Below, one piece after another: positions 1 to 64,000 of a stretch of 64,000 bases of DNA. This DNA is from Roseovarius sp. S88 (lineage in GTDB: Bacteria; Pseudomonadota; Alphaproteobacteria; Rhodobacterales; Rhodobacteraceae), in NCBI RefSeq assembly GCF_037023735.1, contig NZ_CP146069.1, forward strand, positions 1,839,501 to 1,903,500, given 5' to 3'. Each line of letters begins with the position of its first letter. Position 1 is the stretch's first letter. The notes under the pieces were generated by a model, which was given only the letters and a program-made list of their open reading frames with translations, was not told the DNA's origin and ran no database searches. The translations under genes were made by a program, and so were the position numbers.

Positions 1-242
1 GAATGATTGTTGTAGTGGATGGTTTCGCGGTACTCGCCCAGATTGGTTTCCATGGTGTGACAGGAGACACAGAATTCTTCGGTGTTGGTCATGTCCAGCG
101 ACCAGTGAAATCCGCCCCAGAACAGGATGCCACCGAGAAACCCGGCGATGAGAGTGAAGCCAACGCTCAGAACAGCGGTTGGACCCCAGAACCAGTCCCA
201 GAAACGGCGCAATCTGCCGCGATTGTCGGGGGAGTCGGCCAT
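1..242 (-). CDS. napC: NapC/NirT-family membrane tetraheme cytochrome c, 3' part cut by window edge
   Basis: Membrane-anchored cytochrome c that passes electrons from quinol to the periplasmic NapAB nitrate reductase. Only the first 80 or so codons are in the window. They show a short cytoplasmic start, one transmembrane helix at about residues 17-40, and the first CxxCH heme motif (CVSCH) near residue 57. The ATG at 240-242 lies 25 bp past the napB stop and is the last visible gene of napFDAGHBC. The missing part should carry the other three heme motifs. Confidence 0.9.
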   Translation of the reverse strand, partial: MADSPDNRGRLRRFWDWFWGPTAVLSVGFTLIAGFLGGILFWGGFHWSLDMTNTEEFCVSCHTMETNLGEYRETIHYNNH

Positions 243-267
243 GATGGTTGCTCCTTTATCCGTTGTC

Positions 268-699
268 TCAGTTTGCGGATGAGGGTTGGAAAACATTGTC
301 CACCAGCGCAGGCGCATCGGCCTGAGGGACATGGCACTGGGTGCAGAAGTACCGGGTGCCTGCAATGTGATCGAGCTCATTGCCATCGCGATCAAGGTAG
401 TGCGTCATCGATAGCGTTGGCGCGCTCCGCTCGCCCGCTTTGGTCCAGTCGTGACAGGACAGGCATTGATTGGTGCGCACATCAATCTGATACTGCGCGA
501 TGCCATGCGGAATGAGTGGCGGTTGCTGGCGGTAATTCCGCTGCATTCGTCCCTCAATCTGCCGATGGACCTGATCCAGATGAACTGGCTCATCCACATC
601 AGCCCCGCGTAGGGTCGTGACCTGTTGCGCTGCGGCGAGACTGCCAAAAGCAAGCACCGCCGCAAGGCTGAGGACCGAAAGTCTAGTTGATTTCCGCAT
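268..699 (-). CDS. napB: Periplasmic nitrate reductase small subunit, diheme cytochrome c NapB
   Basis: Electron-transfer subunit of the NapAB complex in the periplasm. The 143-residue product starts with a Sec signal peptide (cleavage after about LAAAQ) and has two CxxCH motifs, CLSCH and CTQCH, as the family requires. I chose the ATG at 697-699 because the signal peptide begins there; an in-frame extension upstream runs inside napH. The 5' end overlaps the napH 3' end by 17 bp, which fits translational coupling. Length and the HGIAQYQID region before the first heme match NapB. Confidence 0.93.
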   Translation of the reverse strand: MRKSTRLSVLSLAAVLAFGSLAAAQQVTTLRGADVDEPVHLDQVHRQIEGRMQRNYRQQPPLIPHGIAQYQIDVRTNQCLSCHDWTKAGERSAPTLSMTHYLDRDGNELDHIAGTRYFCTQCHVPQADAPALVDNVFQPSSAN

Positions 700-1630
700 G
701 GTGGGTACTCCCGTTATCTGGAGAGGCGGCACCGATAGTTGCCGCAGATGAAAGGTCGGCCAATGCGCCAATGCGATTGTCAAACCGATGAGTGAAGTGA
801 AAGACGTCCTGAGCGCAGACATCGATGCAGCGTCCGCAATTTGTGCAATCCGGCGACAGGATCAGAGGCGAGGTACCGTCCTTGCCTTTAAGGGCTGGAG
901 AGATCACCTGATTTTCCGGGCAAACCGCATAGCAGTCCATGCAATCATCACAAGCCGTGCGATTGGCGGCACTGATCCGCACCACGCTTTTGGTTCCGAT
1001 CAGGCCATAGATCGCGCCCACAGGGCAGACATGGCCACACCATCCCTGACGCGACAGCAAAAGGTCAAAGAGAAAGATCAAGCCAATTAGGGCCAGCGAA
1101 AAGCCAAGCCCGAAGATCAAACCGCGATGCAGGATCGTGATCGGGTTGATCAGCTCCCAGGCGATGGTTCCGGTGAGGGCCGAGGCCAGAATGGCGGCGA
1201 GTGCGATCCAGAGGCGCGTATTGCGCTTGGGTTGCCATCCTTTGGGCAAGCCAAGTTTGACATGCAACCAGTGCGCCGCGTCCGTGACCGGGTTGATCGG
1301 GCACACCCAGGAACAATAGGTCCGTCCGCCAAGCACCGCATAGGCCACGACAACAATGGCCGCACCGATCAGAGCGGTCAGGGCAGGCCAATGTCCGGCG
1401 ACCATGCTTTGCACCAGAACGAAAGGATCTGTGAGTGGTAGAATGTCCAACGTGCGCGACCCGGCCAGCGTGCCTTCAACGATCCAGATCCCGAACCATG
1501 GCCCAACCAGAAACAGCGCCAGAAAGAAAAGCTGACTGGCGCGACGCAAAAGCAGGAACCGATGCGCCCCGATCCAGCCCTTGATGGCAATGGCCTCCTG
1601 GCCAACGGGAAGATGCGTGCGCGCGCTCAT
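683..1630 (-). CDS. napH: NapH, membrane quinol dehydrogenase component with 4Fe-4S clusters
   Basis: Integral membrane ferredoxin that, with NapG, offers a second quinol-oxidising route into NapAB. The 315 residues contain four hydrophobic helices in the first two thirds, two cytoplasmic Cys-Pro motifs (CSWVCP and CGHVCP), then two 4Fe-4S motifs ([12 protein letters not shown] near residue 233 and [11 protein letters not shown] near 268). The ATG overlaps the napG stop by 4 bp. The gene is intact although its partner napG is frameshifted. Confidence 0.94.
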
Positions 1631-2447
1631 TGCGTGGCTCCGGGAAGTTTGTAGGTCGGCTCGAACCCACCCGGTGTTGCCAGGTTGTCTGTGCCAGGGC
1701 CGGGCAGGCGGTCCGGCAGATCAATGATGCCGTCGACCAAGGGGCCGTCATTGGCTTCTTTCTCTTCCCAGCCGCGGCGATAGTGGTCTGCCGATTCCGC
1801 GCGCGCCAGATGCGTGGGCAGAACCTTGATCGCCGCTTCGGGCAGGACGCAGCTTTGTTCGCATTTGCCGCAGCCGGTGCAGCGGTCTGCGTGTACTGTC
1901 GGGGCAAAAATCGCATGATGGCCCGAACGTGTGTTGTGCGAGGTTTCCAGCGTGATCGCCTCGTCAATCACCGGGCAGACCCGGTAGCAGACGTCACATC
2001 GTAGCCCGAGGAAATTCAGACAGTTTTCCTGATCCACCAAGACCGCGACGCCCATGTCGGCGTCATCTATGTTGGTGAGGGACGGATCCAACGCACCTGT
2101 CGGGCAGGCGGCCACACATGGGATGTCGTCGCACATCTCGCATGGGATATCGCGTGCGGTGAAGTAGGGCGTACCGGTGGCCGGGCCATCTTCTCCAAGT
2201 TCAGCAAGCTTGAGCGTGTCGTAGGGGCAGTCCCGCACACAGAGGCCACAGCGAATGCAAGCGGATAGGAAATCTTCCTCCCCCGTGCGCCCGGTGGCCT
2301 GATGGCTGTGGCGGGCAAGGCGCGAGCATCTCGCGCCAGATACGCCAGTCCCGATCCGGCAAAGACACATCCACCCGCCGCACGAAGGGCTCCGGTCAGA
2401 AACCGGCGCCGATCCGTGGATATGGAGTCGAGACGTGCCATTGCCAT
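1627..2447 (-). pseudogene. napG: NapG ferredoxin-type quinol dehydrogenase, frameshifted
   Basis: NapG is an exported protein with four 4Fe-4S clusters that works with NapH. The start (two in-frame ATGs, at 2447 and 2441) encodes a Tat signal, [16 protein letters not shown], up to RPPGA. The rest ([15 protein letters not shown], then the remaining Cys motifs [23 protein letters not shown] and [11 protein letters not shown]) lies in another frame. The two join in a run of five C on the plus strand at 2280-2284; one more base would restore a protein of about 274 residues. Either a real null mutation or a homopolymer sequencing error. The stop overlaps the napH start by 4 bp and the start is 16-22 bp after napA. 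Confidence 0.88.
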
Positions 2448-2463
2448 TCCCGCGTGCTAACCT

Positions 2464-4965
2464 TTACGCCCGCTCAACCTTGCAGGCGCATTTCTTGAAG
2501 TCGGTCTCTTTCGAGATCGGGCAGGTGGCGTCGAGCGTCAGCTTGTTGGTCAGCTGGCCTTCGTCGAACCATGGCATGAACACCAGACCACGCGGCACTT
2601 TGTTACGTCCACGCGTTTCCACGCGGCTCAGGACCTCACCACGGCGAGTGGAGATTAAAATCTCCTGTCCACGCCGCACATCACGGTCACGGGCATCATC
2701 GGGATGCATGTAAACCACAGCCGCAGGATAGGAGCGGTGCAGTTCGGGCACGCGCCGTGTCATTGAGCCTGAATGCCAGTGCTCCAGAACACGCCCGGTG
2801 CAGAGCCAGAGATCGAATTCTTCATCCGGCTCTTCCGCCGCGGCCTCGTAAGGCGCAAAGATGATATTCGCCTTACCATCGGGCTTGCCGTAGAACCGCA
2901 CGCCTTCGCCTTCGGGCACGTAAGGGTCATACCCTTCTCGAAAGCGATAGAGCGTCTCCTTGCCATCCACCACAGGCCAGCGCAGACCGCGCGCCTTGTG
3001 ATAGGTGTGGAAGTCGGCCAGGTCATGCGCCTTGCCGCGCCCAAAATCGGCATATTCCTCAAAGAGACCCTTTTGGACGTAGAAGCCGAAATGCTCGCTT
3101 TCGTCATTGTCAAAGCCCTCATTGACTTCGCTGACCGGGTATTTGTCCACATTGCCATTGGCAAAGAGCAGGTCGAAGAGATTGACGCCCTTGAACTCTG
3201 GATTGGCGTCGAGCAATTCCTTGTCCCAGACCTCATCCGTGGTGAAGCGTTTGGAGAATTCCATCACTTGCCACAGGTCCGACTTGGCCTCTCCCGGTGC
3301 CTTGACCTGCTGGTTCCAGAACTGAGTGCGGCGTTCGGCATTGCCGTAGGCGCCTTCCTTTTCCACCCACATCGCAGTGGGCAGGATCAGGTCCGCGGCC
3401 AATGCCGTAACCGTAGGATAGGGCTCGGATACCGTGATGAAGTTTTCCGGATTGCGATAGCCAGGGAAGCCCTCGTCGTTGGTATTGGGCGCGGCTTGCA
3501 GGTTGTTGTTGCACTGCACCCAGTGGCAATTCAGCTCGCCGTCTTTGAGCTTGCGGTGCTGCAGCACGGCGTGAAAGCCGGGTTTTGGCGGGATGGTGCC
3601 CGCAGGCAGACCCCAGGCCTTTTCGCAGATCTCGCGGTGCTTGTCGTTCTTGACCACCATGTCGGCGGGCAAGCGGTGAGCAAAGGTGCCGACCTCTCGT
3701 GCAGTGCCGCAGGCCGAAGGCTGGCCGGTGAGCGAGAAGGGCGAGTTGCCCGGCTCGGAAATCTTGCCGGTGAGCAGGTGCACGTTATAGAGCAATCCGT
3801 TGACCCAGGAACCCCGCGTGTGCTGGTTAAAGCCCATGGTCCAAAGGCTCATCACCTTCCGGTACGGATCGGCATATTGCTGGGCGAGAAGCTCAAGCTT
3901 GGCCGCAGGCACACCGGACAATTCTGACACCATATCAACGGTATATTCACTGACGGCTGCTGCATATTCATCCATTGTCATTGGATCAAGCTTGCCGTGT
4001 TTGCCCTCGTGACTTGGGTTCGCGGCGGCTTCTTCCAAGGGATGGTTCGGGCGCAGACCGTAGCCGATATCCGTTGCAGTTTTAGTGATGTTGACATGTT
4101 TGGACACAAAGTCCTCATTCACGGCGCCGTTCTGAATAATGTAATTCGCGATGTAGTTCAGGATGGCCAGATCGGTCTGCGGCGTGAAGATCATGCCGTT
4201 GTCGGCCAACTCGAATGAGCGATGCTCAAAGGTCGAGAGCACATGCACTTCGGCCCCCGGCTTGGTCAGGCGCGTATCCGTGAGGCGAGACCACAGGATC
4301 GGGTGCATTTCGGCCATGTTCGACCCCCAGAGCACAAATGTGTCTGCATGCTCCAGATCGTCATAGCAGCCCATCGGCTCGTCAATGCCAAAGCCGCGAA
4401 TGAAGGCGGCCACAGCCGAGGCCATGCAGTGCCGTGCATTGGGGTCGATATTGTTCGACCTCAAGCCTGCCTTCATGAATTTGGCCGCGGCGTATCCTTC
4501 CCAGACGGTCCATTGGCCGGACCCAAACATGGACACGGCGCTTGGACCTTTTTCTTTGAGGCTGGCCTTCCATTTTTCGGCCATCACATCAAAGGCTTCG
4601 TCCCAGGACACCGGCTCAAATTCGCCGTTCTTGTCAAAGACACCGTTTGATTTGCGCAAAAGTGGTGTGGTCAGGCGGTCCTGGCCATACATGATCTTCG
4701 ACAGGAAATAACCTTTGATGCAGTTCAGCCCGCGGTTCACCGGGGCATCAGGGTCGCCTTGAGTGGCAACGACGCGTCCTTCTTTGGTGCCAACAAGGAC
4801 TGAGCACCCTGTGCCACAGAAGCGGCAAGCGGCCTTGTCCCATCGGATATCAGACGATTTGACTTGTGCATGGGCCCCGGTCGCCAGCGGGATACCGGCT
4901 GCGGCGGCTGAGGTGGCGGCTGCTGTCGCTTTGAGGAAGGTGCGGCGGGATTCAGATTTGGTCAT
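2464..4965 (-). CDS. napA: Periplasmic nitrate reductase catalytic subunit NapA
   Basis: Molybdenum enzyme that reduces nitrate to nitrite in the periplasm. The 833-residue product begins with a Tat signal (SRRTFLK), followed by the 4Fe-4S motif CxxCxxxC (CRFCGTGC) and a fourth Cys in NCIKGYF. The Mo-ligating Cys is in [10 protein letters not shown] use the ATG at 4963-4965 because it has GGAG nine bases upstream and gives a normal Tat leader; a start 39 bp further up is in frame but has no such support. It overlaps the napD 3' end by 14 bp. Confidence 0.96.
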
Positions 4966-5257
4966 GGAACTGAGCTCCAATTGGTGTGGACGTGGATTGA
5001 GCAAGCGGCGCGCGGGGAATGGCCGTCTCGTCTTCGAAATGGTGATAGGTAAGCGTGAGTGAGATCACGCCGGGAACCTGATGCAGGTCCATGATGATTT
5101 CCGAGGCCAGACGTGTCTCTGTGTCTTCCACGACTATGACAAGACGTCCATCATCACTTTTGGCGTGCACTTCGACGCCTTCTGTGGACGCCATTGTCGT
5201 CTCAGCTTCGGCAATCCGTTCTGGTTTGATGTGAACAACACATCCGCAGATGTTCAT
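4952..5257 (-). CDS. napD: NapD, chaperone for the NapA Tat signal
   Basis: Small cytoplasmic protein (101 residues) that binds the NapA twin-arginine leader and holds back export until the cofactor is inserted. It opens with the family pattern [12 protein letters not shown] and has the ferredoxin-like alpha/beta pattern typical of NapD. It overlaps napF by 4 bp (ATGA) and napA by 14 bp, so the three genes are probably translated together. The C-terminal 20 residues, rich in Pro, Ser and Thr, look like a variable tail. Confidence 0.93.
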
Positions 5258-5760
5258 GATGTTGCCTCCCTTGCAGCATCGGTGATTTGGGTCAGTGAAA
5301 TCGCAGCAGCAGGACAGATCGACACGCAGTCACCGCAGCCCGTGCAGTTGAAGTCGTCGATCTGGGGCTCTGCACGACCGCCCAGTTGCAGGCGGAAAGA
5401 AATGGCGCCGGCCTCGCAATTGTCCTGACAAGAGCGGCAGGTGACAGCTTGGCGTGAAAAGCATGTGTCCGCGATATTGGCGCGCCAAGGCCAAACTTGA
5501 AGCTGAGTTACATCAAGCGCCTCAGTGGGGCATGCTTCTGCACACGCGCCACAGAACGTGCATCCGCCTTTGCGCAGGTTCAGCACTGGGTAGCCCCGGT
5601 CATCAGAGACAATGATGGATTGCGGACATACTGGAGCGCAGTCACCACAGCGCGTGCATATGTCTCGAAAGTTGTCTTGCGTGGCTCCGGGCGGACGCAC
5701 CTTGTCGTCAGGGGCAAGTCTGGCTTCCAGGAAAGCGCGTCTGCTTGGCCGGTGGGTCAT
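5254..5760 (-). CDS. napF: NapF, cytoplasmic ferredoxin-type maturation protein
   Basis: Iron-sulfur protein thought to act in the cytoplasm on NapA maturation. The 168 residues hold three good 4Fe-4S motifs (CTRCGDCAPVCP, CTFCGACAEACP, CTGCGDCVSICP) and a partial one (CRSCQDNC). Two adjacent start codons exist, GTG at 5761-5763 and ATG at 5758-5760; I take the ATG, which sits a few bases after GAGAG. It is the first gene of the nap operon, preceded by a -10 element and an FNR box. Confidence 0.92.
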   Translation of the reverse strand: MTHRPSRRAFLEARLAPDDKVRPPGATQDNFRDICTRCGDCAPVCPQSIIVSDDRGYPVLNLRKGGCTFCGACAEACPTEALDVTQLQVWPWRANIADTCFSRQAVTCRSCQDNCEAGAISFRLQLGGRAEPQIDDFNCTGCGDCVSICPAAAISLTQITDAAREATS

Positions 5761-5772
5761 CACACTCTCGGG

Positions 5773-5786
5773 TTGAACGCATTCAA
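5773..5786. promoter_or_regulatory. Second FNR/CRP-family palindrome over the napF transcription start
   Basis: TTGAACGCATTCAA is a symmetric site of the TTGA-N6-TCAA class, extended by GG/CC on both sides into an 18-bp dyad. It lies between the predicted -10 element and the napF start, so a bound protein would block initiation; alternatively it forms a leader hairpin. The half-site TTGAA differs from the FNR TTGAT, which would suit a Dnr or NnrR-type regulator. Function is inferred from sequence only. Confidence 0.45.
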
Positions 5787-5790
5787 CCCA

Positions 5791-5833
5791 AGTTTAGGCG
5801 GGGATTTGTCGGATGATCCTTGATCTCGATCAA
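5791..5833 (-). promoter_or_regulatory. nap operon promoter with perfect FNR (FnrL) box
   Basis: TTGATCTCGATCAA at 5820-5833 matches the FNR consensus TTGAT-N4-ATCAA exactly. A -10-like TAAACT (minus strand) at 5796-5791 puts the start point near 5784, so the box centre falls at about -42, the class II activator position. This predicts induction of napFDAGHBC under low oxygen. The box lies 22 bp beyond the gntR stop codon. Confidence 0.75.
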
Positions 5834-5854
5834 GGAGTGAGTGTGTGAAACTCG

Positions 5855-6628
5855 CTAGCGCGCAACCTTGCTCAAATTGCCACCCTCAATCCGGCGCAAG
5901 GACAGCTCAAGCCTAGCTTCGGCCTCTGCAATCTCTGACAAGGCAAGCTGCGTGTAATTCATATGAGCTTCAGAAGCCTCGCCGGCCGCTTCGGGGTCAC
6001 GGCTCAGAATGGTTTCGATGATGCGCAAATGCTGATCCTTCAGAACATTGCGCACCTCAGGCATGGTGTAGAGTTTCTCGCGGTTCATAAACACGCCCTG
6101 ACGCAACATGCGTGATAGGGCGCGCATGATCTGCAGCAAAACAATGTTGTGGCTGGCTTCATAGACGGCAATGTGCAGATCAATATCAGCTTCCGCTTCG
6201 GCCTGCGCATCACCGCTGGCATGAGCCGCCTCGATCTTTTGCGCGCATGTCGAAAGGATCTCACGGTCCACATCCGTGGCGCGTCGTGCAGCCAGCGTGG
6301 CCGCCATCCGTTCCAACGTGGCACGCAGCTCCAGATAGTCGTCGACCATCTCGGTCCGCTCCTCCAAAAGCGTCAGAAGCGGATCCGTGACACTGGTGGC
6401 CAGCGGTGCCACCTGCCGTCCGCCATTGGGTGCAGAGGATAGCAACCCTTTCGCTTCCAGAGCTTTGAGCGCGTTGCGCAAGGTTGGGCGGGAGACATCC
6501 AGTGCCTCAGCCATGTCGCGTTCCGGGGGCAACGACTCACCCGGGCGCAAAGACCCTTCGAGAATCAGATCTTCGATATGACGCGCGGTGGTTTCGGCGG
6601 CAGGGGGTCTCTTTTTGGACTCCGGCAT
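5855..6628 (-). CDS. GntR/FadR-family regulator (FCD domain), probable lactate regulator
   Basis: Transcription factor of 257 residues: winged helix-turn-helix at about 10-75 (GESLPPERDMAEALDVSRPT is the recognition region) and an all-helical FCD ligand domain from about 95 to 235 with the usual metal-type pattern (DIDLHIAVYEASHN). It is divergent from an L-lactate permease gene, the arrangement of LldR/PdhR-type regulators, so lactate or a related acid is the likely effector. It shares the strand with the nap operon but the FNR promoter separates them. Confidence 0.85.
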   Translation of the reverse strand: MPESKKRPPAAETTARHIEDLILEGSLRPGESLPPERDMAEALDVSRPTLRNALKALEAKGLLSSAPNGGRQVAPLATSVTDPLLTLLEERTEMVDDYLELRATLERMAATLAARRATDVDREILSTCAQKIEAAHASGDAQAEAEADIDLHIAVYEASHNIVLLQIMRALSRMLRQGVFMNREKLYTMPEVRNVLKDQHLRIIETILSRDPEAAGEASEAHMNYTQLALSEIAEAEARLELSLRRIEGGNLSKVAR

Positions 6629-6735
6629 GGATTTTCCCTTGTTTGGGTGTTTTCAATGCGTTGTCGCATTTTGCGTTTCTCTAATTGGATACCAGTTGGC
6701 GCGAACAGGGTAAAGAAAAAACCAATATTGAGTTA

Positions 6736-6760
6736 ATGGTAAAAATAGTATACCATGGTA
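6736..6760. promoter_or_regulatory. Candidate operator of the divergent GntR regulator
   Basis: Two dyads overlap in the AT-rich part of the 327-bp divergent gap: ATGGTA-N9-TACCAT (6736-6756) and the perfect palindrome TACCATGGTA (6751-6760). TGGT/ACCA half-sites are typical of FCD-type GntR proteins. A further TGGATACCA lies upstream near 6686. The site could serve both the regulator gene and the permease gene. Confidence 0.5.
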
Positions 6761-6897
6761 AACAATTCGGGTGGGCGAAAGTCTTGGGAGCTCTGTGAGA
6801 GGGGTGTCTCCTGCCGAAGCACAAAGGTCGGGTTTTGCCCGGCACCAAGACGACCCGGAAAAGTGACCCGGGATTTGACACAGCAACAGTGATCAAC

Positions 6898-6916
6898 CGA
6901 CCGGTTTTGCCGGTCG
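6898..6916 (+). other. Leader hairpin before the lactate permease gene
   Basis: CGACCGG and CCGGTCG form a perfect 7-bp stem with a TTTTG loop, extendable with GGTT/AACC-type pairing outside it. It ends 25 bp before the GGAGGAG ribosome site. Apart from this hairpin and the operator dyads I see no gene or other signal in 6629-6955. Confidence 0.4.
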
Positions 6917-6955
6917 ACAGGTTGGTTATTGCCTGAAAATCGGAGGAGACACCCC

Positions 6956-8752
6956 ATGTCACCGACCCTAAGTTTCATTCTGGCCTTGCTGCCGATTGCC
7001 ACAGTGTTCCTGCTGCTCGTGGTTCTGGCACGCTCGGCCCGACTATCCATGGCCGTTGCCTATGCTGTAACGGCTCTCACAGCCCTGTTTTTCTGGGGCA
7101 CAGCACCCGAGGTTGTGGCTGGCGCCACGGTCAACGGGCTTGTCACCGCCATCAGCCTTCTCTTCATCGTGTTCGGGGCGATCCTGCTTCTTTACACGCT
7201 GGAAGAAAGCGGCGGCATCCGTTCGATCCGGTTGGGATTTTCGCGCATCTCACCGGACCGACGGGTGCAGGCGATCATCATTGCCTGGCTCTTTGGCGCT
7301 CTGATCGAGGGTGCCTCGGGCTTTGGCACGCCCGCCGCAATCGCGGCCCCATTGCTTGTGGCCATCGGTTTCCCGGCCATGGCCGCGGTGATGATCACCC
7401 TGATCATCCAATCCACGCCTGTATCCTTTGGCGCGGTGGGCACACCCATTCTTGTGGGTGTCAACACCGGCCTGAGCGATCAGCCTCTGGTCCAAAGCAC
7501 CATCGGGCAGGTGGGCTACATGGAATACCTCTACGGTATCGCCGCAAACGTTGCGATGATCCATGCCCTGATCGGCGTTCTCATTCCGCTCTTCCTGGCG
7601 GGTATGCTGACACGGTTCTTTGGCACCAACCGGTCCTTTGCCGAAGGTCTGAAAGCCTGGAAATTCGCGCTTTTTGCCGGTGTGGCCTTTACCGTGCCGT
7701 ACTTCCTGATCGCGTCCTTGCTTGGGCCTGAATTCCCATCGCTCCTGGGCGGCATCATCGGCCTGATGATCGTGATCCCGGCTGCACGCCGCGGCTGGTT
7801 CCTGCCCAAGGACAACTTTGACTTCCCACCGCGTGCGGCCTGGGAAGAATCCTGGAACGGAGACCATTCGGCCGAAACCCACGAAGATCCGCCCGTCCAT
7901 GGCCGTGTCATGCACACTTTGCGCGCATGGACCCCTTATGCGATCGTCGTGGCCCTTCTGGTGCTCACGCGTACCGTGCCTGAAATCAAGGCGCTGCTGG
8001 TATCTCCGGCTGTAACCCTTGGCGTCAGCGATCTCTTTGGCTCTGGCATCGGTGTATCGGTCAAACCACTCTACCTGCCTGGCGCAATTCTGATCCTGGT
8101 CTCGCTGTTGACCATCGTCATCCACAAGATGCCGGTCAAAACCTATGGCCATGCGTTCAACTCGTCTGTGCGCACCATGATCAAGGCAGCGCCTGCGCTC
8201 CTGCTAGCGGTGCCCATGGTCAAAGTGTTCCTGAACTCGGCATCCGAAAGCATGGCCTCCATGCCCATCGTGCTGGCCGAAAGCGTGGCAACTGCGGCGG
8301 GCGATGCCTGGTCGCTCTTCGCGCCGACCATCGGGGCCATGGGGGCCTTCGTGGCTGGGTCGAACACCATCAGCAACATGATGTTCTCGCTCTTCCAGTT
8401 CTCGACAGCTGAGCAAATCGGCCTTGGGGCAGGGGGCGCGGCGATCGTGGTCGCTTTGCAGGCCGTGGGTGGCGCTGCGGGCAACATGATCTGCGTACAC
8501 AACGTGGTTGCGGCCTCGGCCACCGTGGGCCTGGTCAACCGCGAAGGCGAGATCATCCGCAAAGTGCTCGTCCCGCTGACCTACTACCTGGTGCAAGCCG
8601 GTCTCATCGGCACAGCGCTTCTTGCCGGTGGCCTGAACCTGTGGTGGCTCGCCGCCGTGATCTGGCCAGTACTGGTGCTGGGCGGCATGTCCCTCAAACG
8701 AGGGCGCGCAGTCGAGGCCAAGCCAAGTCAGGCAGCCGTGCCAGCCGAATAA
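6956..8752 (+). CDS. lldP: L-lactate permease family transporter (LctP/LldP)
   Basis: Inner-membrane proton symporter of the lactate permease family, 598 residues, with 12 or more hydrophobic helices. Family segments are visible: [20 protein letters not shown], then [11 protein letters not shown], and near the end [15 protein letters not shown] and [17 protein letters not shown]. The ATG at 6956 follows GGAGGAG by seven bases; a TTG 27 bp upstream is in frame but unsupported. Control by the divergent GntR gene is likely. The substrate could be L-lactate, D-lactate or glycolate. A strong terminator follows. Confidence 0.92.
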
Positions 8753-8774
8753 GGCCAGCCCTTGGAAAACAAAC

Positions 8775-8806
8775 ACCCGCGCCGGGACACTGGCGCGGGT
8801 TTTTTT
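8775..8806 (+). terminator. Rho-independent terminator after the lactate permease
   Basis: ACCCGCGCC and GGCGCGGGT form a perfect 9-bp stem with an 8-base loop, followed by a run of seven T. It ends the permease transcript before the oppositely oriented tRNA-Asn gene. Confidence 0.9.
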
Positions 8807-8889
8807 GTGAAACCCAGAACTCAGCCTCAATTCAAAGATCGTCCAACAACAGACTAAGCTCAGGTATCGCAAAAATAATGAGGGAATTT

Positions 8890-8964
8890 TGGCTCCGGCG
8901 GTAGGGATCGAACCTACGACCAATTGATTAACAGTCAACTGCTCTACCGCTGAGCTACGCCGGA
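8890..8964 (-). tRNA. tRNA-Asn (anticodon GTT)
   Basis: The minus strand folds into a full cloverleaf: acceptor TCCGGCG/CGCCGGA, a D arm with GCGGTAGAGC, anticodon loop CTGTTAA with anticodon GTT, and a T arm with GGTTCGATCC. The CCA end is encoded at 8890-8892. Confidence 0.97.
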
Positions 8965-9046
8965 CCAACGAGCGGGATATAGCAATCTGGATTCTGCGCG
9001 TCCAGAGGGATTGTGACAAATTTTTCTCGGCGCCCCTCTAACGGCC

Positions 9047-9949
9047 TCAGATCAGGGTGAAGACGGCATCGCGTGTCAGCTCGCCCACTGGCCGCACAGT
9101 GTTTTTGCCATGCAGGTCAATAAGATGCGCCAGAACATTGCGTTCGGCAGCGGGCAAAAGGGCTTGGGGTGTGTCGGTGTAAATTTGTCGTGTGAGCGTC
9201 TCTGCGGTGGCGGGGGCTGTGCTCAATGCTGTCAGGATCGCCGCCTCCCGTTCATTTCGGTGGGCGATGAGCCAGTCGATCCGCGCGGCCGGGTCGGTGA
9301 TTGGGGCACCGTGGCCGGCATGCAGAACACGGGCATTCCTATCTCTTAACCTGCGGCAGGAGGCCATGAAATCGGTCAGGTCCCCATCGGGTGGCGCGAC
9401 CAGAGAGCTGGCCCAGCCCATGACGAGATCTCCGCTGAAGACCACATCGCCCATGGCAAAGCACAGGTGATTGCCCAAATGCCCCGGCGTCCAGAGCGCG
9501 GTAAGACTCCAGTCTGGGCAATCCACTTGCGCACCATCTTCCAATGCAATATCGGGCGCGAAATCAGGATCGACGCCTTCACCGGCATCTGTCAACCCGG
9601 CCGCGGCAAGGCGCTGCATGACGGCACTGCGCCCGGCGCGTGACGGCCCAAACGCGTGAACTTTGGCCCCGGTTTCACGTGCCAAGACCGGGGACAGGGG
9701 AGAATGATCAAGGTGGCTATGGGTGACAAAGATATGCGTGATACGCTGATCCGGACCAAGGGCCGTGAGAATGGCCGATAGATGGCATTCATCCGCAGGT
9801 CCGGGGTCTATCACCGCCACATCGGTTGCGCCGACAAGATAGGTGTTCGTACCCCGAAAGGTCATAGGTGACGGGTTGGGCGCCAGAATTCGGCGGACGC
9901 CGTCCCCCAGTTCCGCGACCACACCCGGTGTGGGATCAAACTCATCCAT
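9047..9949 (-). CDS. MBL-fold metallo-hydrolase (LACTB2-like)
   Basis: Cytosolic hydrolase of 300 residues with the metallo-beta-lactamase fold. The metal motif is HSHLDHS near residue 77; further ligands are in TPGHLGNH (about 155) and FSGDLVMG (about 170), and HAGHG near 212. The last 70 residues look like the winged-helix tail of LACTB2-type enzymes (QIYTDTPQALLPAAERNVLAHLIDL). The substrate is unknown; relatives act on thioesters, acyl-CoA or RNA. It is divergent from the next kinase gene with 46 bp between the start codons. Confidence 0.85.
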   Translation of the reverse strand: MDEFDPTPGVVAELGDGVRRILAPNPSPMTFRGTNTYLVGATDVAVIDPGPADECHLSAILTALGPDQRITHIFVTHSHLDHSPLSPVLARETGAKVHAFGPSRAGRSAVMQRLAAAGLTDAGEGVDPDFAPDIALEDGAQVDCPDWSLTALWTPGHLGNHLCFAMGDVVFSGDLVMGWASSLVAPPDGDLTDFMASCRRLRDRNARVLHAGHGAPITDPAARIDWLIAHRNEREAAILTALSTAPATAETLTRQIYTDTPQALLPAAERNVLAHLIDLHGKNTVRPVGELTRDAVFTLI

Positions 9950-9995
9950 GCTGATCGCTCTTTCCGTCTGCCCTGGCTGTCGCTAGGTTTAGCCC

Positions 9996-11300
9996 ATGTC
10001 GTTCCGCTGGCTCAAACCCTATATGCCCCGCAGCCTGTATGGCCGGGCTTTCCTAATCCTGCTCCTGCCGGTGATCACTCTGATGCTTGTGGTGTCTGTG
10101 GTGTTTATCCAGCGTCATTTTGAGGGTGTGACCAATCAGATGACGCGCACCGCCACGCGCGAGGTTCTGGTACTACTTAACAGCGGGGACACGGCAGACG
10201 CGATCGAACAAAGCGGCATTGCCCAGACATTGCAGGTCATGGTCGAGGACGTCCCAATGACGGGCGTGCCAAGCCAGAACGCACGGCGCTGGTATGACTT
10301 TACCGGTGCCTTCGTGATCCGCGAGTTCACACAGCTGTTGCCGATGGTCGAGGCCATTGAGTTGCCGAATGAAAAAGACGTGCATCTGTATTTCAAATCC
10401 GACGCAAATGCGCTGCGTCTGACCTTTGACCGACGCCGGGTGTCGGCGTCGAATCCGCACCAGCTTTTGGTCAATATGGTGGTGTTTTCCATGATTATGA
10501 CGGTGATCGCCTATTTCTACCTGCGCAATCAACTGCGTCCAATTACACGTCTGGCATCAGCGGCAGAGGCGTTTGGTCGGGGGCGGCATATCGACTATCG
10601 CCCGGCAGGCTCGGTAGAGGTGCGCGCGGCGGGCAATGCGTTTCTGGATATGCGCGCGCGCATTGAGCGGCAGATCGAGCAGCGCACGATGATGCTCTCC
10701 GGTGTAAGCCACGATCTACGCACGCCGATCACACGGCTGAAGCTGGCGCTGAGCCTGATGGAAGAGGCAGAACGCGCACCGCTTGAACGCGATGTAGAGG
10801 ACATGGAGCGGTTGATCACGGAATTTCTCGATTTCGCTCAGGGTGCGCGCGAAGGCGAACCGGAACTGGTCGATCCTTTTGCGCTGGTTACAGACGTGGT
10901 CGCCGGGTTCCGGCGGCAAGGCAAAAATGTCAAACTGACTGTCGTGGAAGGGGCCGGCAAAGTCCCGTTGCGGCCTGGCGGTATTCGGCGCGCGGTGGAA
11001 AATCTCATCGGCAACGCAGTGCGGTACGGGAACCGGGCTGAGGTGTCGGTGCAGATCACCGATCGCGCCCTGCGTATCCGGGTTGAGGATGACGGACCAG
11101 GAATTCCAGAGGCGCAGCGCGAAGAGGCGCTCAAGCCCTTTGCGCGGCTCGATGCCGCCCGCAACCAGAACCTTGGAACTGGTGTGGGGCTGGGGCTATC
11201 GATCTCGATGGACACCGCACGAGCGCATGGCGGAACGTTGCGGCTTGGGGAAAGTGACGCTCTGGGCGGGCTGCAAGCGGATATTGTGATCGGGCGGTGA
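9996..11300 (+). CDS. EnvZ-type membrane sensor histidine kinase, no partner regulator nearby
   Basis: Sensor kinase of 434 residues: helix at about 16-38, periplasmic domain of about 110 residues, second helix at about 155-175 followed by HAMP, HisKA with SHDLRTPITRLKLAL (phospho-His near 234), and the ATPase domain with N box NLIGNAVRYG, G1 DDGPGIP and G2 GTGVGLGLS. The arrangement is that of EnvZ. No response regulator gene lies next to it, so its partner must be elsewhere. The signal is unknown. Confidence 0.88.
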   Translation: MSFRWLKPYMPRSLYGRAFLILLLPVITLMLVVSVVFIQRHFEGVTNQMTRTATREVLVLLNSGDTADAIEQSGIAQTLQVMVEDVPMTGVPSQNARRWYDFTGAFVIREFTQLLPMVEAIELPNEKDVHLYFKSDANALRLTFDRRRVSASNPHQLLVNMVVFSMIMTVIAYFYLRNQLRPITRLASAAEAFGRGRHIDYRPAGSVEVRAAGNAFLDMRARIERQIEQRTMMLSGVSHDLRTPITRLKLALSLMEEAERAPLERDVEDMERLITEFLDFAQGAREGEPELVDPFALVTDVVAGFRRQGKNVKLTVVEGAGKVPLRPGGIRRAVENLIGNAVRYGNRAEVSVQITDRALRIRVEDDGPGIPEAQREEALKPFARLDAARNQNLGTGVGLGLSISMDTARAHGGTLRLGESDALGGLQADIVIGR

Positions 11301-11421
11301 ATTGTCGTAAATTCGGATCCAGAAAATGCGTGTTTTCTGTTCCGTTTTTTGTGCAGAAAACGGCACGCCCTAATCGTTTCGCGCTGTACTAGGCGCTATT
11401 TGTGCCGAGCGCCACTCTACA

Positions 11422-11691
11422 TCAAGGCTGCCAAAACCGTTTCTTCTTCGGCTTTTGCGCCTTAAGATGCTTGCGCAGATCCGTGTAGCCACCGATCTTG
11501 ACGCCATCGATGAAAATGAGCGGCGTCGTGGTCACATGATGCTTGTCCTTGAACGCGTTTGTCTCAGCCCGCGTGCGCAGAACGTGTTCCTCAATTTCAA
11601 ACCCGTTGCTGCGCAACAAATCACGCGCTGCCGTGCCATAGCCACAGGTGTAGTTGGGCAGGTCCATCCGGTAGAGCGTGGCTTTGCGCAT
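11422..11691 (-). CDS. Glutaredoxin-family protein with single-Cys CGYG site
   Basis: Thioredoxin-fold protein of 89 residues. The active-site region reads YTCGYGTAARDLL, so only one catalytic Cys is present, unlike the CPYC of dithiol glutaredoxins. TTTPLIFIDGVKIGGYTDL supplies the cis-Pro and glutathione-binding GG motif. I use the ATG at 11689-11691, with AAGGGAG seven bases upstream, rather than the in-frame ATG 30 bp earlier. The tail is Lys-rich (KAQKPKKKRF). Role in redox repair or Fe-S transfer is inferred. Confidence 0.85.
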   Translation of the reverse strand: MRKATLYRMDLPNYTCGYGTAARDLLRSNGFEIEEHVLRTRAETNAFKDKHHVTTTPLIFIDGVKIGGYTDLRKHLKAQKPKKKRFWQP

Positions 11692-11849
11692 GGCGCGACT
11701 CCCTTTAGCATTGAACTGCATAAAAAGCGGAAGAGCCGCTTGCGCAAGGGGACGCGCTTCAATTTGCCGTGTGGCCTAATTGGATGGGGACACGCAGGAG
11801 GAATTAAATCCCACCCTACACAGTCTATCCAAAGCGCTAATCTGAGAGT

Positions 11850-11926
11850 TGGTAGGCCCGGAGGGACTCGAACCCCCAACCAAAGCGTTATGAGCGCTCT
11901 GCTCTAACCAATTGAGCTACAGGCCC
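11850..11926 (-). tRNA. tRNA with CAT anticodon (Met elongator or Ile2)
   Basis: The minus strand gives a complete 77-base cloverleaf starting GGGCCTGTAGCTC, with anticodon loop CTCATAA and a CCA end encoded at 11850-11852. A CAT anticodon may be elongator Met or, after lysidine modification, Ile2. The stem around GCTCATAACGC resembles Ile2, but sequence alone does not settle it. Confidence 0.92.
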
Positions 11927-12034
11927 GACCTGGGATCGTCCTAGGCGGGTGTGCGTGGGGCGTCAAGGCTTTGTGATTGCGCAGGCAGGGATGATGGTCT
12001 AACCGAACATCGCGGGATGAAAACGGAGCGGGCC

Positions 12035-13081
12035 ATGAGCGACGGCAAGAACGGCATAACTTATGCGGATGCGGGTGTGGATATCGACGCAGGCAACGCG
12101 CTTGTTGACCGGATCAAACCTGCGGCGAAGCGTACGACACGCTCCGGCGTGATGGCAGGGCTTGGCGGATTCGGAGCGCTCTTTGATCTCAGGGCAGCGG
12201 GCTATTCCGACCCTATTCTGGTGGCGGCCACCGACGGCGTAGGCACCAAACTTCGCATCGCGATTGATACCGGCAATGTGGATGGCGTGGGCATCGATCT
12301 TGTCGCGATGTGCGTCAATGACCTTGTGTGTCAGGGGGCGGAGCCGCTTTTTTTCCTCGACTACTTCGCCACCGGCAAGCTCGATACCGAGAGTGCGGCG
12401 CGCATCATTGAAGGGATTGCTGAGGGCTGTGTGCGCTCGGGCTGTGCCTTGATTGGCGGTGAGACAGCCGAGATGCCGGGGATGTATCCCGATGGCGATT
12501 TTGATTTGGCGGGCTTTGCCGTAGGTGCGATGGAGCGCGGCGCTGATCTACCCGCTGGCGTGGCTGAGAGCGATGTGCTTCTTGGGTTGGCTTCGGATGG
12601 GGTGCATTCCAATGGATATTCTTTGGTACGCAAGCTGGTGGAGGTGTCGGGCCTTGGCTGGGATGCGACGTGTCCCTGGGATGACGGCACATTGGGCGCA
12701 GCGCTTCTGACGCCAACGCGGCTTTATGTGAAACAGGCGCTGGCAGCGGTGAGGGCAGGGGGCGTGCATGCTCTGGCGCATATCACCGGGGGCGGACTGA
12801 CCGAGAATATCCCGCGGGTTCTGCCGGACGGCATGATGGCGCAAATTGATCTTGGGTCTTATGAATTGCCTCCTGTTTTCAAATGGCTCCAAGCCACTGG
12901 CGGCATGGCCGAGGCAGAAATGCTCAAAACTTTTAACTGCGGCATTGGCATGGTTCTGGCCGTGGCCGAGGGTCAGGCCGAGGCATTGGTCGCGCGTCTT
13001 GAAGGTGAAGGTGAGACCGTTGTTCGTTTGGGCCATGTGACCGCAGGGCAGGGCGTGTCTTACACTGGAACGCTGTCTTGA
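12035..13081 (+). CDS. purM: Phosphoribosylformylglycinamidine cyclo-ligase
   Basis: Makes aminoimidazole ribotide from FGAM with ATP, the fifth step of purine synthesis. The 348-residue product begins [17 protein letters not shown], as in the family, and shows [23 protein letters not shown] and [13 protein letters not shown]. The ATG at 12035 has GGAG six bases upstream. Its stop codon overlaps the TTG start of purN, so the pair is co-translated. Confidence 0.97.
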
Positions 13082-13671
13082 CCAAACGTGTGGCGATCCT
13101 GTTTTCCGGCGGTGGCTCCAACATGGTTGCGCTGATTGAAAGCATGGTGGGGGATCACCCCGCTAGACCTGTGGTAGCAGTGTCCAACAATGCAGAAGCT
13201 GGGGGATTGACCAAGGCGCAGACACTCGGTGTGGCCACAGATGTGGTGGACCACCGTCCCTTCAAGGGCGACCGGGATGCCTTTGAGGCCGTACTCAACG
13301 AAACGCTGGCTGCACATGCGCCGGACATTATTTGCTTTGCTGGCTTCATGCGGATCTTCACCGAACGTTTCATTTCCCGCTGGGCAGGGCAGATGATCAA
13401 CATTCACCCTTCGCTCTTACCCAAATACAAAGGGCTCAACACCCATGCGCGCGCTTTGGAGGCCGGAGAGACCCAAGCCGGGTGCAGCGTGCATGAAGTG
13501 CGTCTGCAGCTTGATGACGGACCGCTGTTGGGGCAGGCGCGGGTGCCGGTTCTTTCGGGAGACACGCCCGACAAATTGGCCGCGCGTGTGCTGGAGCAAG
13601 AGCATATTCTGTACCCTGCCGTATTGAAACGTTTCGCGGAAGGTGACAAGACACCTGTGCTTTTGCCATGA
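13078..13671 (+). CDS. purN: Phosphoribosylglycinamide formyltransferase, TTG start
   Basis: Transfers a formyl group from 10-formyl-THF to GAR in purine synthesis. It has 197 residues, with [10 protein letters not shown] at the start, the catalytic Asn-His region [14 protein letters not shown] and the Asp in [13 protein letters not shown]. The start codon is TTG within the TTGA that also ends purM; no ATG fits the conserved N-terminus. The start therefore depends on reinitiation after purM. Confidence 0.96.
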
Positions 13672-13761
13672 AATCCGGCGTTTTCATTTTGGCGTGCCTG
13701 CCCTATACCGGATTAAGGCACCGGGCCTGATAAAACCAACAAGAGACAAGACCCGCTGAAT

Positions 13762-14922
13762 ATGAAGACAATCACCACCACCGATGAGCTGTCCGAATTT
13801 TGCAAACGCGCTCAGGATGTGGATTACGTGACAGTCGACACTGAATTCCTTCGCGAGCGAAGTTATTATTCCAAACTGTGCCTCATCCAACTGGCCTTGC
13901 CAGGGCGCAATGATGACGATGCTGTACTGGTTGATCCCATTGAGGGCGCCTCCATGTCGTTGGAGCCATTATATGATCTTTTTCGCGCACCCAGCGTGGT
14001 CAAGGTCTTCCATGCCGCTCGGCAGGACCTGGAAATTTTTCATGTTGATGGCGGGCTGATCCCGGCGCCTCTCTTTGACACGCAGGTAGCGGCGATGGTT
14101 TGTGGGTTTGGCGAACAAGTGGGTTACGAGACGCTGGTGCGTCGCATCCCCAAACAATCGCTGGACAAAACCTCACGTTTTACCGACTGGTCGCGGCGTC
14201 CACTGACCAATGCGCAAAAGAAATATGCGCTCGCGGATGTCACTCATCTGCGGCAGATTTATGAGCACCTGTCCGCAAAACTGTCCGAGACGGGACGTGA
14301 CAAATGGGTGGCCGAAGAGATGGAGGTTCTGAAAAACCCCGAAACCTATATCACCCGACCGGAAGAGGCCTGGCTTCGGGTCAAAACGCGCAATGTGTCG
14401 GGAAAGTTTCTGGCCATCGTGCGCGAATTGGCGCGGTTCCGCGAAGAATATGCGCAGGCGCGCAATGTGCCGCGCAATCGGGTGTTCAAGGATGATGCAC
14501 TTGTCGAGCTGGCCTCGACCAAGCCGGGCTCCCACAAGGATCTGTCGCGGGCGCGCTTGTTGCTGCGCGAAGCCCGGCGGGGCGACATCGCCGATGGTAT
14601 TCTCAAGGCCGTTGCCGCCGGTGTGGCCTGTGCCGACAAAGATCTGCCGAAACCTGACCGGACAAGAGATAAGCTTCAGGTGAATCCGGCGCTTGCCGAC
14701 CTGTTGCGTGTTCTGCTCAAGGCCAAGACCGAGGAATATGGCGTGGCCTCAAAACTGATCGCGACGGCCGCTGAACTCGATGCGATTTCGGCAGGTGAGC
14801 GTGACGTGCCCGCATTGGGTGGGTGGCGCCATGATGTGTTTGGTGAAGATGCACTGCGCCTGTGCAATGGTGACGTGGCGTTGGCCGCGAAAAACGGCAC
14901 AATACGAACGGTCGACCTTTAA
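13762..14922 (+). CDS. rnd: Ribonuclease D
   Basis: 3'-5' exoribonuclease acting on tRNA and other small RNA 3' ends. The 386 residues hold the DEDD exonuclease motifs (VDTEFLRERSYY, HAARQDLEIF, YALADVTHLRQIYEHL) followed by an HRDC domain around 205-290. Length agrees with RNase D. It starts 90 bp after purN and is probably transcribed separately. Confidence 0.95.
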   Translation: MKTITTTDELSEFCKRAQDVDYVTVDTEFLRERSYYSKLCLIQLALPGRNDDDAVLVDPIEGASMSLEPLYDLFRAPSVVKVFHAARQDLEIFHVDGGLIPAPLFDTQVAAMVCGFGEQVGYETLVRRIPKQSLDKTSRFTDWSRRPLTNAQKKYALADVTHLRQIYEHLSAKLSETGRDKWVAEEMEVLKNPETYITRPEEAWLRVKTRNVSGKFLAIVRELARFREEYAQARNVPRNRVFKDDALVELASTKPGSHKDLSRARLLLREARRGDIADGILKAVAAGVACADKDLPKPDRTRDKLQVNPALADLLRVLLKAKTEEYGVASKLIATAAELDAISAGERDVPALGGWRHDVFGEDALRLCNGDVALAAKNGTIRTVDL

Positions 14923-14985
14923 GATTTTAGCTCAGCCTTGAAGCGAGTCGGTATCATCTGTGATCCAAGTTTGTCGCAAAACGCT

Positions 14986-15573
14986 TCAGCGCCGCGTTGA
15001 GCGGATGTTGCGTTCTGCTGTCACGCGGATCTCGCTGACCTCTTCCAACAGGTCATTGCTGACGAAAACGCCAGCTTTGACAGAACGCGTGCGCTTTGTG
15101 CCGACAGGCGTTTGTGTCGGTTGAACCGCATTCAGTGTGTATTCCAAAACGCCGTCCACCGGACCATCCAGATTAACCCGCAAAAGACGCACGTCAAACG
15201 CACCTTCGCGATTTGGCAGCCCCGTGACATGCACAATCGCACCCGTGGGCGTGCGCTCCACCACCAGGTCGGTTACTTCGTCGACAAGCGTGCCTTCGTA
15301 TTGCACTTCCTTGTTCCGGCGGAAAAGACCTGTGCGCTGAATGGTGGTCACGTTGCGACGAACAAGTTGATTGCCGCCTTCCTTGTCGATCAGCGGGTTG
15401 CCAGTTTGACGATCATCCGGCGCAATCGTGCCAGATGATTGCGTGCGCGTCTCGACCGCCGTGGATCTGCTTTTGCCAAACCAATTTGATGGGTTGACCC
15501 GTGACTCGCGCCACGCGCTGCAACTGGTCAGAACCAGAGTGCCAATTAAGAGAACCGAAACTACGCCCCGCAT
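14986..15573 (-). CDS. Predicted lipoprotein of unknown function
   Basis: The 195-residue product starts MRGVVSVLLIGTLVLTSC, a signal peptide with lipobox LTSC. The mature part has a linker rich in Arg, Ser and Asn, then a compact domain that may be beta-rich (VTDLVVERTPTGAIVHVTGL). The in-frame region upstream of 15573 has no signal-peptide character, so I exclude it. It converges with rnd and is divergent from sufE. I do not recognise the family. Confidence 0.75.
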   Translation of the reverse strand: MRGVVSVLLIGTLVLTSCSAWRESRVNPSNWFGKSRSTAVETRTQSSGTIAPDDRQTGNPLIDKEGGNQLVRRNVTTIQRTGLFRRNKEVQYEGTLVDEVTDLVVERTPTGAIVHVTGLPNREGAFDVRLLRVNLDGPVDGVLEYTLNAVQPTQTPVGTKRTRSVKAGVFVSNDLLEEVSEIRVTAERNIRSTRR

Positions 15574-15747
15574 ATCCACCGCCTTTATCCACTTGATACC
15601 CGAGTACCTGATCCGCCGCGGCTTGAAAAGATGCAAGCGCGCGAAGTTTGTTCCACAGCGCGTGTACAGACTGTTGGAATTGGCTCTGGACGCCGCGGCG
15701 TGCTGCACCTACCTGTGTCTTCGCATCTAAGAAAAGGATCTCAGGGC

Positions 15748-16158
15748 GTGGCCAGCGGAGCGTTTGAAGCGATTGTCGAAGATTTCGAATTCCTCGAAGA
15801 GTGGGAAGACCGGTATCGGTACGTGATCGAGCAGGGCAAGGCGATGGACCCATTGGAAGACGCGCTCAAGGTTCCAGCCACCAAGGTGGATGGCTGTGCC
15901 AGCCAGGTCTGGCTGCATCCGCACATCTCGGATGGTGTTTTCCGCTTTGATGGTGACAGTGACGCGATGATCGTGCGTGGTCTGATAGCCGTGCTGCGTG
16001 CGCTCTACAACGATATGGCGATCCAGGATGTGCCATGTGTTGACGCCCCGGCTGAGCTGGCCCGGCTGGGACTGAATGATCATTTGTCAGCGCAACGCTC
16101 TAACGGATTGAGAGCCATGATAGAACGTATCAGGACTGTGGCGTCTGAGGCCGTTTAG
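15748..16158 (+). CDS. sufE: SufE, cysteine desulfurase sulfur acceptor, GTG start
   Basis: Takes persulfide sulfur from SufS for Fe-S cluster assembly. The 136 residues contain the acceptor Cys in KVDGCASQVWL and the family regions DRYRYVIEQGK and GLNDHLSAQRSNGLRAM. The likely start is GTG at 15748, with AAGGA nine bases upstream; the in-frame region before it does not look coding. No other suf genes are close. The double-palindrome repeat begins at its stop codon. Confidence 0.93.
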   Translation: MASGAFEAIVEDFEFLEEWEDRYRYVIEQGKAMDPLEDALKVPATKVDGCASQVWLHPHISDGVFRFDGDSDAMIVRGLIAVLRALYNDMAIQDVPCVDAPAELARLGLNDHLSAQRSNGLRAMIERIRTVASEAV

Positions 16159-16208
16159 GTAAAAGCTTTTAGAAAGCTTTTCCCGAGTCTTTTCTGAAAA
16201 GACTTGGG
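16158..16208. repeat. 51-bp overlapping double-palindrome element, copy A
   Basis: Two 27-base palindromes share three central C residues (16182-16184). The first pairs AAAAGCTTT with AAAGCTTTT; the second pairs CCCGAGTCTTTTC with GAAAAGACTTGGG with one G.U pair. The same 51-base geometry, with different stem sequence, recurs at 38839-38889. Here it starts at the sufE stop and is followed by a third hairpin (16209-16226, CGAGGGG/CCCCTCG) and CCGGGATATTT. Probably transcript-end RNA structure. Confidence 0.7.
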
Positions 16209-16259
16209 CGAGGGGCCAGCCCCTCGTACTCCCCGGGATATTTCGGGCAAAAAGAAAGG

Positions 16260-16895
16260 TTACGCCTGTGCTTTGAGAGCCGTGGCCAGATCGCCGTAAC
16301 CGGTGAAGCGGTATTCATACGCCAGTCCCAAACGCTCGGCACATTCTTCGGCCTTGGCACGCAGGGCAGGGTCCTCAATTTGGGCTTGATAGACGAGCTT
16401 GGTGTAGTTGCCAAAGAGCATATCGCGCAGTTCGGGATGGCGGTCGAGGCCCATGGGTTTCCACACGAAGGCGTCGAATTGCTTGACCAAAAAATCAGTG
16501 AGGTAGAACACAGTGATCTCGTCGCGCCCTGCAAAGGCCTCGTTGCCTTCGAAGAACGAATAGCAATGCGGGCCCTCGATCATCTCAACGCCTAGCTCAT
16601 CGCATTTTGCCTGCAAAAGACCACCTGTGCCGCAATCGGCGTACACCACGAAAATGCTCGCATAAGCATCGCGGTGCTTGCGCACCATGTCTTCCACTGC
16701 ATCGGTGATTTTGTCAGGGTAAAGGTGATATTTGGCTGGCAGACACTGCAACACCATGTGATCCCAGCCATTTGCAGATTTGAGTGCCAGAATTTCGCGC
16801 GCCAGCGCGCCACAGGCAATAAGTAGTATTTGTCCACTGCCCGGTTCGGCAAAGCCGCTTTCGGTCAATGTCGCATCGCTTGGCAGTTGGGTCAT
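16260..16895 (-). CDS. DUF1638 protein encoded beside the corrinoid methyltransferase module
   Basis: Protein of 211 residues with the DUF1638 pattern: IACGALAREILAL, then LPAKYHLYPDKI, and VVYADCGTGG, with Cys at several conserved places. No signal peptide or membrane segment. It lies 73 bp after the corrinoid protein gene on the same strand, with a strong hairpin in the gap. Its biochemical role is not known; the position suggests support of corrinoid methyl transfer. The ATG at 16893-16895 has only a weak ribosome site. Confidence 0.82.
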   Translation of the reverse strand: MTQLPSDATLTESGFAEPGSGQILLIACGALAREILALKSANGWDHMVLQCLPAKYHLYPDKITDAVEDMVRKHRDAYASIFVVYADCGTGGLLQAKCDELGVEMIEGPHCYSFFEGNEAFAGRDEITVFYLTDFLVKQFDAFVWKPMGLDRHPELRDMLFGNYTKLVYQAQIEDPALRAKAEECAERLGLAYEYRFTGYGDLATALKAQA

Positions 16896-16915
16896 GGCGG
16901 TGTCTTTCAAACAAG

Positions 16916-16943
16916 AACGGCCCGGTGATGTGCCCGGGCCGTT
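16916..16943 (-). terminator. GC-rich hairpin between corrinoid and DUF1638 genes
   Basis: AACGGCCCGG and CCGGGCCGTT form a perfect 10-bp stem with an 8-base loop. On the minus strand it is followed by CTTGTTTG, a poor U-tract, so it may act as a partial terminator that lowers DUF1638 expression or as a 3'-end stabiliser for the corrinoid gene. Confidence 0.55.
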
Positions 16944-16968
16944 TCGCAGATTAATCCAAAGATCGCGA

Positions 16969-17673
16969 TTAGCCTGTCGCACCTTGATTGTGTTTGCGGC
17001 CGACCAGTTCCTTGGCGGTTTCCACCGCAACGGCGGCATCGCGGCAATAGGCGTCTGCGCCGATAGCTTTGCCGAATTCCTCGTTCAACGGTGCGCCGCC
17101 CACTAGTACGATATAGTCATCGCGGATGCCCTGTTCCACCATCGTGTCGATGACCACTTTCATATAGGGCATCGTCGTGGTCAAAAGCGCCGACATGCCA
17201 AGGATGTCGGGTTGTTCGTTTTCGATGGCTTCAAGGTAGTTCTCAACCGGGTTGTTGATGCCCAGGTCGACAACTTCAAATCCGGCACCTTCCATCATCA
17301 TGCCGACAAGGTTCTTGCCGATGTCATGGATGTCGCCCTTGACCGTACCGATGACCATCTTGCCCACGCGCGGTGCGCCAGTTTCGGCCAGAAGCGGCTT
17401 GAGGATGGCCATGCCGCCCTTCATTGCATTCGCCGCAAGTAGCACTTCGGGTACAAACAATATGCCGTCGCGGAAGTCTTTCCCAACAATTGTCATGCCG
17501 CCCACAAGCGCCTCGGTCAGGACCCTGTAAGGTTCCCACTTACGTTCCAGCAGGATATTCACACCCTCTTCAATTTCTTCCTTCAGACCGTCATAGAGGT
17601 CATCCCACATCTGTTGGACAAGTTCCTCGTCGTCGAGTTCGCTGAGGATGATGTCGTCTTCTTCGTCGGACAT
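16969..17673 (-). CDS. Corrinoid (B12-binding) protein, cobalamin module of split methionine synthase
   Basis: Methyl carrier of 234 residues: helical cap domain at about 30-100 and Rossmann B12-binding domain from about 105, with the lower-ligand motif GDIHDIGK, then GINNPVENYLEA and LVGGAPLNEEFGK. Similar proteins (MtbC/MetH2 type) serve corrinoid methyltransferases. The first 26 residues are very acidic (MSDEEDDIILSELDDEELV). The homocysteine enzyme gene is 2.2 kb away and the methyl-THF enzyme gene 41 kb away, matching the three-part methionine synthase known in Phaeobacter. Confidence 0.9.
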   Translation of the reverse strand: MSDEEDDIILSELDDEELVQQMWDDLYDGLKEEIEEGVNILLERKWEPYRVLTEALVGGMTIVGKDFRDGILFVPEVLLAANAMKGGMAILKPLLAETGAPRVGKMVIGTVKGDIHDIGKNLVGMMMEGAGFEVVDLGINNPVENYLEAIENEQPDILGMSALLTTTMPYMKVVIDTMVEQGIRDDYIVLVGGAPLNEEFGKAIGADAYCRDAAVAVETAKELVGRKHNQGATG

Positions 17674-17883
17674 TGGCTTTATCCTTGGGGCTCGGGCGCA
17701 AACGTGCGCGCGTGTATACTGGTTGAGCTTTCACCGAAAGTTCCGAAATTCACTGTTCGAATTACGACATAGGCGGCGCTTTCCCCGACTTCTAGCGCAG
17801 ATTTGCGTGGTCATGGTGTGAAAACTTTCGAAGGGATATATGAGTTTATTGCATATGTTCTATTTTTGTTCCAAAATCGTGTG

Positions 17884-18975
17884 ATGCAGAACAAACCCCT
17901 CTCAATTAATCCGGCTTTACGCCGCGCGGGGCGTGGGGCGGTGAGCAATGATGCCGGTCGATTTGAAGCACAGGAACGCGCATTTGAAGCGGATGGCTGG
18001 GACATTGAAGAAGAGTCGCGCCCTTTGCGCACAGAGGTCAGTCTGGAACGTCCGCGCAAGGTGATCACATACAACCGTTCCCCGGATTTGCCCTTTGACC
18101 GGTCGATCAACCCGTATCGAGGATGTGAGCATGGATGTATCTATTGCTTTGCGCGGCCCACGCATGCCTGGTTAGGCCTATCCGCGGGGCTTGATTTTGA
18201 AACCCGGTTGGTGGCTCGGCCCGAGGCGCCACTGGTTTTGGCCAAGGAGCTCAGAAAAAAGTCGTATCAGGTCGCGCCAATCGCCATCGGGACAAACACG
18301 GATCCTTATCAGCCCATTGAAAAGACGCATGAAATCATGCGTTCCTGCCTTCAGGTTTTGTCTGAATTCAATCACCCGGTTGCCATCGTCACAAAGGGCT
18401 GCCTGATTGAACACGACATCGACATCCTGTCGGACATGGCCACGCGCGGGTTGGTCAAGGTGGGGATCACTGTGACCACGCTGGATGCGGATATGTCGCG
18501 CAAACTGGAGCCGCGCGCACCTGCGCCGAAGCGGCGATTGAGGATGATCTCACGATTGGCCGAGGCCGGTGTTCCTGTGCGGATTATGACCTCACCGATC
18601 ATTCCCGGACTGACCTGTCACGAGATTGAACCTTTGCTGACCGCCGGTGCCAAAGCAGGGGCACAAACCGCCACATGGGTGATGCTGCGCCTGCCGTTAG
18701 AGGTCTCACCACTGTTCCAGGAATGGTTGGCAGAACATGTGCCGGATCGCGCACAGCGCATTATGGGGTTGGTGCGCGAGATGCATGGTGGGCGCGACTA
18801 CGCGTCCGATTGGGGGCGGCGGATGCGCGGGCAGGGTGCGTATGCCAAATTGATTGCGCAGAGGTTTCGTGTGGCCACCGCGCGGTTGGGACTAAATGGT
18901 GAGTTGCCAGTTTTGCGGTGCGATCTCTTCAAGCCGCCGCCGGTGCCCGGAGACCAGCTTTCACTTTTTGAATGA
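17884..18975 (+). CDS. Radical SAM protein of the SPL/PA0069 family
   Basis: Protein of 363 residues with a radical-SAM cluster motif CEHGCIYC near residue 85, preceded by NPYRGC, and the downstream GTNTDPYQPIE. These are features of the PA0069 family, distantly related to spore photoproduct lyase; the substrate is unknown. I choose the ATG at 17884 rather than the upstream codons, whose translation is hydrophobic and unlike the family. It is divergent from the corrinoid gene. Confidence 0.88.
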   Translation: MQNKPLSINPALRRAGRGAVSNDAGRFEAQERAFEADGWDIEEESRPLRTEVSLERPRKVITYNRSPDLPFDRSINPYRGCEHGCIYCFARPTHAWLGLSAGLDFETRLVARPEAPLVLAKELRKKSYQVAPIAIGTNTDPYQPIEKTHEIMRSCLQVLSEFNHPVAIVTKGCLIEHDIDILSDMATRGLVKVGITVTTLDADMSRKLEPRAPAPKRRLRMISRLAEAGVPVRIMTSPIIPGLTCHEIEPLLTAGAKAGAQTATWVMLRLPLEVSPLFQEWLAEHVPDRAQRIMGLVREMHGGRDYASDWGRRMRGQGAYAKLIAQRFRVATARLGLNGELPVLRCDLFKPPPVPGDQLSLFE

Positions 18976-19007
18976 GCCTTTTGAGCAAAGCCAAAGCATT
19001 TACACAG

Positions 19008-19042
19008 AAAAAATGGCCCAAAGCCGACTGGCCGGGCCATTT
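19008..19042 (-). terminator. Terminator after the VPLPA-CTERM gene
   Basis: AAATGGCCC and GGGCCATTT form a 9-bp stem enclosing a small inner hairpin. On the minus strand it is followed by a run of six T. It lies between two converging genes and may stop transcription from both sides, though the U-tract favours the minus direction. Confidence 0.8.
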
Positions 19043-19060
19043 CCGGTCTATTTGTTGTTC

Positions 19061-19693
19061 TTATGCTGCGGGCTTGCGACGCCGACGCAAAAAGGCCAGC
19101 CCGCCAATGGCCGCGATCAACATAGCACCTGCCGCAGGCAATGGAACGGGCGCTACGCGTATCGCGTCGATGTCAAAGCCACCTAGTGGCCCGAGCTGAT
19201 CGCTTTGTGCCGATGACGACAGCGGCGATGCATCAACCAATCGAAGCGTATCGAATGTCGATCCAATCAATCCAGTTAATGGAACAATACCACCACCTTG
19301 AGCGGCTACGTTGGAAATGCGCGCGACAAACTGGAACAGCCCGCCATCACCGACGTAAACATCAACAGCTTCGGGAAAGTTGGATGCGCTTCCGAATGTG
19401 ACTTCGAAGATTTGCGCTGAGGCTTTGAATTTCTTACCGAATGTAAAGTCGGCGCTTCCTCTGAACCCAAGCTCGAAAAAGTCACCGTTATTCGGGCCAA
19501 GCGCATTGAGCGCATTGTCACGATCATTACTGGTTCCGCGGCGCGCGAAACTATTGTCATCTTCGTAAGTGATGGTGGTCGCCCAGCCATCGTTGAACCC
19601 TCCAGGTCCCACTGTCACCGTCGCGGCGTGTGCCGCGCCTGAAAGTGCCAGAGCGCCCAAAGTCATCGTCAAAGTTTTGAAAAAAGGTTTCAT
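19061..19693 (-). CDS. Exported VPLPA-CTERM sorting-domain protein
   Basis: Protein of 210 residues with a Sec signal peptide (cleavage near AHAA) and a C-terminal sorting signal: VPLPAAGAMLIAAIGG, a hydrophobic stretch, then FLRRRRK. VPLPA-CTERM is the Rhodobacterales version of PEP-CTERM, thought to be cleaved by an exosortase-like enzyme during surface or matrix export. The central domain, rich in Gly, Asn and Phe, is of unknown fold and may be a calcium or sugar-binding beta sandwich. A short GGGGGCA ribosome site precedes the ATG. Confidence 0.85.
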   Translation of the reverse strand: MKPFFKTLTMTLGALALSGAAHAATVTVGPGGFNDGWATTITYEDDNSFARRGTSNDRDNALNALGPNNGDFFELGFRGSADFTFGKKFKASAQIFEVTFGSASNFPEAVDVYVGDGGLFQFVARISNVAAQGGGIVPLTGLIGSTFDTLRLVDASPLSSSAQSDQLGPLGGFDIDAIRVAPVPLPAAGAMLIAAIGGLAFLRRRRKPAA

Positions 19694-19876
19694 GTACTGC
19701 CCCCATGATAACTCAATGATTGCTCTTTAGCATGAATTGGCGCGTTTGGACACTGCATGCGTCACGAAATTACCAATTTCGTAGAGTGGCTAAAACTTGT
19801 GTGATTTGGGGAACACCGTGGCAATGCGCAGGGTTCTTTTTGTCCCGCAACCGCCCTTACCACGATGGTCCATCCG

Positions 19877-20896
19877 TCAGGCCCGACGTCGGCGTCTGCG
19901 GCGATCGCGCTGAGGGGCATCTGCGTTTTCTTCTGTGCCATCCACGGCCGAGGAAAAAGGCCCAAGCGCGTTGGTGATTGCATCAAGGGAGGGGCGTTCG
20001 CTGCGCGGGCGGGTTTCCAATGCGTCTCGCATCAGCGCCAGATGTTCGGCTTGCGTCCCGCAACAACCGCCGATGATGGTTGCGCCAGAGTCTCGGGCCA
20101 GCACGGCGTAATCTGCCATAAGCTCGGGCGTGCCATCATAGTGGATATGGCCGTCGACATATTTGGGAATGCCGGCATTGCCTTTTGCAACGATCGGGCG
20201 ATCAGAGCCGTGCGCCGCAAAGCCCAGGATCGTGCGCAAGAGGTCAGAGGCCCCGACGCCACAATTGGCTCCATAGGCCAACGGTGCGTTTGGCAATTTC
20301 TCTACCATCTTGGTCATATCCGCTGAGGTCAGCCCCATCATGGTACGCCCGGCGGTGTCAAAGCTCATCGTGCCGCACCAGGGCATATCCGCCAGCGCAA
20401 ACGCTTCGGCGGCGGCTTTGTATTCTTCCGGGGCAGAAATGGTTTCCAGCCACAACACATCAGCGCCACCGTCTTTTAAACCATCGGCTTGTTCATGGAA
20501 TATCTCGACAGCGAGTTCATGGGTCAAACTGCCCATCGGGGCCATGATTTCACCTGTCGGACCAACAGAGCCAGCCACGACCACTTTGCGCTTCTGGCGG
20601 TCCACCACCTCGCGGCCCAATTCGGCAGAAATGCGAGACAGCTCATGCGCGCGCTTTTCCGCACCATGCAATTTGAGACGCGCGGCGTTGCCGCCAAAGG
20701 AATTGGTCAGGAAAAGGTCTGATCCGGCATCGACTGCCTGTGTGTAGAGCAGCGTTACACGGTCCGCATGATCGACATTCCACATCTCCGGCGCGTCACC
20801 CGAACTGAGCCCCATGTTGAAAAGATTGGTACCAGTGGCACCATCGGCGAGAATCCAGTCCCGCTCGGACAGCATTGCGCTCAGGGCGTCGGTCAT
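19877..20896 (-). CDS. Homocysteine S-methyltransferase module of split methionine synthase
   Basis: Zinc-dependent enzyme of 339 residues that transfers a methyl group to homocysteine. It has DGATGTNLF at the start, the Zn-binding NCGVG region (Cys near 208) and GGCCGT near 273, in the order of MetH domain 1 and betaine-homocysteine methyltransferases. The last residues are QRDRRRRRRRA, a tail also found on the methyl-THF enzyme in this window. It starts 33 bp after mprF on the same strand. It is often annotated as bmt; the split-MetH reading rests on context. Confidence 0.9.
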   Translation of the reverse strand: MTDALSAMLSERDWILADGATGTNLFNMGLSSGDAPEMWNVDHADRVTLLYTQAVDAGSDLFLTNSFGGNAARLKLHGAEKRAHELSRISAELGREVVDRQKRKVVVAGSVGPTGEIMAPMGSLTHELAVEIFHEQADGLKDGGADVLWLETISAPEEYKAAAEAFALADMPWCGTMSFDTAGRTMMGLTSADMTKMVEKLPNAPLAYGANCGVGASDLLRTILGFAAHGSDRPIVAKGNAGIPKYVDGHIHYDGTPELMADYAVLARDSGATIIGGCCGTQAEHLALMRDALETRPRSERPSLDAITNALGPFSSAVDGTEENADAPQRDRRRRRRRA

Positions 20897-20929
20897 GATC
20901 AGACTTTCGTTGTGATGGGTTTTGATCTG

Positions 20930-22789
20930 TCACACAGCTCGCGCGCGCGCAAACTCATTATTTTCATGATGATTGTGAGCCAGATTGCGATTGGGGCGGC
21001 GAATAGACAGCCAAAGGTCACTCAAACCAAGTATGAGACTGACCCAACCAGGTGCCAGCGCATAGCGCGCGGTACGTTTGGGATTAAAGCTCATCTTGAA
21101 CTGCAAAAGCCCGGTTCCCTCGCCCATTTTGGCCGCACACCAGGCCATTACTCCACGCTTGGGTGGGAGTGCTGCGAGCGAGAAACGCGGTACTTGGTCT
21201 TGTTCAGCAGCCTGAATGGCCGACCTGATCACGGCATGCATAGTGCCGTCCGGCGCTGTTGCGCATGTGCGCATGAGGTCGAGACACCAGTCTCGCTTGC
21301 TTGTGTGAAAGCTTGCAAAGGCAACAACGCGCCCCTCGTGCCGGGCCAGAAACACCGCCTGATGGCTGAGGTATTCAGGACAAAACCGGCCCATCGTCAT
21401 GCCACGTGCAGCGCCTTGGCGCGCTTGCCAGTCAGCGTCAATGCCCGCGAGGTCCTTCCATGGCAAGGCCCCGCCACGGTGAACAGTGACACCGGACTGT
21501 TCGGCCTGACGCAACTTTCGGCGCAACTGCCGAAAGGTCCGGCCTTGCGTGTCGAAGCCGGCCGTGTCTATCACCAAATCATCTGCCACATGCAACGCGC
21601 GCCACCCTAACTTTGTCGCAGCTGCGGCCATACGACCATCGGCCTTGTAAACCAGAGGCCAGAGTGTTTCTCGACGCGCCTCAGATACGAGCACCTTGAG
21701 TGCAGCGACAGGCTGTCCCGCGAGCGGGGCAAATAACAGGCACAAGCTTTGACCAGGGCGCAAGACAGGAAGACTGACCTGCCGGGCCTCAACGATCCCG
21801 GCATCGCCCTGTCGGCACAGGCCGATTTCGGCACGCGGCGCGCGCATCAGATCCCGTTCATGCAGATCGCGACGCCGCATGTCCGAAGGACCGCCCTGTA
21901 CAAACGGACGACGCAACATCAAAGCCGCCACGCAAAATGGCACGGCGTAGTACATTAGACGGAACGCCACGATGCCGCAAAGAAGATCTGCTTGCGAAAC
22001 TGCCGGAAGTGCCGCCAACAAAACAAGTTCAAAAGGTCCCACGCCGCCCGGAGTGCCCCCGAGCAATGCCGCGCCAAGCGCGAGCATGTAAGCAGGAATT
22101 AGCGCAGCCAGTGGCAAGACGGCTTGTGTGGGCAACAAACACCAAAGCGCGACACTCGCACTTATCGCGTCGACCAGTGCAAGGACCGTGACAGTACCCA
22201 GCATTTTGAGGCTGGGGCAGCGGATGTGACAATTTCCAAGGGTAATTTTGGGTTTAAGAACGCAAAGAAAGGCAATGCAAAAAAACACAAAAAAGAAGAT
22301 AGCCCCATGAACATTGGTCAGAACTTCGGACGGCGCAAACGTACCGACCAAACCCAGACAAAACGTCAGGCCCACAAGAAAACAAGCCGCCACGCCAGAG
22401 GCGATTTTCGTAGACTGTGCAAGCGTGATCCCTGGCACCAGGCGCCAGCGCACCAATGCGCCGCTAAGCACGCCAAGACCAACAGTTTGGCCAATGGCAA
22501 TCGCGGCGGCGCCACTGGCAAAGGCATGGTGGGGGCGGCACCCGGTGCGAAGATGCTGGTGCAGGATGACATCATAGCGACCCAAAGCCCAAAAGCTCAC
22601 CGCAGTGGCAAGCCCTGCGGTGATCCACTGAATAGGCGACAGTTTCGATAGTGCCGCCCCCAAGCCCGTGAAGCTGTCCGATGCGAGGTGATCCTGCAGG
22701 ATCCAAAGGCACAAGACACCAATGAAAAACGGCATCACATGGCGCGGGCGGGGTGTTGCGGGAGATTTGCCCCTAGCCAATGTGAACAT
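20930..22789 (-). CDS. mprF: MprF-like lysylphosphatidylglycerol synthase/flippase
   Basis: Membrane protein of 619 residues. The N-terminal half has about eight helices with the flippase-domain signature GGTPGGVGPFE; the C-terminal half is a DUF2156 aminoacyltransferase domain (RQLRRKLRQAEQSG, then FASFHTSKRDWCLDLMR). Family members move an amino acid from tRNA to phosphatidylglycerol, lowering membrane charge. I use the ATG at 22787-22789, which follows GAGAGG; the GTG 12 bp further up is less likely. The last residues are a polar tail. The amino acid used cannot be told from sequence. Confidence 0.82.
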   Translation of the reverse strand: MFTLARGKSPATPRPRHVMPFFIGVLCLWILQDHLASDSFTGLGAALSKLSPIQWITAGLATAVSFWALGRYDVILHQHLRTGCRPHHAFASGAAAIAIGQTVGLGVLSGALVRWRLVPGITLAQSTKIASGVAACFLVGLTFCLGLVGTFAPSEVLTNVHGAIFFFVFFCIAFLCVLKPKITLGNCHIRCPSLKMLGTVTVLALVDAISASVALWCLLPTQAVLPLAALIPAYMLALGAALLGGTPGGVGPFELVLLAALPAVSQADLLCGIVAFRLMYYAVPFCVAALMLRRPFVQGGPSDMRRRDLHERDLMRAPRAEIGLCRQGDAGIVEARQVSLPVLRPGQSLCLLFAPLAGQPVAALKVLVSEARRETLWPLVYKADGRMAAAATKLGWRALHVADDLVIDTAGFDTQGRTFRQLRRKLRQAEQSGVTVHRGGALPWKDLAGIDADWQARQGAARGMTMGRFCPEYLSHQAVFLARHEGRVVAFASFHTSKRDWCLDLMRTCATAPDGTMHAVIRSAIQAAEQDQVPRFSLAALPPKRGVMAWCAAKMGEGTGLLQFKMSFNPKRTARYALAPGWVSLILGLSDLWLSIRRPNRNLAHNHHENNEFARARAV

Positions 22790-22925
22790 GCAACCTCTCA
22801 CCGGAAAAACTTCAACGCGGGATAGGTGCCATGCCAGCTCTTTCAGAGCACTTAACGTTTAAAATGCGCATGAAAAAAGGCGCGACCTGACAAGTCGCAC
22901 CTTTAATTTACGGGGTGTATGGAGG

Positions 22926-23240
22926 TCAGATCTCGCTCATGATCTGGTCTTGGGCCACGGGGATCATTTCCTCAATCTTGGCGCGTACAGTATCTGCATC
23001 AGCCAGATCGCCCAGGTCACCCGCCACTTTGCGCACGACATCCTCATAACCAGCCTCTTCGAAATCGGCGAGTACCACCTCCTTGGCATAAGCTTCGGCC
23101 TCATCTCCCGACTTACCCATCAATTCGGCCGCCCACAGACCCACAAGTTTGTTGCGGCGGGCCTCGACCTTGAACTGCATCTCGGCGTCGTGGGCATATT
23201 TGTTTTCAAAGGCGTTTTCGCGGTCGTCAAAGGTGCTCAT
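22926..23240 (-). CDS. F1-ATPase inhibitory zeta subunit (DUF1476)
   Basis: Small cytoplasmic protein of 104 residues that in Paracoccus and relatives blocks ATP hydrolysis by the ATP synthase. It begins MSTFDDRENAFENKYAHD, the inhibitory segment of the family, followed by a four-helix bundle (LVGLWAAELMG and so on). The ATG at 23238-23240 is the family start; codons upstream belong to the promoter region shared with purC, from which it is divergent. Confidence 0.93.
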   Translation of the reverse strand: MSTFDDRENAFENKYAHDAEMQFKVEARRNKLVGLWAAELMGKSGDEAEAYAKEVVLADFEEAGYEDVVRKVAGDLGDLADADTVRAKIEEMIPVAQDQIMSEI

Positions 23241-23410
23241 TATGCTCTCCGTTCTAAGCACAGCGCTATGTGGTGCCATTGCCCAAGATATGGCCGCATG
23301 ACCTCGTTCGCGCAAGGGTTAAAGCCCATCTTGCCCCATTTCGCGCCATGCACTATGAGAACGCCATAAGCCGCGCCGACCCGCGCGCGGCCCTTTCAGA
23401 AAGAGAGCCC

Positions 23411-24172
23411 ATGGCGCGGCGCAAGAAAATTTACGAAGGCAAGGCAAAGACACTCTTTGAAGGGCCCGAGCCCGGCACGATTGTGCAGTATTTCAAGGAT
23501 GATGCGACCGCCTTCAACGCCCAGAAAAAGGACGTTATCGAAGGCAAAGGCGTGCTCAACAACATGCTGAGCGAGTATTTCATGAATGGTCTGACGAATG
23601 TCGGTATTCCGAACCATTTCATCAAACGCATCAACATGCGCGAGCAACTGGTGCGCACCTGTGAAATCGTGCCTCTGGAAGTCATTGTGCGCAACTATGC
23701 CGCCGGAACCATGGCGCAGCGTCTGGGCATGGATGAAGGTACGCAATTGCCACGGCCGGTGGTGGAGTATTGCCTCAAGGATGACAACCTGGGCGATCCA
23801 TTGGTGACCGAGGAACACATCGCCGCCTTTGGCTGGGCAAGCCAGCAGGATATGGAAGATATCCTGTCGCTGGCCTTGCGGGTGAACGACTTCCTTTCAG
23901 GGGTGATGTACGGCGTGGGCATTCGACTGGTGGATTTCAAAATCGAGATTGGCCGCATCTATGACGGGGATTTCATGCGCCTCATCGTGGCTGATGAAAT
24001 CTCGCCCGACAGCTGCCGATTGTGGGATATCGAGACGGGTGAAAAGCTCGACAAAGACGTCTTCCGCCGCGATCTGGGCAGTCTGACGGATGCCTACACC
24101 GAAGTGGCCAAACGTCTGGGTGTTATGCCCAAGGGTGCCACACCGATGACCAAACCGACGCTGATCAACTGA
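23411..24172 (+). CDS. purC: SAICAR synthetase
   Basis: Joins aspartate to CAIR in purine synthesis. The 253 residues begin [18 protein letters not shown] and contain KVP-like substrate loop [10 protein letters not shown] and [16 protein letters not shown] precedes the ATG at 23411; the in-frame codons before it do not match the family. It heads purC-purS-purQ with 14 bp to purS. Confidence 0.96.
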
Positions 24173-24186
24173 GGGGGCAAGAGCAA

Positions 24187-24426
24187 ATGAAAGCACGCGT
24201 ACATGTCATGCTGAAAAACGGGGTTCTAGACCCGCAGGGCGAGGCGGTGCGCCACGCGTTGGGGCAGCTTGGCTTTGACGGGGTCGAAGGCGTTCGGCAG
24301 GGCAAGGTGATCGAGCTTGATCTCAATGAAACGGATGCAGCGAAGGCAGAGCAAACCGTCACAGCGATGTGCGAAAAGCTTCTGGCCAATACGGTCATCG
24401 AATCCTATTCGGTGGAGGTCGTCTGA
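24187..24426 (+). CDS. purS: FGAM synthase PurS subunit
   Basis: Small structural subunit (79 residues) of the three-part FGAM synthase PurLSQ; helps ammonia pass from PurQ to PurL. It starts [21 protein letters not shown], the family pattern. Its stop overlaps the purQ ATG (TGATG). PurL is not in the window. Confidence 0.95.
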
Positions 24427-25094
24427 TGCACGCTGCGGTCGTCGTCTTTCCCGGATCCAACTGTGACCGCGATATGAAGGTCGCGTTTGAGAGGGCTGGC
24501 GCCAAGGTCACGATGGTCTGGCACAAGGACACCGATCTACCCAAAGGCGTGGATGTGGTGGGCATACCGGGGGGGTTTTCCTTTGGCGACTACCTACGCT
24601 GCGGAGCGATTGCGGCTAATTCACCGATTTGCCAGTCGGTCAAGGCGCATGCGGATCGAGGTGGCTATGCCTTGGGCATCTGCAACGGGTTCCAGGTTTT
24701 GACGGAAACCGGAATGCTGCCCGGAGTGTTGCTGCGAAACTCAGGCCTGAAGTACGTATGCAAAGCCCTTGATCTGAAAGTGGAAACATCTAATTCCGCG
24801 TTCACATCTGGCTATAATGCTGGAACCACGATCACCATTCCGATCGCGCATCACGATGGCAATTACTTTGCCGACAGCGATACACTCAAAGCACTCAACG
24901 AAGAAGAGCGTGTCGCATTTCGTTATGTCGAAAATCCAAATGGCTCTCAGCAGGATATTGCAGGTGTGCTGTCCGAAAACCGGCGGGTGCTGGGGATGAT
25001 GCCCCACCCGGAGCGTATGGCCGAGCGCACCCACGGAAACACCGAAGGCGCGACGCTTTTCGCCAGCCTTGTCGGGCAACTGGCGGATGCATAA
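24426..25094 (+). CDS. purQ: FGAM synthase glutaminase subunit PurQ
   Basis: Class I glutamine amidotransferase of 222 residues. The start [17 protein letters not shown], nucleophile Cys in [11 protein letters not shown] (near residue 86) and the His/Glu pair in GMMPHPERM are all present. The ATG overlaps the purS stop by one base, so the two are co-translated. Confidence 0.96.
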
Positions 25095-25137
25095 ACCCAC
25101 GCTTGAGACCCGTCACGGCGCAGTTTAGCATAGGCAC

Positions 25138-26901
25138 ATGATCAAGTTACGTTCGTCGGACCCAGAGCATCAAGCCAGAACCATTGGCTGGCGCGCGCGG
25201 CTGGCGTTGTTGCTGTTAACAGCGATTGCGATCTCGGTGGTTTTTGTCACCAACAGGCTACTGACAGACCGTTTCACGGAAAACACCCGCAACAGAGCCG
25301 AACTGCGTCTTGCACTTTACAGCGGCAACCTGTTGTCCGAGCTGCGTCAGAACGCGATTGTGCCACAGCTTTTGGCCCGTGACCCAGCGTTGATCGCCGC
25401 GTTGGATACCGCGAACTATGCTCAATCCTCGCAACGACTCATTGCATTCAACGAAGAGATTGGCGCCGCCTCGTTGACCATGCTGGACAAGGATGGCCGT
25501 GTAGTGGCTGCCACGGATCGCGCACTTATTGGTGAAAATAAAAAGCAAGATCCCTATTTCATCGATACACTACGCTCAGCAGACAACATTTTTACCGTAG
25601 TGCAGGACGAGGCTGGTGGCTTTGGCTTTGTCTATTCCCGACGGATCACCAGCAACGGTACATTGGTGGGCATGATCGTGGTTGAGGTCGATCTGCGAAA
25701 GTTTGAACTGGCCTGGGCCGGGATTTCGGATGCCATTCTGGTCACGGACAGCAATGGACAGATTATTCTTGCGACAGAGCCGCGATGGCGAGGTTTGACT
25801 GAAGAAGATGCCTTGGCACAGCAACCCGCCAATTCCGCCATTCTGCGTGCATTGCAGGCCACCACTGACTGGTCCTCGGCCTTGCCGCCGGATGCCTATC
25901 TGGCCGGTGAAGCGGTGATGCGGGTGCAGGGCAGGGTGGCCTTTCGCGGCTGGCGGATCACGTCCTTTACGACATTTGCCAGCATCCGGGATCGGGTGAA
26001 CGGTGTTCTGGCGCTTGAGATCATGGTGTTCGCGATTCTTCTCGCGCTGGCCTTCTATTTCCTGAACCGAAAAACCGCGGCCCGGATGAGTTTGTTCCAG
26101 CGGGAGTCGGCAGAGCTTCGCGCATTGAACGCAAGGCTGCAGCGAGAAATTGCCGAGCGCCAAAGGGTGCAGGAGAACCTCGCCGTGGCCGAACAAACCC
26201 TGCAGCAAAGCTCAAAACTGGCGGTGCTGGGAGAGATGTCAGCGGCGGTCAGTCACGAGCTCAATCAACCGCTTGCCGCGATGAAGACCTACCTTGCGGG
26301 CGCGCGGCTTTTGCTGAACCGAAATCGACCCGATGAGGCGCTCTCATCCTTCCAGCGCATCGATGACCTGATCGAGCGTATGGGCGTGATCACCAAACAG
26401 CTGAAATCCTACGCGCGCCAGGATGGAGAGGACATATCGCCTGTAAATATGGGCGATGCGGTGCATGCCTCGCTGGCGCTGATGGAGCCGCAACTGCGGC
26501 AAGGGCGCGTGGACATCACCCGGACATTGCCATCAGAACCGGTCTGGGTGATGGGCAATAGGGTGCGGGTTGAGCAGGTGATCATCAATCTGCTGCGCAA
26601 TGCGCTTGATGCCACCAAGTCGAATGATGAACCCAAAATCGAAATTCTGCTGGCCGCAGGCGACACCGCCGTGCTGACCGTGCGCGACAACGGGACCGGG
26701 ATAGTGAACATCGAAAACCTGTTTGAGCCCTTCTACACCACGAAAGAGCCCGGCGATGGTGTTGGCTTGGGGCTTGCCATTTCGTCCGGCATCGTGAACG
26801 ACCTAGGGGGCCGATTGACGGCCAGAAATGCAGAAACAGGGGGCGCTGTGTTTGAAATGCAGTTGCCAATCTTGCCAGATGAGACCCGAGCAGCGGAGTA
26901 G
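25138..26901 (+). CDS. dctB: DctB-like C4-dicarboxylate sensor histidine kinase
   Basis: Sensor kinase of 587 residues: helix at about 20-40, a periplasmic double-Cache-like domain, second helix at about 286-308, a coiled coil, then HisKA with SHELNQPLAAMKTYLAGAR and an ATPase domain (NLLRNALDA, DNGTGI, GVGLGLAIS). This order is that of DctB, which senses succinate-type acids. It is 5 bp upstream of dctD. No DctPQM transporter genes are in the window. Confidence 0.9.
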   Translation: MIKLRSSDPEHQARTIGWRARLALLLLTAIAISVVFVTNRLLTDRFTENTRNRAELRLALYSGNLLSELRQNAIVPQLLARDPALIAALDTANYAQSSQRLIAFNEEIGAASLTMLDKDGRVVAATDRALIGENKKQDPYFIDTLRSADNIFTVVQDEAGGFGFVYSRRITSNGTLVGMIVVEVDLRKFELAWAGISDAILVTDSNGQIILATEPRWRGLTEEDALAQQPANSAILRALQATTDWSSALPPDAYLAGEAVMRVQGRVAFRGWRITSFTTFASIRDRVNGVLALEIMVFAILLALAFYFLNRKTAARMSLFQRESAELRALNARLQREIAERQRVQENLAVAEQTLQQSSKLAVLGEMSAAVSHELNQPLAAMKTYLAGARLLLNRNRPDEALSSFQRIDDLIERMGVITKQLKSYARQDGEDISPVNMGDAVHASLALMEPQLRQGRVDITRTLPSEPVWVMGNRVRVEQVIINLLRNALDATKSNDEPKIEILLAAGDTAVLTVRDNGTGIVNIENLFEPFYTTKEPGDGVGLGLAISSGIVNDLGGRLTARNAETGGAVFEMQLPILPDETRAAE

Positions 26902-26906
26902 GTGAC

Positions 26907-28241
26907 ATGCCAAGTGCCATGAAAATCGCCATTGTCGATGATGAAAAAGACATGCGTCAGTCCATCAGCCAGTGGCTGGCGCTCTCAGGGTATGACACAG
27001 AGGCGTTCCCTTCGGCCGAAGAGGCGCTCAAGGTATTGGGGCCGGATTATCCGGGCATTGTTGTAACGGATATCCGTATGCCGGGCATGGACGGGATGCA
27101 GTTTCTCAAAAAGCTGATGGGCACGGACAGCGCTTTGCCCGTTATCATGATCACAGGTCACGGCGATGTGCCCATGGCGGTAGAAGCCATGCGCATTGGC
27201 GCGTTTGATTTCCTGGAAAAGCCGTTCAACCCGGACCGAATGAATGAGCTGGCCAAGAAAGCCACCAATTCACGCCGCATGGTGCTCGACAGCCGCACGT
27301 TGCGACGCGAGCTCAGTGATGGCGGGCAGTTGATCAAAAAGCTGATCGGCGCATCCCCCGTCATGGAACGTCTGAAAGAGGACATTCTCGATCTGGGTCA
27401 GGCCGATGGGCATGTGCTGATTGAGGGCGAAACTGGCACGGGCAAGACGCTTGTGGCGCATGCGCTGCACGCTGTGGGTGCGCGGGCAGGTAAGAAGTTT
27501 GTTTTGGTCTCCTGTTCGGCCTTTGAGGAAGACGCGTTGATGAAGCGACTCTTTGGCCCGATGCAGCCCGATGACGCGCAACTGCCCGCTGTGGAAGAGG
27601 CGCGGGGCGGCACGCTGGTTCTGGAAGATATCGAGACACTCTCCGAGACCGCGCAGGCACGGCTTTTGACCTTCATCAACGATGAGGGCACGCCGCCAGA
27701 GACCCGCGTTGTGGCCATTTCCAACATGCAGGAACAGGATCGGACCTGTGAGGACGCGCTGCGCTCGGATTTGTTTTATCGCCTTGCGTCGCTGCGCATC
27801 ACCGTGCCGCCACTGCGCCAACGGGGCGAAGATATCCTGACGCTCTTTACCCGCTTCAGTGAGAGCTTTGCCGATGACTATGGCTGTGAAACCCCGCAGG
27901 TCAGCGCACAAGAGGCGGCGCAGCTTTTGCAGGCCCCGTGGCCGGGCAATGTGCGCCAGCTGATCAACATTGCCGAACGCGCTGTGCTGCAATCTCGCCG
28001 CGGGTCAGGCACCATCGCGTCGCTTCTGATGTCCGATCACCAGGACATGCAGCCGGTGATGACCACCGAAGGCAAGCCGCTCAAGGAATATGTCGAGGCG
28101 TTTGAGCGCATGCTCATCGACAACACCATGCGCCGCCACAAGGGGTCTATTGCCAGCGTCATGGACGAGCTTTGCCTGCCCCGCCGGACGCTGAATGAAA
28201 AGATGGCGAAGTACGGGCTGCAAAGGTCGGATTATCTTTGA
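26907..28241 (+). CDS. dctD: DctD-like response regulator with AAA+ domain lacking GAFTGA
   Basis: Response regulator of 444 residues: receiver domain with phospho-Asp in VVTDIRMPGMDG, AAA+ domain with Walker A GETGTGKT, and a Fis-type HTH at the end (SIASVMDELCLPRRTLNEKM). The loop that contacts sigma-54 is missing: where GAFTGA should be, the text reads RLFGPMQPDDAQLPAVEE. The Walker B acidic pair reads LEDIE instead of LDEI. It probably does not activate sigma-54 promoters in the usual way; NtrC of Rhodobacter capsulatus is a known case without GAFTGA. Confidence 0.9.
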   Translation: MPSAMKIAIVDDEKDMRQSISQWLALSGYDTEAFPSAEEALKVLGPDYPGIVVTDIRMPGMDGMQFLKKLMGTDSALPVIMITGHGDVPMAVEAMRIGAFDFLEKPFNPDRMNELAKKATNSRRMVLDSRTLRRELSDGGQLIKKLIGASPVMERLKEDILDLGQADGHVLIEGETGTGKTLVAHALHAVGARAGKKFVLVSCSAFEEDALMKRLFGPMQPDDAQLPAVEEARGGTLVLEDIETLSETAQARLLTFINDEGTPPETRVVAISNMQEQDRTCEDALRSDLFYRLASLRITVPPLRQRGEDILTLFTRFSESFADDYGCETPQVSAQEAAQLLQAPWPGNVRQLINIAERAVLQSRRGSGTIASLLMSDHQDMQPVMTTEGKPLKEYVEAFERMLIDNTMRRHKGSIASVMDELCLPRRTLNEKMAKYGLQRSDYL

Positions 28242-28379
28242 GTTTGATTGCGTCGTAAGCGTGAAGTCTTGTGTCGCGGGTAATCGACGGCGCAACAGCT
28301 AGTATACCGCAACAAGTAGCCAGTAGCGTCGCTGAAAAAACCTTCGAAACAGAAACCGTCAATGGCGGCTCTGCGGTGC

Positions 28380-29599
28380 GGATTCAATGGATCGCCGCAA
28401 CACACTGTGCAAACTTCTCCGCCGGGGTTTCGTATTGCAAGGTTTTTCGTGGCCGCTCGTTGAGTTGCCGCGCGACGGCGCTGAGTTTGGCCTGACTGAG
28501 GGTCGACATGTCGATGCCTCGCGGGAAGTACTGACGCAAGAGCCGGTTGGTGTTCTCGTTACTGCCGCGTTGCCACGGCGATTGCGGATCGCAGAAGAAG
28601 ACGTCGATCTTTGTCGCCATGGTGAACGCCGCATGGGCGGCCATCTCTGAGCCGCGATCCCATGTCAGCGAGCGGTAGAGTTCTTTGGGCAATTTTCGGG
28701 CCTGCTTGATCAGGGCGGTGATAACGCTTTGCGTATCCTTGTTCGCAACTTTGGCCAGCATCACGAACCGCGAGTGCCGCTCGACCAGCGTAGCGATGTA
28801 GCTGTTGTTTGCCCCAACGATCAGATCGCCCTCCCAGTGGCCGGGCACGGCCCGGTCTTCGATTTCGGGCGGGCGCTCGCTGATCGGCACTGCGTCTTTG
28901 ATCTTGCGTAGCTTCAGACCTTTCTGGGTCGCATGCCGGGACCGACGGATGGCGCGCGGGCTGCGCAGGCATTGCTGCAGCTCCTTCTTCAGAACGCCGC
29001 GCGTCTGCACATAAAGGCTGCGATAGATCGTCTCGTGGCTCACACGCTCTCGCTCTTTGTTTGGGTGCTTGCGCATCAGCCAGCCCGCGATCTGCTGAGG
29101 AGACCACTTCAACCGCAGCTTTCGGGCAATGAACCGACACAAGTGGTCGTTGAAGGAGAGCTTACAGGCTTTGGGCCGCCTTGCGCAGTCCCATGCGCGC
29201 TGATCTGACAATGCCGCGCGATACGCCTTGCGCCCACCGTTTCTGCGCACCTCCCGGCTGATCGTCGAGGGAGTACGTCTAAGGTCGCGCGCAATAGAGC
29301 GCAATGACCGATCCCCTGCCAGCCCACGGGATATCTCCTCACGCTCCTCGAGGCTCAAGGCCAGCCGAGACCTGGTGCGTGCACGCGGACGGATACCACC
29401 AGTCAAAGCCAGATGCGGAAAATCGAAGACGACGCACGATCAAACCTGCGGCCTATCGAGCTCAGGGACTCACCCCGCTGCCACCGATCCCACATCTCCG
29501 ACTTCTGTTTGTCCGTATAAAACGTCCGCGTGCGGTACTTCATGATCAACACTCCATCTCTCCAAAAAGATTAAAGTGTTGCGACCACCCGTTGAATCC
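28380..29599. mobile_element. IS30-family insertion sequence, about 1.22 kb
   Basis: Bounded by inverted repeats: left 28380-28405 starting GGATTCAATGGATCGCCGCA, right 29574-29599 whose complement starts GGATTCAACGGGTGGTCGCA; 20 of 26 positions agree. It holds one transposase gene on the minus strand. I see no 2-3 bp target duplication at the ends, and the transposase is frameshifted, so this copy may be old or its ends altered. It separates dctD from the adenylate cyclase gene. Confidence 0.85.
28384..29543 (-). pseudogene. IS30-family transposase, frameshifted near its N-terminus
   Basis: The main frame (28384-29406) has the IS30 helix-turn-helix region (LALSLEEREEISRGLAGDRS), the DDE core with DLIVG, LTWDRGSEMA and the Glu in PWQRGSNENTNRLLRQYFP, and no ATG at its start. 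The missing first 46 residues (MKYRTRTFYTDKQKSEMWDR and on) lie upstream from ATG 29543 in another frame and hit a stop at the junction near 29404. One base more would join them into a normal transposase of about 386 residues. A TTG overlapping that stop might allow low reinitiation. Confidence 0.85.
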
Positions 29600-29847
29600 T
29601 CAGGACGAAGTTGCCCTTCGCCTGTCTAGGATCAAAGACCGCAAGCCGCCTAAAGCGGAAGGACAACTTGTGGTGCAGATCTGCGATAGCTGACCCTCAC
29701 CGCTCCGGTCGTGAATTGGAAAACAGCGGAATAGCTGCTGTCAGCCGTCGCTCAGTCAACGGCAGTTTCAGGGGAACGTATCAGCGGTCTCAAAGTTGCT
29801 GGATTCGTCGCGGCGTTCTGCCTAACCTGTTTTCAAACATTGGAGGT

Positions 29848-31734
29848 ATGAATTTGGAGCGCCGCCTCGCCGCGATACTTGCCGCCGACGTCGTTGGATA
29901 CAGCCGCCTCATCCGTAATGATGAAGCCGGTACTCTGGAGATAGTCAAAGCGCATCGCGAACGTCTCTTTGAGCCAATTGTATCGGCACGGAACGGACGC
30001 ATTGTAAAATTGATTGGTGATGGGCTGCTGATTGAATTTGCCAGCGCTGTTGAGGCCGTTCGTTGTGCCATCGAAATGCAGTACTTCGTCGGGATCGAGA
30101 ACAAGGATCTTCCGGAAGATGCTCAGGTTCAATATCGGATAGGGCTCAATGTCGGCGACATCGTGGTTGATCAGGACGACATTCAGGGCGATGGCGTCAA
30201 CATTGCCGCCCGGCTGGAAAGCTTGGCCGAACCTGCGGGCATCTGCATGTCGGTCAACGTCTTCGATCAGGTTAAGGACAAACTCGACCTCAACATCGAA
30301 GATGCGGGAATGCATCAGGTTAAGAACATGGCTGAGCCGTTGCACGTATTCAGTTTGGCGCTTGATGAAAAGGCCACGGCTTTAGCATCGCCCATTGTGC
30401 GGAGTGCAGCAAAGCCTGCACAACGTCGGATGGCAGTTGCCATCAGTGTCGTGCTCGCCTTGGCTTTGGGCGTAGCGGCATGGTGGCAGCCTTGGAGCCC
30501 CGCCGCAATATCTTCCGCCAATGGCGACCAATATCTGCCTGCGTCTGGCAAGCCGTCCATCGCGGTCATGGCTTTCGACAATCTGAACAACGATCCGACG
30601 CAAGATTACCTAAGCGATGGCCTGAGTGAGAACATTCTGACGGCGCTGTCCCGGTTCTCAGACTTTTTTGTCATCGCGCGCAATTCGACCTTTTTGTACA
30701 AGGATAAGCCTGTTGAAGTGCAGCAGATCGCGCAGGAACTCGGCGTGAGATATATCGTCGATGGCAGTGTTCAGATCGCAGGTGAACGCTTGCGCGCAAA
30801 TGCACAATTGATCGATGCCACTACCGGCAAGCATCTCTGGGCCGAACAATACGACCGTGATCTGCTGGACATATTTGACGTTCAAGATGAGATTACCCGC
30901 ACCGTCGCTTCGACGTTGAGCACGAGTATCAATCTGGCCGAGTATGACCGGTTAAAGCATCAGCCTACAGAAAGCCTCGGAGCTTATGAACTCTCCACAC
31001 GTGCTCAGGAACACTCGCTTAGATTCAACGAGGCGGACAATATTCAAGCCCAGCGACTGAGTGAGCAGGCGATTGCGCTCGATCCGAACTTCGCGGGCGC
31101 ATATGCCGAACTTGCTTGGGCTCATGCCTTTGGTTACCGCTTTGGTTGGAGCGAAGACCTTTCACGCGAGGAATCGCTGGATCTTGCCTTTGAAATGGCG
31201 AGAAAGGCGATCGATCTGGAGTCACTCGATTTCGCTGGCTATGCCGTTTTCGCTTATGTGACGATGTATAGCGGCGATCTCGACCGGGCGGTCACGCTGT
31301 ATGACAAGGCTATTTCGCTAAATCCGAATTCCGCAGGTACCCTCGTGAACTCAACTGACCCTTTGGTCTATAGCGGACGAGCCGATGAAGCCGTTGAACG
31401 GATGCGGTCAGCGATCCGCCTCAACCCGCATCATCCGGACTGGTATCTGTGGAATCTGGGATGGGCACAGTATTTTGCAGAAGATTACGCAGGCGCTCTT
31501 GCTTCGATTGAAAAGATGAACGAGGTCCCGGATCGCCTAAGACGCACGCTTGCGCCGATACTCCTGCGGTTGGGGCGAGAAGAAGAAGCAAAAACGTTGA
31601 TCGACGAATTTTTGGCAGACAACCCCAACTACAGCATCGAAGAGGCAAGGAAAGCACCGTTCGAAAGCGACGATTACCTCAACCGATGGCTGGATGACTT
31701 GCGCAGACTGGGGGTGCCGGAAACCACTGGTTAA
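29848..31734 (+). CDS. Class III adenylate/guanylate cyclase with TolB-like and TPR domains
   Basis: Protein of 628 residues: cyclase domain at about 1-185 (LAADVVGYSRLI with metal Asp, KLIGDGLLIEF, and second Asp in NVGDIVV), one membrane helix at about 195-215, a TolB/FlgO-like domain (SIAVMAFDNLNND to LWAEQYDRDL), then TPR-like repeats. A TGGAGGT site sits directly before the ATG at 29848, too close; a TTG at 29854 is spaced by seven bases and would give the usual LERRLAAILAADVVGYS start. The signal is unknown. It adjoins the IS30 copy. Confidence 0.85.
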   Translation: MNLERRLAAILAADVVGYSRLIRNDEAGTLEIVKAHRERLFEPIVSARNGRIVKLIGDGLLIEFASAVEAVRCAIEMQYFVGIENKDLPEDAQVQYRIGLNVGDIVVDQDDIQGDGVNIAARLESLAEPAGICMSVNVFDQVKDKLDLNIEDAGMHQVKNMAEPLHVFSLALDEKATALASPIVRSAAKPAQRRMAVAISVVLALALGVAAWWQPWSPAAISSANGDQYLPASGKPSIAVMAFDNLNNDPTQDYLSDGLSENILTALSRFSDFFVIARNSTFLYKDKPVEVQQIAQELGVRYIVDGSVQIAGERLRANAQLIDATTGKHLWAEQYDRDLLDIFDVQDEITRTVASTLSTSINLAEYDRLKHQPTESLGAYELSTRAQEHSLRFNEADNIQAQRLSEQAIALDPNFAGAYAELAWAHAFGYRFGWSEDLSREESLDLAFEMARKAIDLESLDFAGYAVFAYVTMYSGDLDRAVTLYDKAISLNPNSAGTLVNSTDPLVYSGRADEAVERMRSAIRLNPHHPDWYLWNLGWAQYFAEDYAGALASIEKMNEVPDRLRRTLAPILLRLGREEEAKTLIDEFLADNPNYSIEEARKAPFESDDYLNRWLDDLRRLGVPETTG

Positions 31735-32389
31735 ATACTTGAGCCAGTATGTCAGTCGCGAGCAAGACAGCAAAGCGAGGGCTTTGGCAGCAATGCAGAT
31801 TACTGCAATTCTGAGCACCCGGCCTGCCGCTCGACGTTATCAGCGCAAATGCCCGCAGCTGGAATCCGTTCAAGCTTTGCAAAGGTTACATTCTGCGCAG
31901 TCCTGCCGCTCGTGCCCTGCGCAGCATTCGGTACTCTGGGCTCCAACCGGACTTTCTTCACACGGCAGATGCTCATAGGATCAAGGTGCGCCATCCCAAA
32001 ACCACCTTTCTCCCTACAAAACACGATTCCCCATTGTCATTCCCCTGCATCACACCTTAACTAGAGATACGGCCCGAGAGCGGGTCGGTGAGTTTCGCTG
32101 TTTCAAGCCCCTTGAGGCGTTGAAGCAACCGATTGGGCCTTGAGAGAGGCCATGAGACGCCAGCGCACCCACGGATACGATGCGGTGACGCGGCATATAA
32201 ATTGGGGCAAAGGCCGAGGTCGATGCCCTGGAGAAGAACCGCGATGACGCGCGTGAGCACACAGATGTCTCCCAGCTGTGGCCGAGGAAATCGGCCCCGC
32301 CGCGCGTCTTATTTCGCTTTGAACAGACACGACCGACGCGCCTTACCTCCCCCAGGGCCAGGCGCGCGCGGGGCGTGCAACGGATTAAA
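31735..32389. other. 655-bp stretch without a supported gene, includes rne leader
   Basis: No reading frame here looks like a real protein. The first 300 bp are of unknown content. The part next to rne is probably a long untranslated leader, rich in short GC hairpins (for example around GGCCAGGCGCGCGCG at 32356). RNase E genes are commonly autoregulated through such leaders. I see no clear promoter. Confidence 0.4.
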
Positions 32390-35049
32390 ATGGCTAAGAA
32401 AATGCTTATCGACGCCACCCACGCGGAAGAAACCCGCGTTGTGGTGGTGGACGGAAACAAGGTTGAGGAATTTGACTTTGAGTCCGAGAACAAACGCCAG
32501 CTTGCTGGCAACATCTACCTTGCAAAAGTAACACGGGTCGAACCGTCGCTTCAGGCGGCCTTTGTGGACTATGGCGGCAATCGCCATGGGTTCCTCGCCT
32601 TTACGGAAATTCATCCCGATTACTATCAGATCCCGGTCGCAGATCGCGAAGCGCTCATCGAAGAAGAGCGCGCCTATGCCGAGGCGATGAAGGCGCGCGA
32701 CGAGGAAGAAGAGAAAAAGCCCAAACGCACGCGCCGCCGCCGATCAAAGGCGGCCAAAACCGAGGCTGAGGATGCGGTTGTGACAGGTGAAGTCTCTGGC
32801 ATGGAGACCATAGACCTAGAAGACGGCGAAGGCGCAGAAGCAGACAGCGACAGCGAGGAAGGGCTGTCTCCAATGGAGACCGTCGCAGAGACGCCCGTTG
32901 AAGAACCCGAAGATGCTCAGGAAGAGGCCTCTGAGACCCAGCCTGACGATGTAGAAGACGACGTATCCAAGGGTGATGAGACCGCGGACGCCGAGGGCGA
33001 CGACGACTCAGACGACGAAGACAAGTCCGGTAAGCGCTCGGATGCGTCCTCAAAGGACGAATCCATCGAGTCTGTGGCAGATGAAGATGACCAGGATGAC
33101 ATCCGTCCGCCGCGCAAACCCCGCCCACGTCGCTACAAGATCCAGGAAGTGATCAATGTGCGCCAGATCCTTCTGGTGCAGGTTGTTAAGGAAGAGCGCG
33201 GCAACAAGGGCGCTGCACTCACGACCTATCTGTCGCTCGCTGGTCGGTATTGCGTTCTCATGCCCAACACCGCACGAGGCGGTGGGATCAGCCGCAAGAT
33301 CACCAATGCTGCGGATCGCAAGAAGCTCAAGGAAATCGCCAACGAGATCGACGTGCCGCAAGGTGCGGGCCTGATTGTGCGCACGGCAGGGGCCAAGCGA
33401 ACCAAGGCCGAGATCAAGCGGGACTACGAGTACCTGCAGCGGCTTTGGGAGCAAATTCGTGAGCTGACGCTGAAATCTATCGCGCCTGCGAAGATTTACG
33501 AGGAAGGCGACCTCATCAAACGCTCGATCCGTGATCTCTATAACCGTGAGATCGACGAGGTCCACGTGGAAGGCGAGCGCGGCTATCGCATCGCCAAGGA
33601 CTTCATGAAAATGATCATGCCGTCCCATGCCAAGAACGTGAAACACTACAACGAGGCGTTGCCGCTTTTTGCGCGTTATCAGGTCGAAAGCTACCTCGCG
33701 GCGATGTTCAACCCCACGGTGCAGCTCAAATCGGGTGGCTATATCGTCATCGGCGTGACCGAGGCGCTTGTCGCCATCGATGTGAACTCTGGCCGGGCCA
33801 CAAAGGAAGGCTCAATCGAGGACACTGCGCTCAAGACCAACCTGGAAGCCGCCGAGGAAGTGGCCCGTCAGCTGCGCCTGCGTGACCTTGCGGGCCTAAT
33901 CGTGATCGACTTCATCGACATGGATGAGCGCAAGAACAACTCTGCCGTTGAAAAGCGCATGAAAGACCGGCTCAAGACCGACCGTGCGCGCATTCAGGTG
34001 GGCCGTATTTCCGGCTTTGGCCTCATGGAGATGAGCCGTCAGCGCCTACGCCCCGGTATGATTGAGGCCACGACGCAGCCGTGCCCGTCTTGCCATGGCA
34101 CTGGTCTCATTCGGTCGGATGACAATCTTGCGCTCAGCATCCTGCGTCAGATCGAGGAAGAAGCCACCCGCAAACGTTCGCGCGAGGTGCTGGTGAAATG
34201 CCCGGTGGGGATTGCCAACTTCCTGATGAACCAGAAACGCGAACGCGTGGCGCATATCGAGGCTGCCTATGGTCTTTCGGTCCGCATTGAGGGTGATCCT
34301 GCATTGATCAGCCCCGATTTCAGCCTCGAGAAGTTTAAAACCGCAACACGGGTGGTGAAAGCTGCCGAGACGGTTGTGTCGGCAGGCAGCGCGCTGCTTG
34401 ATGATCTGGATATTCCCGATGAGGAAGAAGAGACTGCTGTCGAGTCCGTAGAGACGGATCCTGATGCAGAAGAGCGCCCAAAGAAGCGCCGTCGCCGTCG
34501 CCGTCGCCGGTCGCGCAACAAGAACAACAACCAGGGTGAAGACGCGAATACCGCTGAAGAGAATGGTGAGAATTCCGAGGCCCAGGCCGAAGAGGGCGGT
34601 GAGGCCTCGGCGCCTGAAACTCCATCTGACGCCGAAACGGATGCGCAGCCCGAGGAAAATCCAAAGCGCAAGCCGAGGTCCAGGTCTCGCAAGAAAAAGA
34701 GAGCGAAGACACCGAAAGCGCGCCTGAGGCGGAAGAGGCGAAGCCGGAAGCAGAAGAGGCCAAGGCGGAGCCGGACGCGGAGCCTGAAAAGCCAAAGCGC
34801 AAGCCCCGCACGCGCAAGAAAAAGGTGGATGCCGAGGCTGAAGCGATTGAAGTACAAGATGCAACAGAGGCTGAACCCGTGGCCGAAACTCCGGCCGAAC
34901 CGGAGCCGGAAGCACCCAAGAAACGCACCCGCACGCGCAAGCCTAAGGCTGAGCCAGCCCCAGAACCAGTGGCTGAGGCAGCCCCGGAGCCTGTAGCGGC
35001 AGAAGAAAGCGCCAAGCCCAAACGCAAGGGGTGGTGGTCAGTCGGCTAG
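32390..35049 (+). pseudogene. rne: Ribonuclease E, frameshift near the 3' end of the coding region
   Basis: Main endoribonuclease of the degradosome. S1 domain starts at GNIYLAKVTRVEPSLQAAFV and is split by an acidic insert of about 160 residues (roughly 105-265). The catalytic core has VAIDVNSGRAT and VIDFIDMDERKN, and the Zn-link CPSCHGTG. After PKRKPRSRSRKKK the frame changes: the acidic, Pro-rich tail and the conserved end KPKRKGWWSVG lie in another frame. The junction is A5 at 34694-34698; six A would restore it. As read, the protein ends at 34996 with a foreign basic tail. The catalytic half is intact. Confidence 0.9.
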
Positions 35050-35070
35050 TCCCGGACGGCCCTAGAGTTG

Positions 35071-35099
35071 AAAACAGCGTCTCTTTGAGGCGCTGTTTT
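35071..35099. terminator. Bidirectional terminator between rne and the TusA-like gene
   Basis: AAAACAGCG and CGCTGTTTT pair, and the stem continues inward as a CTC/GAG pairing with one G.U. Runs of T follow on both strands, so it can end both converging genes. Confidence 0.88.
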
Positions 35100-35115
35100 G
35101 CATTCCGGCGTAATA

Positions 35116-35355
35116 TCAGACCGCTTTGCGCACGAGATAGGCCTGATGGCCCCCGGCCTCGGTGATCTCAACCAATTCGTGGCCTGCTTCAGCACAGAAA
35201 TGCGGCACGTCGACAACCGCTGCCGGATCATCCGCCAAAAGGCAGGCCGTGTCGCCTATTTTCAATGATTTGATACGCTTGCGCAGTTTCAGCACAGGCA
35301 GGGGGCATAACAGCCCTCGGGCATCTATCGTTTCTTCCCAATTCATGATGTGCAC
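35116..35355 (-). CDS. TusA/SirA-family sulfur carrier protein
   Basis: Small cytoplasmic protein (79 residues) with the TusA pattern: DARGLLCPLPVLKLRKRI, where the single Cys carries sulfur, and an alpha/beta fold. The GTG at 35353-35355 has AAGGA five bases upstream; the ATG three codons later is spaced too far (14 bases), so I prefer the GTG. It may serve tRNA thiolation or sulfur transfer to Mo enzymes; no partner genes are near. Confidence 0.88.
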   Translation of the reverse strand: MHIMNWEETIDARGLLCPLPVLKLRKRIKSLKIGDTACLLADDPAAVVDVPHFCAEAGHELVEITEAGGHQAYLVRKAV

Positions 35356-35438
35356 TTATGTCCTTGGTCACGGCCTGTCCACAGAGATGTGACTTTTAGC
35401 CGGGTGACGTTACAGGGCAAATCAAATAGATAGAGCAC

Positions 35439-36191
35439 ATGTTCGGGATAGAGATCATAGACGCAGCCTTGCTGCCTGCCATGATGGTCGCCTTGGTGGC
35501 GGGCGTATTTTCTTTCCTCAGCCCCTGTGTGCTGCCCATTGTGCCACCTTATCTGGCCTATATGAGCGGCGTGTCGGTTACCGACCTCAACGAACAGTCC
35601 GCGGCGCGCAACAAGGCAATTGTCCCGGCACTTTTCTTTGTTTTGGGGCTCTCAACGGTCTTTCTGTTCCTTGGCTTCGCGGCATCCGCCGCCGGGCGTG
35701 CTTTTTTACAATACCAAAGCTATTTCAATGTGTTGGCGGGCGTTATTGTGATGGGATTCGGGGCGCATTTTATCGGCATTTACCGCATCAAGATCCTCGA
35801 CCGGGAAGCGCGCCTTGATGTGGGCGATCAGGGTGGATCGTCGTCGGGGGCGTATATCCTTGGCCTCGCCTTTGCCTTTGGCTGGACGCCTTGCATCGGT
35901 CCGCAGCTGGGCGCGATCCTGTCTCTGGCCGCCTCTGAGGCCTCCGTGACACGCGGCACCTTCCTTCTGGGTGTTTATGCGGTGGGTCTTGGCGTGCCTT
36001 TTCTGCTTTTTGCTATTTTCCTGCCCAGGCTTGGGGGTCTTATGTCCTGGATGAAACGTCATATGGAGCAGATTGAGAAAATCATGGGGCTGCTGCTCTG
36101 GACCATCGGATTGCTCATGCTCACGGGAGGTTTCTCGGCCTTCTCCTACTGGCTGCTCGAAGTTTTCCCTGCTTTGGCCTATGTCGGCTAG
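35439..36191 (+). CDS. ccdA: CcdA, membrane thiol-disulfide transporter for cytochrome c maturation
   Basis: Carries reducing equivalents across the inner membrane to periplasmic thioredoxins used in heme attachment. The 250 residues form six helices; the two reactive Cys are in FLSPCVLPIVPPYLAYMSG (helix 1) and GWTPCIGPQLG (helix 4), the family signature. It begins a plus-strand group with the hydrolase-like and P450 genes. Confidence 0.92.
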   Translation: MFGIEIIDAALLPAMMVALVAGVFSFLSPCVLPIVPPYLAYMSGVSVTDLNEQSAARNKAIVPALFFVLGLSTVFLFLGFAASAAGRAFLQYQSYFNVLAGVIVMGFGAHFIGIYRIKILDREARLDVGDQGGSSSGAYILGLAFAFGWTPCIGPQLGAILSLAASEASVTRGTFLLGVYAVGLGVPFLLFAIFLPRLGGLMSWMKRHMEQIEKIMGLLLWTIGLLMLTGGFSAFSYWLLEVFPALAYVG

Positions 36192-36245
36192 GCTCTACCG
36201 CTGACACAAAGACTACGCTAACCTGCCTCGCAACAGAGGTCCGGA

Positions 36246-37484
36246 ATGAGCAGTCAAACCACCCCGCAAATCCGCACGCGCCGCGTGTTCTACATTCCGG
36301 GATATGACCCGTTTCCGCCCCGGCGTTATCGTGAGCTGTATCGCAAGGAAAGCACGGCACAGGCAAAGGTGTCCGAGTACGACATCGCGCTGAAACCTCA
36401 AGCTGAGGGGGCGGGCCGCTACGGATGGCACGTAGACGCCAAGATTGATGGGCAGAACGTGGCCACCGATGTCACGGTTCTGATGTGGTCGGACATTGTT
36501 CAGAACAGCATGGAACGCGGGATTGCTGGGACCTATGTCCTGCTGCTGCGCACCGCTTGGACATACATCGCGTCAGGCGCTCTCTTTCGGCTCATGCGGC
36601 TACGCAAGGGGCCGGTGATTGCTGCGCTTTATCCCGTTGGGTTTCTCCTGGTGCAACTCATCTTGTCCTTTGTCGCCGGTGCCGCCACGATCTGGTTGGG
36701 CAAGACATACCTGGTTCCGTGGTTAGGGCAGTTCGGGGATGCGGCCTCGGGTATCGCGGGTGTTGTTGTCTTTGTTGGAGTTCTGAAGTGGTTCAAAGCG
36801 CAGGATGCCAGGTTCTTTGCCTATTACCTGATGCATGACTACGCGTATTCGGCGCAATTCAAGGGGGCCAATCCGCCGGAGCTTGAGGCGCGGATGGTGG
36901 AGTTCGTGGAAGAAGTCGCCGAAGCTTTGAAAAGTGATGTTGATGAGGTGCTTGTGGTGGGTCATTCCTCGGGTGCGCATTTGGGGGTGTCCATTCTGGC
37001 CGATCTGGTGCGCACCAAAGGCGTTCCCGAAATGAGCCCGATCCTGTCATTTCTGACATTGGGACAAGTCGTTCCGATGGTGTCTTTCCTTCCTAAATCG
37101 CATCGGTTGCGGGCCGATCTGCAAGTCATGAGCGCGCAAACGCAAATTCCCTGGGTCGACGTGACTGCACCCGGAGATGGCTGTGCCTTTGCGCTCTGTG
37201 ATCCGGTGAGCGTGTCGGGTGTCGCACCTGAAGGTAAATTCTGGCCGCTGGTGATCTCTGCTGCGTTCACGCAAACGCTGAGTCCCGAGCGCTGGCGTGC
37301 GCTGCGTTGGCGGTTTTTCCGGCTACATTTTCAGTATCTCTGCGCGTTTGACCGTCCTGGGGATTACGATTATTTCCAGATCACCGCCGGGCCGCTGAGC
37401 CTTGGGGCACGCTACGCCGAACGGCAACCCTCACCCAGTCGGATCGAGACACCCGCGTCGCGCTACACGAGCGTGACTGCATGA
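36246..37484 (+). CDS. Membrane protein with alpha/beta-hydrolase features, unknown function
   Basis: The 412 residues begin VFYIPGYDPFPPRRYRELYR, which looks like the first strand and oxyanion loop of an alpha/beta hydrolase. Two hydrophobic helices lie at about 115-180, and a nucleophile-elbow-like motif GHSSG follows at about 240. The Ser and possible later Asp/His would give a lipase-like triad. It overlaps the P450 gene by 4 bp (ATGA), so the two are co-translated and may act on the same lipid-like compound. I know no function for it. Confidence 0.7.
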   Translation: MSSQTTPQIRTRRVFYIPGYDPFPPRRYRELYRKESTAQAKVSEYDIALKPQAEGAGRYGWHVDAKIDGQNVATDVTVLMWSDIVQNSMERGIAGTYVLLLRTAWTYIASGALFRLMRLRKGPVIAALYPVGFLLVQLILSFVAGAATIWLGKTYLVPWLGQFGDAASGIAGVVVFVGVLKWFKAQDARFFAYYLMHDYAYSAQFKGANPPELEARMVEFVEEVAEALKSDVDEVLVVGHSSGAHLGVSILADLVRTKGVPEMSPILSFLTLGQVVPMVSFLPKSHRLRADLQVMSAQTQIPWVDVTAPGDGCAFALCDPVSVSGVAPEGKFWPLVISAAFTQTLSPERWRALRWRFFRLHFQYLCAFDRPGDYDYFQITAGPLSLGARYAERQPSPSRIETPASRYTSVTA

Positions 37485-38836
37485 CCCTGCCGCCCAAACC
37501 GGCATCGCGTGAGGGGCGCGTGTCTCTCTGGCGCTATATGCGTTTGTTCAAGCAAGATCTGCTCTCGGCGCAGCCTGCGAGGCTCTACCGCGCTTGGATG
37601 GCCGAATTCCGCACGCCGTTCTTTCGATCATACCTGTGCAATCAACCTGATCTCGTTAATCTGGTGCTGAAAGAGCGCCCCGATGACTTCCCCAAGTCGG
37701 ACCGTATTCGCGAGGGGCTAGCGCCTTTGCTGGGCAATTCGGTGTTTGTCACCAACGGCGAGACATGGAAGCGGCAGCGGCGAATTATCGACCCCGCGTT
37801 TGAAGGCGGGCGGTTGCGTGACACGTTCCCGGCGATGCTGGCCGCAGGACAGGGAGCAGTGACGCGTTTGGCAGACATGGCGGATGGTTCGCCCTTGGAA
37901 ATCGAGGCACAGACCAGCCATGCGGCGGCCGATGTAATTTTTCGCACGCTGTTTTCGCTGCCCATTGAGGATGAACTGGCCGCTCAAGTGTTTGAGGCGT
38001 TTCGCGCCCATCAACGCACGCAACCAGTGGTCAATCTGGCCGCTTTGCTGCCTCTGCCGAAATGGATGCCGCGCCCTCACCGGCGAGAAACGCGTGACAC
38101 CGCGCGGCACATTCGGGCGCTCATCACGCAAATGACGGAACAGCGCATGATCGAGATCAAGGCGGACAACGCGCCGAATGATCTGGCAACAAAGATCATG
38201 ACGACGGCTGATCCGATAACAGGTCAACGCTTTGAGACCGAGGAAATGGTTGATCAGGTGGCCATTTTCTTTCTCGCTGGTCACGAGACTAGCGCGTCGG
38301 CGCTGGCCTGGGCGCTGTATCTTCTGGCGATGTTCCCCAACTGGCAGGACCGCGTGGCTGAGGAGGTGGGGGATGGCGAGATCGGTTTTTCCGACATTGC
38401 GCGGCTGAAGAAAACACGTGATGTGTTCCGCGAAACCTTGCGGCTTTATCCGCCGGTACCGATGATGGTACGTGAGGCGGCATGCCCGGAGCGGTTCCGA
38501 GATCGCGACGTGCGCCAGGGCAGTCAGATTGTGTTGAGCCCTTGGCATCTGCATCGCCATGAACGACTTTGGGAGCAGCCGGATGAGTTTGATCCCGGAC
38601 GGTTTGACAGTGAGAACGGCAAAAGCGGTCTGCGCGAGGCGTATATGCCGTTCTCGGCTGGGCAACGCGTGTGCACGGGGGCAGGGTTTGCGATGATCGA
38701 AGGCGTGCTTTTACTGGCGCTCCTGGTGCGCGCCTACCGGTTTGACCTTGTGCCAGAGCGGCCTGCCATGCCGGTGGCGCATCTAACGGTGCGGGGCAAG
38801 GACGGGATTTGGCTGAAGGTTACGCCTCGAAATTGA
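37481..38836 (+). CDS. Cytochrome P450
   Basis: Heme monooxygenase of 451 residues. The I-helix reads FFLAGHETSASALAW, the ExxR motif is FRETLRLYPP, and the heme-binding loop is FSAGQRVCTGAGFAM with the thiolate Cys. Length and motifs resemble CYP4/CYP102-like fatty-acid or terpene oxidases. No redox partner gene is adjacent. It starts inside the stop codon of the hydrolase-like gene. Confidence 0.93.
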   Translation: MTLPPKPASREGRVSLWRYMRLFKQDLLSAQPARLYRAWMAEFRTPFFRSYLCNQPDLVNLVLKERPDDFPKSDRIREGLAPLLGNSVFVTNGETWKRQRRIIDPAFEGGRLRDTFPAMLAAGQGAVTRLADMADGSPLEIEAQTSHAAADVIFRTLFSLPIEDELAAQVFEAFRAHQRTQPVVNLAALLPLPKWMPRPHRRETRDTARHIRALITQMTEQRMIEIKADNAPNDLATKIMTTADPITGQRFETEEMVDQVAIFFLAGHETSASALAWALYLLAMFPNWQDRVAEEVGDGEIGFSDIARLKKTRDVFRETLRLYPPVPMMVREAACPERFRDRDVRQGSQIVLSPWHLHRHERLWEQPDEFDPGRFDSENGKSGLREAYMPFSAGQRVCTGAGFAMIEGVLLLALLVRAYRFDLVPERPAMPVAHLTVRGKDGIWLKVTPRN

Positions 38837-38838
38837 CG

Positions 38839-38889
38839 GGGAAATCCTTTCAGAAAGGATTTCCCAAAAGCCTTCAGAAGGCTTTTGGG
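38839..38889. repeat. 51-bp overlapping double-palindrome element, copy B
   Basis: GGGAAATCCTTTC pairs with GAAAGGATTTCCC, and CCCAAAAGCCTTC pairs with GAAGGCTTTTGGG; both stems are perfect 13 bp. They share the three C at 38863-38865 exactly as in copy A (16158-16208), while the stem bases differ. It starts three bases after the P450 stop codon and ends one base before the next gene's stop on the other strand. Confidence 0.72.
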
Positions 38890-39120
38890 TCAGTAAAGAA
38901 CCTGAACACGGTCATTGTTGCAGAAGATGACAATCTGCCCGGAGTTCTCTACGGCGTGATACCCGCGGCGCTGCACTTCCCTCAAAAAATGGCTGCGTCC
39001 GACAATGCGCTCTACATCCCGCGTGCTGCGGCGCACCACGCCGCCTACGCGTGCGGCCTTGGCGTCGAAGATTTTTTGCATCCAGATGTCAGCAGGCAGC
39101 ATGAGGTGTAGATGGGACAT
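38890..39120 (-). CDS. Small conserved protein of unknown function
   Basis: Product of 76 residues starting MSHLHLMLPADIWMQKIFDA. It has a helical, Arg-rich middle (KAARVGGVVRRSTRDVERIV) and ends GQIVIFCNNDRVQVLY. Rhodobacterales genomes carry similar small proteins, sometimes misnamed phosphoribosylanthranilate isomerase; it is far too short for that enzyme. Ribosome site is weak. It ends at the double-palindrome element. Confidence 0.65.
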   Translation of the reverse strand: MSHLHLMLPADIWMQKIFDAKAARVGGVVRRSTRDVERIVGRSHFLREVQRRGYHAVENSGQIVIFCNNDRVQVLY

Positions 39121-39154
39121 GCGTTTAAAATGCGTGGGGCAGGTTAAAGTGCAG

Positions 39155-39370
39155 TTAACCGCGATAGTGGCGCAGCACGAACACCCGGATGGCCGAGGCC
39201 AGTCCGATCTCAACCCCGCGCGCCTCGTCTATTTCCGCAGCGAGTGCATTGATCGGTTGTCCGCGCTCAGCTGCAATGTCCCGAAAGGCCTGCCAGAACT
39301 CATCTTCCAAAGACACGCTGGTGCGGTGTCCGCGCAAACTGAGCGAGTGTTTAACAGGCCGTCCGCTCAT
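39155..39370 (-). CDS. Ribbon-helix-helix domain protein
   Basis: Protein of 71 residues with the RHH_4 pattern: HRTSVSLEDEFWQAFRDIAAERGQPINALAAEID. Such proteins bind DNA as dimers, often as small repressors. The ATG overlaps the stop of the DUF4169 gene by 4 bp (ATGA), making it the third gene of fumC-DUF4169-RHH. The target is unknown; it could act on its own operon. Confidence 0.85.
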   Translation of the reverse strand: MSGRPVKHSLSLRGHRTSVSLEDEFWQAFRDIAAERGQPINALAAEIDEARGVEIGLASAIRVFVLRHYRG

Positions 39371-39543
39371 TCGTCGCGCCGATGCTGCTCCAGCGTTTCG
39401 CGCGCTTTTTGCGAACGCGTTGCGTCCAGCTCTTTTTCCGCCTTGGTTCGCCCGAACTTCGCCGCGTTCTCATCAGCCCTCGCACGGCGGTCTACGCGCG
39501 TCCGGGCCTTGCGGACCTGGTTGAGGTTGACGGGTTTGCTCAT
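39367..39543 (-). CDS. DUF4169 small basic protein
   Basis: Product of 58 residues, [20 protein letters not shown] followed by a helical Lys/Arg/Glu-rich remainder ending QHRRDE. This is the DUF4169 pattern. It overlaps both neighbours by 4 bp (fumC stop and RHH start), so all three are translationally coupled. No function is known; its charge pattern suggests nucleic acid or protein binding. Confidence 0.85.
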
Positions 39544-40937
39544 GCGTCCTTCGGGCCGATCATATCCTCGGGACGCACCACGCGGTCAAAGGTTTCTTCG
39601 TCGACAAAGCCAAGCGCAATCGCCTCTTCCTTCAGCGTCGTGCCGTTCTTATGCGCGGTTTTGGCGACCTTGGTGGCGTTGTCATACCCAATGGTCGGCG
39701 CCAACGCCGTGACCAGCATCAGGCTTTCTTTCATCAGCTTGTCGATGCGCGGTTCATTGGCCTGAATGCCCAAAAGCATCCGTTCGGTAAAGCTGTCCGC
39801 GGCATCGCCCAAAAGCTGGATCGACTGCAGCAGGTTGTAGGACATCATCGGGTTGTAGACGTTCAACTCAAAATGACCTTGGGATCCGGCAAATTTCATT
39901 GCGGCATCATTGCCCATAACATGCGCGGCCACCTGCGTCAGCGCCTCTGCCTGTGTCGGGTTCACCTTGCCCGGCATGATGGACGAGCCCGGTTCATTTT
40001 CCGGTAGGATCAATTCGCCCAGACCAGACCGTGGACCAGAGCCCAGGAACCGGATGTCATTGGCAATCTTGTAGCAGCTGCCCGCCACGGTTGCCAAAGC
40101 CCCTGACATGAACACCATGGCGTCATGCGCAGCCAAGGCTTCGAACTTGTTAGGCGCCGTGACAAAAGGAAGCCCGGTGATCTCCGCCATATTGGCCGCC
40201 ACGGTCTCGCCCCAGCCGTGCGTGGTGTTCAGACCCGTGCCCACCGCTGTACCGCCCTGGGCCAGTTCGTAAATACCTGGCAGGCAGGCCTCGACGCGGG
40301 CAATACCCTGTCGGATCTGATGCGCGTAGCCGGAAAATTCCTGCCCAAGCGTAAGCGGCGTGGCGTCTTGCGTATGGGTGCGACCGATCTTGATGATGTC
40401 TTTGAATTCCTCGGATTTCCGCTCCAGTCCGGCCAAAAGTTTCTGCAGCCCCGGCAAAAGTACATCGCGCACGCTCATCGCCGTTGCGATATGCATGGCT
40501 GTGGGGAAAGTGTCGTTCGAGGACTGTCCCATGTTGCAGTGATCATTGGGATGCACGGGGTCCTTGGAGCCGATTGTGCCGCCCAGGATTTCAATCGCGC
40601 GGTTGGCGATAACCTCATTGGCATTCATGTTGGATTGCGTGCCAGAGCCGGTTTGCCAGACAACCAGCGGGAAGTGATCATCCAGCTTGCCATCCACCAC
40701 TTCACTGGCCGCCTGAATGATCGCATCCCCCAGCTTGGCGTCTAATGCGCCAGAGGCTTTGTTAGCCATCGCGCAGGCCTGTTTGATCACCCCAAGCGCA
40801 CGCACGATCGCGACGGGTTGTGTCTCCCATCCGATGGGGAAGTTCATCAAAGACCGCTGTGTCTGCGCACCCCAGTATTTCTCGCTGAGAACCTCCAGAG
40901 GGCCGAAACTATCGGATTCGGTGCGCGTCTTGGACAT
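39540..40937 (-). CDS. fumC: Class II fumarate hydratase
   Basis: Converts fumarate to malate in the TCA cycle without an Fe-S cluster. The 465 residues show [24 protein letters not shown] and the signature [12 protein letters not shown] use the ATG at 40935-40937, which follows GGAGA by eight bases and gives the normal length; 20 in-frame codons upstream are not conserved-looking. It is the first gene of an operon with DUF4169 and a ribbon-helix-helix gene. Confidence 0.96.
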
Positions 40938-41030
40938 GGTGGTGATCTCCGTCGGAATTGCCATGCCCTGTCTTACCGGAACGGTGGCGAAGTTCAATCA
41001 CCCGCAACGTTCACGATCCGGGACATTTTG

Positions 41031-41504
41031 CTATTTGCGGAAACTGTCGAGGCTGACCACATCCGCTTCGTCGGCTGTCTCGGGTTCCGGGGCTGCGACC
41101 TCTTCATCGCTGCTGTCAGTTTGGGACGCTGTGTCTTCTTCGTCCTCGTCTTCCTGCGACTCAAACCGCAGACCAAATTCCACAGACGGGTCAACAAAAG
41201 TCTGGATCGCGTCATAGGGGATATACAGATTCTCCGGTTGATCCCCGAAATTCAGTGTCACGGAAAAGCCGTCATCTGTCACTGTCAGATTGTCGAACCA
41301 ATGCTGCATCACCACAGTCATTTCACTGGGATATCGTTCTTTCAACCAATCGGCGATATTGGTCTCAGGATGTGTGGTCTCAAACGTGATAAAGAAATGG
41401 TGCGCGCCAGGCAGACCATTGTCACGCACATCGCAAAGCACATCCTGAATCAGGTTGCGCATCGCGCGGTGCATCAGTTTTCCGTAATCGATGGAGCGCG
41501 TCAT
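41031..41504 (-). CDS. sspB: SspB-like adaptor for ClpXP degradation of tmRNA-tagged proteins
   Basis: Protein of 157 residues. The first 110 residues form the SspB fold (YGKLMHRAMRNLIQDVLCDV, HHFFITFETTHP, VVMQHWFDNLTVTDDGFSV); then comes an acidic linker and a short tail VVSLDSFRK, the ClpX-binding motif in alphaproteobacterial SspB. The tmRNA gene that makes the tag is 2.3 kb away. Transcribed away from fumC's start region on the same strand. Confidence 0.9.
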   Translation of the reverse strand: MTRSIDYGKLMHRAMRNLIQDVLCDVRDNGLPGAHHFFITFETTHPETNIADWLKERYPSEMTVVMQHWFDNLTVTDDGFSVTLNFGDQPENLYIPYDAIQTFVDPSVEFGLRFESQEDEDEEDTASQTDSSDEEVAAPEPETADEADVVSLDSFRK

Positions 41505-41564
41505 TTACCACCCTTCGGTCGTACTGCGACTCAGCATAGGGAATTTACGGCAAAACAAAAGGGC

Positions 41565-42818
41565 TCAGAGACCGAAGATCGGCTGTGAAATGCCCGCAAG
41601 AGTAGCCATTGCGAGAAGCGTGGGCACCATGGGCCATCGCAACTTGAGAAAGATCAAGGCAGCGAGGGCTATGAGAACGGCGTTGAACCATAACAGGCTG
41701 TCTATCTCGGGCAGGGGACCGAAACGCGTTTGCGGCACTTGCGCAAAGAGCACATGCAAAGTGAACCAGACGGCAAGGTTCAGGATAACCCCCGCCACGC
41801 TGGCGGAAATGGCGTCAAACGCACCTTTGAGCCGCGGGCGGGCAAGCAGGGCCTCCACATAGGGTGCTGCGACGAAAATCCAAAGGAAGCATGGGATGAA
41901 CGTGACCCATAGCGTTATGACCGCTGCTGCTAGCGCCAGACCCGGCCCGCCAGTTTGAAAGCCGGTCAGAAAAGCGGTGAACTGTGTGACCAGGATCAGG
42001 GGGCCGGGCGTGGTTTCTGCCAGGCCCAGGCTGTCGATCATCTGATCGGTGGTGAGCCAACCATAGGATTGCACGATCTCCTGCGTCATGTAGGCCAGCA
42101 CGGCATAGGCGCCGCCAAAGGTCACGATGGCCAGTTTCGAGAAAAACAGCGCCATGTCGAGCAGCAGGTCGGCCTCGATGAGCCAAAGAAGCCCGATAGG
42201 GGCCGCCCAAAGTGTTCCCCAGATCGCAACTGTGCTGAGAGTTGCTGGGCGTTCCGTTACGGGCGTTTGCGAGGTTGGTTCTGCGGCGGGTTCAGACAAG
42301 ACCCAGCCTATGAGGGCCGCGCAGGCGATTATGATTGGGAATGGCACGGACAGAAAGAAGATCGCGATAAACGCCGCAAGGGCCAGACCGCGGGAAAGGC
42401 CAGAGGTAAGCGCGCGGCGCGCCAATTTGAAAAGCGCCTGAAAAACGATGACCACAACAGCGGCCTTGATGCCCATGAACGCGGTTTGGACGAGCGGAAC
42501 CTGCCCAAAGTAGGCGTAGCCAAAACCAAGCGCTGTGATCACCAGCGCGCCGGGTAACACGAACAGCAGCCCTGCCAGTAGACCGCCCGGAACCCCACGC
42601 AACCGCCATCCGGCATAGGTGGCCAGCTGCATCGCCTCCGGCCCCGGCAAGAGCATGCAAAAGGACAGCGCTTTGAGAAACTGGTCTTCAGTCAGCCATT
42701 TGTGGCGGTCCACAAGTTCGGTTTGCATGAGCGAGATTTGCGCCGCCGGTCCGCCAAAGGACAGGACGCCGATGCGCCCAAAGACGCGAATGAGCTCAGA
42801 AGTGGAAACCTGCATCAT
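41565..42818 (-). CDS. chrA: Chromate efflux transporter ChrA (two-domain CHR family)
   Basis: Inner-membrane transporter of 417 residues with two homologous halves of about five helices each; half one has RIGVLSFGGPAAQISLM and LLPGPEAMQLATYAG, half two has FGGAYAVLAYM and TTPGPLILVTQFTAF. This is the long CHR form that exports chromate. The ATG at 42816-42818 overlaps the chrB stop by 4 bp. An earlier TTG gives seven more residues but lies inside chrB. Confidence 0.92.
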   Translation of the reverse strand: MMQVSTSELIRVFGRIGVLSFGGPAAQISLMQTELVDRHKWLTEDQFLKALSFCMLLPGPEAMQLATYAGWRLRGVPGGLLAGLLFVLPGALVITALGFGYAYFGQVPLVQTAFMGIKAAVVVIVFQALFKLARRALTSGLSRGLALAAFIAIFFLSVPFPIIIACAALIGWVLSEPAAEPTSQTPVTERPATLSTVAIWGTLWAAPIGLLWLIEADLLLDMALFFSKLAIVTFGGAYAVLAYMTQEIVQSYGWLTTDQMIDSLGLAETTPGPLILVTQFTAFLTGFQTGGPGLALAAAVITLWVTFIPCFLWIFVAAPYVEALLARPRLKGAFDAISASVAGVILNLAVWFTLHVLFAQVPQTRFGPLPEIDSLLWFNAVLIALAALIFLKLRWPMVPTLLAMATLAGISQPIFGL

Positions 42819-43630
42819 GCGCCCCGGCTGCTCGGCCAATCATGGGTTTCCTCATACCCATCTCGTGCCCAGCGGTACAGGGCATCATAAAGCGTCAAGC
42901 CCGCCTCAAGCTGGGCATGATCGTCGCGGAACTGGCGCGACAGACCAACGGACAAGGCCAGAAGGCCAGCAGCGACGGGATGGTCGGCATTCCGGTTTGT
43001 GTCGGCGGCGCGAATGACATCTGCCATGCGGGACAGGGCCGGGGAGGTCAGTTTGAATTCCTCCAGCATGGTATCAAAAGTGCATGCGTCGCCACGATGC
43101 GACCAGAACACGCCTTCGATATCAAAAGGCACGGCGTTGAACTTCTCAGCCACTGCCTCAACATCGTCGGGCGAGACAAAGAGAAACCGCGCCCCCCGGT
43201 CAACGAAGCGGCGAATAAGCCAGGGACAGGCAATTCGGTCAATCTTGGGCCGGTGCCGCGTCACCCAGAGCGTCTGACCGTTCATGGGTTGGGGCAGGGC
43301 GCTTGCTGGTACTCGCAAACTGTCCTTGGCCTCGCGCCAGCCAAACATGCCACCTTGCAGATACTCTGCCTCAATGCCTTCACTGCGCAGCCAAGCTGTC
43401 ACCCCCTGACTGAGCTTCAGCCCCTTTTGACAAACAATGATCGCGCGCGGCGTTTTCAGCGTTTCGATCAAGCCGGGGATATCGGTATGCGGATGCCGCC
43501 GCGATCCTGGGATAAGAAACGGATCGTCGGCAAAGTCCTCGTCGATGCAGACATCAACAATGTCCGGGCAATCGGGCGTGCCAATCAGGCGGTTGAGTTG
43601 GGAAACAGTAATTGCATTCGGTGCAGGCAT
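42815..43630 (-). CDS. chrB: ChrB-like chromate resistance protein with N-terminal rhodanese domain
   Basis: Protein of 271 residues. Residues 1-115 are a rhodanese-like domain (IVDVCIDEDFADD; active loop VCQKGLKLSQG); the rest is the ChrB C-terminal domain (TRHRPKIDRIACPWLIRRFVD and FDTMLEEFKL). ChrB regulates or supports chromate resistance. Coupled to chrA by a 4-bp overlap. I use the ATG at 43628-43630 instead of a non-ATG start 36 bp upstream. The fusion replaces the usual DNA-binding half, so regulation of chrA is uncertain. Confidence 0.88.
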   Translation of the reverse strand: MPAPNAITVSQLNRLIGTPDCPDIVDVCIDEDFADDPFLIPGSRRHPHTDIPGLIETLKTPRAIIVCQKGLKLSQGVTAWLRSEGIEAEYLQGGMFGWREAKDSLRVPASALPQPMNGQTLWVTRHRPKIDRIACPWLIRRFVDRGARFLFVSPDDVEAVAEKFNAVPFDIEGVFWSHRGDACTFDTMLEEFKLTSPALSRMADVIRAADTNRNADHPVAAGLLALSVGLSRQFRDDHAQLEAGLTLYDALYRWARDGYEETHDWPSSRGA

Positions 43631-43798
43631 GGCAAAAGCATCCTCTGGTCCAGGCGTTTTGCGCAAGCAAACGCGTTTCAGTGGATGCGACTTTGGGCCA
43701 AAGCCTCACGGGGCAGTCGCAGGATGGCCCCATGGTGTAATGATGGCTGAGAGACAAAGGGCGGTCAAGCGCCGTAGGGCGAGGTTCCACCCCGCCGG

Positions 43799-43826
43799 AT
43801 AAAAACCGTGGCAAACCCCCACCGGC
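43799..43826 (-). terminator. Terminator of the tmRNA gene
   Basis: On the minus strand CCGGTGG pairs with CCACGG (one bulge) around a GGGTTTG loop, followed by TTTTTAT. It ends the tmRNA precursor. Confidence 0.8.
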
Positions 43827-44158
43827 ACATAATTCGCTGTAAAATGAAAGTGCAGGCTTCTGTTGCCAGGTGCCTGCGAACCCCGCCTAACCTTGCTAGA
43901 GGCTAGGGCTTAGATTTCGGCTTTTCGCACTGCTTACGCAGCGAGAGCAACCGGAGCTTTGTTGTCGTTTGCAACTAGCTTAGGTGTACCGATAACGGTG
44001 GTAACTCACCGGGACAAAGCTAACCCCTTTAGACGTTCGTCGATCCTGTTTCGACCCCATGATCCCCAAACGAAGGAATTTTGGTGGAGTCGCCGGGTAC
44101 CGCCCCCGGGTCCGATCCGCTTATTACGAGCGCGTTTATGTCCATAGTCCCGAAGGAC
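43827..44158 (-). ncRNA. ssrA: Permuted two-piece tmRNA
   Basis: Order on the minus strand is acceptor piece first (to CCA at 44084-44082, ...GCGACTCCACCA), a short spacer, then the coding piece starting near 44067 (GGGGTCGAAACAGGATCG at 44056 on), as in alphaproteobacterial permuted tmRNAs. The tag frame is 43972-43934 and reads ANDNKAPVALAA, then stop. The acceptor T-arm has stem CCGGG/CCCGG with loop GGCGGTA, not the usual TTCRA type. The 5' end is set by the promoter; the mature 3' end of the coding piece is approximate. Confidence 0.92.
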
Positions 44159-44164
44159 AAAAGG

Positions 44165-44192
44165 AATATAAGCAATGCCAGAGGGTTTGCAA
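44165..44192 (-). promoter_or_regulatory. Sigma-70 type promoter of the tmRNA gene
   Basis: On the minus strand TTGCAA (44192-44187) and TATATT (44170-44165) are 16 bp apart. The start point would fall near 44158, just before a GTCC-TTCG-GGAC hairpin that opens the acceptor piece. Confidence 0.7.
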
Positions 44193-44605
44193 AGATGTGC
44201 TTTCTTCGGGCCTGACCGTGACTTTCACGTGCGACCGCGCCGACACAACGCAGGAAATTTGGCAAAACCCTATGAAAATCAATAATTTTCGGCCCTCAAA
44301 GGCGGGTGATTTTGGTTTTTTGCGGCCTTAAATTCGCGAATATTAAGCAATTTGAGCGAGGATTTGCCGGTTTTTGAGAACAATTCACCAAAACCGTGCA
44401 GTCGCAGAGAATCATGCTATCTATCCTTTCAGATACCTAACGATCCGTTAGCGCGCATGATGCAGGTTGGTCCCTTCTAGTCGCATAGCAGATCGTGTCG
44501 AGAGCGGAATTCGACAACCAGCTCTTGGGTGGGGCAGAGGTCGGCCAGCGAAAAGCAGGCCGACCTCTCTACTTTTGGGCTCCTTGTTTTTGCAGACAAG
44601 ACAAA
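44193..44605. other. About 410 bp without a gene; holds two inverted repeats
   Basis: No credible reading frame. A short dyad CTAACG-ATC-CGTTAG lies at 44437-44451, operator-like. A perfect 11-bp stem, AGAGGTCGGCC/GGCCGACCTCT with an 11-base loop, lies at 44536-44568 and could be part of a small RNA. No clear promoter or U-tract goes with them. Confidence 0.5.
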
Positions 44606-44644
44606 GAAAAACCGGCGCTGCACTGGGCGAGCGCCGGCATTTTT
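44606..44644. terminator. Terminator after the BCCT transporter
   Basis: CCGGCGCT (44612-44619) and AGCGCCGG (44630-44637) form a perfect 8-bp stem. On the minus strand TTTTTCTTTG follows; on the plus strand CATTTTTG follows, so it can act both ways. Confidence 0.85.
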
Positions 44645-44660
44645 GTCTTAAAGGCTTGGG

Positions 44661-46508
44661 TTATTCGGCCGGGTTTGCCTCAGCCGCGCCATGCTTCTCA
44701 CGAAGCCCATCGCGGTAAAGCGCCTTGGCCAGAGCTACACACATCAGACCCATCACCATAGTAAAGGGCAGCGCACCGATGATCATGGCGTTTCTCAACG
44801 CGTCCATCGGATTGTTTTCACCCGCCGCAATGATCAGCGTGCCAATCACCGCCGTCAGGATCAGACCCCAGATGATACGGTGCTTGATGCCTGTTTCCTG
44901 ACTGCCACCAGACATGATGGTGTTCATCACAAGGATGCCGGAGTCCGCTGATGTGACCAGGAAGGTCATGATCAGCACAACGCACATGATCGTCAGTGCC
45001 GAGAGAAGGCCTGGCTCAAGCATCTGGCCCAGCGTGACAAAGAGCTTTGCCGTGTTGGATGCGCCAACAATAGCGCCTTCTGCAGCGCCGCTCATTTCAA
45101 GGTCGATCGCTGTGCCGCCCAGAATGGTCATCCAGGCAAAGCAGACCAGCGCCGGTGCGATAACGCAGCCGATGATGAACTCACGCACGGTGCGGCCTTT
45201 GGAAATGCGCGCCAGGAAGAGGCCCACAAAAGGCGAGAACGCGATCCACCAGGCCCAGTAGAACGTGGTCCATCCGGCTTGCCATCCAAACTGACGCCCT
45301 TGGTTGCCCGCTTCATAGACAGCCGCAAGCGTGGCATCGTCCAGTTCCGCCGCAGCACCTTCAAGGCCCGACTTGAAGACGTCAAAGCCTACAGAACCGC
45401 CCCAAGCGCTCCAGGCGTTGGTGGCCCCGGCAAAAAGCTCACCGGCCAGCGGTTGCGCCGCTTCTGGGATGGCCGCAGCAAAGTCTGCTTCAGATTGTGG
45501 TCCCCAAGCGGAGAAACTAATCGAGAAGAAGTTGATGATGTAGTCAACAAATGCTGAGCCATAAGTCGACATCGCAAATGTGAAAGAGCCGAAGATCACA
45601 AAGGTGAGCAGCAAGATCACCGAGAGGACCAGATTGAGGTTCGAGAGGTACTTCACCCCGCGCCCAACGCCTGATACAGCCGATATGATCGACATCCCCA
45701 TGATCATCAGCAAGCCCGCAATCAGGCCGACTTTGCCCGGTGCAGGGGCTTCGCCTTCGACGATGTTCATCATCCAATCCATGCCGGTGATGGCATAGAC
45801 ACCGTCGATGAACTGGCTCACGCCATATCCGATCGTGACAGACACACCAAGGATCGTGGCCACAACACCCAGCACATCAACGACGTGACCCAGAAAACCG
45901 TTTAGCGCAGACCCAAAGAGCGGGGTCAGCGCAGAGCGGATCGTCAATGGCATGTTGCGTGTGTAGGCGTAATAGGCGAGGCTCAGCCCGGTCACCACGT
46001 AGATGGCCCAGGCATGAAAGCCGTAATGCGCAAACGTGTAGCGATAGGCCGACTGGATCGCTTCTTCGGTGTTGCCTGTAACCTCTCCTGCGACGACGAC
46101 CGGGTTCGATCCCCACAGGCTCAGCGGTTCAGCCGTCGCAAAGACCATCAAACCCACGCCAAGACCAGCCCCGAACATCATGGAAAACCAAGAGAAATTC
46201 GAAAACTCCGGCTTTTCGCCGGGTGGTCCCATCACGCGTGCGCCAGTTTTCGGCATGAGGGCGACGGCCAGCAAGAAGAAGACAAAACACCCCACAATGA
46301 TGATGTAGAACTGGTTGAACACTTCTAGAAGTTGACTGTTCAGACTTCCCAAAGTGCCATTCGCATTGGCAGGAAAGACCAAAGCCCATAGCACAAGGCC
46401 AACCATAATTGATTTAGAAATCAGCGCGATAGGCAGGCTGTTGTCTTTATAAAAGCCTCCATCCTGCGTTTTGATGTCCACGTCCGTGAACGGTGGTTTG
46501 ATACTCAT
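44661..46508 (-). CDS. BCCT-family betaine/choline/carnitine-type transporter
   Basis: Secondary transporter of 615 residues with about 12 helices. The glycine-rich segment reads MMFGAGLGVGLMVFATAEPL, the place of the substrate/Na motif in BCCT proteins, and the aromatic box region TTFYWAWWIAFSPFVGLFLARIS is intact. Substrates of the family are trimethylammonium or dimethylsulfonium compounds such as betaine, choline or DMSP; which one cannot be read off. I use the ATG at 46506-46508 (GGGA upstream); the 76 codons before it are not coding in character. Confidence 0.9.
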   Translation of the reverse strand: MSIKPPFTDVDIKTQDGGFYKDNSLPIALISKSIMVGLVLWALVFPANANGTLGSLNSQLLEVFNQFYIIIVGCFVFFLLAVALMPKTGARVMGPPGEKPEFSNFSWFSMMFGAGLGVGLMVFATAEPLSLWGSNPVVVAGEVTGNTEEAIQSAYRYTFAHYGFHAWAIYVVTGLSLAYYAYTRNMPLTIRSALTPLFGSALNGFLGHVVDVLGVVATILGVSVTIGYGVSQFIDGVYAITGMDWMMNIVEGEAPAPGKVGLIAGLLMIMGMSIISAVSGVGRGVKYLSNLNLVLSVILLLTFVIFGSFTFAMSTYGSAFVDYIINFFSISFSAWGPQSEADFAAAIPEAAQPLAGELFAGATNAWSAWGGSVGFDVFKSGLEGAAAELDDATLAAVYEAGNQGRQFGWQAGWTTFYWAWWIAFSPFVGLFLARISKGRTVREFIIGCVIAPALVCFAWMTILGGTAIDLEMSGAAEGAIVGASNTAKLFVTLGQMLEPGLLSALTIMCVVLIMTFLVTSADSGILVMNTIMSGGSQETGIKHRIIWGLILTAVIGTLIIAAGENNPMDALRNAMIIGALPFTMVMGLMCVALAKALYRDGLREKHGAAEANPAE

Positions 46509-46788
46509 TTGATATGTCCCTGTGTTGGTATCAAGGTGATGCACGCCTGCGTGGCATCGTCGTTGTTTTCTGCGCGTCTCGCGGCGCAGTTGCTGCGTGA
46601 GCGTGATGCGAATTCGGTGGAAGGGCCTGCTTGATTGCGTCGTGAATCTGGTTAAATCCGACGCGTTTCCAATATATTTCCTGCATGCAATTGAATACAT
46701 TTTAGCGTTGTTTTGGGGGTTGCGGATCATATACATCCGGCGCTGATCGCGACTTGACCATACCTTTTGGTTTGGTGTTCATGGCCAC

Positions 46789-48009
46789 ATGAAACTCGAT
46801 ACAGACTTCGTACGGGCCCAGTTTCCCGCCTTTGACGAGCCATCCCTTTCTGGGCAGGCTTTCTTTGAAAATGCTGGCGGGTCATACACCTGCGGGCCGG
46901 TGATTGAGCGACTGGAACGCTATTACCGACAGCGCAAAGTCCAGCCTTATGCGCCCTATGAGGCAAGCCGGTTGGCGGGCGAAGAAATGGATGAGGCGCG
47001 TGCGCGGCTTGCGGCCATGCTCGGGGTGGCCCCGGATGAGCTGAGCTTCGGGCCGTCCACAACGCAGAACACCTATGTTCTGGCGCAAGCCTTCCGCGAG
47101 TGGTTGAGCAAGGGTGACGCGATCATCGTCACCGATCAGGATCACGAAGCCAATTCCGGGCCATGGCGACGATTGGCCGATGCGGGCATCGAGGTGCGTG
47201 AATGGCAGATCAATCCCGAGACAGGGCTTTTGGAACTGGAAGCGCTTGAAAACCTACTGGATGAAAGCGTGCGCCTGGTCTGTTTTCCGCATTGTTCCAA
47301 CATCGTCGGTGCGGTGAACCCAATTGTTGAGATCACCTCAGCAGCACATGCCGCTGGCGCCTTTGTCTGTGTCGATGGCGTCTCTTATGCGCCGCATGGG
47401 TTTGTGAATGTGGGCGACATGGGGCCGGATATCTATCTTTTCTCAGCGTACAAAACCTATGGCCCACATCAGGGAATCATGGTTATTCGCCGCGAACTTG
47501 GGGCGCTTCTGCCCAATCAAGGACATTGGTTCAACGCCGACAGCCTCTACAAACGGTTCACCCCAGCAGGCCCCGATCACGCCCAAGTGGCGGCGAGCGC
47601 GGGGATGGCGGACTACTATGACATGCTGGCCACGCATCACGGGATCACAGGCGAAGCTACAGACCGCTCCGCAGGCGTCCATGACTTGATGCGCACCCAT
47701 GAAACCGAACTGTTGCAACCTTTGTTGGATTACCTTGGCGACAAGAATTCCGTGCGTCTCATCGGTCCGCGCGATGCAGCCGACAAAGCCCCCACTGTGG
47801 CCGTGGAATTGGCCGGACCCGGCGAAGAGGCCGCTGCACAACTGGCACAACACGGCATCATGACCGGCGGTGGAGATTTTTACGGATCACGTCCGCTTCA
47901 GGCCATGGGAATTGATCTGGACAAGGGCGTGCTGCGGCTTAGCTTTGTGCACTACACGTCGCAAGCCGAAGTCGACAAGCTTTTGAACGCGTTGGACGAG
48001 ACACTGTAA
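46789..48009 (+). CDS. Cysteine desulfurase-like PLP enzyme (class V aminotransferase, VC1184 type)
   Basis: PLP enzyme of 406 residues. The cofactor Lys is in FSAYKTYGPHQG, and family segments FFENAGGSYTCGPVIERL, DQDHEANSGPWRRL and VDGVSYAPHG are present. It belongs with the desulfurase-like VC1184 group rather than IscS/SufS; no obvious catalytic Cys loop is visible, so desulfurase activity is doubtful. It starts 280 bp from the BCCT gene, divergently; I see no gene or clear promoter in that gap. Confidence 0.85.
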   Translation: MKLDTDFVRAQFPAFDEPSLSGQAFFENAGGSYTCGPVIERLERYYRQRKVQPYAPYEASRLAGEEMDEARARLAAMLGVAPDELSFGPSTTQNTYVLAQAFREWLSKGDAIIVTDQDHEANSGPWRRLADAGIEVREWQINPETGLLELEALENLLDESVRLVCFPHCSNIVGAVNPIVEITSAAHAAGAFVCVDGVSYAPHGFVNVGDMGPDIYLFSAYKTYGPHQGIMVIRRELGALLPNQGHWFNADSLYKRFTPAGPDHAQVAASAGMADYYDMLATHHGITGEATDRSAGVHDLMRTHETELLQPLLDYLGDKNSVRLIGPRDAADKAPTVAVELAGPGEEAAAQLAQHGIMTGGGDFYGSRPLQAMGIDLDKGVLRLSFVHYTSQAEVDKLLNALDETL

Positions 48010-48014
48010 TCCAA

Positions 48015-48039
48015 AGAGCAATCCTGGCCGTATTGCTCT
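48015..48039 (+). terminator. Hairpin between the PLP enzyme gene and phr
   Basis: AGAGCAAT and ATTGCTCT pair perfectly around a 9-base loop and are followed by TATATAAC. It may end the upstream transcript weakly or overlap a promoter for phr (TATATAA resembles a -10 element). Confidence 0.5.
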
Positions 48040-48065
48040 TATATAACAACGGGGGCACGGCCAGA

Positions 48066-49490
48066 ATGAGTGACACGTCACCCACCATCTTGTGGCTGCG
48101 CCGTGATTTGCGGCTGGCTGATCATCCCGCGCTTTTAGCCGCGGTCAAACGCGGTGGTCCAGTCATCCCGGTGTTCATTCGCGACCATAGTGTGGACTCT
48201 TTGGGGGCGGCGCCCAAATGGCGACTGGGTCTCTCTCTGGCGGATTTGGCAAAACGGTTGGAAGACATGGGCAGTCAGCTCATTTTTCGCAGTGGCGAGG
48301 CTATGGCTGTGCTGGAGCAACTGATCTCTGAGACCGGTGCAACGGCCGTACATTGGTCGCGGCTTTATGACCCGGATGCCATCGCGCGGGATACGTTGAT
48401 CAAGGGCGCGCTCAAGCAGTGTGGTGTCGAGGCTGAGAGTTTCGCCGGTCATGTGCTCTTTGAGCCCTGGACGGTTGAGACCAAAACCGGCGGATTTTAC
48501 CGGGTCTATTCACCTATGTGGCGCGCGGTGCGCGACAGAACCGTGCCAGAGCCTCAGGCCGCTCCGTCAAAACTCCCTACGCCTGAAAGCTGGCCTGAAA
48601 CGGAAACCTTGGATCAATGGGCAATGGGGGCCGCGATGAAGCGCGGAGCGCCCGTGTGTCTGCCGCATCAACGGGTTGGGGAAGAGGCCGCGCGCGACCG
48701 GCTGGACTGGTTCATAGCCAATTCGATCCCGCCTTACAAAGATGATCGCAACATGCCTGCTCTTGATGCGACATCGGGCATGTCCGAAAATCTCACCTAT
48801 GGCGAGATTTCTCCGCGCCAGTGCTGGCATGCAGGACAGCGAGCCTTGGACGAAGGCGGAGGACGAGGGGCAGAACATTGGCTCAAGGAACTCGTGTGGC
48901 GCGAGTTTGCCTACCATCTGGTCTATCACACGCCTGAAATCCTTGCAGGCAACTGGAAATCGGATTGGGACGCGTTTCCCTGGAACGAGGATGAGGATCA
49001 TCCCGAGGTCGTTGTCTGGAAACAGGGACGCACCGGTGAACCCTTTGTCGATGCGGCGATGCGCGAGATGTATGTGACCGGAAAGATGCACAATCGTGCC
49101 CGGATGATCGTGGCAAGTTATCTTACCAAGCATCTGATGACCCATTGGAAAATTGGAATGCGCTGGTTTGAGGATTGCCTGACGGATTGGGATATTGCCG
49201 CCAATGCGATGGGCTGGCAGTGGACGGCTGGTTCGGGTCCGGATGCAGCGCCTTACTTTCGAATCTTCAATCCCGAAACACAGGCTGAGAAATTCGATCC
49301 TGACGGCACCTACCGCCGTCGTTGGATCGCCGAAGGTCACGAAAACCCCACCAAAACCGCGCTAAGTTATTTCGACGCAGTCCCCGTGAGTTGGCGTTTG
49401 AGTCCGTCAGCATCCTATTCGGATCGCATCGTGGAACTGAGCGAAGGGCGCAACCGCGCGCTACAAGCATATGAGGCCAGAACGTTTTGA
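48066..49490 (+). CDS. phrB: Deoxyribodipyrimidine photolyase
   Basis: Repairs cyclobutane pyrimidine dimers with light and FAD. The 474 residues show the antenna-domain start ILWLRRDLRLADHPAL and FAD-domain motifs TGEPFVDAAMREMYVTGKMH, RMIVASYLTKHL, and WDIAANAMGWQWTAGSG. The ATG at 48066 fits the family start. Its TGA stop overlaps a TTG start of cfa. In Rhodobacter sphaeroides phrA and cfa belong to the singlet-oxygen RpoE regulon; I see no clear RpoE promoter here. Confidence 0.95.
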   Translation: MSDTSPTILWLRRDLRLADHPALLAAVKRGGPVIPVFIRDHSVDSLGAAPKWRLGLSLADLAKRLEDMGSQLIFRSGEAMAVLEQLISETGATAVHWSRLYDPDAIARDTLIKGALKQCGVEAESFAGHVLFEPWTVETKTGGFYRVYSPMWRAVRDRTVPEPQAAPSKLPTPESWPETETLDQWAMGAAMKRGAPVCLPHQRVGEEAARDRLDWFIANSIPPYKDDRNMPALDATSGMSENLTYGEISPRQCWHAGQRALDEGGGRGAEHWLKELVWREFAYHLVYHTPEILAGNWKSDWDAFPWNEDEDHPEVVVWKQGRTGEPFVDAAMREMYVTGKMHNRARMIVASYLTKHLMTHWKIGMRWFEDCLTDWDIAANAMGWQWTAGSGPDAAPYFRIFNPETQAEKFDPDGTYRRRWIAEGHENPTKTALSYFDAVPVSWRLSPSASYSDRIVELSEGRNRALQAYEARTF

Positions 49491-50776
49491 ATACTCTGAC
49501 AAATTCCCTTGCGGGTCATCCCGTTAGCCCTTTACTGTCGAACGAAGATGACATGAGTGGGGGTGTCATGATCCTGACAGAGACCAGCGGTCAGCGCGAT
49601 CTGCCGCGCTATTTCAGTCAAATGTTTGCCGTAGCGCAGCGATTGCAGCATGGACGGCTGGACATTGGTCTGGACGATGGGCGGGTGTTTCGCGTTGAAG
49701 GCGCCGCGCCAGGACCGGTGGCGCGTGTCGATATTCACAATGACGATGTCTTTGCGCGGCTTGTGCGCGAAGGATATCTTGGGTTTTGCGACGCATATCT
49801 GGATGGCTGGTGGAGCACGCCGGATTTGCAGGCCTTCATGGATCTCGTGAACACCGACAACGACGACATGTATAACGGCTACCCCGGTCAGAAACTGGTG
49901 GAGTTGTATGAAAAGCTGCGCTTCTGGTTACAGCGCAACACCAGGAAACAGGCGCGCAAGAACATCAGCTATCACTATGATCTGGGCAATGATTTCTATG
50001 CGCTCTGGCTCGATGACACGATGACTTATTCCAGCGCTATTTTCGAGACAGGTCAGGAAAGTCTTGAGAAGGCGCAGATTGCCAAATACGCCTCGATGGT
50101 TGATCAGATGGGAGTGAAACCCGGGGATCACGTGCTTGAAATCGGCTGTGGCTGGGGTGGATTTGCCGAATACGCCGCCAAAGAGCGGGGATTGAAGGTC
50201 ACAGGGCTGACCATCAGCAAAGAGCAGTTTAACTATGCACAAGAACGCATTGAAAAGGCAGGACTTTCGGATCAAGTCGAATTCAAATTACAGGATTACC
50301 GCGACGAGCAGGGGCAATATGACGGTATTGCAAGCATCGAGATGTTCGAAGCGGTGGGCGAGAAATACTGGCCGGTTTATTTCGACACAGTCCGCGCCCG
50401 CCTGAAAGCCGGGGCCAATGCCACGCTACAAATCATCACTGTGGGTGACCATCGCTTTGAAGCCTACAAGAATGATGTTGATTTCATTCAAAAATACATT
50501 TTTCCCGGTGGCATGCTTCCCAGCCCGTCAGCCTTAAAAACACAAGCTGAACGCGCAGGGCTTACAGTGCAAAGGTCGATTGAATTTGGTGAAAGCTACA
50601 GCCAGACCCTGCGGCGCTGGCACGAGACATTCAATGAAAAATGGGATCAGGTGGCGAAATTGGGCTTTGATGCACGATTTCAACGGATGTGGAATTTTTA
50701 TCTGACCTCTTGTGCGGGTGCGTTCTTAACGGGTAATTGCGATGTGACACAGATCACTATCGCACGGCCGGAGTAA
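49487..50776 (+). CDS. cfa: Cyclopropane-fatty-acyl-phospholipid synthase
   Basis: Adds a methylene group from SAM to membrane unsaturated fatty acids. The SAM motif is VLEIGCGWGGFAEYA, and NISYHYDLGNDFYALWLD, MTYSSAIF and KYIFPGGMLPS are family blocks. Two start options: TTG at 49487 inside the phr stop (429 residues, GAGG ten bases upstream) or ATG at 49553 (407 residues). The TTGA overlap matches purM/purN in this window, so I list the longer form. It abuts trgA with no gap. Confidence 0.92.
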   Translation: MNTLTNSLAGHPVSPLLSNEDDMSGGVMILTETSGQRDLPRYFSQMFAVAQRLQHGRLDIGLDDGRVFRVEGAAPGPVARVDIHNDDVFARLVREGYLGFCDAYLDGWWSTPDLQAFMDLVNTDNDDMYNGYPGQKLVELYEKLRFWLQRNTRKQARKNISYHYDLGNDFYALWLDDTMTYSSAIFETGQESLEKAQIAKYASMVDQMGVKPGDHVLEIGCGWGGFAEYAAKERGLKVTGLTISKEQFNYAQERIEKAGLSDQVEFKLQDYRDEQGQYDGIASIEMFEAVGEKYWPVYFDTVRARLKAGANATLQIITVGDHRFEAYKNDVDFIQKYIFPGGMLPSPSALKTQAERAGLTVQRSIEFGESYSQTLRRWHETFNEKWDQVAKLGFDARFQRMWNFYLTSCAGAFLTGNCDVTQITIARPE

Positions 50777-51235
50777 ATGCCTCTTACAGATCACATGCCA
50801 ACCACGGGCAAGGCGGTTGCCGCCATCGGACTTGCCATCATTGCGTGGTACGCCTCGGAAATGATCCGCCCGCTGATGCCAGAAGGCACAGATTTTGGCT
50901 GGTTTAACGAGTTCAACGTGTTTCTTGGGTTGCTTGTGGGATGGGTGGTCATCGGCACGCGCTTAAACCGGGGATACCTTGACGGGATCAGCGCGGGTTT
51001 GACCGGTGTGGTCGCACTGATTTTCTGGGCGCTGTTCTTTCAAAGTCTCAACGAAATGCTGCGGCTCGCGCTAGAGAGCCGGTACAGCGGTCCGGTTCAG
51101 GGCATCATTGCCGTGTTTGAAATCGCCGTGGACTATGGAACCAAAATTCTCCATGTCCCGCTTGCGATCTTGCTGTTTGGTGGTGGCGCGGTGCTTGGAC
51201 TTGTCAGCGAATGGATTGCCAAGCGGTGGTCCTGA
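50777..51235 (+). CDS. trgA: TrgA, tellurite-resistance associated membrane protein
   Basis: Membrane protein of 152 residues with four helices (GKAVAAIGLAIIAWYASEMI at the start, then NVFLGLLVGWVVIG). It belongs to the TrgA family, whose gene lies with trgB and cysK in Rhodobacter sphaeroides, where the cluster gives tellurite resistance. Same order here. The mechanism is unknown. It starts one base after the cfa stop and ends 4 bp before trgB. Confidence 0.88.
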   Translation: MPLTDHMPTTGKAVAAIGLAIIAWYASEMIRPLMPEGTDFGWFNEFNVFLGLLVGWVVIGTRLNRGYLDGISAGLTGVVALIFWALFFQSLNEMLRLALESRYSGPVQGIIAVFEIAVDYGTKILHVPLAILLFGGGAVLGLVSEWIAKRWS

Positions 51236-51239
51236 GGGT

Positions 51240-52335
51240 ATGCCCCGACTTTTCCTGACCGGTGCGCTGGCCTGTAATGATTTCATCGACATATGTGCAC
51301 AGGGTGCCGGATATACACGGTCTGAAGCGATTCTGGATGATATGGCGCTTGCGCCGTCTCAGTTTGACATGGTGCCAAGCCTTGTGGACTGTCCGGGCAC
51401 ACAAACTGCCGGTCAGGTGATCGACTGTTCTGAACCCACCGCAGACCGTTTGATCTACTTTGCGCAAACCGCCGCATTGGAGGTGGACCAACGCGTGGTT
51501 TCGGGATCAGAGGCAATTGTGTTCGCAGTCTCGCCCGGTCAATCGGGCGGCACCGCATCAGAACCGGACGATCTCGCATCTGGCGCTTTTGTGCCACGCC
51601 TGCATCGAAGTCATGAGCTATTGGGGCCGACGTAAGGCGGTTGAACTGGCTCCTCGCATGCCGATGATCTTGGCGCGGGCGCATTCTTACGTCGTCGCTG
51701 AGCGCAGCGCCCCCGCAACGGTTCGAAGCACGCTGACGGCGGACAGGGTAGATATTCACTCAGATCGCGCCACGCATGAGGGCTATTTCCTGACCCGAAC
51801 CTACGGCCTGACACATCCTACATTTGCAGGGGGCCAAAGCGCCGAAGTCGCGCGTGAAGTGTTTGTGGCAACCGACGCGTCCATTGTACTGCCCTATGAC
51901 CCCGTGCGCGACCGTGTGCTGCTGGTCGAGCAGTTTCGCATGGGCCCGTTCGGGCGCGGCGATCCTCTGCCTTGGGTACTGGAACCGGTTGCGGGGCGCG
52001 TGGATCCCGGTGAAGCGCCGGAGGTCACGGCGCACCGGGAATGTGTTGAAGAGGCGGGATTGGACCTGCGCGCCCTCGAACATGTCTCAAGCCATTATTG
52101 TTCACCGGGATGCTCAACCGAAGTTTTCCACTGTTATGTCGGTCTGTGCGATTTGCCGGATTTGAAAACCGGGCAGTGCGGGCTTGAGACCGAGCATGAA
52201 GACATCCGCACTCATGTCCTGAGCTTTGAGGATGCGCTGAACCTGACGCGCACCGGAGAGGCCAATATCGGGCCTTTGGTGCTTTTGCTTTTGTGGCTCG
52301 AACGTGAACGCCCGCGCCTGCGCTCTCTTGCTTGA
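51240..52335 (+). pseudogene. trgB: TrgB-like NUDIX hydrolase, frameshifted
   Basis: TrgB joins an N-terminal cyclotransferase-like domain to a NUDIX pyrophosphatase. The N-terminal part (MPRLFLTGALACNDFIDICA) starts at ATG 51240 and reads to about 51570. The rest (SYWGRRKAVELAPRMPMILA, then the NUDIX box GRVDPGEAP ... RECVEEAGLDL) lies in another frame; the first frame stops at 51635. Joining needs a net +1 insertion or 2-base loss between about 51560 and 51600. The N-terminal domain is also more diverged than usual. Real decay or an indel error are both possible. Confidence 0.75.
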
Positions 52336-52389
52336 GTTAGCCATGCGGACGTTCTAAGTCTGGGCGCAGCACTGACAGGGAGCCTCATT

Positions 52390-53421
52390 ATGCGCATTGC
52401 CAAGGACCTCGCCGACGCGGTTGGCCACACTCCGTTGATCCGGCTGCGTCAAGCCAGCGAGGCCACGGGTTGCGAGATATACGGCAAGGCGGAATTCATG
52501 AACCCGGGTCAATCGGTGAAGGACCGTGCAGCCCTTTTTATCATTCGCGACGCCATTGCGCGCGGTGATCTGAAACCGGGCGGCACAATTGTCGAGGGTA
52601 CTGCAGGCAACACCGGGATCGGGCTATCGGTTGTCGGGGCCTCCATGGGGTTCAAAACCGTGATCGTTATTCCCGAGACGCAAAGCGAAGAGAAAAAAGA
52701 TATGCTGCGCCTCGCCGGTGCGGAATTGGTGCAAGTGCCTGCGGCCCCTTATGCCAACCAGAACAACTTTGTGCATTACTCGCGCCGTCTCGCGAAGAAA
52801 CTGGCTGAAAAATCACCCAATGGCGTCATCTGGGCCAATCAGTTCGACAACGTGGCCAACCGGCAGGCGCATATCGAAACTACCGGCCCAGAGATATGGG
52901 AGCAGACCAGCGGCAAGGTGGACGGATTTATCTGTGCATGTGGTTCGGGCGGGACACTCACTGGCGTGGCCATGGCGCTGCAATCCAAGGGCGTGAAAAT
53001 CGGCCTGGCCGACCCAATGGGGGCCAAACTATTTTCATGGTTCACCAAGGGTGAGCTTGAATCTGAGGGGGGATCAATCGCCGAAGGCATCGGGCAGGTG
53101 CGCGTGACAGCAAACCTGGAAGGGCTCGCGCCCGACTTCGCGTATCAAATCACCGATGAAGAAGCGTTGCCAATTGTTTTTGACTTATTGGAACATGAAG
53201 GCCTCGTCATGGGGGCCTCTACCGGCGTGAACGTTGCTGGCGCGATCCGCATGGCCAAGGAAATGGGGCCGGGACACACCATTGTGACGATCCTCTGTGA
53301 CTATGGCACACGGTATCAATCCAAGCTCTTTAACCCTGATTTCCTGCGCGAAAAGAACTTGCCTGTGGCCGACTGGATGACCAAAGCGCCACAGAGTATT
53401 CCCGGAGTGTTCGTGGAATGA
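52390..53421 (+). CDS. cysK: Cysteine synthase A
   Basis: PLP enzyme of 343 residues making cysteine from O-acetylserine and sulfide. PLP Lys is in NPGQSVKDRAA, and GTAGNTGIGL, CGSGGTLTGV and the late ASTGVNVAGA are present. AGGGAG lies seven bases before the ATG. Third gene of trgA-trgB-cysK. Overlaps the next gene by 4 bp. Confidence 0.95.
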   Translation: MRIAKDLADAVGHTPLIRLRQASEATGCEIYGKAEFMNPGQSVKDRAALFIIRDAIARGDLKPGGTIVEGTAGNTGIGLSVVGASMGFKTVIVIPETQSEEKKDMLRLAGAELVQVPAAPYANQNNFVHYSRRLAKKLAEKSPNGVIWANQFDNVANRQAHIETTGPEIWEQTSGKVDGFICACGSGGTLTGVAMALQSKGVKIGLADPMGAKLFSWFTKGELESEGGSIAEGIGQVRVTANLEGLAPDFAYQITDEEALPIVFDLLEHEGLVMGASTGVNVAGAIRMAKEMGPGHTIVTILCDYGTRYQSKLFNPDFLREKNLPVADWMTKAPQSIPGVFVE

Positions 53422-55874
53422 TGCGCCTTTTGAAAGGCTTAGCTCTGATATTTCTGCTGGCGTTTTGGAGCGCCGTGCCACTTTTACTCGCGCCAGAAGC
53501 TGCACAGGCGCAATCCACACCGCAAATTTCTCAGTCAGAGCCCGACTACGAGACTTGGATCCGCACAGCGGACCGGGCCGATGAGGCAATAGAAGCAGCC
53601 CGCGCTTCGACAACGGCTCTTGAGACATTGCGCGAAGATCTGGCGGGCTGGCGGCAGCAATTCATTGCGGCCCAAGGCATCAACAGCAATGCGCTGGCCA
53701 CAGTGCGCCGTCAGATCAGCGATCTGGGCCCTGTCCCCGAAAACGGAGAAGAACCCGAAGATGTGGCTGCCAATCGCCAGCTTTTGCAAGACAGGCTGGA
53801 CCGGCTGAATGCTCCGGTTCTGCGTGCCGAGTTGGCGTTTAGCCGTGCCGATGGACTGATCCGCGGTATCGACAAGATCATTCGCGACCGGCAAGCCGAA
53901 GAATTGCTGGAATTCGGACCATCACCGCTCAACCCGACCCATTGGGCCGCTGGATTGGCGGCGCTGCCCGCAACAATGACACAGCTCTCTGGCGAGATAT
54001 CAAAGGCCTGGCGCAACCCGGTACAAGCGGCAGAGACAAGAAACAGTCTGCCGGTTGTAGCGGTTCTCACTCTTCTGGGACTCATTCTGGTGTCGCGCGG
54101 TCGGGTCTGGAGCCGACGGCTGACCAATCGGGTATTGGGCGAGAACCCTGGTGCCGGGCTTTGGATCACTGGGTTTGTGGTGTCGTTGGGCAGTCTAGGG
54201 TTGCCCTTTGTCGGGATATTGCTGCTCATCGAGGCTATCGTCTCAACAGGTCTGGTGGGACTGCGCGGCGATCAGATCCTTGCAGCCTTTGTACCTGCGG
54301 CGTTTGCTTTCCTGCTGGCGCGCTGGCTGGCCACACGGGTGTTCCCCGCAGATGAAGCGCGCACCTTGCCACTCATCCTTGATGCAACTCAGCGATCAAG
54401 GGGACGTTTCTTTGGGGCCTGTCTGGGACTCGTCGCCGCCACGGCTGTCTTTCTACGAGATGTGGGTGATATTTCTGGCTGGAGTGATGCGGCAACCAAT
54501 GTCGTGGTGTTTCCCGTATTGGTCATATCCGGGTTTCTTCTCTGGAGATTGGCGAACCTGCTGCGCGTACATGTACGCAACTCATCAGAGGCGGATGGCG
54601 AAGAAAGCTATCGAACCAAACTGATCAGCGTGCTGGCACTGGGCCTTGTCGTGCTGGCGTTCGTGTCTCCGCTTCTGGCGGCAGTGGGGTACTTCAGGCT
54701 TGCGGAATCTCTGATGCTGCCATCGCTGGCATCACTTGAGATGTTGGCGGTGCTTCTGGTGCTGCAGCGTCTGGTGGTCGAGGTCTATGTGCTCATCACT
54801 GGTAACCGCGAGGGCGCAGCAGAGTCGCTGCTTCCGATCCTGATCGGATTCCTTCTTGTGCTGGCCTCTTTGCCGATCTTCGCGCTCATCTGGGGCGCGC
54901 GGGTGGCGGACCTGACCGAGCTTTGGACGCAAGCGCTTGACGGCATCAGCATCGGTGGTGTGCGCATCTCGCCGATGATTTTCCTCACCTTCGCGCTGGT
55001 CTTTGTGCTGGGGTATCTGGCCACACGCATGGTGCAGGGGGCGCTCAAGAACACCATCCTGCCCAAGACACGTATGGATGCTGGTGGGCGCAATGCGATT
55101 GTGTCAGGCGTCGGATATCTCGGGATATTCCTGGCCGCCGTCATCGCCATCACAAGTGCTGGAATTGACCTTAGCTCGATTGCCATTGTCGCCGGTGCGT
55201 TGTCGGTTGGTATCGGCTTTGGCCTGCAAAACATCGTGTCTAACTTTGTCTCAGGCATCATCCTTCTGATCGAGAGGCCGATTTCCGAAGGCGACTGGAT
55301 CGAGGTTGGCGGCGTACATGGCACGGTGCGGGATATCTCTGTGCGCTCGACCATTATCCAGACTTTTGACCGCTCGGACGTCATCGTGCCAAATTCCGAC
55401 CTCGTCAGCGGACGGGTGACAAACTACACACGCGGCAACACTGTGGGTCGCGTCATTGTGCCGGTGGGCGTGGCTTATGGGTCGGACACCAAGAAGGTTG
55501 AGGCCATCCTGCAAGAGGTGGCGGATGCACATCCTCTGGTGCTGATGAACCCGCCGCCTGCGGTTCTTTTCCGGTCCTTCGGGGCCTCTTCGCTTGATTT
55601 CGAAATCCGCGCCATCTTGCGCGATGTGAACTACGTGATGTCGGTGCACTCTGAGATGAACCACGAGATCGCCAGACGGTTCGAGGAAGAAGGCATCGAA
55701 GTGCCCTTCGCGCAGCGCGATATCTGGATCCGCAATCCCGAGGCCTTGCCGCAAACTCAAGCCCAGCAATCGGACCCGCCACCAATGAAATCCAAAGACA
55801 TGTCAGCGCATGTCACGCCGGAGGATCTGGACGCTGGCAAGGGCGACGCGGATGGTGACGGAGGCGGGCGATGA
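53418..55874 (+). CDS. MscS-family mechanosensitive channel with DUF3772 domain
   Basis: Large channel protein of 818 residues: Sec signal peptide (to about AQAQ), a periplasmic DUF3772 domain rich in coiled coil (residues 40-200), about ten helices, and a C-terminal MscS core with SVGIGFGLQNIVSNFVSGIILL and ISEGDWIEVGGVHGTVRDIS. It protects against osmotic downshock; the domain layout is that of MscK-like channels. The ATG overlaps the cysK stop. Confidence 0.92.
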   Translation: MMRLLKGLALIFLLAFWSAVPLLLAPEAAQAQSTPQISQSEPDYETWIRTADRADEAIEAARASTTALETLREDLAGWRQQFIAAQGINSNALATVRRQISDLGPVPENGEEPEDVAANRQLLQDRLDRLNAPVLRAELAFSRADGLIRGIDKIIRDRQAEELLEFGPSPLNPTHWAAGLAALPATMTQLSGEISKAWRNPVQAAETRNSLPVVAVLTLLGLILVSRGRVWSRRLTNRVLGENPGAGLWITGFVVSLGSLGLPFVGILLLIEAIVSTGLVGLRGDQILAAFVPAAFAFLLARWLATRVFPADEARTLPLILDATQRSRGRFFGACLGLVAATAVFLRDVGDISGWSDAATNVVVFPVLVISGFLLWRLANLLRVHVRNSSEADGEESYRTKLISVLALGLVVLAFVSPLLAAVGYFRLAESLMLPSLASLEMLAVLLVLQRLVVEVYVLITGNREGAAESLLPILIGFLLVLASLPIFALIWGARVADLTELWTQALDGISIGGVRISPMIFLTFALVFVLGYLATRMVQGALKNTILPKTRMDAGGRNAIVSGVGYLGIFLAAVIAITSAGIDLSSIAIVAGALSVGIGFGLQNIVSNFVSGIILLIERPISEGDWIEVGGVHGTVRDISVRSTIIQTFDRSDVIVPNSDLVSGRVTNYTRGNTVGRVIVPVGVAYGSDTKKVEAILQEVADAHPLVLMNPPPAVLFRSFGASSLDFEIRAILRDVNYVMSVHSEMNHEIARRFEEEGIEVPFAQRDIWIRNPEALPQTQAQQSDPPPMKSKDMSAHVTPEDLDAGKGDADGDGGGR

Positions 55875-56590
55875 CTGATCGGTTGTACCTGAAGAATGCT
55901 TATGCTCGGGATGCCAAGGGGCATGTGACAGCACACACACCCGAAGGCGGCATTGTGCTGAGCAAGTCGCTCTTTTATCCCACCAGCGGCGGGCAACCGG
56001 GCGATAGCGGTCATATTGTCTGGGTGGATGCGACGCTTGAAATCGCAACGACGATCAAGCTTGATGCCTGGCAGATCGCGCTTATCCCTGCGGAGCCACA
56101 GCCCTTACCGCCCGTGGGCACTGAGATCATGCAGCATATCGACTGGGACCGGCGCTATCGGCACATGCGCGTGCACACGGCCTTGCATCTGCTATCGGTG
56201 GTCCTGCCTTTGCCGGTGACGGGAGGCTCCATCGGCACCGAAAAAGGACGGCTCGATTTTGATATGGCAGAGCCTCCAGAGGATAAATCCAAGCTGGAAG
56301 AGCTACTCAATGCAATGGTGGCGCTCAACCTTCCGGTCAGCGAAAGCTGGATCACAGATGCGGAACTGCGTGATAATCCGGGACTGGTAAAAACTATGTC
56401 CGTCAAGCCGCCTGTGGGAGAAGGGCAGGTGCGACTGGTGCGCATTGGCGAAGGTGAGTCGCAGGTCGATCTACAACCTTGTGGCGGTACCCATGTGGCG
56501 CGCACCGGCGAGATCGGCAAGCTGCGCATTGGCAAGATCGAAAAGAAAGGTCGTCAGAACCGCCGGGTGTATCTGCATCTCGATGGATGA
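55871..56590 (+). CDS. AlaX-type alanyl-tRNA editing protein
   Basis: Stand-alone editing enzyme of 239 residues that deacylates Ser-tRNA(Ala) or Gly-tRNA(Ala). The zinc motifs are HMRVHTALH (HxxxH) and CGGTH, in the order of AlaRS editing domains; FYPTSGGQPGDSG at the start matches AlaX-M. It overlaps the channel gene by 4 bp, so it is in the same operon. Confidence 0.92.
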   Translation: MTDRLYLKNAYARDAKGHVTAHTPEGGIVLSKSLFYPTSGGQPGDSGHIVWVDATLEIATTIKLDAWQIALIPAEPQPLPPVGTEIMQHIDWDRRYRHMRVHTALHLLSVVLPLPVTGGSIGTEKGRLDFDMAEPPEDKSKLEELLNAMVALNLPVSESWITDAELRDNPGLVKTMSVKPPVGEGQVRLVRIGEGESQVDLQPCGGTHVARTGEIGKLRIGKIEKKGRQNRRVYLHLDG

Positions 56591-56606
56591 GGCAGAGGGA
56601 GTTATC

Positions 56607-57239
56607 ATGGCAAATGCAAAAGCACGCAACCTGATCGAGGGACGCGCGGTGCTGATCGTGATCGACATTCAGAAATCGACCTTTGCACCGCTCTCAGATG
56701 ATGAACGGGCCATTGCGCATATGCCGGACTATGCCGAGCGCATGGCGTTGTCGCGTAAGGCCATTGATCAAGCGCGTGACGTGGGTATTCCGGTGGTTTT
56801 CATTCAGGAAATTCATCGTGCCGATCTGGTGGACATGGGGCGCGAGACCGATGGGGACGAGGAGGTGCACTGCCTCGACAACAACCCTCTGACCGAGCTG
56901 GCGGTCGAAGAGCTAGGCATTCTTCCCGACGACTACAAAATCCAGAAACGCCGCTACTCGGCCTTTTACGGCACCGACCTTGAGATCCTGCTCAGAGGTC
57001 TGAAGGCCGAAACCCTGATCCTGGTGGGCGGGCTGACGGATGTCTGCGTGCACTACACCTTTGTGGATGCGCATCAGGGTGATTATTTCTGCCGCGTGAT
57101 CGAGGACTGCGTCGCAGGCTCCAGCATCGAGGCGCACGACGCCGCGCTCCGGGCCATGGAATATCTCCAGCACGGCGCGGTGCGATCACTGAATGAAGTG
57201 CTGGAGGCGATGGCAAAGCCAGTTCAGATCCATGGCTAG
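56607..57239 (+). CDS. Isochorismatase-like cysteine hydrolase
   Basis: Hydrolase of 210 residues with the catalytic triad pattern: Asp in VLIVIDIQKS, Lys in QKRRYSAFYGTDL, and Cys in GGLTDVCVHYT. The family includes nicotinamidases, N-carbamoyl hydrolases and biuret-type amidases; the substrate is unknown. The ATG has GAGGGAG upstream and follows alaX by 16 bp, so it is probably the last gene of this long run. A weak hairpin (57292-57304) lies after it. Confidence 0.87.
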   Translation: MANAKARNLIEGRAVLIVIDIQKSTFAPLSDDERAIAHMPDYAERMALSRKAIDQARDVGIPVVFIQEIHRADLVDMGRETDGDEEVHCLDNNPLTELAVEELGILPDDYKIQKRRYSAFYGTDLEILLRGLKAETLILVGGLTDVCVHYTFVDAHQGDYFCRVIEDCVAGSSIEAHDAALRAMEYLQHGAVRSLNEVLEAMAKPVQIHG

Positions 57240-57366
57240 GCTGGTATCGGAAAAATGCTAAGCCTCGAACCAAGCAAAGATGGGCTTGAGTGCCAAACGT
57301 TGGCGAATTTTTATACAAGGTCGGTCCGCCGCTAAAGTTCCGGAGTCTTGCCGGGATATTTGATGG

Positions 57367-58137
57367 TCAAATAGACCTTTTGGGGTCGATGGGTTTGGTC
57401 TCTATTGCTTCTTTCTTGATCATAAATGCGAGCATCGTATCAACGGTCTGAATTCTGTCCGCCAATGCATTATGTGCCAAGAAATCATGCGCCGCACGCG
57501 CACATCCATCCCAGGCAAAATAGTCGTCAAGAATTATCAATCCCCCGACTTCAACTTTATCATAGAGAATATTGAGGCACTCTGCCGTGGATGAATACCA
57601 ATCCGCATCGAGCCGCAGAACCGAAATTGGCCCCTTGACGTCCTCAAGCGTGTCACTGAACCAACCCTTGAGAACGTTGAAATCCGTTGCCGAAGATTTT
57701 GACATCACGTCATTTGCAAAACTCTCTTCTGTTTTGCAGTTGTCAACGGCATTGCTTTTTTGCCAGTCCGTCGCTTTGATCCCATCGATTGCTTCGGCAC
57801 TTGGCAAGCCTTCAAAGCTGTCAAGCAAGTAATAGCGCCGCTCAGACCCAAGAATATCGGCCATTCCGGCAGACATGCCCCCTCGCCAAACACCACATTC
57901 GACCACCGCACCAGAACCAACACCATGCGTATTCACAACGGCAAGATTGGCGCAAAAAGCCTCAACAGATAACCTTGTGTAGTCGCTATACCTGTCGTAA
58001 ATTTTGAGAAATTCCTCACTTTCGAGCGCTTTCCAAAAACTGTTTGCTTTCCCGAACGACTTTGCCAGTGCGTTCCGAACGCGTCGGTTCTTGGTGACTG
58101 CTCGGACGCTGGACTTCAAAGTTTTGTTGACTGCCAC
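57367..58137 (-). CDS. TylF/MycF-like SAM-dependent O-methyltransferase, GTG start
   Basis: Protein of 256 residues of the macrocin O-methyltransferase family. SAM site VECGVWRGGMSAGMADIL, metal/acidic motif LRLDADWYSSTAECL, and LIILDDYFAWDGC are visible. Start is GTG at 58135-58137, with AAGGA upstream; no ATG fits. Family members modify sugars of macrolides, but no other sugar or antibiotic genes are near. Its lower GC content than the neighbours suggests it may be acquired. Confidence 0.82.
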   Translation of the reverse strand: MAVNKTLKSSVRAVTKNRRVRNALAKSFGKANSFWKALESEEFLKIYDRYSDYTRLSVEAFCANLAVVNTHGVGSGAVVECGVWRGGMSAGMADILGSERRYYLLDSFEGLPSAEAIDGIKATDWQKSNAVDNCKTEESFANDVMSKSSATDFNVLKGWFSDTLEDVKGPISVLRLDADWYSSTAECLNILYDKVEVGGLIILDDYFAWDGCARAAHDFLAHNALADRIQTVDTMLAFMIKKEAIETKPIDPKRSI

Positions 58138-58224
58138 GCCTTTTTTTCCTTCTCAACATGCCGGTTTTCGACACTATTGCTTAAACTTTTGAACACTCCA
58201 AGATACGCATACCAAACTTCTAAC

Positions 58225-58253
58225 AAAAAACCCCGGCGATCACCGGGGTTTTT
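58225..58253. terminator. Terminator after the methyl-THF enzyme operon
   Basis: CCCCGG and CCGGGG pair around CGATCA with A/T runs on both sides (AAAAAA before, TTTTT after), working in both directions. For the minus strand it ends the PF13769-metF-methyltransferase operon. Confidence 0.9.
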
Positions 58254-58271
58254 GAACCTTTTCAGCAAAAC

Positions 58272-59339
58272 TTAGGCCCGACGGCGCCGCCGCGCACCAG
58301 CCCGGCCACCACGTCCGCCGGGGGACTCTTCGCCCGGCTTCAGCGGGGCTTTGTTGAACTTGATCCACTCGCCACCATGCGGGTCATTGTTGGTCAGGAA
58401 GTTGGCCGCGCGGATGGCCTCCATCTCTTTGCCCGGGCGGCTTTTGGTCGAGCCCAAACCGAAAAGCTGACAGAAGGTTTCATCATCCATGCCCTCGGGC
58501 AGGATAATGCCCGCGGCTTCGATCTCGGCGCGCTTGGCGGCCTTCTCGGCCTCCTTCACAGGCAGGGCGATCGGATTCATGATGGCCGATGTCATACCTG
58601 CGCCCATGGCCATAGGTAGAAACGCATTGTTGATGCCGTGGCGGTTGGGCAGGCCGAATGAGATATTTGATGCACCACAGGTGGTGTTGACGCCCAACTC
58701 CTCGCGCAGACGGCGCACCAGGGTGAAGACCTGAAGCCCCGCGGTACCCATTGCACCGATCGGCATGACCAGTGGGTCGACCACAATGTCATGCGCCGGA
58801 ATGCCGAAATCGGCGGCACGTTCGACAATCTTCTTGGCGACGGCAAAGCGTACATCGGGATCCTCGGAAATACCGGTGTCATCGTTGGAAATCGCCACAA
58901 CCGGCACATTGTATTTCTTCACCAGAGGCAGGATCGCCTCAAGACGTTCTTCTTCACCCGTGACTGAGTTGAGCAAAGGCCGTCCTTCGCAGACCTCCAG
59001 ACCCGCCTCCAGCGCACCGGGCACAGAGCTGTCGATACACAGAGGCACATCTACAAGCCCCTGCACCAATTCGATCACCTTCCGCATGAGCGGCGGTTCG
59101 GTCTGGTTGGGATCGGGGTTGGAATTATAGACCACGCCGGCATTCACATCGAGCACCGTGGCACCCGCAGCGACCTGTGCAATGGCATCTGCCTCGACGG
59201 TGGAAAAGTCACCGGCTTCCAACTCGGCCGCGAGTTTCTTGCGCCCTGTTGGGTTGATCCGTTCTCCAATCACGCAGAAGGGTTGATCAAAGCCGATGAT
59301 GGCGGTTTTGGTTTTGCTTTCGACGATGGTCTGCGTCAT
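58272..59339 (-). CDS. Methyl-THF:corrinoid methyltransferase, pterin module of split methionine synthase
   Basis: Pterin-binding TIM-barrel protein of 355 residues, like MetH domain 2 and AcsE. Start FCVIGERINPTGRKKLAAEL is the pterin signature, followed by GATVLDVNAG, PLCIDSS, LNSVTGE and GASNISFGLPNR. It ends with a Gly/Arg tail, GGRAGARRRRRA, like the homocysteine enzyme. It is 3 bp downstream of metF, so methyl-THF producer and user are co-expressed. Its corrinoid partner is encoded at 16969-17673. Confidence 0.92.
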   Translation of the reverse strand: MTQTIVESKTKTAIIGFDQPFCVIGERINPTGRKKLAAELEAGDFSTVEADAIAQVAAGATVLDVNAGVVYNSNPDPNQTEPPLMRKVIELVQGLVDVPLCIDSSVPGALEAGLEVCEGRPLLNSVTGEEERLEAILPLVKKYNVPVVAISNDDTGISEDPDVRFAVAKKIVERAADFGIPAHDIVVDPLVMPIGAMGTAGLQVFTLVRRLREELGVNTTCGASNISFGLPNRHGINNAFLPMAMGAGMTSAIMNPIALPVKEAEKAAKRAEIEAAGIILPEGMDDETFCQLFGLGSTKSRPGKEMEAIRAANFLTNNDPHGGEWIKFNKAPLKPGEESPGGRGGRAGARRRRRA

Positions 59340-59342
59340 GGT

Positions 59343-60275
59343 TTATCCTTGCTGGCTGGCAGGCACAGTGGACGCGCCGCCATTGTCAATCGCCCAGGTG
59401 GCGTTGGTCTTGATCCCGCCTAATGGGAAGAAATGCACGTTGGTGATGTTGAAATCCGGATTGGCGGCTTTGTGGGCGGCCAGTTGGCTGAGAACATCGG
59501 TCGGCTCATAGGGCAGAAGGAGCTTGGAGACATCCATCGCACGCTTTTGCAGCACTTTGAGCGATGGCCCGACACCACAGGCGATGGCGAATTTGATCAG
59601 CGTCTGAAGCTTGGCCGGACCCGCGATGCCAATGTGGACAGGCAGGGTGATCCCGGCCGCCGCCAGATCATCGGCCCATTTGATGATGGGGCCTGCGTCA
59701 AAGGCAAACTGCGTGGCCAGCGCCATTTCGGCATCGGTGGTTTCAGAGAATTTCTGCTTCCAGCGAAGCGCCTCTTCGACATTCTTCATGCTGCCGTCTG
59801 GATCAATGTCCTTGTTGCCTTCGGGGTGACCGGCCACATGCAACCGTTTGAAACCCGCGCGATCAAACGCTCCACTTTCCAAAAGCTGCATGGAGCTGTG
59901 ATAGTCGCCATGGGGCTTTTCCACTCCACCGGCGAGCAAAAGCGCCTGTTCGACACCGGCCTCGCCTTGATAGCGCGCAATCCAGTCTTCCAGCGTCGCC
60001 TGATCCTTGATGATCCGCGCCGGGAAGTGGGGCATGACAGGGTAGCCATCGGCGGCCAGACGTTTGGCCGTGGCGACCATGTCTTCAATGGGCGTGCCCT
60101 CGATATGTGCGATGTAGACACGGGTGCCAGTCGGCAGAAGATCACGGAAGTTTTCAACCTTCTCAGCTGTACGCGGCATGACCTCTATGGAGTATCCTTT
60201 GAGAAAGGCCTCCATTTCCGGTGTGACCACGCGCTCGCTTGGTGTCTCGCGTCTTTTGAAGTTCAACAAAGCCAT
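59343..60275 (-). CDS. metF: Methylenetetrahydrofolate reductase family protein
   Basis: Makes 5-methyl-THF from 5,10-methylene-THF. The 310 residues have the MTHFR barrel: SIEVMPRTAEKVENF, VYIAHIEGTP, ALLLAGGVEKPHGDY, KRLHVAGHPEGNKDI and PVHIGIAGPAKLQTL. It belongs to a divergent MetF-like branch seen next to corrinoid methyltransferases. The ATG at 60273-60275 follows GGGAGG by five bases; 12 upstream codons from a TTG are not needed. Confidence 0.88.
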   Translation of the reverse strand: MALLNFKRRETPSERVVTPEMEAFLKGYSIEVMPRTAEKVENFRDLLPTGTRVYIAHIEGTPIEDMVATAKRLAADGYPVMPHFPARIIKDQATLEDWIARYQGEAGVEQALLLAGGVEKPHGDYHSSMQLLESGAFDRAGFKRLHVAGHPEGNKDIDPDGSMKNVEEALRWKQKFSETTDAEMALATQFAFDAGPIIKWADDLAAAGITLPVHIGIAGPAKLQTLIKFAIACGVGPSLKVLQKRAMDVSKLLLPYEPTDVLSQLAAHKAANPDFNITNVHFFPLGGIKTNATWAIDNGGASTVPASQQG

Positions 60276-60307
60276 CGCGGCCTCCCAGAAAGATTTGGGG
60301 CTTTTGC

Positions 60308-60613
60308 TCAATTTGAGTTGGCCCAGCCATCATTTGCGATCAATTCCTTGATCCGGTCTTGGTCGTATTCCGTGTCCAGCCGCGCGGCTTCGGCCTCGGC
60401 CACCGCTTCGGCCTCACCGTCCACAGGGTAGGGCGCGGCCTTGCGCCATTCGGCGAGGTAGGCATCGGTGTCCGCTGCGCCAATTTTCATCGCCGCCCGG
60501 TCGATGGCCTGTTCAAAGCGCTCGGGCAACGGCCGTTTGGCGCCCCGACGGCCCTTGCCGACAATGACCTGCGCGGGGATATCGCGCCAGTACACAACGG
60601 TGACATCTACCAT
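60308..60613 (-). CDS. PF13769 (virulence-factor domain) protein in the metF operon
   Basis: Small protein of 101 residues starting VDVTVVYWRDIPAQVIVGKG, the pattern of the so-called virulence-factor domain, followed by an acidic helical half. The name does not reflect a known role. It is 32 bp upstream of metF and first in the three-gene one-carbon operon, so a link to methyl-THF metabolism is likely. GAGGA lies seven bases before its ATG. Confidence 0.8.
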   Translation of the reverse strand: MVDVTVVYWRDIPAQVIVGKGRRGAKRPLPERFEQAIDRAAMKIGAADTDAYLAEWRKAAPYPVDGEAEAVAEAEAARLDTEYDQDRIKELIANDGWANSN

Positions 60614-60867
60614 CTCTGATTCCTCATCCTCAGTTGTCCCCTCATAGTGCAGGCCAGACAGGACACGGTGTCGTTTTTCGACTTAACACGGTCACCGAGC
60701 GACCTTTGGCTCATCTGGTCTTCTAGCGGATATAGATGCTCTGACCGCGTCAGGCCACTGCCGGGGCCTTGAATTCCAGTCAAGTCTCATATGAGCCGCG
60801 TTCAATGCTTGCGCGAGAGCCATCGGATGACTACTTTGTAAGCAACTTGAAATGGAGGGCGTAAGCG

Positions 60868-61980
60868 ATGGCGCCCAAGCGTCCCGTTGGTGCGGGCGCT
60901 ATCCCGAAACAGGTAGAGAGCCCCGCACTGACCAAGCCCGCTCCCGGGCCGCTCTATGCGGCGTTGGATTTGGGCACAAACAGTTGCCGTATGCTGATTG
61001 CCCGACCAGAGGGCGACCAGTTCAAAGTCGTGGATAGCTTCTCAAAATCGGTTCAACTGGGTGCCGGACTTGAAAGCTCGGGCAAGCTGTCGCGATCCTC
61101 AATTTACCGAACAATTCAGGCGCTTCGCGTGTGCCAGCAAAAGATAAAACGGCACAAGGTGAACCGCATGCGGCTGGTGGCAACCGAAGCCTGCCGACGC
61201 GCCAGCAATGGTGCGGCCTTCATGAAGCGGGTGCGGCGAGAAACAGGTCTTCCGCTGGAAATCATCGAAACTCAGGAAGAAGCACAACTGGCCGTGGTGT
61301 CTTGCGCGCCATTGGTGAGCAAAAATACTGAGCAGCTTCTCGTTGTAGATATCGGTGGCGGTTCGACCGAGCTTGTGTGGATTGACCTAAAGGATGTGCG
61401 ACCGCGCGAACGCGCGCAGGCGATCATGCGGATGCATGGCGGCTTTCCTGTATGTGACGGCGACGGATCAAAAGCACGTGTCGTGGACTGGATCAGCGTA
61501 CCACTGGGAGTCGCGACTTTGCGCGATCAGTTTCGCGATGTAGAGGATGATGCGGCGCGCTTTGCTCTTATGAGCTGGTTTTTTGAGGAAAACCTGGCCG
61601 AATTCGCGCCATATAAGGATGAGCCGCCGCGCGAGGGATTTCAGATCATCGGCACATCCGGCACCGTGACGACGGTGGCCGCAAGCCATCTGGGTCTTAA
61701 GCGCTATGACCGGAACAAGGTCGACGGCCTGCGTATGACCAGTGACGAGATCGACAAAGTGATCCGCACTTATCTGCAGATGGGCCCCGAAGGGCGCCGG
61801 GCCGACCCTCGCATTGGGCTGGACCGCCAGGCACTTATCATGTCAGGTGCGGCGATCCTGCAGGCGTTACTGCGGTGTTGGCCCACGGACCGTTTGTCCG
61901 TTGCAGACAGGGGTCTGCGCGAGGGCATGCTTTATGCCCAAATGGCAGCAGACGGCGTTCTGGGCGAGGGGTGTGCATGA
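60868..61980 (+). CDS. ppx: Ppx/GppA-family phosphatase
   Basis: Exopolyphosphatase or pppGpp phosphatase of 370 residues. The ASKHA ATPase motifs are [27 protein letters not shown] and [13 protein letters not shown]. The short form (no HD domain) is common in Rhodobacterales. GGAGGG precedes the ATG. The stop overlaps the rlmE start. The 254-bp gap to the one-carbon operon holds only a small GTCG-AAAAA-CGAC hairpin (minus strand, near 60670-60685). Confidence 0.92.
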
Positions 61981-62702
61981 TGGCCAAGAAACCCACTGGT
62001 AAAAACACCTCCGGGCGCGGGCAGCGGGATCTGACGGTGCGGGTCAAGACCGCCAAGGGGCGTAGATCGTCTTCAACCCGCTGGCTGCAGCGGCAATTGA
62101 ATGACCCGTATGTGAAACGCGCGCAGGCCGAGGGGTATCGTGGGCGCGCGGCTTATAAGATCATGGAACTTGACGACAAGTTTCGCTTTCTGGTGCCCGG
62201 CGCGCGGGTGGTCGATCTGGGCTGTGCACCCGGGGGCTGGTGTCAGGTGGCGGTGCCGCGTGTGAACGCTCTTGCTGAGAAAAAGAACAAAGCAGTGGGC
62301 ACGATCCTTGGCATTGACCTGCAAGAAGTTGATCCCATCCCCGGATGCGAGATTCATGTGCTCGATTTCATGGAAGACGGGGCCGATGACAAGGTGAAGG
62401 ACTGGCTCGGTGGCAAGGCAGATGTTGTGATGTCTGACATGGCCGCGGCGTCGTCAGGACACAAGCAAACCGACCACTTGCGGATCATCGCGCTTTGCGA
62501 AGCGGCCGCGTATCTGGCCTTCGACGTGCTGGATGACGGCGGCACATTCGTGTCCAAGGTTTTGGCCGGCGGTGCGGAGGGCGAGCTTCAAAAGCTCTTG
62601 AAACAGCGTTTCACCAAGGTCGCCAACGTCAAACCACCCGCATCCCGCGCGGACAGTTCCGAAAAATTCGTGGTGGCCACAGGGTTTCGCGGTGCGGATT
62701 AA
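61977..62702 (+). CDS. rlmE: 23S rRNA (U2552) 2'-O-methyltransferase
   Basis: FtsJ/RrmJ-family enzyme of 241 residues that methylates U2552 in the ribosomal A loop. SAM motif [15 protein letters not shown], catalytic residues in [11 protein letters not shown] (K), [17 protein letters not shown] (D) and [11 protein letters not shown] (K) are present. An ATG (61977) overlaps the ppx stop by 4 bp; a second in-frame ATG follows. The N-terminal 30 residues are a basic extension. Confidence 0.94.
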
Positions 62703-62878
62703 CCACGCGGATTGAGAGACCCCAAAGCGCGCGACAAAAGCTCCTGTTCGCTCATCTGACGCTCTTGCACGGGCTGTGCCGCTGAAGTGGTATGCTGAGT
62801 TGCAATGTTCTCCTGCCGCAAAAGCTCAAAAAGCTTCGCGTGACGCACGAATGTGGGTTCTGCTTGCTCGTTTGACAT
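62699..62878 (-). CDS. Small protein of unknown function convergent with rlmE
   Basis: Product of 59 residues, [20 protein letters not shown] and then a Gln/Ser-rich half ending [12 protein letters not shown]. The composition looks coding, and its stop overlaps that of rlmE by 4 bp. I recognise no domain. Could be a small Rhodobacterales-specific protein. Confidence 0.5.
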
Positions 62879-63020
62879 CACACAGCTCTGCCTCAATCTG
62901 TGCGCCCCCGTCAGGGTTGATAGTGTGTTAATGGGGCAGATTTGGCTCGGCCTTGGCGCGATTTCGTGACGCTATAAGGGCGGAATGTGGCAGGGCACGA
63001 CGCGGTTACATCAGGCATGC

Positions 63021-63110
63021 TGGCGGAGAGACAGGGATTCGAACCCTGGGTGGGCTTGCACCCACAACGGTTTTCGAGACCGCCCCGTTCGACCACTCCG
63101 GCACCTCTCC
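63021..63110 (-). tRNA. tRNA-Ser (anticodon CGA)
   Basis: The minus strand gives a 90-base class II tRNA: acceptor GGAGAGG with its pairing strand, anticodon loop CTCGAAA with anticodon CGA, a long variable arm (GTGGGTGCAAGCCCAC), and a GGTTCGAATCC T arm. CCA is encoded at 63021-63023. Confidence 0.96.
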
Positions 63111-63236
63111 GCGGGGGTCTGGAGCGTGCGTGTAGTCGGCTTTGCCTAGGCTGGCAAGAGGGGAGTTTTCGCCTCGTGTCAGGTTTTAGATCAGATTGAT
63201 CGATGTTGCGTTGCGCATGAATACCCAACTTATCTA

Positions 63237-63267
63237 TTGACTTAGAGCAACTCTAATCCGGTATCGA
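63237..63267 (+). promoter_or_regulatory. MerR-type promoter with 19-bp spacer and dyad operator
   Basis: TTGACT (63237-63242) and TATCGA (63262-63267) are 19 bp apart, the stretched spacing that MerR proteins correct. Between them is the perfect dyad TTAGAG-CAA-CTCTAA (63242-63256). It lies directly upstream of the merR-like gene, so autoregulation is likely. Confidence 0.75.
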
Positions 63268-63290
63268 GCGGTTAGGGAGAAATTGCGAAG

Positions 63291-63656
63291 ATGAAAATTG
63301 CTGAAGTGTCGAAGCTATGTGGGCTATCCACGCACACAATCCGTTTCTACGATAAATCGGGAATGTTGCCTGAGATCAAGCGCACCGCAGACGGCCACCG
63401 TCACTTCACTCCGCGCGAAGTCGAGTGGCTAACCCTTCTCTACTGGCTGCGCGAAACCGGTATGCCGTTAAAGCAGATGAGACGGTTTACTACGCTTGCG
63501 AAAGCGGGTGATGCTGAAGTCGCTGAAAGGCGGAAAATCCTTGCTGATCACGCTCAAACGCTCAAGGCAAAGCGTGCAATGCTCGAAAAGTGCGAAAGCG
63601 TCCTAACCATTAAAATCGCTAGTTATGGTCTCAAGGACAATGAGGCTTCCCAATGA
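63291..63656 (+). CDS. MerR-family transcriptional regulator
   Basis: Regulator of 121 residues with the MerR start KIAEVSKLCGLSTHTIRFYD, a second wing region and a helical dimer segment up to about 105. No metal-binding Cys cluster is visible, so it probably senses an organic compound or redox state. It overlaps the next gene by 4 bp (ATGA). A MerR-type promoter lies upstream. Composition here is less GC-rich than the left neighbours. Confidence 0.9.
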   Translation: MKIAEVSKLCGLSTHTIRFYDKSGMLPEIKRTADGHRHFTPREVEWLTLLYWLRETGMPLKQMRRFTTLAKAGDAEVAERRKILADHAQTLKAKRAMLEKCESVLTIKIASYGLKDNEASQ

Positions 63657-64000
63657 AATTTGCTTACCTGATTGAACCTCCATTCAACTTTACGAACGTA
63701 GCCGGGAATGTCACCGGGTGTGACGTTGAACTTGCCAAATACATATACAAGGAACTTGGCATCGCTGATTTCGAGCCTGTCGAAACAGAGTTTGCAGAGC
63801 TTTTGTCAGGGCTTGCCGATGGTCGCTGGCGCATGACGACGGGTCTATTTGGAACGGATGAAAGGCGTGAGCATGCTCTATTCAGTCGTCCCATTTGGGC
63901 GCTTCCTGACGGCTTGCTTGTCGAGAAGGGCAATCCGCACACCCTGACTGGCTACAAATCGGTAGCCGAAAATGCACACATTAGATTAGCTGTTATTCGT
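63653..64000 (+). CDS. Solute-binding-protein-like (SBP_bac_3) gene, 3' end beyond the window
   Basis: Visible 116 residues start MKFAYLIEPPFNFTNVAGNV and continue GCDVELAKYIYKELGI, ELLSGLADGRWRMTTGLFGTDERR and ALFSRPIWALPDGLLV, the layout of family 3 amino-acid binding proteins. There is no signal peptide, so the product would stay in the cytoplasm. The start codon overlaps the merR stop. The frame is open to the window edge. It may be a ligand-sensing partner rather than a transport component. Confidence 0.75.
   Translation, partial: MKFAYLIEPPFNFTNVAGNVTGCDVELAKYIYKELGIADFEPVETEFAELLSGLADGRWRMTTGLFGTDERREHALFSRPIWALPDGLLVEKGNPHTLTGYKSVAENAHIRLAVIR

Follow-up and report, generated by a model that had tools for sequence, protein, structure and literature searches.

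Introduction

How does one B12 protein serve many methyltransferases that are separate proteins, rather than covalently tethered modules as in MetH? This question is raised by the 64,000-nucleotide stretch of Roseovarius sp. S88 DNA analysed here (the window). Classical MetH has the same chemistry and the same modules, but its modules are covalently joined, unlike those of this locus. The trio in the window is the known split methionine synthase/glycine-betaine demethylase parts MtgC, MtgE and MtgD, names that come from work on R. pomeroyi (PMC12478193). PMC12478193 reports the system as widespread among methionine-making, glycine-betaine-degrading marine bacteria. The original prediction had pointed to a three-part synthase known from Phaeobacter, and the trio matches the P. 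inhibens set: the accessible text of PMC5764234 describes the same modules, gene order and RamA-like and DUF1638 proteins as here, with c13340-c13370 in the order DUF1638, corrinoid, radical SAM, and homocysteine module. The DUF1638 counterpart is reported to be required for methionine synthesis in P. inhibens (PMC5764234), and methionine auxotrophy of mutants is reported in both P. inhibens and R. pomeroyi (PMC5764234, PMC12478193).

Because the trio itself is already known, the charged ends of its proteins are the open part. The main text of PMC5764234 makes no mention of arginine-rich, acidic, disordered or electrostatic ends, and the main text of PMC12478193 makes no mention of arginine, acidic or electrostatic tails or termini. 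No description of the Arg-rich tags or the acidic head was among the matches listed in keyword literature searches, which covered few subscription journals and preprints. The modules and pathway are known, and this suggests that the proposed shared charge-tag recruitment device on a split B12 methyltransferase is new.

Locus organization and gene identities

The original prediction placed the corrinoid, homocysteine and methyl-THF modules on three genes. All three lie on the minus strand at the positions in Table 1, the Pfam domains agree, and the profile search put the PF02574, PF00809 and PF02607+PF02310 modules on separate genes. MtgE scored 591 bits against NF005718 (cut-off 338), and MtgD scored 405 bits against NF005719 (cut-off 259). 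MtgC fell below the NCBIfam cut-offs for glycine-betaine MtgC (195 vs 370 bits for NF047996; 172.4 vs 310 for NF047995); it is related to these families, yet outside them. The genome also encodes a RamA-like activator and a DUF1638 protein.

Table 1. Features of the split methyltransferase locus in window coordinates.
Feature	Position	Strand	Description
DUF1638 gene adjoining mtgC	16260..16895	minus	PF07796; tag-free neighbour control
mtgC	16969..17673	minus	corrinoid (B12) carrier, 234 aa; PF02607 + PF02310
acidic head of MtgC	17620..17673	minus	residues 1-18 (MSDEEDDIILSELDDEEL), net -10
radical SAM gene in the mtgC-mtgE interval	17803..18975 (start approximate)	plus	PF04055; PMC5764234 (accessible text)
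mtgE	19877..20896	minus	homocysteine S-methyltransferase module, 339 aa; PF02574; NCBIfam NF005718
C-terminal Arg-rich tag of MtgE	19880..19909	minus	RDRRRRRRRA
mtgD	58272..59339	minus	methyl-THF:corrinoid methyltransferase module, 355 aa; PF00809; NCBIfam NF005719
C-terminal Arg-rich tag of MtgD	58275..58319	minus	GGRGGRAGARRRRRA
divergent methylenetetrahydrofolate-reductase-like gene, immediately upstream of mtgD	59343..60311	minus	TIGR00676, weak

The reductase-like gene matched TIGR00676 weakly (25 bits, cut-off 293.7), and a Pfam search at 1e-3 gave no match for it. In R. pomeroyi, metF2 is reported to lie downstream of mtgD, whereas the reductase-like gene lies upstream here (PMC12478193). 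PF02607 was found at one place only in the genome, in a 253-aa open frame. Judged from PF02607, a MetH-type fused protein was not found in the genome, and a fused MetH remnant was ruled out since the sole PF02607 protein stands alone. It is doubtful that the charged ends replace the covalent links of MetH, as proposed earlier, since PMC12478193 argues against an origin of the split set by simple separation from MetH.

Charged ends within the window and the genome

The acidic corrinoid head and the Arg tails on both methyltransferases, from which the original prediction started, are real. MtgC begins MSDEEDDIILSELDDEELV, and the two tails (Table 1) stand beyond chance in the window and in the genome. 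The window background consisted of 46 ORFs of at least 150 aa from a simple caller, which discarded a few overlapping ORFs, MtgC among them. At least five Arg in any 12 of the last 30 residues occurred only in MtgE (8) and MtgD (7), and the runner-up had 4 Arg per 12 residues.

The pattern of four CGN-Arg codons, one residue and TAA or TGA occurred 13 times in the 3.64-Mb genome, and its backward control also occurred 13 times. Open frames of at least 150 aa ended in 3 of the 13, namely MtgD, MtgE and one VPLPA-type membrane-anchor protein; the pattern thus revealed no new C-tagged client in frames of this length. The search is incomplete because AGG-coded tags, such as that of RamA, escape it. 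The VPLPA/PEP-CTERM sorting signal, which is also Arg-ended, was ruled out for MtgD and MtgE by the lack of a TIGR03370 match. The neighbour gene at 19061-19693 matches TIGR03370 (VPLPA-CTERM model).

Tags on MttB-family proteins and RamA

The list of tagged proteins in the original prediction held the trio only and proved too short. The genome has eight PF06253 (MttB-family) genes, one of them split over two frames, and all eight proteins, which the sole PF02607 protein is expected to serve, carry Arg-rich N-terminal heads (e.g. MAEASARRRGRGGGGAARRAERT), whose richest 25 residues contain 6 to 8 Arg. MARRARARIDR, in L005, is the shortest of these heads, and the start codon of L009 is ambiguous. 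In a wider sample, from which 13 partial MttB-family rows were left out, all 91 readable heads had at least 6 R per 25 residues.

RamA must reach MtgC because it reactivates MtgC. It was named as a test protein before its sequence was inspected, and it proved tagged, with an Arg-rich C-terminus (GGDTGGEGGRRRRRRG) in this genome. DUF1638, named alongside RamA, proved tag-free. The RamA tail rule (at least 5 Arg in 12 of the last 45 residues) was passed by 16 of 18 proteins from 17 genomes. One miss, L366, has RRRGLRRR deeper in the sequence; the other, L375, is a second copy within its genome. The two other PF02574 paralogues of the Roseovarius genome, which are not expected users of MtgC, had no C-terminal Arg clusters. 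Nearly all enzymes expected to dock on MtgC thus bear an Arg-rich end, and this pattern in the sequences suggests a charge-based docking tag.

Distribution in Alphaproteobacteria and beyond

In the best 80 of 586 confirmed Rhodobacterales MtgC loci, an acidic MtgC head was seen by eye in 80/80, and an Arg-rich end in all 62 MtgE proteins within the flanks of these loci. By rule (at least 5 R per 12 within the last 30 residues), 42 of the 44 MtgE ORFs kept by the caller were positive. The background frequencies in this survey, 46/1062 ORFs with at least 5 R and 18/1062 with at least 6 R, are probably too high because the ORFs of the simple caller appear to be partly in the wrong frame.

A class-wide survey covered 385 alphaproteobacterial genomes with an MtgC threshold of at least 70% identity. 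MtgC was present in 74, MtgD in 75, MtgE in 61 and PF06253 in 82. The 74 MtgC genomes all had PF06253, while 70 had MtgD and 57 had MtgE. Every one of the 75 distinct readable MtgC heads was net acidic by at least 4 in 17 residues (7 partial rows excluded).

The original prediction had named absence of the tails from most trios as the adverse outcome. Under the rule of at least 5 R in 12 of the last 40 residues, tails were instead found in 72 of 73 complete MtgD and 55 of 59 complete MtgE orthologues. The MtgD miss (G077) appears broken; the count leaves out G071, whose sequence was not obtained, and G307, which a contig end truncates. Among the MtgE misses, G338 and G088 have 4 R each but 6 R+K, and G061 and G084 truly lack the tag despite normal MtgC and MtgD; G064 and G346, cut by contig ends, were left out. 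The charged ends, whose co-occurrence had been proposed as a check, recurred in 36 alphaproteobacterial families for the MtgC head, 35 for MtgD and 27 for MtgE (of 29 with MtgE), and in one order outside the class. This is the order of G456 (same phylum, different class), where MtgC was found in 11/174 genomes. In the 11 neighbourhoods, the MtgC head was acidic in 11/11 (by eye), and the Arg tail was present on MtgD in 9/9 and on RamA in 7/8. Six of seven MttB heads had at least 6 R per 25 residues, and the seventh had 5. DUF1638 had an Arg tail in 0/7.

Genomes in which a search at E 1e-40 gave no MtgE (e.g. G041, G148 and G185) still have the MtgD tail. Because RamA and the MttB-family proteins are tagged and the MtgD tail is kept without MtgE, an address tag common to the clients of a single hub is a better reading than ends that hold three modules together.

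MttB-family matches were present in eight of the 385 genomes in which MtgC was not found, and at least G226 and G064 among these have tagged MttB proteins. Completeness was at most 82% or contamination above 5% in five of the eight; the remainder showed neither. In two genomes without MtgC, G007 and G247, the MttB sequences are truncated at the N-terminus, which left their heads unreadable.

Controls and base composition

The tags might be neutral low-complexity drift in GC-rich genomes. Arg codons are GC-rich, the tails vary in length and order (the last 15 residues of 55 tagged MtgE have a mean pairwise identity of 0.26), and the Arg count of MtgD weakly followed locus GC (rho 0.28, p 0.02). 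However, G062 keeps both tails at 33% locus GC, with the MtgE tail coded mainly by AGA, and Lys is scarcely used in the last 15 residues of tagged MtgE (R 39%, K 3%). The MtgE tail did not correlate with locus GC, and DUF1638 showed no move to Arg, with 1/66 orthologues passing the tail rule. On the low-GC loci and DUF1638, and despite the weak MtgD correlation, we rejected drift, which is hardly credible as an explanation.

The tag was absent from the non-clients tested. Homologues of the Desulfitobacterium-type MtgB (the 120 best of 3901 scored, mostly Firmicutes as judged by name) had at least 3 R before the domain in 0/120, and 112/120 start at most 3 residues from the domain. In 3zyy, a corrinoid activator of solved structure, the chain stops 9 residues past the match. 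On the hub side, the conserved MtgC head was seen by eye in 0/17 MtgC-like paralogues of at most 50% identity. One of these paralogues, L331, opens with a short acidic stretch of a different kind.

These controls also bear on the possibility that the tags bind another ligand, such as RNA, polyphosphate, membrane lipid or polyglutamyl-folate, the acidic head being merely part of the B12 cap. Poly-Arg ends are generic binders of nucleic acids and lipids, and L9, L12, L17 and Q20 of the MtgC head are invariant across 46 orthologues, both of which would fit such a role. But the tag follows the expected MtgC clients across four Pfam families and is missing both from homologues that work with other corrinoid proteins, including 3zyy, and from DUF1638 beside MtgC. 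Folate would leave the tags of MttB and RamA unexplained, and the charges of head and tail correlate (after contrasts, for MtgE R+K only). We consider another ligand unlikely.

Charge, structure models and head-tail correlation

MtgC has a net charge of -25 and a pI of 4.24. The bodies of MtgD, MtgE, RamA and seven of the eight MttB proteins (not L009) are also acidic (-14 to -32), and their tags carry +4 to +6. Because the client bodies are acidic, a basic tag would offset repulsion from the acidic hub. In the AlphaFold model of MtgC, residues 1-4 have pLDDT <50 and a long helix runs from residue 14. The invariance of L9, L12, L17 and Q20 implies that the head is not purely electrostatic. The MtgE model is confident to about residue 310 and low from about 311 (block means 69, 42 and 54), and in this model the tail is apparently disordered.

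Head acidity correlated with R+K of the MtgD tail (rho 0.46 in 68 genomes; 0.44 for 34 family means) and of the MtgE tail (rho 0.54 in 53 genomes; 0.58 for 27 family means). Head charge was uncorrelated with the DUF1638 tails and with locus GC. Under phylogenetic contrasts, MtgE R+K against the head (r 0.42, p 0.0014) was the sole significant measure of four, and it persisted without G061 and G084 (r 0.41, p 0.0012). MtgE R alone was marginal (p 0.07). The MtgD correlation with the head was lost (r 0.10-0.12, p 0.16-0.22), and the MtgD tail did not correlate significantly with the MtgE tail (p 0.21). The idea that opposite charges hold the modules together therefore stands in part: the positive ends recur and correlate with the head, after contrasts for MtgE R+K only, whereas the tags are not confined to the trio.

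The same charges could instead drive a many-body condensate or metabolon, a coacervate of Arg/Gly-rich tags and acidic hub possibly with RNA, rather than one-to-one docking. The RGG-like composition (GGRGGRAGARRRRRA; heads like GRRGRSGGGREARRAAR), the low model confidence of the MtgE tail and the opposite charges of hub and tags are consistent with this. Against it, the tags are short (about 10-25 residues) and each MtgC chain has one acidic head, and a condensate seems to us distinctly improbable.

Proposed mechanism

The tag is conserved, defined by charge and loose in sequence; it occurs at either end of four protein families expected to use MtgC, is absent from the non-clients tested, and shows some charge correlation with the hub. 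From the sequences, we think it probable that the tag is an electrostatic address shared by the clients, bringing them to a single B12 hub. MtgC would be this B12-carrying hub. MtgD and the MttB-family demethylases would come to it as methyl donors, MtgE as the acceptor enzyme and RamA for repair, each in its turn. Their Arg-rich tags, short and apparently disordered, lie at the C-terminus of MtgD, MtgE and RamA and at the N-terminus of MttB-family proteins. The tags would be attracted to acidic MtgC, most probably at its N-terminal head beside the B12 cap. This contact would be weak, multivalent and loose in register, so that local concentration and association rate would rise, yet clients would stay exchangeable. 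In this way, the tags may do for separate proteins what tethering does within MetH. That the tags bind MtgC physically, that they do so at the head, and that clients exchange in this way is what we infer from the sequence patterns.

Some points count against a shared tag. These are the untagged MtgE of G061 and G084, the eight MttB genomes without MtgC found, and DUF1638, which has no tag although P. inhibens needs its counterpart to make methionine. In addition, purified MtgE (Bmt) of P. inhibens is reported to be active alone in vitro, on betaine and DMSP, and the accessible text of PMC12366255 leaves open whether the homocysteine module cooperates with the split parts or acts alone.

A wider docking code is an even call in our judgement. 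In bacteria with an acidic-headed corrinoid hub, an Arg-rich terminal tag would mark a client of that hub, families would have gained the tag separately and at either end, and new B12 clients could be found by the tag alone. Among MttB-family proteins whose substrate is unknown, the tag would point to those likely to be clients. As it is shared and removable, the recruitment question can be tested by deletion. If true, charge-coded enzyme recruitment would have an example in nature, one that could help in the construction of enzyme hubs.

Comparison with related corrinoid systems

In R. pomeroyi, MtgC and MtgD are reported to serve glycine-betaine demethylation also, with MttB-type proteins proposed as donors. 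As here, the MtgBCDE system there has several MttB-type genes, with one MtgC and MtgD common to both pathways (PMC12478193).

The nearest precedent is the extra N-terminal domain of MtaC with MtaB. According to the accessible text of PMC9842639, the extra N-terminal part of this corrinoid protein appears to stabilise the methyltransferase complex; it lies in a groove between MtaB subunits and has one partner, whereas MtgC has a short acidic head and many basic-tagged partners. In the MttB-MttC complex of Methanosarcina barkeri (7xcn), an MttB-family enzyme docks a B12 protein of the MtgC fold, chiefly through the dimerisation loop and the corrinoid (PMC9842639). In our alignment, MttC starts about 11 residues later than MtgC.

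Arg tails of MtgD and MtgE

In the class survey of alphaproteobacterial genomes, the homocysteine module MtgE was not found at E 1e-40 in 17 genomes with the corrinoid carrier MtgC (e.g. G041, G148 and G185). The Arg tail of the methyl-THF module MtgD was retained in those of the 17 that were inspected. Because the tail persists in these inspected genomes where no MtgE was found, methionine synthesis is not the only process to which it is tied.

The Arg tag was absent from the MtgE proteins L225 (genome G061, 1.7 Mb) and L239 (genome G084, 2.0 Mb); the MtgC heads and MtgD tails of both genomes were normal. Among the named Rhodobacterales loci (L013-L092), a spacer like FSS..DGT recurs ahead of the tag in the C-terminal region of MtgE. 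MtgD residues about 258-330, which precede its tag, were aligned in the five genomes from the family to which the window belongs. In other families this stretch gave no alignment, and the profile alignments ended near residue 257-269.

Other Arg-rich and MttB-family proteins

The VPLPA-CTERM protein ends in LRRRRKPAA. This Arg end is a piece of the sorting signal, unlike the Arg tags of MtgD and MtgE.

Location of the features discussed
Feature	Position	Strand	Context
VPLPA-CTERM (PEP-CTERM-like) protein	window 19061-19693	-	between radical SAM gene and mtgE
MtgD	window 58272-59339		
L009, MttB-family gene	G000:C1:462291-463780		organism's own genome

L009 lies in two frames, matching PF06253 5-379 and 373-500, which may reflect gene decay or an error in sequencing.
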